From positions 1 through 20,268 of IMG/VR virus record IMGVR_UViG_3300028840_003447: DNA of 20,268 bases. One strand, written 5' to 3'. Below are positions 1-20,268 of the stretch, piece by piece (the first letter of the stretch is position 1; every line of letters starts with the position of its first letter). Under the pieces are notes generated by a model. That model was not told the DNA's origin, ran no database searches, and saw only the letters and a program-made list of their open reading frames with translations. The translations under genes were made by a program, and so were the position numbers. The DNA comes from a virus.

Positions 1-970
1 TGCTGTAGATCCCAAACCTGTATACCAAAACACATGGAATGGTATCCGACAAGCAGCATTAGATGCTGGTGCAAAATTCCCTGAAGTTGTTGCTGCACAA
101 TGGGCGCTTGAATCGGGATGGGGTAAGCACACTTCAGGTAAGCATAATTACTTTGGCCTCAAAGGTAAAGGCGGTACTGTTGTTGACACCCAAGAATATA
201 TCGATGGCCAATGGGTGACCATTAAAGATGGATTCATTAATTTTCCTGATATTTATTCCTGCGTTGAATACTTGGTCAATCGCTGGTATAAAGATTTTGA
301 TGGGTACCAAGGTGTTAACCGTGCAGCCAACCGGAATGAGTGTGCCAAACTTCTTGTAAAGGAAGGCTACGCAACAGATCCTGACTATGCAGATAAATTG
401 ATGCAGATCATGGATCGTGAATGCACCAGCAATCCCCCTGGTGGCAAGATCCTAAAGGTTCCATATTTCTATCAACTCGACAACCAAAGTGGATATGGCT
501 ATCGAGAATGTTTCTCATCTAGCTGTGCAATGATTGCTGCGTACTACGGCGTTGTTGATACAGATGATGAGTACAATAAAATTCGCGCAAAATTTGGTGA
601 CAGCACAGAAGCAACAGCTCAAATTAAAGCTCTGCAACACCTGGGACTAACAGCGTGGTTTGGTACCAAGGGCAATACAGAGCTACTTGAAAATCAAATC
701 AAGGAGTGCCATCCTGTTGCAGTTGGTTGGTTGCATTACGGATCTGCTAGCGCACCAAAAGGTGGTGGGCATTGGACATGCTGCATTGGATTTGATAAGG
801 ATCACATCATCATGAATGATCCTTACGGTGAAGCTGACCTTGTTAACGGTGGTTACGTTTCCACTGAAGCCAAGCGTGGCGTTGGTGTAAAATACAGCCG
901 CAAGAATTGGTTACGTCGTTGGGAAGTAGAAGGAAAGTCAACCGGGTGGTACCTAGCCGTCAAGCCATGA
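1..970 (+). CDS. Endolysin, glucosaminidase plus C39-like cysteine peptidase (5' end missing)
   Basis: The frame is open from base 2, so the gene begins outside the window; 322 codons are visible. The first ~70 residues carry a glucosaminidase (FlgJ/lysozyme-like) signature, ALESGWG with the likely catalytic Glu, followed by NYFGLKGK. After a linker comes a C39-like peptidase domain: a Gln in PYFYQL, catalytic Cys in ECFSSSCAM, His in GGGHW and Asp in MNDPYG. The first domain would cut the glycan strand of peptidoglycan and the second a peptide bond, so this is most likely the phage endolysin or a virion-associated wall hydrolase. The TGA overlaps the ATG of the next gene (ATGA), and a holin-like gene lies close by, which supports lysis. 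An internal GTG at 215 is not the real start, because the frame upstream of it encodes the first domain. Confidence 0.88.
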   Translation, partial: AVDPKPVYQNTWNGIRQAALDAGAKFPEVVAAQWALESGWGKHTSGKHNYFGLKGKGGTVVDTQEYIDGQWVTIKDGFINFPDIYSCVEYLVNRWYKDFDGYQGVNRAANRNECAKLLVKEGYATDPDYADKLMQIMDRECTSNPPGGKILKVPYFYQLDNQSGYGYRECFSSSCAMIAAYYGVVDTDDEYNKIRAKFGDSTEATAQIKALQHLGLTAWFGTKGNTELLENQIKECHPVAVGWLHYGSASAPKGGGHWTCCIGFDKDHIIMNDPYGEADLVNGGYVSTEAKRGVGVKYSRKNWLRRWEVEGKSTGWYLAVKP

Positions 971-1125
971 AAGTAAATAAAAATCCTGATATCAGGGTAA
1001 ATGTTTGCTACGAATTAAAAGACGAAAGGAAATGCCTCACCCTATCAAAGGATGAGGCTTATGCCTTACGTAAAGCAATTGAAGGACAGAATGGTTGCGT
1101 CTGGTGGTACCAGCCTGTCAACTGA
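967..1125 (+). CDS. Small hypothetical protein in lysis module (52 aa)
   Basis: The ATG overlaps the endolysin stop by four bases (ATGA), so translation is probably coupled. A longer reading from TTG at 907 would run deep into the endolysin and is unlikely. The product is a soluble, charged protein with the segment TLSKDEAYALRKAIEG and a C-terminal WWYQPVN. I see no membrane segment or known domain. Its stop abuts the stop of the convergent holin-like gene with no bases between. It may be a lysis accessory factor, but this rests only on position. Confidence 0.7.
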   Translation: MKVNKNPDIRVNVCYELKDERKCLTLSKDEAYALRKAIEGQNGCVWWYQPVN

Positions 1126-1290
1126 TTACTTTTGCTTAGCCTTACCAATAGCCAGAGCAAAGAACTCAATGACTTTGTAAATTTTGCCAAGAACTTGATT
1201 GTCGCGAGGTGTCGGCGTGGCGGCGACAACGATTGATGCAGCAGCGTGGAGCGCTAAAGCAAACTCGATAATTTCGTTAAGTTTGTCCAT
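1126..1290 (-). CDS. Holin-like small membrane protein (54 aa)
   Basis: This ORF starts at ATG 1290 and ends with TAA at 1126-1128. The protein starts MDKLNEIIEF, then has an Ala-rich hydrophobic segment (residues ~10-24, ALHAAASIVVAA), a TPTPRD turn, and a second hydrophobic stretch (IYKVIEFFALAIG) ending in a Lys-rich tail (KAKQK). Two short hydrophobic helices around a polar turn with a basic C-terminus suit a class II-type holin or a small phage membrane protein of the kind encoded beside endolysins. It converges directly on the 52-aa gene. A short hairpin with arms GGTAA/TTACC lies just upstream of the ATG. Function as a holin is inferred from topology and neighbours. Confidence 0.65.
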   Translation of the reverse strand: MDKLNEIIEFALALHAAASIVVAATPTPRDNQVLGKIYKVIEFFALAIGKAKQK

Positions 1291-1291
1291 G

Positions 1292-1321
1292 GGTAACCTG
1301 TAGGCTTACCTTTATTCTATA
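1292..1321 (-). promoter_or_regulatory. Putative promoter and leader hairpin of the holin-like gene
   Basis: On the minus strand TATAGAAT (1314-1321) resembles a -10 element just after the stop of the 223-aa gene. It is followed by AAAGG and a hairpin with arms GGTAA and TTACC that ends one base before the ATG. The nearest purine-rich SD-like stretch lies ~18 bases from the ATG, on the far side of the hairpin, so the structure could affect translation. No convincing -35 is visible. Confidence 0.3.
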
Positions 1322-1322
1322 A

Positions 1323-1994
1323 TCACCTATCAAATTCTTCATCATGAGGAACAAAGGGTTTATACTTATTTTTTTCTGTTTCTGTTTCCCAAAAATATTC
1401 TTCTGATTCTCCTAACCTTCCCCATTTTGCGTTCGGATACTCCACGTTAAAGTATCGGGTGGAGACAAGGAAGTCGGGGTTTTTTAACTGCTCTGGAGCT
1501 ATTTGACCATTTTCTAACACAAGGATGTTTGCCGATTTGTGTTCGTCAGGCGTTTCGGAAAAAGTTAAATCAGGACGAGAACGGTCTCCGTCATAGCAAT
1601 CTACGGTTAAGAGATATTCACCAGGGATGACACCATGTGTTTTTGTTCGCGCTTCCCAACGCATTGTTGACGGTAAGTTCTTTTCAAGAATTGTATTATC
1701 GTAAGAAAATGCATTCCAAAATGAAAGTTCTTCTAAGGGCAGATCTGGGTCAGGTTTTTTGGGCTCATGCGGATGATCAGGATCCCAAATTAAAAATGCT
1801 GAAATCGGTAACTTGTCGAACATGGCCGCATACTCAGGCAAATATGTTTCAAAATACATTGCCCTCCCTGGAATCGTTTTAATAGATACCCAATAACCTA
1901 ATTCATATTCACCATGGCCATCACGCATATCGCGTAGGTATTCACGGCGGATCCACACCTTCACGGGAGGAATGTTATTGATTAGTGTTGCCAT
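1323..1994 (-). CDS. Hypothetical protein, possibly virion-associated (223 aa)
   Basis: It begins at ATG 1994, with AGGTGGG eight bases upstream, one of the better ribosome-binding sites in the window. The protein is soluble and rich in Pro, Tyr, Asp and Glu, with no membrane segment or cysteine cluster. It starts MATLINNIPPVKVWIRREYL and contains a Pro/Asp-rich loop (DPDHPHEPKKPDPDLP) near residues 70-86; the C-terminus is acidic. I recognise no enzyme motif. It lies between the lysis genes and a virion-type protein and is read in the same direction as the latter, so a structural or tail-associated role is possible but not shown. Confidence 0.75.
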   Translation of the reverse strand: MATLINNIPPVKVWIRREYLRDMRDGHGEYELGYWVSIKTIPGRAMYFETYLPEYAAMFDKLPISAFLIWDPDHPHEPKKPDPDLPLEELSFWNAFSYDNTILEKNLPSTMRWEARTKTHGVIPGEYLLTVDCYDGDRSRPDLTFSETPDEHKSANILVLENGQIAPEQLKNPDFLVSTRYFNVEYPNAKWGRLGESEEYFWETETEKNKYKPFVPHDEEFDR

Positions 1995-2035
1995 GTCTTG
2001 CCCACCTTGACCTGTTTTTATTAGCGTAACAGATT

Positions 2036-2935
2036 TTAGGGGCGATTGGTATAGGGAATGAAATCAGCAGGGAACGGTTCAGTATCAGCTTTATGGGTTG
2101 CATTCCAGGTGCTTGTCCATTCAGACAGTGAGTGATCGTGGATAGTTTCAAAATACAAGTCATTACCTGGTTCACAAATAATCTTATAAATATTGGCACT
2201 CAATGGAATACGGTCGCCAATAAGCCATGTTGAACCTTCAGGCACTGTTACTGTATCGGCTGGTTCAATTTCACATAATGTTTCCGTGAAAGCGTTAACT
2301 CCATCTGGAATAACAATGTCTGTATTGATTGGAGATGCAAGTTCCAGGGTGTCGCCAGTAATTTCTGTTTCAGACAGCATTACACTGCCATCACTGTCTT
2401 CTAACTCAATAAAAATTTCAGTGACAGGAAATTCAACAACAATACCAACACCATACTCAAGCCCTTCATTCCTGGTAGAAGAAACACAAATCAAGTACGT
2501 CCCTTTCTCCAGAGGGTAATACCTTTCATCTCCTTTATCAAGTCTTAATCTTTCGTATGTGTTATATAGATCAGACTGTGCACCCATAATCGTATCAAGA
2601 TACGGGTAATACGTCTGAACAGTACCATTAACATTTACAGAATCTGCATCAAAAATACTGCGTCCTTCAAGTGGAGTACGGTTCAGATCATACGCAGAAA
2701 CATTTACGTACTTGGGCCTGGAGCCACCCTTAATAACGATAATCCAACCAGACCTATCTAATGTGACACTATACCAATGGTTGTATTCACCGTTGCCATA
2801 GCCTCCGTTGATGACCTGATTTTTAGGACCCAAGCGTCCTGTTAGATAGCGAAGCGTCAGCTCACCAAAGGAACCCAAGCTGAATGGATTATTAGCGGAT
2901 CTTGTTTTCTGTCTTGATAAACTATTGCGTGCCAT
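2036..2935 (-). CDS. Probable virion/tail-associated protein (299 aa)
   Basis: The start is ATG 2935, overlapping the stop of the upstream HNH frame (TAATG). The N-terminus is basic and polar, and the rest looks like mostly beta-rich, low-charge virion protein sequence. Residues ~203-244 (IVIPDGVNAF, then VTVPEGSTWLIG) match residues ~153-197 of the structural protein at 14898-16298 in spacing and key residues: a hydrophobic-V/I-P-x3-NAF start, an acidic EI, TVT, then G-x-TW-x2-G. This shared module is the main reason for the structural call. No catalytic motif is visible. Exact role (tail fibre, decoration or adhesin) is unknown. Confidence 0.72.
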   Translation of the reverse strand: MARNSLSRQKTRSANNPFSLGSFGELTLRYLTGRLGPKNQVINGGYGNGEYNHWYSVTLDRSGWIIVIKGGSRPKYVNVSAYDLNRTPLEGRSIFDADSVNVNGTVQTYYPYLDTIMGAQSDLYNTYERLRLDKGDERYYPLEKGTYLICVSSTRNEGLEYGVGIVVEFPVTEIFIELEDSDGSVMLSETEITGDTLELASPINTDIVIPDGVNAFTETLCEIEPADTVTVPEGSTWLIGDRIPLSANIYKIICEPGNDLYFETIHDHSLSEWTSTWNATHKADTEPFPADFIPYTNRP

Positions 2936-3627
2936 TAAATACTGTCTACATATTCTTCATTGTAAGACTGGGAAATTTCAACATGCCTGGGATCGGAAAT
3001 AATGTTCTTTTTATAGGTCATGATCAAGGGATCTGTAGACTCACCCCTCTGTGTACGCTCTTGCATAGCTTTGATTTTTTCAAAATTAAACTCAGTATCG
3101 AAGTACATAAGATTCCTGAGTCGATTTGGGTTATTCCAACTTGAGACCAGATGAAGAGGATTGAGACATTTTTTGTTTCCACACGTACGGGTCACAGTCA
3201 TGGAACCCACATCACCCCAAGTCATGTTGTAGATGGCTTTATGGGTACTCATTCGGTCTGTACGCCTACCAGTGGACTGAGTCCTGTAAGAAGACGAGTA
3301 AACATACTCAGAAAGGGTGTGGGTGTCCCAGCAGTCCCCTGGATCCTCAGTCTCAATTTGAGTCCAGATTGAATTAGCGAGACGGTTGTAGTCCATATGC
3401 ATGTAGTTCACATCTATCCCACAGATATTGCTTCTGATGCGCCATACGCACCTGTAACACCAGTGCTTGGTCTTATCTCTGACGGTGTGTCCCAGGGGGC
3501 ATGGGTGACCGTAGTAGTACCCCTCCTTATCCATTACTTCTGGTTCCAGGGAGGTCAGAGGTCTGTAGCTCAGAGCTTCCTTGGCATAGCGCCTGCGACA
3601 TTTTCGGTCACTGAAAGGGTTCGCCAC
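2935..3627 (-). CDS. HNH homing-type endonuclease (intact 3' part, 230 aa)
   Basis: Residues 43-60 form a zinc-ribbon-like CPLGH...CYRC pair. The C-terminal half carries an HNH_3-type core: H129, then R-T-C149-G-N151-x2-C154-L-N156-P-L-H159-L, the His-Asn-His metal and zinc site of phage homing endonucleases. The chosen start is GTG 3627, the first start codon after an in-frame TGA. The same frame stays open and protein-like for 42 codons before that GTG, then meets the TGA at 3754-3756, then continues to ATG 3846. The gene may therefore be a truncated or decaying version of a ~302-aa enzyme. It is coupled (TAATG) to the virion-type gene downstream. Homing nucleases of this kind cut DNA at specific sites to spread their own gene. 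Confidence 0.75.
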   Translation of the reverse strand: MANPFSDRKCRRRYAKEALSYRPLTSLEPEVMDKEGYYYGHPCPLGHTVRDKTKHWCYRCVWRIRSNICGIDVNYMHMDYNRLANSIWTQIETEDPGDCWDTHTLSEYVYSSSYRTQSTGRRTDRMSTHKAIYNMTWGDVGSMTVTRTCGNKKCLNPLHLVSSWNNPNRLRNLMYFDTEFNFEKIKAMQERTQRGESTDPLIMTYKKNIISDPRHVEISQSYNEEYVDSI

Positions 3628-3846
3628 GTAACAAAAACCATGTATTTTGTCCCATTCTAGCGCATATTGCGATGGTTTGAGCTGTTTGGGTGTGTAGAAG
3701 TGGAGATCTGGGTATGAAATTTTTTTTATAAAAGCAGACGATAATTTGGGGCGTCAAAAATGGTTATTAGCTTTAGACACATGAGACTCAACGCCTTCTT
3801 GTTGTAACCACCGAAATTTGGATGTTTCAGTACCAGGGGCATTCAT
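3628..3846 (-). pseudogene. Upstream in-frame part of the HNH gene, interrupted by TGA
   Basis: On the minus strand ATG 3846 opens a frame of 30 residues (begins MNAPGTETSKFRWLQQ) and stops at TGA 3754-3756. The same frame then reads RPKLSSAFIKK, YPDLHFYTPKQ, ALEWDKIHGF and joins the HNH protein without shift. The ATG, the TGA and GTG 3627 are all in one frame. No ATG, GTG or TTG lies between the TGA and 3627. TGA is the normal stop of several genes here, so a nonsense mutation is more likely than recoding. Readthrough cannot be excluded. Confidence 0.5.
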
Positions 3847-3925
3847 CCCAAATTATCGTTGCCCAAATTATCGTTTGGCTTATAGAGGGTCTTAAGTACC
3901 CCTATCTCCACACTTCTGCACCCCC
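3688..3925. repeat. Diverged ~63-bp inverted duplication
   Basis: Minus-strand bases 3750-3688 and plus-strand bases 3862-3925 align over their whole length. Both begin CCCAAATTATCGT, have 23-24 variable bases, then TACCC, ATCTCCAC, TTCT and CAC-CCC. The left arm lies inside the broken HNH reading frame (encoding PKLS...YPDLHFYTP); the right arm is outside any gene. The arms enclose the first 30 codons of the broken frame. This may be a remnant of a rearrangement or a second inverted copy of the same gene. Confidence 0.6.
3847..3875 (+). repeat. Tandem 15-bp repeat CCCAAATTATCGTT
   Basis: CCCAAATTATCGTT occurs at 3847-3860 and again at 3862-3875 with one base between. A third copy, matching 13 of 14 bases, is inverted at 3737-3750. 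On the minus strand the tandem pair ends directly at ATG 3846. Such spacing could suit operator or iteron binding, or could come from the neighbouring inverted duplication. Confidence 0.7.
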
Positions 3926-4015
3926 CTCCACCTATTCCCTGGTACATCTGAACTAAAAGTGCATTAAAAAACCCCACCTTGCGGCAGGGTCTAGCAATAA
4001 GTCTCATTTGATACG
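3876..4015. other. Non-coding stretch beside the broken HNH gene
   Basis: Together with 3628-3875 this makes a 388-base gap between intact genes. It contains most of the right arm of the inverted duplication, C-rich tracts near 3899-3934, a CCTGGTAC motif at 3938, and the minus-strand terminator of the glycosyltransferase. I see no gene of its own in 3876-4015. Confidence 0.6.
3966..3990 (-). terminator. Rho-independent terminator of the glycosyltransferase operon
   Basis: Read on the minus strand, ACCCTGCC-GCAA-GGTGGGGT forms an eight-pair stem (two G-T pairs) closed by a GNRA-type GCAA loop and followed directly by six T. It lies about 25 bases after the stop of the minus-strand GT4 gene, so it probably ends that transcript. 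Confidence 0.8.
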
Positions 4016-5257
4016 TCAGATAGCTACAGGTTGCTTAACCTCTTCTTTAATAATCTCCTCTTCCTTCTCAGCCTTCTTCATGACCTCCTGGAACTCCTCA
4101 TCAAATTGATGAGCGATCGTATCCCAGCTGAACTCTTCGCTTGTCACACGGTCATAGCAGGCCTGTGCAGTGGCATCCAGTAGGTCACGGTCCTCGTACA
4201 GCTCAGTGAGAATCTCAGCAAAGTGATCACTGGAGGGACAATGCATTTCCCTTGCATAATTGGGATCTACATCCACATGCTCAGTGCGAATCAACTTGCC
4301 ATGCCCTTCAAAAATCTCCTTGGTACTGGTGTGATCTGGTACGACTTGAGCAACTCGGCATGCCGCTGCCTCAAAGTTGATAAGCTCCCACCCTCCACCT
4401 CGACAAGTATTAACAGAAACATCTGCTGCGTTATAGATCGTATTAAGCATCTCCACAGGTACATCCGGCGGATTCAGAGAGTTAGAAGTCATGATAATCC
4501 TGTTATTTGGATCTAGTTTTTGTTTGATCATTTCCCTGCCAAATAAATCCATGACACTCCAGCCCTGATCACGCAATCCCATATGCAAATAAAGGCGAGT
4601 ATCAGGCCTATTCACAGCAAATTTTGCAAAACCAGAAATTGTTAGATCAATGCGTTTTCGTGGTTGATTGCGATTAGCATTCAACACAACAAAAATATCT
4701 TCCGGCAGACCCAGTTTTTTACGTGCTTCTGCTTTGTCCATGGGATAGAACACATCAGTATCAAGACCATGGGGAATGATTGTGACAGGCCGATTAATAC
4801 CGGCCTTCAAAAATTCATGTGCACCAAACTCGGTAAAGGCAATCAGTGAATCCCACTCATTGATGTGTGGATCAATTCCGCCTAACCAATTGTATGAGTC
4901 CATGGTTAGGTACCCTACGAACTTAAACTTCTTCTGCTGGTGCAGATCTTTAATTTGATTGTACTGGGACGAGGTGATCCAAGGATCGTTCAAGCTGAAT
5001 ACAATATCTGGTTGTTCACGTTCAACAACTTCCCTGATACGTTGCTCACCAAATGGTGCTGTTTGATGTCGATTTGAGGCAGGATAAACTTTAAATTGTT
5101 TTTGCTCCTCGCACGGATCACCGAAGTAGTTTGAAGCAAGCACTACAATGTCATACTTATCTTTTAAACGAGGCAACACAGCTCCGCTTACCCTTCCAAA
5201 CCCTGTTTTTGCAACAAGATCAGCAACCCAAAGGAGCTTAGGTTTTTTTTCAGTCAT
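4016..5257 (-). CDS. GT4-type glycosyltransferase (413 aa)
   Basis: The fold is that of GT-B, family 4 retaining glycosyltransferases. The N-terminal half starts KPKLLWVADL with a Gly-rich loop (TGFGRVSG, residues ~18-25). IIPHGLDTDVFYP (~160-172) is the usual hinge. NQPRKR (197-202) is the donor-phosphate-binding Arg/Lys site. GGGWELINFEA (~287-297) corresponds to the EX7E motif, with E296 kept and Gly at the first Glu position. The last ~35 residues are a Lys/Glu-rich tail. It should transfer a sugar from a nucleotide donor, probably in the cytoplasm; acceptor and donor are unknown. Its ATG overlaps the upstream HNH gene by eight bases, so the two are probably co-translated. A terminator follows it. 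Length is normal for the family. Confidence 0.85.
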   Translation of the reverse strand: MTEKKPKLLWVADLVAKTGFGRVSGAVLPRLKDKYDIVVLASNYFGDPCEEQKQFKVYPASNRHQTAPFGEQRIREVVEREQPDIVFSLNDPWITSSQYNQIKDLHQQKKFKFVGYLTMDSYNWLGGIDPHINEWDSLIAFTEFGAHEFLKAGINRPVTIIPHGLDTDVFYPMDKAEARKKLGLPEDIFVVLNANRNQPRKRIDLTISGFAKFAVNRPDTRLYLHMGLRDQGWSVMDLFGREMIKQKLDPNNRIIMTSNSLNPPDVPVEMLNTIYNAADVSVNTCRGGGWELINFEAAACRVAQVVPDHTSTKEIFEGHGKLIRTEHVDVDPNYAREMHCPSSDHFAEILTELYEDRDLLDATAQACYDRVTSEEFSWDTIAHQFDEEFQEVMKKAEKEEEIIKEEVKQPVAI

Positions 5258-5936
5258 TTAAAAGATCTGTAAGTTCTTTACTGAATATATCGTAAACAGA
5301 GCCTTTTTGACAGTCGAGTTGACCAGGCCAGGTGTGATTTCCTTTTTTTAAATTTTCTTTTTCTGGTATCACTTGAAGATTAGTTTCAACGTGAAGCCCA
5401 CAAAGAAAAGCAGATCGTAATGGGTATATATGATCAACATGGTGCTTTACTCCTGTTTTTTTAGTTTTGATGGCAGCTTCTTTGTAGATGTTTCTTATTG
5501 TTTTTTTATTTGCCCAAGACACTAATGCCTTTATTTTTTTAGCTTTTTTTCTATTAGCGTATGCAATTTGAGCGTCTTTATTTTTTTCATACCATTTTTT
5601 GGTTTTTTGTTTTTTCCTTTCTCTCCATTCAGAATCTTTAGCCCAACGTTCTCTATACTTTTTATTGCGTCGGTTTTTTTCTTTTTCTTTCCATTTTAAA
5701 TCGGTTTTATATCGCTCTCTTTTTCTTTTGTTTATTTTTTCTTTATTCTTTTTTTCATATTCTTTTACAGCATTTATGATTTTTTGTTTTGTTTCTGGAT
5801 TGTCATGATATCTTTTTCGCGCAGCAGCTCTTGCGCAATCTGGGCATCCCCTTTTAGATTCATTAGGAGCATACCAATGCAGTTTTTTCCTGCAAAGTTT
5901 GTAGCCCTCTCCAGGGCAATCGTTTAGAATGTCCAT
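5250..5936 (-). CDS. HNH endonuclease with zinc ribbon and long basic linker (228 aa)
   Basis: The N-terminus has cysteines C7, C15, C31 and C34 (GCPDC), probably a zinc site. Residues ~50-135 are a very Lys/Arg/Glu-rich helical region with loosely repeated units around RYKTDLKWKEK, RERWAKDSEW and KKWYEKNKD. The C-terminal core HHVDHIYPLRS (165-175), then LHVETNLQVI and KENLKKGN, is the H-x2-DH...N...N pattern of an HNH nuclease common in phage genomes. The gene is visibly more AT-rich than its neighbours, with long A-runs on the coding strand, which suggests recent transfer. Its stop overlaps the glycosyltransferase start (ATGACTGA). Two hairpins occupy its leader. Likely a mobile homing endonuclease inserted between speD and the glycosyltransferase gene. 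Confidence 0.82.
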   Translation of the reverse strand: MDILNDCPGEGYKLCRKKLHWYAPNESKRGCPDCARAAARKRYHDNPETKQKIINAVKEYEKKNKEKINKRKRERYKTDLKWKEKEKNRRNKKYRERWAKDSEWRERKKQKTKKWYEKNKDAQIAYANRKKAKKIKALVSWANKKTIRNIYKEAAIKTKKTGVKHHVDHIYPLRSAFLCGLHVETNLQVIPEKENLKKGNHTWPGQLDCQKGSVYDIFSKELTDLLND

Positions 5937-5939
5937 GTG

Positions 5940-5988
5940 ACCAGTCGTAGTGGTTGCCGTGGGCAGGGAGTTCGTACCTCCGCTGCCC
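5940..5988 (-). promoter_or_regulatory. Two-hairpin leader before the HNH gene
   Basis: Bases 5961-5988 form GGGCAG-GGAG / CTCC-CTGCCC, ten pairs with one bulged base and a seven-base loop. Bases 5940-5954 form ACCA / TGGT with a seven-base loop, ending three bases before ATG 5936 on the minus strand. No T-run follows on the minus strand, so it is not an ordinary terminator for speD. It may control translation, mark an insertion boundary, or protect an RNA end. Confidence 0.4.
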
Positions 5989-6002
5989 TAACATTTTAAC
6001 AT

Positions 6003-6359
6003 TTATTTTTCTTCCCTTACGGTACTTCTATCCAATTCTTTCACCTGATAGCTAGTACTCTTTAGTTTTACCAGCAGATAGTTAATGATATTCTGCACCA
6101 AACATTTATTACTGCATGTGTATATGTCAATAGCCGCATAGCCTTTTTCAGGCCATGTATGAATGGATGCATGAGACTCTGACAACAGGAACAACAGTGT
6201 TGCCCCCTGGGGCTCGAACTCATGCCCTACGTGATTTAAGATCTTGGCACCAGTCAACTCGATTGCTTCATACATCATCTTATACAAGAAGTTGTAATCA
6301 TCAAGAAGTTCTGTATTGCATTGATACAGGTCAAGAATAAGGTGCTTACCTACCGTCAC
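6003..6359 (-). CDS. speD: S-adenosylmethionine decarboxylase proenzyme
   Basis: The prokaryotic (class 1B) enzyme pattern is complete in 118 residues. LLSESHASIHTWPE (59-71) holds the self-cleavage site: E61-S62 is cut and S62 becomes the pyruvoyl cofactor. H67 and C82 (in AIDIYTC) match the processing and catalytic residues, each one lower than in the Thermotoga enzyme (S63, H68, C83). The product decarboxylates S-adenosylmethionine to supply aminopropyl groups for spermidine. speD is a known auxiliary gene of cyanophages. The start is GTG 6359, overlapping the primase stop (GTGA), with AGGAGG upstream. No spermidine synthase gene is visible here, so the phage would rely on the host enzyme. 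Confidence 0.95.
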   Translation of the reverse strand: MTVGKHLILDLYQCNTELLDDYNFLYKMMYEAIELTGAKILNHVGHEFEPQGATLLFLLSESHASIHTWPEKGYAAIDIYTCSNKCLVQNIINYLLVKLKSTSYQVKELDRSTVREEK

Positions 6360-8998
6360 TCCTCTGCCTCCTTGCTGTACTTCTCATTGGGTGAAATATA
6401 GTCAATCACACCCTTTCCATAAAACTGCTCATACTCTTCCTTATGAAGACCTACTTCAACGATTGAGGGATAGGTTTCATACTTAGCATTACTGCTGCGT
6501 ATTGCAATGTTTACAAGAAATGTTGCCCGAGAATTACGGTACTTGTAGATATTCACACCTAACTGGTGATTACAGATGTCAAGTAACAACGTCTCAAACC
6601 TGGAACGCCCTAATACATTGCCATTTGAATTCTTAGTGAATTCACAGTAAGAAGCATACAACCATTTGTCAGTGTTTGCATACATTGTCGATGCTTCCCT
6701 TGGTGCATGTTTTGCAAGACCAACAGATGTCCGAGCATTTACATCAAACACAATGCAGTGATGCAACCAGTCCATCACAGGGTTAGATTTAAGAGTTTGC
6801 TCAGTGTTGTATTGAGCATAGAAAGGAACACTCTTTGCTGTTTCCATAAGATACTCACGCATTTCTTCATGAGGCATTTCAAGCACCCAGTTGACCAAAC
6901 CGGGAAGCATCGGAGCAAATTCCCCGAATGCATTTCCTTTATCATCCATATCAATTAACACCTTCTGCTCCCTGGAGCTGCCTTTGAATGGATTGTTGAA
7001 TGGAATCGTCAGACGACGCCTGGCAAGACCAGAGGTTGGATCCGTTGTTTGGATTGGTTCATTAGCAGTAATCATAACCAAGCCATCAAACTTGAATGGC
7101 TTCTGCTTATCAGTCTGATACTTCTGTTCATTACGGATCAGGTCACGACCAGTCAATGCTTTCAGTACTGAAACCGATCCGCCATAACGCTCAACATCAT
7201 TGAACAACAACAGCTTCTTCTTATAGATGTTTGCTGTTTCAAACCTGTTTTTTTCAAGGTGCTCAAGGCTAGAGATCATGGCATTTTGATCACCCACCAA
7301 TGCATGAGCAAGGTTGGCATAACTAGACTTACCTGATTTCCCTGGTCCGACAATCTCAACAAACTTCTGGATATCAGAACAGCTAAGTAGTACGGCACGA
7401 AGCCATGCCCTTAGCACCTGTACACGCTTCCAGTTGTTATCCTGTGTATTCTTTAACCATTGAATAATTGGCTCACACTTAGCAGATGGGTCGTAATCAT
7501 AGGGTAAGCGCTGGGTTATATACAGTTCTTTATCGAATGGCATTAACCTACGTTCACCAATATTTAACACACCGTTATTAAACAAAAGTAAGTTCTTATC
7601 TTCCGACCAGTCATCAAACGGCACTGCCAACTTTAACTGCAGGTAAATATCATTGATCAGATTCATGGAATAACCACGAGGTAGCAATGCACCTTTAATC
7701 TCATCCAACTTATTCTTGATGTCAGACTTAACTTCGATCTCCATCAAACCAGCCCAAAGCCCTGGCCCCTTGGCACCATACATAAAGAATTGATCATGCA
7801 TTTTCGAATACAACAGATTCCCCTGGTACTGACCCAATAACATTGCAGCAATTGTGTCACTGGAAGGGTTACGACTTGGTTTCTTGTCGTCCTCTTGATT
7901 TGCCTCTACTGCATTAGTAAACCAATCATTACGCTTTTCTTTTTTCTTTTTCTTTGGCTTTTCCAATACTGATTTGTTGTCCGGCATGCCAACCCCTTCC
8001 TCCAGTTCACGGATCAAACGTTCAACGGTATCGTCATCCACATTAGTAACCATATGTTCTTTTGATGCTTCGGGATCTTGCCAGCCATTTTCTTTTGCCA
8101 TAGCAATCAACGATGCCATGGTCCTGCCACCACCTTTTGAGAATGACTGCCACCGCCTTTGGCATTCACCTTGCATGTACTTATCGGATTGTTTGGACCA
8201 CTCATCCCATTCCTCAAGCAGACTCTCGTCTAATGAATGTAGTGATTGTCCAATAATGATCCAGGTGTCATAGTCATCCGCTGCATCAGGAGGCAAGGCC
8301 CATAATGCTTCTTTTGCCCTTTTCATCTCCCGTTCAATTGACATGTAGGAGTTGATGGCAAAATTAGAGCCAACAATCCTGGATGTTTGCTGGAACGGAC
8401 TACCTTGCCTTACGTTTTTGTTAATGATGTCATTCATTAACCACTGCGGCAGCTCAGGCAATTTATCTACCCAGCTAAAGTCACAGCCTTCTTTGGTGTA
8501 ATATCCCTCAGTTTCAGGATGCAAACCCATCAGCACACCCTGGTGCCGCTTCCATAACACCTCTAATTTTTCATTATCACCTTCTGCATGCCATACATAT
8601 TTGTTGCGTGCAAAATGCTTCCAGTTATCTTTGGATAACTTGTAGAGCATCCGTTCACGACCAGGCTTACCACTACAAATGGTCAGTGTCTTGGGTAATG
8701 CCTCCTCAACTGTTTGCTGCGATACCTCTTCAATAGTTTTGTATACGGATGCACCATCGATATCAACCCATACGTGACCATAGGGTTCATTGAAGACAGG
8801 GCCACCCATCAGGCCGATGGCTTTACACCTGTCCTCAGTAATCTCAATCTCAATTTCCTGGGGCGAAAGTGGTTTGTTTTGCCATCCAGGAATATACGGA
8901 GCCTTGTTCCCGTTTAACGCAGTTAACGGCCAATCGATATTGAGAAGATCAAGACGAATTTCACCAGGACGAAGGGAGAGTGAATTTTGGCTCATCAT
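6356..8998 (-). CDS. Bifunctional primase-polymerase / SF3 helicase (D5-like, 880 aa)
   Basis: Three domains are visible. Residues ~18-190 are a prim-pol domain with VWVDIDG (D79, D81), the metal-binding Asp pair. Residues ~215-305 resemble PriCT-2, with WIIIGQSLHSLD and RWQSFSKGGG. After a Lys-rich linker (~345-360) comes a D5-type superfamily 3 helicase: Walker A GPGKSGKSS near residue 548, Walker B LLLFNDVE near 592, sensor MITANEP near 641, and arginine finger ARRRLTIPF near 657. It should make primers and unwind DNA at the fork. The start is one of two adjacent ATGs (MMSQ). It follows a small gene by six bases and overlaps speD, so it lies in the same operon. No DNA polymerase gene is in the window. 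Confidence 0.92.
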   Translation of the reverse strand: MMSQNSLSLRPGEIRLDLLNIDWPLTALNGNKAPYIPGWQNKPLSPQEIEIEITEDRCKAIGLMGGPVFNEPYGHVWVDIDGASVYKTIEEVSQQTVEEALPKTLTICSGKPGRERMLYKLSKDNWKHFARNKYVWHAEGDNEKLEVLWKRHQGVLMGLHPETEGYYTKEGCDFSWVDKLPELPQWLMNDIINKNVRQGSPFQQTSRIVGSNFAINSYMSIEREMKRAKEALWALPPDAADDYDTWIIIGQSLHSLDESLLEEWDEWSKQSDKYMQGECQRRWQSFSKGGGRTMASLIAMAKENGWQDPEASKEHMVTNVDDDTVERLIRELEEGVGMPDNKSVLEKPKKKKKEKRNDWFTNAVEANQEDDKKPSRNPSSDTIAAMLLGQYQGNLLYSKMHDQFFMYGAKGPGLWAGLMEIEVKSDIKNKLDEIKGALLPRGYSMNLINDIYLQLKLAVPFDDWSEDKNLLLFNNGVLNIGERRLMPFDKELYITQRLPYDYDPSAKCEPIIQWLKNTQDNNWKRVQVLRAWLRAVLLSCSDIQKFVEIVGPGKSGKSSYANLAHALVGDQNAMISSLEHLEKNRFETANIYKKKLLLFNDVERYGGSVSVLKALTGRDLIRNEQKYQTDKQKPFKFDGLVMITANEPIQTTDPTSGLARRRLTIPFNNPFKGSSREQKVLIDMDDKGNAFGEFAPMLPGLVNWVLEMPHEEMREYLMETAKSVPFYAQYNTEQTLKSNPVMDWLHHCIVFDVNARTSVGLAKHAPREASTMYANTDKWLYASYCEFTKNSNGNVLGRSRFETLLLDICNHQLGVNIYKYRNSRATFLVNIAIRSSNAKYETYPSIVEVGLHKEEYEQFYGKGVIDYISPNEKYSKEAEE

Positions 8999-9004
8999 CT
9001 TGAA

Positions 9005-9205
9005 TTAAAAGTTCAGTTTAGCTCGAAAGGTTTTGTCTGGAAAGAATTCTTTGTTAACTTCCTCAAACGCGTGAAGATGAATAATTGATGGCAGCAAAAA
9101 GATGTCGTCTCTAGTTGCAGTCTCCATCAACTGCTCTATTGACGCAATCCACTGCCCCTCATGCACGGTGATTTCCATGGGGACATCTTCGGTTGTTTCT
9201 TTCAT
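9005..9205 (-). CDS. Small hypothetical protein (66 aa)
   Basis: A soluble acidic protein with DDIFLLPSIIHLHAFEEV in the centre and an FFPDKTF stretch near the end. It ends six bases before the primase-helicase start. The start is uncertain: ATG 9205 has its AGG only one base away, and a second ATG lies nine codons in (MEITVHEGQW). No domain recognised. Its position suggests a role connected to replication, but that is only context. Confidence 0.65.
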   Translation of the reverse strand: MKETTEDVPMEITVHEGQWIASIEQLMETATRDDIFLLPSIIHLHAFEEVNKEFFPDKTFRAKLNF

Positions 9206-9248
9206 CCTACGAAACCCTAGCCGAGATTCGACTAAGGATTTGCTAAAT

Positions 9249-9512
9249 TTAGTTTTTGTTTTCCTTTACCCATTTCGCAGTGAGTCTCATTGGACCACCT
9301 AGTTTTGCAGCCTCAGTCCCAGGCTCCTGGTGCGGCTCCTCACTATAGATGGGTTTAAAGTTGTCTTCCAATTCTTTTTCAAATTCAATTTTATGTTGCC
9401 ATTCAATCATTGTTAGACGTGCTTTCAGCTTGGATTCAAACCAAACACGTTTGATCCACTTGACAACAGCATTAATACAGTCAGATATAAAAGCACGGAT
9501 CCAGGGCATCAT
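9249..9512 (-). CDS. Hypothetical protein with amphipathic N-terminus (87 aa)
   Basis: Residues 1-25 (from MMPWIRAFISDCINAVVKWI) form a helix with a hydrophobic face and basic residues, which could sit on a membrane surface, though it is too polar for a clear transmembrane segment. The rest is Glu/Lys-rich and probably helical. No domain recognised. It follows the next upstream gene by eight bases and shares its operon. Confidence 0.65.
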   Translation of the reverse strand: MMPWIRAFISDCINAVVKWIKRVWFESKLKARLTMIEWQHKIEFEKELEDNFKPIYSEEPHQEPGTEAAKLGGPMRLTAKWVKENKN

Positions 9513-9520
9513 ATTAACGT

Positions 9521-9712
9521 TTAATTGTTAAGAGTTTTTAAATTATTTAACAAATCTTGAAAAGCTTTTAATTTTGTTTTTTCATTTTCTTCATCATCTT
9601 CGCTAAAAAGTGGAACAAGTTTTGGTTTTGGTCTACCAAAAACCCTGTCTTCTATTTCTTTTTGTACCCTAGCCCTAATTGTTTTGGGCATATCTTCAGG
9701 ATTAACAGCCAT
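9521..9712 (-). CDS. Small charged hypothetical protein (63 aa)
   Basis: The protein is highly charged: a basic N-terminal half (RARVQKEIEDRVFGRPKPK), an acidic centre (SEDDEENE) and a Leu/Asn-rich helix at the end. ATG 9712 is preceded by a run of A. It may be a small regulator or adaptor. No domain recognised. Confidence 0.65.
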   Translation of the reverse strand: MAVNPEDMPKTIRARVQKEIEDRVFGRPKPKLVPLFSEDDEENEKTKLKAFQDLLNNLKTLNN

Positions 9713-9729
9713 TTTTTTTTACATTTAAT

Positions 9730-9740
9730 ACTATTATACC
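9730..9740 (-). promoter_or_regulatory. Possible extended -10 promoter for the replication genes
   Basis: On the minus strand TGGTATAATAG overlaps the stop codon of the exonuclease gene and gives a TATAAT hexamer with the extended TG. It could start an RNA covering the three small genes, primase-helicase and speD. No clear -35 is seen. Confidence 0.3.
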
Positions 9741-10582
9741 AAGTCAGGGTCATACACCACACAATTGGCGATCTGTTCGTAGTACTGCTCTACTACTTTC
9801 AACCACTTCTCATTATATGCGTCCAATGCACAACGCGATACCTTAAATAGTTGTGTTTTTGCTGGAGTCGAAACAATTACAGCAGCTTGTTGCACTTTCA
9901 TACCCAATGTTTGTTGGATACCCAAGTCGTATGCCCCCATCTGGAGACAAGCCTTTTTAAACTTCATATTACCTGAAAGCAGATCTCGCCATTGTGTACT
10001 ACCTTTCTCCAAATTCTTGGGCCACCACCTGCTATAAGGTTTGACACTGGTCTTCAAGTCAGCAAGTGTAAGCTTGTTATTTGCAACACCAATGATGTCA
10101 GGACTACCAACCCATGGCCTATCTTCATGATCACGACCCCACACCCTACCTACACCATCCGCTGATAAAGCAAATTTATGTTTGTCGAGCAGAGGAGTTT
10201 CAGCCCAGATCACCTCTTGGAACTGATCCAAGATTTTAGGCATGCCATCCCAGAAGTTCATATAGTCTTCTGGCACCTCAAACTCTTCTTTTTTTAGGTA
10301 ATGCTCCATACAGCCATGGATTGCGGTACCCCTCTCAGCAGCTTGCTCTTTAACTCCTGGATTGTTTTTGGACCACATCTCAAGCTTTTTCTTGTTTGCC
10401 TCAGATGCTGTTTCAGAAATTATGGTGGTAACACTAGCTGCTGGACCAGTATAAAACGGAGTATTATAGTGCCTCTTACCGTTGAGTGTGATCCGTGCAG
10501 GCTTCTGATTAAGTTGATTGAATAGCTCTGGATCGCGCTGGTAAATATCTAGGACTGTTTCAGAGTCTTTAGCGACAACCAT
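9734..10582 (-). CDS. PD-(D/E)XK exonuclease (RecB/Cas4-like, 282 aa)
   Basis: The RecB-type nuclease pattern is present: an N-terminal helix with RGTAIHG (84-90), then GSPDIIG (159-165) with the first acidic ligand D162, then LADLKTS (173-179) with the D175-x-K177 catalytic pair, and QMGAYDLG (214-221), the Q-x3-Y motif. Such proteins process DNA ends in phage recombination and replication. It stands first in the minus-strand replication operon, opposite the glycan genes. The start is ATG 10582; the MVVAKDSETV beginning fits with a promoter ~25 bases upstream. Length is typical for phage single-domain exonucleases of this family. Confidence 0.88.
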   Translation of the reverse strand: MVVAKDSETVLDIYQRDPELFNQLNQKPARITLNGKRHYNTPFYTGPAASVTTIISETASEANKKKLEMWSKNNPGVKEQAAERGTAIHGCMEHYLKKEEFEVPEDYMNFWDGMPKILDQFQEVIWAETPLLDKHKFALSADGVGRVWGRDHEDRPWVGSPDIIGVANNKLTLADLKTSVKPYSRWWPKNLEKGSTQWRDLLSGNMKFKKACLQMGAYDLGIQQTLGMKVQQAAVIVSTPAKTQLFKVSRCALDAYNEKWLKVVEQYYEQIANCVVYDPDLV

Positions 10583-10605
10583 TAGAAGTTGTGTATATTG
10601 GTTTT

Positions 10606-10616
10606 ATTCTATACCA
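10606..10616 (-). promoter_or_regulatory. Putative promoter of the exonuclease gene
   Basis: The minus-strand sequence TGGTATAGAAT provides a -10-like TATAGAAT with an upstream TG, about 25 bases before ATG 10582. The same TATAGAAT, followed by AAA, occurs upstream of the holin-like gene. Confidence 0.35.
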
Positions 10617-10624
10617 GAACTTAA

Positions 10625-10720
10625 ATGAAAGCTGATATGCTTTTGGGGTTGATACTGATATCTTTCCTGCTGGTATCAGCTATTGATGTGACACTTATTC
10701 GATTGACACTTCCTTTTTGA
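10625..10720 (+). CDS. Very small hydrophobic membrane peptide (31 aa)
   Basis: ATG 10625 opens a 31-codon frame ending one base before the ATG of the glycosyltransferase gene. The product begins MKADML, then is a continuous hydrophobic stretch (LLGLILISFLLVSAI), ending with a basic residue and LTLPF: a convincing single membrane span. No ribosome-binding site is clear. The same stretch contains the 8-base inverted repeat AGCTGATA (10630-10637) / TATCAGCT (10674-10681) and further CTGATA copies, so it may instead be an operator or leader region. Real translation is plausible but unproven. Confidence 0.4.
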   Translation: MKADMLLGLILISFLLVSAIDVTLIRLTLPF

Positions 10721-10721
10721 C

Positions 10722-11459
10722 ATGAACAAACCTTTGGAAATGATCGGCACCATGGTCCTAAACGGAGCCGAAGATTTGCGCAAACAATTTGATTCAATTG
10801 ATTATCCAGTCAACCGTTACTTTATTATTGATAACTCCGAAGGTAAATTCCCCGAAGTACGCAGGATCATACGTAGTATGCAAGGAACCAAAACGGATAT
10901 CGTCAAAGAAATTGTTGTTATTAACAACCACAAGAACGTTGGTTTTTCTGGATCTGTAAACCAGATTGTTAAACAGAATACCGACAAACCTTATTGGATT
11001 ATTCTTTCGTGCGACTGGCATCCTGCCCCAGGTGAATTATTTAAATTAGCGCAACACCTGGAGCAACCATTCAAAGCAATGCTTTGTGATCCAACGCAAA
11101 ACGGCTATTCAGCCATGGTATTTAACCCTGAGTTAATCCGTGCAGTCGGAATGATGGATGAAAATTTCTTTCCTGCATATTACGAAGATGATGACCACCG
11201 TTATCGTATGAGTCTTGTTGGACTTGAATGGGAAATGTTTCCGTTAGCTTTTGATCACAAAGTAAGCAGTACTTTGCATAGTCGTAACGAATTCAAAAAA
11301 CGCAACTCTGTTACGTTTCCAAACAACCTTAAGTACTACATGAAAAAATGGGGAGGCGCCCCTGGTGCAGAACGTTTTAAATCTCCATTTAATATTGGTG
11401 GCACTATCGACTATTGGCCCTATGATCCAGTCAGGGCAGAGAGCCAAAAGTGGACTTAA
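10722..11459 (+). CDS. GT2-type glycosyltransferase (245 aa)
   Basis: The GT-A, family 2 fold is shown by IIDNSEG (35-41), NVGFSGSVN (72-80) in the nucleotide-binding region, and FFPAYYEDDDHRYR (149-162), which matches the FxxxxEDxDxxxR signature of rhamnosyl- or hexosyl-transferases. The metal-binding DxD position is SCDWHP (96-101), retaining one Asp. It should move a sugar from a nucleotide donor to a glycan. It is first of three sugar genes; its stop overlaps the next start by ten bases. Sugar and acceptor cannot be read from sequence. Confidence 0.85.
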   Translation: MNKPLEMIGTMVLNGAEDLRKQFDSIDYPVNRYFIIDNSEGKFPEVRRIIRSMQGTKTDIVKEIVVINNHKNVGFSGSVNQIVKQNTDKPYWIILSCDWHPAPGELFKLAQHLEQPFKAMLCDPTQNGYSAMVFNPELIRAVGMMDENFFPAYYEDDDHRYRMSLVGLEWEMFPLAFDHKVSSTLHSRNEFKKRNSVTFPNNLKYYMKKWGGAPGAERFKSPFNIGGTIDYWPYDPVRAESQKWT

Positions 11460-12316
11460 GTATTTACGGTGGTAGTGGTCTGATTGGCAGCTACTTTCAA
11501 GGTCTTTATGGTGGTTGGGTGATCAATAGAAACACCTTGCCACCCAAAACAGACAGAGTTCTTTACTTAATTAGCACTACTGATAATCACAATATATACT
11601 TAGATCCAACCATAGATATCAAAACAAATCTCCTGGAACTAACCAAGAGATTAGAAGCGTGTCGTAAAGCTAGTGTTAATGAATTTAATTTTATAAGCAG
11701 TTGGTTTGTTTATGGCAAACACCATGATGAATGCACTGAAGAGGCCTGGTGCCAACCCCAAGGTTTTTATCCAATCACAAAGCTTGCTGCCGAGAATTTA
11801 GTTATTGATTATTGCAATACTTTTGATATCAAATGGCGCATTTTAAGGCTAGGTAATGTTTATGGCGGACCAGATACAGGCAACAAAAAACGTAATGCAT
11901 TACACAAATTTATTAACGATATAAAAGAACACAAAAATATTAATGTATTTCGTGGTGTTGCTCGTGATTACATTCATATGTTTGATGTTTGTCGTGGCAT
12001 TAAATACATTGTTAATACAGGAAAATTTAATACAATCTACAACATTGGTACAGGCAAAAAAGAATCATTGCACAAGCTATTGACAAAAGCCAAGTGGCAT
12101 CTAAAATCACCGTCCAAAATCGACACCATCGACCCACCTTGCACTTACACCCAGGCAATCAGTACGTATTTAAATGTAGATCGTCTTAGTAGCCTTGGCT
12201 TTAAACCTGTGGTTAATATAGAAGAAGGCATCGAAGACTTATGTCACGCTCAAAAGTTTTGTACTCCGGACCGTATTTTGATGGTACCGAAATTCAAGCA
12301 GCTATTAACACCCTGA
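11450..12316 (+). CDS. NAD-dependent nucleotide-sugar epimerase/dehydratase (288 aa)
   Basis: An extended short-chain dehydrogenase. IYGGSGLIG (5-13) is the Rossmann NAD-binding loop, SSWFVYG (83-89) contains the catalytic Ser region, and Y107-PIT-K111 is the YxxxK pair. RLGNVYGG and ARDYIHMFDV are further family marks. The Rossmann end is compact, with a shortened beta-strand before the loop. The start is GTG 11450, inside the end of the GT2 gene. The C-terminal ~25 residues run through the beginning of the next gene (76 bases of overlap). It probably makes a 4-keto or epimerised nucleotide sugar for the neighbouring enzymes. Confidence 0.83.
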   Translation: MDLSIYGGSGLIGSYFQGLYGGWVINRNTLPPKTDRVLYLISTTDNHNIYLDPTIDIKTNLLELTKRLEACRKASVNEFNFISSWFVYGKHHDECTEEAWCQPQGFYPITKLAAENLVIDYCNTFDIKWRILRLGNVYGGPDTGNKKRNALHKFINDIKEHKNINVFRGVARDYIHMFDVCRGIKYIVNTGKFNTIYNIGTGKKESLHKLLTKAKWHLKSPSKIDTIDPPCTYTQAISTYLNVDRLSSLGFKPVVNIEEGIEDLCHAQKFCTPDRILMVPKFKQLLTP

Positions 12317-13500
12317 CAGAAGGGGAGTGGTATCCAGCAGGTAAAGAAGTAGCCAAGTTTGAGCGTCAGTTTTCTGATAAGTTTAAGTTTAAAAAATCGT
12401 TAATGGTTAATAGTGGTAGCAGCGCTAACCTTGTAATGATCGCTGCTCTTAAGAAATATTTCGGCTGGAAGGACGGCGATGAAATCATTGTGAGTGTGGT
12501 AGGGTTTCCCACAACCGTAAACCCCATTATTCAAAATGGTTTGGTCCCTCGTTTTGTTGACATCAATTGGATTGATCTTAACTGGGACTTGGATCAAGTT
12601 GCCCAAAGTATCAATGCCCGTACCGTTGCGGTATTCAGTAGCCCTGTTCTTGGCAATCCTTGCAATTTTGATAAGCTTTTAAATATTTGTTTAGAATATG
12701 ACCTGGAACTTATTTCAGATAATTGTGATTCACTTGGATCTCAATGGAAAAATAAATTTCTTACTGAATATTCAGTAGCTTCTTCCACATCTTTTTATCC
12801 TGCACATCACATCACCACCCTAGAGGGCGGGATGGTGTCATCAAACATTGAAGAAGTTGTTGACATTGCTAGGCAGTTTGCCTGGTGGGGACGCGATTGT
12901 TATTGCGTAGGATCTTGTAACACATTGATGAATGGTACGTGTGGTAAACGTTTTGATAAATGGCTTGATGGCTATGATGGTGTTGTAGATCACAAATACG
13001 TTTTTAGTCAGATTGGTTACAACTTGAAACCACTGGACCTTCAAGGTGCTATTGGTCAAGTACAACTGAAAAAATTTGATGATATACATGAATTACGTCG
13101 TGCAAATTATGGTTATATCCAGCGTTGCTTTGATGATTATCCTATTGATGTGCGCGTTATCGAAGAAGCTGACTCTGCTATGACTAGTTGGTTTGGTGTA
13201 CCAATCATATGTAACAACAGTAAAATTAAACATAGTCTTCAGCAACACCTGGAACAATCGGGCATTCAAACCCGAAACTATTTCGCCGGTAATTTATTGT
13301 TACATCCTGCTTATAAACACCTAGGCAATGCCAAAAATTATCCACGCGCAATGGAAGTTCTTAACAAAGTATTCTTCCTTGGTACGGCACCTACATTGTC
13401 TTCTGAAGACCTAGAGTTTGTACGGGAAAAACTAATTGAGTTTCGTGATAACCAACCTATCAAGTGTGATGGTTATTCGTGCATGTTTGATGTAAAGTAA
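12241..13500 (+). CDS. RfbH-like PLP and [2Fe-2S] sugar 3-dehydratase (DegT family)
   Basis: A DegT/DnrJ/EryC1-fold enzyme of 419 residues. The usual PLP-binding Lys (SFxPxKH in aminotransferases) is replaced by H189 in FYPAHHITT, the mark of the E1/RfbH group, which removes a 3-hydroxyl instead of adding an amino group. Iron-sulfur cysteines are present: C162 (DNCDSLGS), then C220-Y-C222 exactly 57 residues later, then C234 (TCGKRF). From memory the family motif is C-x57-C-x-C-x7-C; here the last gap is 11 and contains an extra C226. SGPYFDGTEIQAA and YNLKPLDLQGAIG are general family motifs. Likely substrate is a CDP-4-keto-6-deoxyhexose or similar. A reductase partner (E3) is not seen in the window, so the host may supply it. 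Confidence 0.85.
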   Translation: MSRSKVLYSGPYFDGTEIQAAINTLTEGEWYPAGKEVAKFERQFSDKFKFKKSLMVNSGSSANLVMIAALKKYFGWKDGDEIIVSVVGFPTTVNPIIQNGLVPRFVDINWIDLNWDLDQVAQSINARTVAVFSSPVLGNPCNFDKLLNICLEYDLELISDNCDSLGSQWKNKFLTEYSVASSTSFYPAHHITTLEGGMVSSNIEEVVDIARQFAWWGRDCYCVGSCNTLMNGTCGKRFDKWLDGYDGVVDHKYVFSQIGYNLKPLDLQGAIGQVQLKKFDDIHELRRANYGYIQRCFDDYPIDVRVIEEADSAMTSWFGVPIICNNSKIKHSLQQHLEQSGIQTRNYFAGNLLLHPAYKHLGNAKNYPRAMEVLNKVFFLGTAPTLSSEDLEFVREKLIEFRDNQPIKCDGYSCMFDVK

Positions 13501-13520
13501 ATTGACTACTTGGTTATCTT

Positions 13521-13766
13521 ATGGCTCTTAGCAGTTCTGTCAAGGAATCAATCAATGCCGCTGCAGCACATTTACGTGAGGCTGTAGCGTTTGGTTCCCG
13601 TGTTGAGCACCCCGTTACCCTCAGTGCATTAGTTGACTGCGTCTCTCGGCTTGAAACGATTGAAGCCCTGGAGCAAACCGTAGAAAAATTTGCGGCTAAT
13701 CAATTCAAACCCACAGGTAGCTTGTTGGATCACATCAAATTTGACGGCAATTCTCCAATGTCATGA
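13521..13766 (+). CDS. Hypothetical protein (81 aa)
   Basis: An Ala-rich, mostly helical protein with SVKESINAAAAHLREAV at the start and two further helices (LSALVDCVSRLETIEALEQ, then VEKFAANQF). It follows the dehydratase by 20 bases and is the last gene before a terminator, so it may be part of the same transcript. I recognise no domain. No Shine-Dalgarno sequence is visible before ATG 13521. Confidence 0.7.
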   Translation: MALSSSVKESINAAAAHLREAVAFGSRVEHPVTLSALVDCVSRLETIEALEQTVEKFAANQFKPTGSLLDHIKFDGNSPMS

Positions 13767-13856
13767 TATGCTGACACCGGAGCAATAAAGCTCTAGGGAT
13801 AATAGTCGAAATCCCTTCCTTGAACAAAGAGTTCCTGGAGTGGTTACGGATACATT
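13767..13856 (+). ncRNA. Structured non-coding stretch with three tandem hairpins
   Basis: After the stop of the 81-aa gene there are three short stem-loops: GAGC/GCTC (13780-13793, loop AATAAA), AGGGAT/ATCCCT (13795-13816, ten-base loop) and GAAC/GTTC (13822-13834). A strong terminator follows. No ORF explains this. It may be a 3' UTR, a small RNA or a leader for the HNH gene. It is not a recognisable tRNA or known riboswitch. Confidence 0.3.
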
Positions 13857-13880
13857 TCCCGGTTAACTACCGGGATTTTT
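13857..13880 (+). terminator. Rho-independent terminator of the sugar gene cluster
   Basis: TCCCGG-TTAACTA-CCGGGA forms a six-pair stem with a seven-base loop, followed by TTTTT. It lies on the plus strand, downstream of the dehydratase and the 81-aa gene. Confidence 0.85.
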
Positions 13881-13883
13881 GTA

Positions 13884-13889
13884 TATAAT
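13884..13889 (+). promoter_or_regulatory. Possible -10 element for the HNH gene
   Basis: TATAAT occurs just after the terminator and 22 bases before GTG 13912. TTAACT 15 bases upstream could be a weak -35, but it lies in the terminator loop. Confidence 0.3.
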
Positions 13890-13911
13890 CAAACAAGATA
13901 GTTCTTCTTGC

Positions 13912-14160
13912 GTGAACAAGAACATTAAACGTCGCAAGCAATTACGAGAACAGTTCCTTCAATACAAACAAAACCTTAGCTGTCAGCAGTGTGGCTGGAA
14001 TGATCACAGAGCCTTGGAGTTTCATCACCACAACGATGACAAAAAAGAAAGCATATCTAGGTTAGTTGCCCATGGCTACGGCTGGAATACCATAGAGAAA
14101 GAGATTAAGAAATGCCAAGTTTTATGTGCCAACTGCCATAGGATTGTTCATTGTACTTGA
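13912..14160 (+). CDS. HNH endonuclease, small (82 aa)
   Basis: The protein is a compact HNH nuclease: CQQC (24-27), FHHHND (37-42), and CANCHRIVH (72-80). The two CxxC pairs hold structural zinc and the His/Asn residues form the active site. The start chosen is GTG 13912, as an earlier TTG at 13879 lies in the terminator tail. It stands alone between a terminator and a convergent minus-strand terminator, typical of a free-standing homing or accessory endonuclease. Confidence 0.85.
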   Translation: MNKNIKRRKQLREQFLQYKQNLSCQQCGWNDHRALEFHHHNDDKKESISRLVAHGYGWNTIEKEIKKCQVLCANCHRIVHCT

Positions 14161-14162
14161 CA

Positions 14163-14190
14163 CAAAAAAAAACCAGGGCTTACACCCTGG
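14163..14190 (-). terminator. Minus-strand terminator of the Dps-like gene
   Basis: CCAGGG-CTTACA-CCCTGG (14173-14190) is a perfect six-pair stem. On the minus strand it is followed by nine T. It ends transcription coming from the Dps-like gene, and separates it from the convergent HNH gene. Confidence 0.88.
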
Positions 14191-14321
14191 CTCAGTAGTA
14201 GCAGAAGCGTCAGAGGCTCGCGCACCTTACCTGACTTGATCACCCAGCTGCTGACTGGGACGCCTGACCGTAATAAACAACAGGCACACAATAGCGCAGG
14301 AACTCAGTGGTTGCAATGGGT
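14191..14321 (-). other. 131-base 3' region with a hairpin, no certain gene
   Basis: Between the Dps-like stop and its terminator lies a sequence with a CCCAG/CTGGG hairpin (14243-14259). A 29-codon frame from TTG 14316 to TAA 14227 encodes a hydrophobic segment (AIVCLLFITV), but it lacks a good start and ribosome-binding site. It may be a 3' UTR or small RNA. Confidence 0.3.
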
Positions 14322-14870
14322 CTAGGATCCCCGCATTAAAGATTTTACAAACCAAGCAGATTTAAATGCGTGTTCACACAACTCACTGAGATAGTTCTGA
14401 ACGTCAATAGCTTTGATCTTGGCAGCAGCAGCCTCAGTCTTTTTAGTTGCCATACCAAGATCTTCCAGATTACTTAAATATGTAAGCAACATATCTTTTG
14501 CCTGGTACTTTTTCACATGTTTAAACGAAGGACATGCTTCACGCATGCCTTCTGAACACATAGGAAGAAAGTAATCCATGGAGCGGATTAGTTCACCGAT
14601 ACGATCAAAATGTTCTTCATGGGCAAGATATTGTTTCTTAAGGAATTTATGCACCCCAAGAAAATTACCAGCTTCGTAATTGAAATGAATTAAATGTGCT
14701 TGCATCCGCAGCTCATTCATGTACGAAGCAAGACCAGTTAACTCACGAATGAACTGATCAAGATTTGTTTTAGGTTTTTGTTTTGATGATGCCTTGGGTT
14801 TACTTGCAGCTTCTTCAGGTTGCCTTGAGGCAACATCAGCGGGTTGCATGCCTGGTGCAGGAGTGTACAT
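14322..14870 (-). CDS. Dps-like ferritin-superfamily protein (182 aa)
   Basis: A four-helix protein after a ~37-residue Ala/Lys/Pro-rich, probably disordered N-terminus. The Dps ferroxidase pattern is recognisable by spacing: H62 (IHFNYEAGNF), H74 (GVHKF), D89 and E93 (FDRIGELI) match E. coli H51, H63, D78 and E82 at the same intervals (+12, +15, +4). The fifth ligand, D67 in E. coli, is Lys78 here. The C-terminal helix (HAFKSAWFVKSLM) matches the conserved end of Dps (x-K-x-AW-x-LR). Dps proteins form 12-mer shells that oxidise and store iron and may bind DNA. The Lys suggests altered iron chemistry, and the basic N-tail may bind DNA. It follows a structural gene, so a virion part is another option. 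Confidence 0.68.
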   Translation of the reverse strand: MYTPAPGMQPADVASRQPEEAASKPKASSKQKPKTNLDQFIRELTGLASYMNELRMQAHLIHFNYEAGNFLGVHKFLKKQYLAHEEHFDRIGELIRSMDYFLPMCSEGMREACPSFKHVKKYQAKDMLLTYLSNLEDLGMATKKTEAAAAKIKAIDVQNYLSELCEHAFKSAWFVKSLMRGS

Positions 14871-14897
14871 AGTTACATTGTTAATGTTTTTATTTTA

Positions 14898-16298
14898 TCA
14901 AATTTCTTCCCAATCAACTGCAGTTACAATATCTGCACCTGCACTGTCAGTTGCTAACACAACAGTAAATTCATATGGTGTTGATGTAAACGAATCACGT
15001 TCTAGTTGAAATTTAAATAGATCCCCCCTAGACACAGCAGTAGCAACTGTACCTTGTTGAGAAGCCGCAATATAGCCTTCAGTAAGAATAGTGCCACCAC
15101 TAAAGGAACTACCACTCAAATTATATTGAACAGATGAACCAGATCCCACATCAGTCCAAGTTCCTCCCGAGGTTGTCCCATTTTTAATCAATGACCATTT
15201 GTAGTTTGCATTATTTGTCAAGCCAAGCAAATTAATGCCTACAGGAATTGCAACATTATCTAATTCACCAGATTTTAAACGAATCGAAACTACTGGATAT
15301 TTTGCTCCTGTGCTTGTTAAATCATATGGACTGCCAATAGATGTGCCAACAGAATGTGCTTCTCCCCTTAATTCATATCCTCCCTCAGATAAAACGGTTG
15401 AACAGATTTGCTTAAGAATTCCACTGGTTGTTGTTGTATCTAAGTTTTCAATTTCGTAACGGCAAGGCAGTGATGCTGTTGTTATATAAGTGCTATCAAT
15501 TTTATTTGCATGATGAAATGAATGGCAATGAATAAATTTACCATTGATTACAAACCCTACTCGTGCAGTGCCAGCACCAAGCCATTCAAAGTCAGCCCAG
15601 AAGATTTGTACTTTAGTTAGGTCTAAAGTATACGTTGATTTACCTTTGCCATTTAACTTGTCATAACCCCAGTTACTTTGCTTTACTTTTGTGTCTATAT
15701 ATGATTCCGGTACTGTCGTACCCATAAACCATGTTGCACCATTTAATAATGTAACTGTAATACCATCATTTATTTCTACTTCACTTGCTGTGCTAAACGC
15801 ATTCCAATTAGCCGGAACAATAATTGAAGTTGTTACTGGTGTAGCAATTTCAAAAGTATTTACAATTGAACGAAGAACAAATTCAGGTTCACCGTTTTCG
15901 TTTTGTTCAACAAAGATACCATTGTCACCAGAAAAATATCCAATCCTTTGTCTTTGGTTTTTCTGCTTTGGTGCCATGACAAATGTGTTCATGACAAGCA
16001 AAGACTTCCCAGGTTGATAAGGAAAAACTTTAGTTGTTTCTCTGTAAACTTTATCGCCTGATGCTGTGGTTACACCAAGCTGGATAAGACCTTGGTACTG
16101 ATTAAATGTAGATGTTCCGCTACCTGCTACCAAAGTATTCCACTTACCGTTATCACCATAACGAAAAGAAGAATCAAATAGTGTAAAAGGTTCAGAAACA
16201 CGTAGTCGCCCAAAGGCATCTGCTGCAGCGTTACCCGCTTTTATTTCAACAGGATGTCCTTGGGCATTAACTACACGTTGAATTGTAATGTCTGCCAC
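14898..16298 (-). CDS. Virion structural protein (466 aa)
   Basis: The N-terminus has the phage structural signature AFGRLRVSEPFTLFDSSFRY (28-47), and the middle contains YTLDLTKVQIFWADFEWLG and INGKFIHCHSFHHAN, features that I recall from tail or virion proteins of cyanophages. Residues ~153-197 (IIVPANWNAF, then ITVTLLNGATWFMG) form a module shared with the 299-aa protein at 2036-2935, apparently inserted between the two conserved parts. The C-terminal third is Gly/Ser/Thr-rich and beta-like. The start is GTG 16298; no good SD. Likely a surface or tail component; no enzyme motif. Confidence 0.8.
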   Translation of the reverse strand: MADITIQRVVNAQGHPVEIKAGNAAADAFGRLRVSEPFTLFDSSFRYGDNGKWNTLVAGSGTSTFNQYQGLIQLGVTTASGDKVYRETTKVFPYQPGKSLLVMNTFVMAPKQKNQRQRIGYFSGDNGIFVEQNENGEPEFVLRSIVNTFEIATPVTTSIIVPANWNAFSTASEVEINDGITVTLLNGATWFMGTTVPESYIDTKVKQSNWGYDKLNGKGKSTYTLDLTKVQIFWADFEWLGAGTARVGFVINGKFIHCHSFHHANKIDSTYITTASLPCRYEIENLDTTTTSGILKQICSTVLSEGGYELRGEAHSVGTSIGSPYDLTSTGAKYPVVSIRLKSGELDNVAIPVGINLLGLTNNANYKWSLIKNGTTSGGTWTDVGSGSSVQYNLSGSSFSGGTILTEGYIAASQQGTVATAVSRGDLFKFQLERDSFTSTPYEFTVVLATDSAGADIVTAVDWEEI

Positions 16299-16320
16299 GT
16301 TTATTTCAGTTTATTTTTCT

Positions 16321-16328
16321 ATTCTAAT
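16321..16328 (-). promoter_or_regulatory. Possible promoter of the structural gene
   Basis: The minus strand has ATTAGAAT about 23 bases before GTG 16298, similar to TATAGAAT upstream of the holin-like and exonuclease genes. No matched -35 with good spacing is visible. Confidence 0.25.
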
Positions 16329-16360
16329 CCCCTACACACTTAGCAAATTTTTTTATTTTA

Positions 16361-16423
16361 TTCCCGATCTGTCAAAAAATAATACAAAATCGGAAAAAAT
16401 CCGATTACTTGATCGATCGGGAA
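16361..16423. repeat. Nested inverted repeats in an AT-rich intergenic region
   Basis: TTCCCGATC (16361-16369) pairs with GATCGGGAA (16415-16423). Inside lies AATCGGA-AAAAA-TCCGATT (16388-16406), a seven-pair hairpin. On the minus strand the inner hairpin is followed by a T-rich run (TTGTATTATTTTTT), so it may terminate the upstream gene; the outer arms could be an operator. Confidence 0.5.
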
Positions 16424-16431
16424 CAATTTTA

Positions 16432-16824
16432 TTATCCTAAGTTGATTGGCCTATGTCCAAACAATAAGCTGCACAAATCATTGCAACGGTTTTTATGTTT
16501 GTCATACCAATGTGCTTCTTCCATTACACCTTCTTTTATTGCATTAAAAACTTCAACAGGAGACAGGTCATCACCCTCTGCCCAGTCACTGGTTAGATAC
16601 GTAGCAATAATCTCACGTACTTGATCTTTAATGTGATTGTAATTGATTTGTTTAACACTAGATTCCTCTGGTCCAAGAACCTTTTTGAAATCGTGTGTGA
16701 ACTTAGTGGTGTCATGAAGACCTTCATGCTTGTCTTTGGTCATTGGTGTAGTTTCCTCCATGTCAAAAATTGAATGGTTTTTGTACCATTCATTAAGATC
16801 AAGATGATTTTTGTAGTCAGTCAT
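16432..16824 (-). CDS. Hypothetical acidic protein (130 aa)
   Basis: I place the start at ATG 16824 (MTDYKNHLDL), with AGG in a usable position. A longer reading from TTG 16878 would translate through a hairpin and is unlikely. The protein is charged, with HDFKKVL, an EVFNAIKEGVMEEAHWYDKH helix and a Cys pair (CNDLC). No known domain. It is the last gene of the minus-strand run that starts near 20121. Confidence 0.68.
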   Translation of the reverse strand: MTDYKNHLDLNEWYKNHSIFDMEETTPMTKDKHEGLHDTTKFTHDFKKVLGPEESSVKQINYNHIKDQVREIIATYLTSDWAEGDDLSPVEVFNAIKEGVMEEAHWYDKHKNRCNDLCSLLFGHRPINLG

Positions 16825-16845
16825 TGATAAGCCTGGTACTAACAA

Positions 16846-16863
16846 GCCCACCTTACGGCGGGC
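16846..16863 (-). terminator. GNRA-loop hairpin, weak terminator
   Basis: On the minus strand GCCCGCC-GTAA-GGTGGGC makes seven pairs (one G-T) closed by a GTAA loop. The following bases (TTGTTAG) are poor in T, so termination would be partial. It closely resembles the terminator at 3966-3990. Confidence 0.4.
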
Positions 16864-16874
16864 AAGTAGAAGGA

Positions 16875-17093
16875 TCAAGCTTTTGCTTGGTAATCCAGAT
16901 ATTTTTTTAATGCTTGCAGCTGCTCAAAGTAAAGGTTACGACAATGCTGCCCAGCTTCTTGCAGACAGAATGCTTGCCATAGGCCTGTATAAAGCCCGTT
17001 GGTGCGCCCTGAGCAACGATACATGTGCTCCATGAAGTCAGCCTTCTGCTGTTCAGCTTTGGTGTCCCAGTTCTCTAAGTACTGTGTTTCCAT
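16875..17093 (-). CDS. Hypothetical protein (72 aa)
   Basis: A helical protein rich in Gln, Cys and aromatic residues (MEHMYRCSGRTNGLY, WQAFCLQEAGQHC, YFEQLQALKKYLDY). The ATG overlaps the stop of the upstream gene (TAATG). No domain recognised. Confidence 0.68.
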   Translation of the reverse strand: METQYLENWDTKAEQQKADFMEHMYRCSGRTNGLYTGLWQAFCLQEAGQHCRNLYFEQLQALKKYLDYQAKA

Positions 17094-17293
17094 TAGCAGC
17101 CGTGGGTTTCAACGTTATTGATTGTAGTAAAAACACCCAGCACTTCGGGGCGCAGCTCAAGTAATGCATCAATTGCATCATCTTCTACATTTTGAGCAAA
17201 CTCTTCGGGTGTTTTACCTTTGAATGAATCAAACTCAAGGTCAATATCAATTTGAAATGAAACCGTAATTGACGGCTTAGCAATTGTTTCCAT
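17093..17293 (-). CDS. Hypothetical protein (66 aa)
   Basis: The first ATG is at 17293 (METIAKPSITVSF). A TTG at 17341 would add 16 residues overlapping the previous gene and is less likely. The protein is acidic with a beta-like start (ITVSFQIDIDLEFDSF) followed by a helix (TPEEFAQNVEDDAIDALLELRPEVLGVF). Its stop overlaps the start of the next gene. Function unknown. Confidence 0.68.
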   Translation of the reverse strand: METIAKPSITVSFQIDIDLEFDSFKGKTPEEFAQNVEDDAIDALLELRPEVLGVFTTINNVETHGC

Positions 17294-17330
17294 TAATGGA
17301 TGTGAATGGGTTTCTAATAGGATACCAGAT

Positions 17331-17594
17331 TTATTGGTCAAGCAGTCTTTCCAAAGAATTGATTTGGGTGTTTTGATAATGCCCTAATCTTTCTTGTATA
17401 ACATTGGCATAGTTAATTGCCGCATCTACAATCTCCGTAGCATCAAGCTCAGAGCATACATTAGCGTTAGCAAGAAGGCCAGCCACTAGAATTGTGACCT
17501 GACCTTCTAACTTGTTACCAATTAATGCAGGCAATGGGGTACCATCTTGCGTAAACGCAGCTAACAACCTAATTAAATTTTCGTCGTTAGTCAT
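17331..17594 (-). CDS. Hypothetical protein (87 aa)
   Basis: A soluble helical protein (MTNDENLIRLLAAF, then VTILVAGLLANANVCSEL). AGGAG lies six bases before ATG 17594, one of the best ribosome-binding sites in the window. No domain recognised. Confidence 0.72.
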   Translation of the reverse strand: MTNDENLIRLLAAFTQDGTPLPALIGNKLEGQVTILVAGLLANANVCSELDATEIVDAAINYANVIQERLGHYQNTQINSLERLLDQ

Positions 17595-17627
17595 GATACT
17601 CCTGGCGTTAACACCATCCTACATGCC

Positions 17628-17966
17628 TTAGTTTTTCTCCCTGGCTAAATAGTACCAATAGCAACTGCTTGCATTGGCATGAAACCGTTTGCCACCAAGC
17701 AACTTCAGCTTGCGTTCTTCAAGCTCTTCAACTTTTTTTTCCTGGTACGGCAACACACCTTCTTCATCCGTGCACATCTTTAGTTCAAGATCTACCATTT
17801 GAAGCTGCAGATCAAAGTCAGACACTGCCTGGTTATGGCATTGCATACGGACACGAGCGTCATCAAGACCCTGTGGCACTTGCAAGTTCTGATAGAAGCT
17901 CTGTTGAATGGCTGGGTGAAAGTGCGTCCACTGGTTTGTTGAGTAGTCGCTTGCGCCTGATTGCAT
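17628..17966 (-). CDS. Hypothetical protein with coiled segment (112 aa)
   Basis: From ATG 17966 the protein reads MQSGASDYSTNQW, then HPAIQQSFYQNLQVPQG, then a helical part (DFDLQLQMVDLELKMC) and a Glu/Lys coil (EKKVEELEERKLKLL), ending CYWYYLAREKN. This start overlaps the Gp157-like gene by 104 bases in another frame. A later ATG at 17846 would avoid the overlap (72 aa). The first 40 residues look protein-like, so I prefer the longer form, with reservation. Confidence 0.6.
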   Translation of the reverse strand: MQSGASDYSTNQWTHFHPAIQQSFYQNLQVPQGLDDARVRMQCHNQAVSDFDLQLQMVDLELKMCTDEEGVLPYQEKKVEELEERKLKLLGGKRFHANASSCYWYYLAREKN

Positions 17967-18582
17967 AGTTTTGTTGGACTTTGACACCTGTGGGAAGTTG
18001 CTCTCCCTTTTCATAAGCTGCACGGATTGCATCGACATTGGGTATGGTTTCAGTTTTTGTTGTAGGTTTAGTGCTTTCATCAAGCACTTCGCCCGTCAAG
18101 GATGTTACTACAGTGTGTTTGGTGGTAGTAACTGTTTGTACAATACAATATTTCTCACGTTCCTGCTGGGTCCAGTCCTCAATATCTGAATTAATTTCTA
18201 CGCTAAGATCTTTCAGCCTACTAAACGTAAACTGATAGTTTTCTCCCTGGAGCGTACTACCGTCCATTGGTACGTAGTTACGCAGATATTTCAGCAAGCT
18301 TTTGATTTGGTTAACTTGAGCTTCGTGATGCTTACGTTGCGTCTTTAGTAACTCTTCTTCTTTCTTGGCACGTTCAATGGCATCTTCATTGTTAACCCAT
18401 GCGTAATAAATTTGATCAAGCTTTTTGGCTTTGAAGGCAGCACAAAGCTCCATCTCAGCTTTGACCAACTCCTGGGATTCAGGAGTAAGTAAAGGAAGAC
18501 TGCTTTCCAAGGCAGCATGATGCTTAATTAATTCAAAGGTTGTCAACCGTTTAAGGTCAGTGCTTGTTTGTTGTTGAGTCAT
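17863..18582 (-). CDS. Gp157-like phage protein (239 aa)
   Basis: Architecture and motifs resemble siphovirus Gp157: an N-terminal helical half with a coiled coil (AIERAKKEEELLKTQRKHHEAQVNQIKSLL broken into heptads), a central beta-like segment (YQFTFSRL), and a C-terminal DAIRAAYEKGEQLPTGVKV, equivalent to the family's IK-x-L-K-x-GExVPGV end. Its function is not firmly known; it is found in phage early regions near recombination genes. I start it at ATG 18582 (MTQQQTST). ATG 18615 would overlap the HicA-like gene more deeply. About 30 residues after the usual family end overlap the next gene. Confidence 0.75.
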   Translation of the reverse strand: MTQQQTSTDLKRLTTFELIKHHAALESSLPLLTPESQELVKAEMELCAAFKAKKLDQIYYAWVNNEDAIERAKKEEELLKTQRKHHEAQVNQIKSLLKYLRNYVPMDGSTLQGENYQFTFSRLKDLSVEINSDIEDWTQQEREKYCIVQTVTTTKHTVVTSLTGEVLDESTKPTTKTETIPNVDAIRAAYEKGEQLPTGVKVQQNYAIRRKRLLNKPVDALSPSHSTELLSELASATGS

Positions 18583-18763
18583 TGTTGGATAGAAGTTTTT
18601 TGATGTCAGATTCAATGTTTTTTAATGCACGCCTGTCACTGATAGAAGCACCAGTAACCAGACGTGCACCAGATTCATGCTTGAAGATCATATGCTTACG
18701 TGAACGCAAGAGTTTAAACCCATAGCTTGACGCAAGCTTTATGACCTCTTTGTTATATCTCAC
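18557..18763 (-). CDS. HicA-like small protein (68 aa)
   Basis: Start GTG 18763 is supported because a small membrane gene ends there with overlapping GTGA. The protein has an N-terminal helix (VIKLASSYGF), then KLLRSRKHMIFKHESGARLV, where K23-H24 and the strands suit a HicA/dsRBD-like fold, then SDRRALKNIESDIKKLL. HicA proteins are RNA-cleaving toxins, but phage relatives with the SDRRALKNI ending are common and usually lack a paired HicB. No HicB is visible here. A nucleic-acid-binding role is plausible. Confidence 0.6.
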   Translation of the reverse strand: MRYNKEVIKLASSYGFKLLRSRKHMIFKHESGARLVTGASISDRRALKNIESDIKKLLSNNDSTTNKH

Positions 18764-18885
18764 TGGAACCAGCTCACCACTTGACCTAGACCATAGGCAC
18801 AGATTGCGCCAAGGCCAGCCCATACAATTTCTTTAGCCAGTTCAAGTGCAACAGGAACAACAGAAGCGATGATAAAGTCAAACAT
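18760..18885 (-). CDS. Small membrane protein (41 aa)
   Basis: ATG 18885 opens a 41-codon frame ending TGA at 18760-18762, overlapping the next start (GTGA). The protein begins MFDFIIASVVPVALELAKEI and continues WAGLGAICAYGLGQVVSWF: two hydrophobic stretches around a Glu-Lys turn, so one or two membrane helices. No SD is visible. The four-base overlap with the HicA-like gene supports translation. Confidence 0.6.
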   Translation of the reverse strand: MFDFIIASVVPVALELAKEIVWAGLGAICAYGLGQVVSWFQ

Positions 18886-18946
18886 TGGATGAAGTGAGTT
18901 AATGAAATGATATGCAGTTTAGAGACATGCTTAGGTCTAGTTGAGA

Positions 18947-19159
18947 TCAGTCAGGTTCTACTGATTCTTCATAAGGACCACACTGCGTCTCCTGGCCCAT
19001 GTATTGATCCACGGTGAGCTTGATCAATGCAGTAATACAATCGTACTCAAACTCCTTGGGTGCTGTGTCAGCAATCATAGCAACCAGCATACGACGGTTG
19101 CCGTTTGGAATGCTGCCAACTTCAATGGCATCAAAGTGTGTTTTGAGAAGATCAGTCAT
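18947..19159 (-). CDS. Hypothetical protein (70 aa)
   Basis: ATG 19159 overlaps the stop of the SWIM-like gene (ATGA). Soluble, acidic C-terminus (GPYEESVEPD), with a helix DCITALIKLTVDQYM. No domain recognised. Confidence 0.68.
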   Translation of the reverse strand: MTDLLKTHFDAIEVGSIPNGNRRMLVAMIADTAPKEFEYDCITALIKLTVDQYMGQETQCGPYEESVEPD

Positions 19160-20121
19160 TTGTTTTTCTTAAAGATGTGGCTGACTTGAGGCAATGCAAA
19201 CGCAGGGAAAGGAACAAACTCATTATCAAGCATGGAATCAAATAGATCCCAGGCATCATCCTGAGTGAAGCTCTCCTTTGGTTTGTATACCTTCCAGCAA
19301 TTTAGCGGTGCCATCGACCCTTGTGTTGTATAAATGATCATGAATTTACCATCTTGTTGTCCTTCCTCAGGTGGTGCATAGGCCCATGCCGTAGCTTTCT
19401 GCGCAGTCTGACCACGTTGCGTAGACCGCAGCTCTGAGCGTTTGACAAGCAGCTGACGGTACCGCTGGAACCACGACAAGTGAATGCAGGTTGGCTTGAA
19501 GCCTTCTATCTCAGCTTGGAAATCAGCCAAGTTGTTAAGTTGATATTGATATGAACCGCAACTGCACCATGGTTCATGAATGTCATTATCCTCAGCTACG
19601 CTATCAGAATTTTCTTCATCATCACCAAGATGATTAAGAGCTGCACCAGGCATACTAAACCGCATACCATCAGGAGCCACCAAATGGCCAAGGTCTGTCC
19701 GATCTCCCTGGAGCAACGCAAGTAATTTTTCTTGATCTTGTATAGCAGCAAACTTATCGATCCACCTTGCTTGCATAAGGGCTGGCGGAGTCCTGTGACT
19801 GAGTTGAGAGGCATAGTTCCAACCTTTAAGAATTACGTATGCACCATGATGCCAGATACTAGGACCCCTGTAGTTAGGACCTAGATATGCAAAGAAATTT
19901 TTTAGTCGACTTGAGAAGGCACCGTAGGAATCTTTAATTGGTTGTTCGGGCAGAAGTTGTTCAGTACCATCAGTGCGAACAACAAGGAGATTAGAGCCTG
20001 ACTTATAAAGACCAGCAATGTCACTCTCATCAAAATCCTGGAACGCCCTTCTAATATTAGTACGTGAGTAGATAAGTTTTTGTGCAGTGTTGAGTTCAGT
20101 TGCAGTTGTGTGTTCAGTCAT
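19156..20121 (-). CDS. Protein with SWIM-like zinc finger (321 aa)
   Basis: The main recognisable feature is C186-S-C188 in WCSCGSYQYQ and C212-I-H214 in KPTCIHLSWF, 24 residues apart: the CxC...CxH pattern of SWIM zinc fingers, which bind DNA or protein. N-terminal (~1-150) and C-terminal parts (TAWAYAPPEEGQQ, FMIIYTTQG) have no motif I know. It is the first gene of the minus-strand operon near the right edge and likely a DNA-associated early protein. Start ATG 20121 (MTEHTTATEL) follows a short AT-rich leader. Confidence 0.7.
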   Translation of the reverse strand: MTEHTTATELNTAQKLIYSRTNIRRAFQDFDESDIAGLYKSGSNLLVVRTDGTEQLLPEQPIKDSYGAFSSRLKNFFAYLGPNYRGPSIWHHGAYVILKGWNYASQLSHRTPPALMQARWIDKFAAIQDQEKLLALLQGDRTDLGHLVAPDGMRFSMPGAALNHLGDDEENSDSVAEDNDIHEPWCSCGSYQYQLNNLADFQAEIEGFKPTCIHLSWFQRYRQLLVKRSELRSTQRGQTAQKATAWAYAPPEEGQQDGKFMIIYTTQGSMAPLNCWKVYKPKESFTQDDAWDLFDSMLDNEFVPFPAFALPQVSHIFKKNK

Positions 20122-20154
20122 TGTATTGTGATGGAATAGATTTGAATTGATTCA

Positions 20155-20268
20155 ATGTTGAAATTTGAAATGAGTCCAGAGGAATTGTTCTGGCAAGAAA
20201 AGATGTTACGTCATATTAAAGATTGTAATTCAGTGGATGAGTTGAAGAAAATTGCTGAGCTGCTTACC
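20155..20268 (+). CDS. Start of a hypothetical gene running out of the window
   Basis: The plus-strand frame from ATG 20155 stays open to the right end (38 codons): MLKFEMSPEELFWQEKMLRH, then a helix ending ELKKIAELLT. ATG 20170 is a second possible start. It is divergent from the SWIM-like gene, so the 33 bases between the two starts are a likely double promoter. The function cannot be read from this part. Confidence 0.55.
   Translation, partial: MLKFEMSPEELFWQEKMLRHIKDCNSVDELKKIAELLT

Follow-up and report, generated by a model that had tools for sequence, protein, structure and literature searches.

Gene content of the window

The DNA analysed here, hereafter called the window, is the 20,268-bp IMG/VR virus record IMGVR_UViG_3300028840_003447 over its whole length. 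It encodes a PrimPol-helicase, which is 62% identical to its counterpart in the Synechococcus phage S-EIVl (KJ410740), and the gene order of the window is common to S-EIVl and many IMG/VR contigs. Judged by these features of its sequence, the window phage is a relative of S-EIVl, and at least 600 matching terminase stretches can be found in IMG/VR for this cyanophage lineage. The window further encodes three HNH/endonuclease-VII-like proteins, an exonuclease, an endolysin, a Dps-like protein, an S-adenosylmethionine decarboxylase and sugar genes. When the PrimPol and HNH sequences were compared with those of solved structures, no usable match was obtained. The genes relevant for the following sections are:

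2935 to 3627, minus strand: HNH/His-Me endonuclease-like protein, kept across the family; putative reader of the motif described below, or nickase
5250 to 5936, minus strand: endonuclease VII-like protein; weaker candidate nuclease
6356 to 8998, minus strand: PrimPol with PriCT_2 and a D5-type helicase; candidate reader if the motif serves in priming
9734 to 10582, minus strand: PD-(D/E)XK exonuclease; core gene, used as query for collecting the family
13879 to 14160, plus strand: small HNH endonuclease; weaker candidate nuclease

A strand-polar octamer in the window

On the plus strand of the window, CCTGG occurs 44 times and CCAGG 21 times, and this exact recount agrees with the approximate numbers of an earlier sequence-only reading of the same DNA, which had drawn attention to a strand-biased word CCTGGWRC. 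The octamer itself is found 22 times on the plus strand, as had been claimed, and 4 times on the minus strand; the latter number had been put at about 3, so that the rarity on this strand is borne out, while the exact figure is not. The coordinates quoted for individual sites are accurate to within 1-2 bp, except for a site placed at 11041, which is really located at 11057. All four WR variants are used at nearly equal frequency on the plus strand (6, 6, 5 and 5 sites), and the sites and their opposite-strand copies are located as follows:

2717 to 2724, plus strand: CCTGGAGC site
3938 to 3945, plus strand: CCTGGTAC site, outside the ORFs used
4087 to 4094, plus strand: CCTGGAAC site
6599 to 6606, plus strand: CCTGGAAC site
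6971 to 6978, plus strand: CCTGGAGC site
7822 to 7829, plus strand: CCTGGTAC site
8539 to 8546, plus strand: CCTGGTGC site
9326 to 9333, plus strand: CCTGGTGC site
11057 to 11064, plus strand: CCTGGAGC site, within a plus-strand gene
11361 to 11368, plus strand: CCTGGTGC site, within a plus-strand gene
11632 to 11639, plus strand: CCTGGAAC site, within a plus-strand gene
11745 to 11752, plus strand: CCTGGTGC site, within a plus-strand gene
12702 to 12709, plus strand: CCTGGAAC site, within a plus-strand gene
13248 to 13255, plus strand: CCTGGAAC site, within a plus-strand gene
13667 to 13674, plus strand: CCTGGAGC site, within a plus-strand gene
14501 to 14508, plus strand: CCTGGTAC site
14851 to 14858, plus strand: CCTGGTGC site
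16832 to 16839, plus strand: CCTGGTAC site
17741 to 17748, plus strand: CCTGGTAC site
18246 to 18253, plus strand: CCTGGAGC site
19707 to 19714, plus strand: CCTGGAGC site
20037 to 20044, plus strand: CCTGGAAC site
2341 to 2348, minus strand: CCTGGAAC opposite-strand copy, probably background (in the family, the A-rich block described below is missing from copies on the opposite strand)
3543 to 3550, minus strand: CCTGGAAC opposite-strand copy, probably background
3830 to 3837, minus strand: CCTGGTAC opposite-strand copy, probably background
19643 to 19650, minus strand: CCTGGTGC opposite-strand copy, probably background

Markov models of orders 1, 2, 3 and 4 predict 0.8, 1.3, 2.4 and 5.8 plus-strand sites, respectively, and the corresponding P values for the excess are 2e-24, 7e-20, 3e-14 and 2e-7; the observed number is thus not near the expectation of the third-order model, against which the earlier reading had proposed to check it. 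In an unbiased scan of the window, CCTGGWRC ranks first of all octamers that have two positions of 2-fold degeneracy, and it still does so when only one site per 500-bp bin is counted. As the earlier reading had stated, the bias is present in genes of both directions, with 7/0 sites (plus/minus strand) in plus-strand ORFs and 14/3 in minus-strand ORFs, and all three codon frames are occupied, with a preference for frame 2 (13 of 21 sites). Synonymous-codon shuffles, which preserve the proteins and the codon usage, gave a mean of 2.65 and a maximum of 8 sites (n=1000), compared to the 22 observed. The polar CCTGGWRC motif is a real, DNA-level feature. The initial proposal of a strand-polar signal in the DNA is strongly supported, and the signal extends to the whole phage family.

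The motif and a second element in S-EIVl-like phages

Relatives were oriented as the window before strand counts were made, and counts are given as window-plus/window-minus. CCTGGWRC is found 20/9, 20/2 and 12/1 times in the relatives G001, G002 and G010, respectively, while S-EIVl contains 33/6 copies of YCSCTGGT and the 81-kb relative G007 28/5 copies of YCCCTGGW. Ten of 11 aligned CCTGGWRC sites are kept in G001, which is 87% identical over the aligned DNA; few changes fall within the sites, and this observation is therefore supportive only. A scan with the exonuclease collected 77 loci of the family. Among its contigs of 40-95 kb, which are not all independent, 34 of 34 have more copies of YCCCTGGW on the window-plus strand than on the other, with a total of 457 versus 146 copies and extremes of 16/0, 25/1, 12/0 and 8/0 in single contigs; the excess in related phages, for which the earlier reading had suggested to look, is therefore present on the same strand throughout. 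Some relatives have other top octamers (ACWGGWAC, GGWRCAGG, CTGGYGYA and GAMACKCT), which are clustered repeats rather than dispersed motifs, and there are lineages of low GC content that are devoid of CCTGGWRC.

In a dereplicated set of 59 members (1.1 Mb), words were required to have the same polarity inside plus-strand genes and inside minus-strand genes. CCTGG leads the 5-mers in polarity (988/616 and 609/404 in plus- and minus-strand genes, respectively) and CCCTGG the 6-mers (356/154 and 212/101); among the 7-mers, CCCTGGT ranks first, and CCCCTGG and TCCCTGG complete the top three. The family motif is graded, not exact. At terminase loci, where nearly all genes are on the plus strand, the motif is found 112/34 times, and at exonuclease loci, where most genes are on the minus strand, 108/23 times; polarity therefore tracks the orientation of the genome and not the sense of the genes. 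The strand flip at a replication origin or terminus, which the earlier reading had considered, is seen neither in S-EIVl nor in G007 when polarity is followed along the genome. A polar motif of this kind is apparently unreported in the open-access literature searched, and nothing found there contradicts the earlier reading, which knew of no comparable motif in such phages.

At polarity-correct sites in the family, A is enriched at positions +14 to +18 counted from the first C of CCTGG, with a peak at +16/+17, where 38-47% of the bases are A compared to a background of 28% (p 1e-27 for CCTGGW and 5e-14 for CCTGGWRC, plus sites). Opposite-strand CCTGGWRC copies have no such A-block (p 0.75). Since the block accompanies only the polarity-correct sites, it tells functional from chance copies. 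The arrangement suggests a bipartite site, in which the octamer and the A-block would be located about one helical turn apart.

The plus strand is C-rich (skew -0.073), and in the family its third-position GC skew is below zero both in plus-strand genes (-0.11) and in minus-strand genes (-0.035). This gene-independent bias is compatible with replication, or some other process, that proceeds in a single direction. The weak C-rich skew and the preference for frame 2 are what could be brought forward for the motif being a by-product, be it of codon usage, of protein motifs or of the composition of the strands. However, a skew of -0.07 predicts a strand ratio near 1.15, which is far too weak for the 2- to 5-fold polarity; taken together with the outcome of the synonymous shuffles, the identical polarity in plus- and minus-strand genes and the restriction of the A-block to plus sites, this makes an origin as a by-product extremely improbable.

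Possible readers of the motif and comparison with known systems

The sites are probably read by an enzyme and serve a DNA process that runs in one direction. Our tentative first choice is that they are dispersed one-strand recognition sites for a phage-encoded enzyme, whose likeliest activity would be single-strand nicking. A phage HNH-type endonuclease conserved in the family would recognise both the octamer and the A-rich block, which follows downstream at a distance of about one helical turn, and would make site-specific nicks in a single strand of the DNA, either replicating or packaged, as in the localized interruptions of T5, phiKMV and tf. As part of this tentative explanation, CCTGGWRC would be the window lineage's version of a family motif with the core CCCTGGW. 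Among known systems, a matching sequence signature was found only in phage tf: in this Pseudomonas phage, 14 nicks were experimentally mapped at TACT/RTGMC on one strand, within genes of both directions, and the relatives of tf have a variant of this consensus, again on that strand (PMC3517423). Our recount of TACTRTGMC in the tf genome gave 14/0 copies, compared to 0.5 expected. We infer that an enzyme reads the motif, that nicking is its act and that the HNH gene is responsible; the HNH-type endonuclease gene is conserved in the family, yet it also occurs in the low-GC lineages without CCTGGWRC, and for this reason its link to the motif is one that we infer. Lineages with and without the motif cannot be told apart by whether they contain PrimPol or HNH. 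Furthermore, minus-strand copies of the motif are near background and not absent, whereas tf has none, which counts against nicking, as do the graded form of the motif, the occurrence of the HNH gene in lineages devoid of CCTGGWRC and the location of the motif relative to the terminase coding strand, which is described below.

A rather doubtful competitor of nicking is lagging-strand priming, in which the PrimPol-helicase (6356-8998) would need the octamer for primer start and one-way replication would confine the sites to one strand. Almost every family locus of sufficient length contains the PrimPol, polarity is slight at the loci whose PrimPol has diverged most (4/2 in L253, with 37%, and 1/1 in L302, with 41%), and the gene-independent third-position skew without a flip fits one-directional replication. 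The PrimPol of NrS-1, which has a similar architecture, depends on an 8-nt word with the same TGGT centre, TTTGGTTA (PMC7102993, PMC8718748); however, NrS-1 contains only two copies of this octamer, one per strand, compared to tens on one strand here (PMC7102993). By the usual rule, a C-rich plus strand would also make the minus strand the lagging-strand template; in that case, the strand of the motif would be the wrong one, and the likeness to NrS-1 would not hold. T7 primase sites, moreover, have no polarity (187/215). A role as host Chi, in which the word would guard the ends of the phage against RecBCD of the host, in the manner of Chi in P1 and T5, appears unlikely. Like the motif described here, Chi of P1 and T5 is a non-palindromic octamer that is over-represented in the phage, and the CTGG core is common to Chi of E. 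coli, GCTGGTGG, and of Pseudomonas, GCTGGCGC (PMC5959072). Phages without recombinases enrich Chi (PMC3784561), RecC was found in 14 of 14 picocyanobacterial genomes, which are candidate hosts, and our scan recovers GCTGGTGG as the top octamer of P1. However, Chi of P1 is only weakly polar (31/19), far less than the motif of the window, and has no A-block, and the unrelated Synechococcus phages S-CBS2 (5/4), S-CBS3 (2/4) and S-CBS4 (4/1) show no polarity of YCCCTGGW. The first 50 kb of T5 contain two Chi copies, which are too few to judge. The enrichment in host genomes, which the earlier reading had named as a check, is absent from pooled samples of eight picocyanobacterial genomes that may not include the true host (O/E 0.88/0.82 for YCCCTGGW and 1.18/1.04 for CCTGGWRC), and the suggested likeness to Chi thus finds no support in them. 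Cyanobium, Vulcanococcus, the Synechococcus strains UW105, 8F6, J7-Johnson and RCC307 and the UW140 MAG showed no enrichment at order 5 and at most 1.5-fold enrichment at order 3; the high raw count in the UW140 MAG is an effect of its GC content of 68%. Sampled windows of G038 gave 57/40 and are not all-plus. GGWCC is avoided in G037, which makes the reversed-pattern control misleading there.

The remaining explanations concern other processes. Packaging, ejection or a recombination enzyme of the phage's own might read the word in one direction, which would be in line with the constant genome-wide polarity and the second element; no gene is linked to such a process, we know of no phage system of this kind, and it is an improbable explanation. 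The packaging-type likeness suggested by the earlier reading may still hold in a wide sense, as any DNA process with one direction. The Dcm site CCWGG, to which the earlier reading had alluded, is palindromic and has no strand preference, and therefore it cannot give polarity; the strand asymmetries of 44/21 and 22/4 and the WRC extension led us to reject it as an explanation of the polar motif.

In a wider sense, the octamer and the A-block might form a family-wide polar address code, which the phage's own enzyme would read genome-wide on one strand, and whose word would drift between lineages along with its reader; such a phage counterpart of Chi and KOPS, without a described equivalent, is conceivable but on balance doubtful. 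The findings reveal a genome-scale one-strand DNA signal which is conserved over a widespread cyanophage lineage. If the sites are nick sites, interruptions of the T5 type would extend to cyanophages, and many genomes would be available in which the nickase and the function of the interruptions could be sought; priming sites would provide a replication map of the phage, and Chi sites would be the first Chi of picocyanobacteria. S-EIVl was described together with its Synechococcus host, which makes the question testable in the laboratory.

KOPS are host-chromosomal sequences which converge on dif. They resemble the motif described here in being short, over-represented, strand-polar words; however, they are located on host chromosomes and are convergent, whereas the present motif is phage-specific and does not flip. 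The KOPS-type likeness raised by the earlier reading finds no support, since polarity does not flip in S-EIVl or G007 and the sampled hosts show neither enrichment nor skew of the motif. The localized interruptions of phage genomes are an enigmatic feature known from T5 since the 1960s, and the nicking genes of T5 are sciA and sciB. The interruptions of tf, phiKMV-like phages and T5, which the earlier reading had not named, are the closest analogue and share with the motif of the window a short, degenerate consensus, which is enriched and scattered over a single strand irrespective of gene direction. They differ in that the sequences and phages are unrelated and that the nicks, demonstrated there, are putative here. 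Moreover, the nicked strand of tf is opposite to the coding strand of the terminase, whereas the motif of S-EIVl is located on the terminase coding strand. Compared to these systems, the S-EIVl-like phages have an additional A-rich block about 10 nt downstream and comprise many more family members.

Strand composition in the S-EIVl-like family

Across the 59 dereplicated members of the S-EIVl-like family, the window-plus strand, which bears most copies of CCTGGWRC and YCCCTGGW, shows a third-position GC skew of about -0.07, a C-rich bias that is independent of the genes. The bias was found in all members tested and suggests that S-EIVl-like phages replicate in one direction.

Gene content of the window

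215-970: endolysin candidate, in which a C39-like peptidase domain is fused with the remnant of a glucosaminidase domain
6003-6359: S-adenosylmethionine decarboxylase (polyamine synthesis), adjoining PrimPol
10722-13500 (+): block of three genes, encoding a glycosyltransferase, an NAD-epimerase and a DegT aminotransferase

The open reading frame of the endolysin candidate has GTG as its start codon and possibly lacks part of the N-terminus. The decarboxylase gene is retained in many relatives and is also annotated in S-EIVl. The three-gene block, which is surrounded by minus-strand genes, is also carried by the relatives G002 and G010; tblastn did not find it in S-EIVl or in the 81-kb relative G007.

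Repeated words in other genomes

The relative G008 contains a short tandem repeat, in which GAMACKCT occurs eight times with a spacing of exactly 21 bp (L016:1464-1618). Words were also counted over 180 kb (loci L213-L221) of G037, a 3.05-Mb genome obtained in the relatives search. Words containing GGWCC are strongly avoided there, and GGGATCCC is hugely over-represented (446 occurrences on both strands vs 73 expected); it resembles HIP1 in being an iterated palindrome, but differs from it in sequence.
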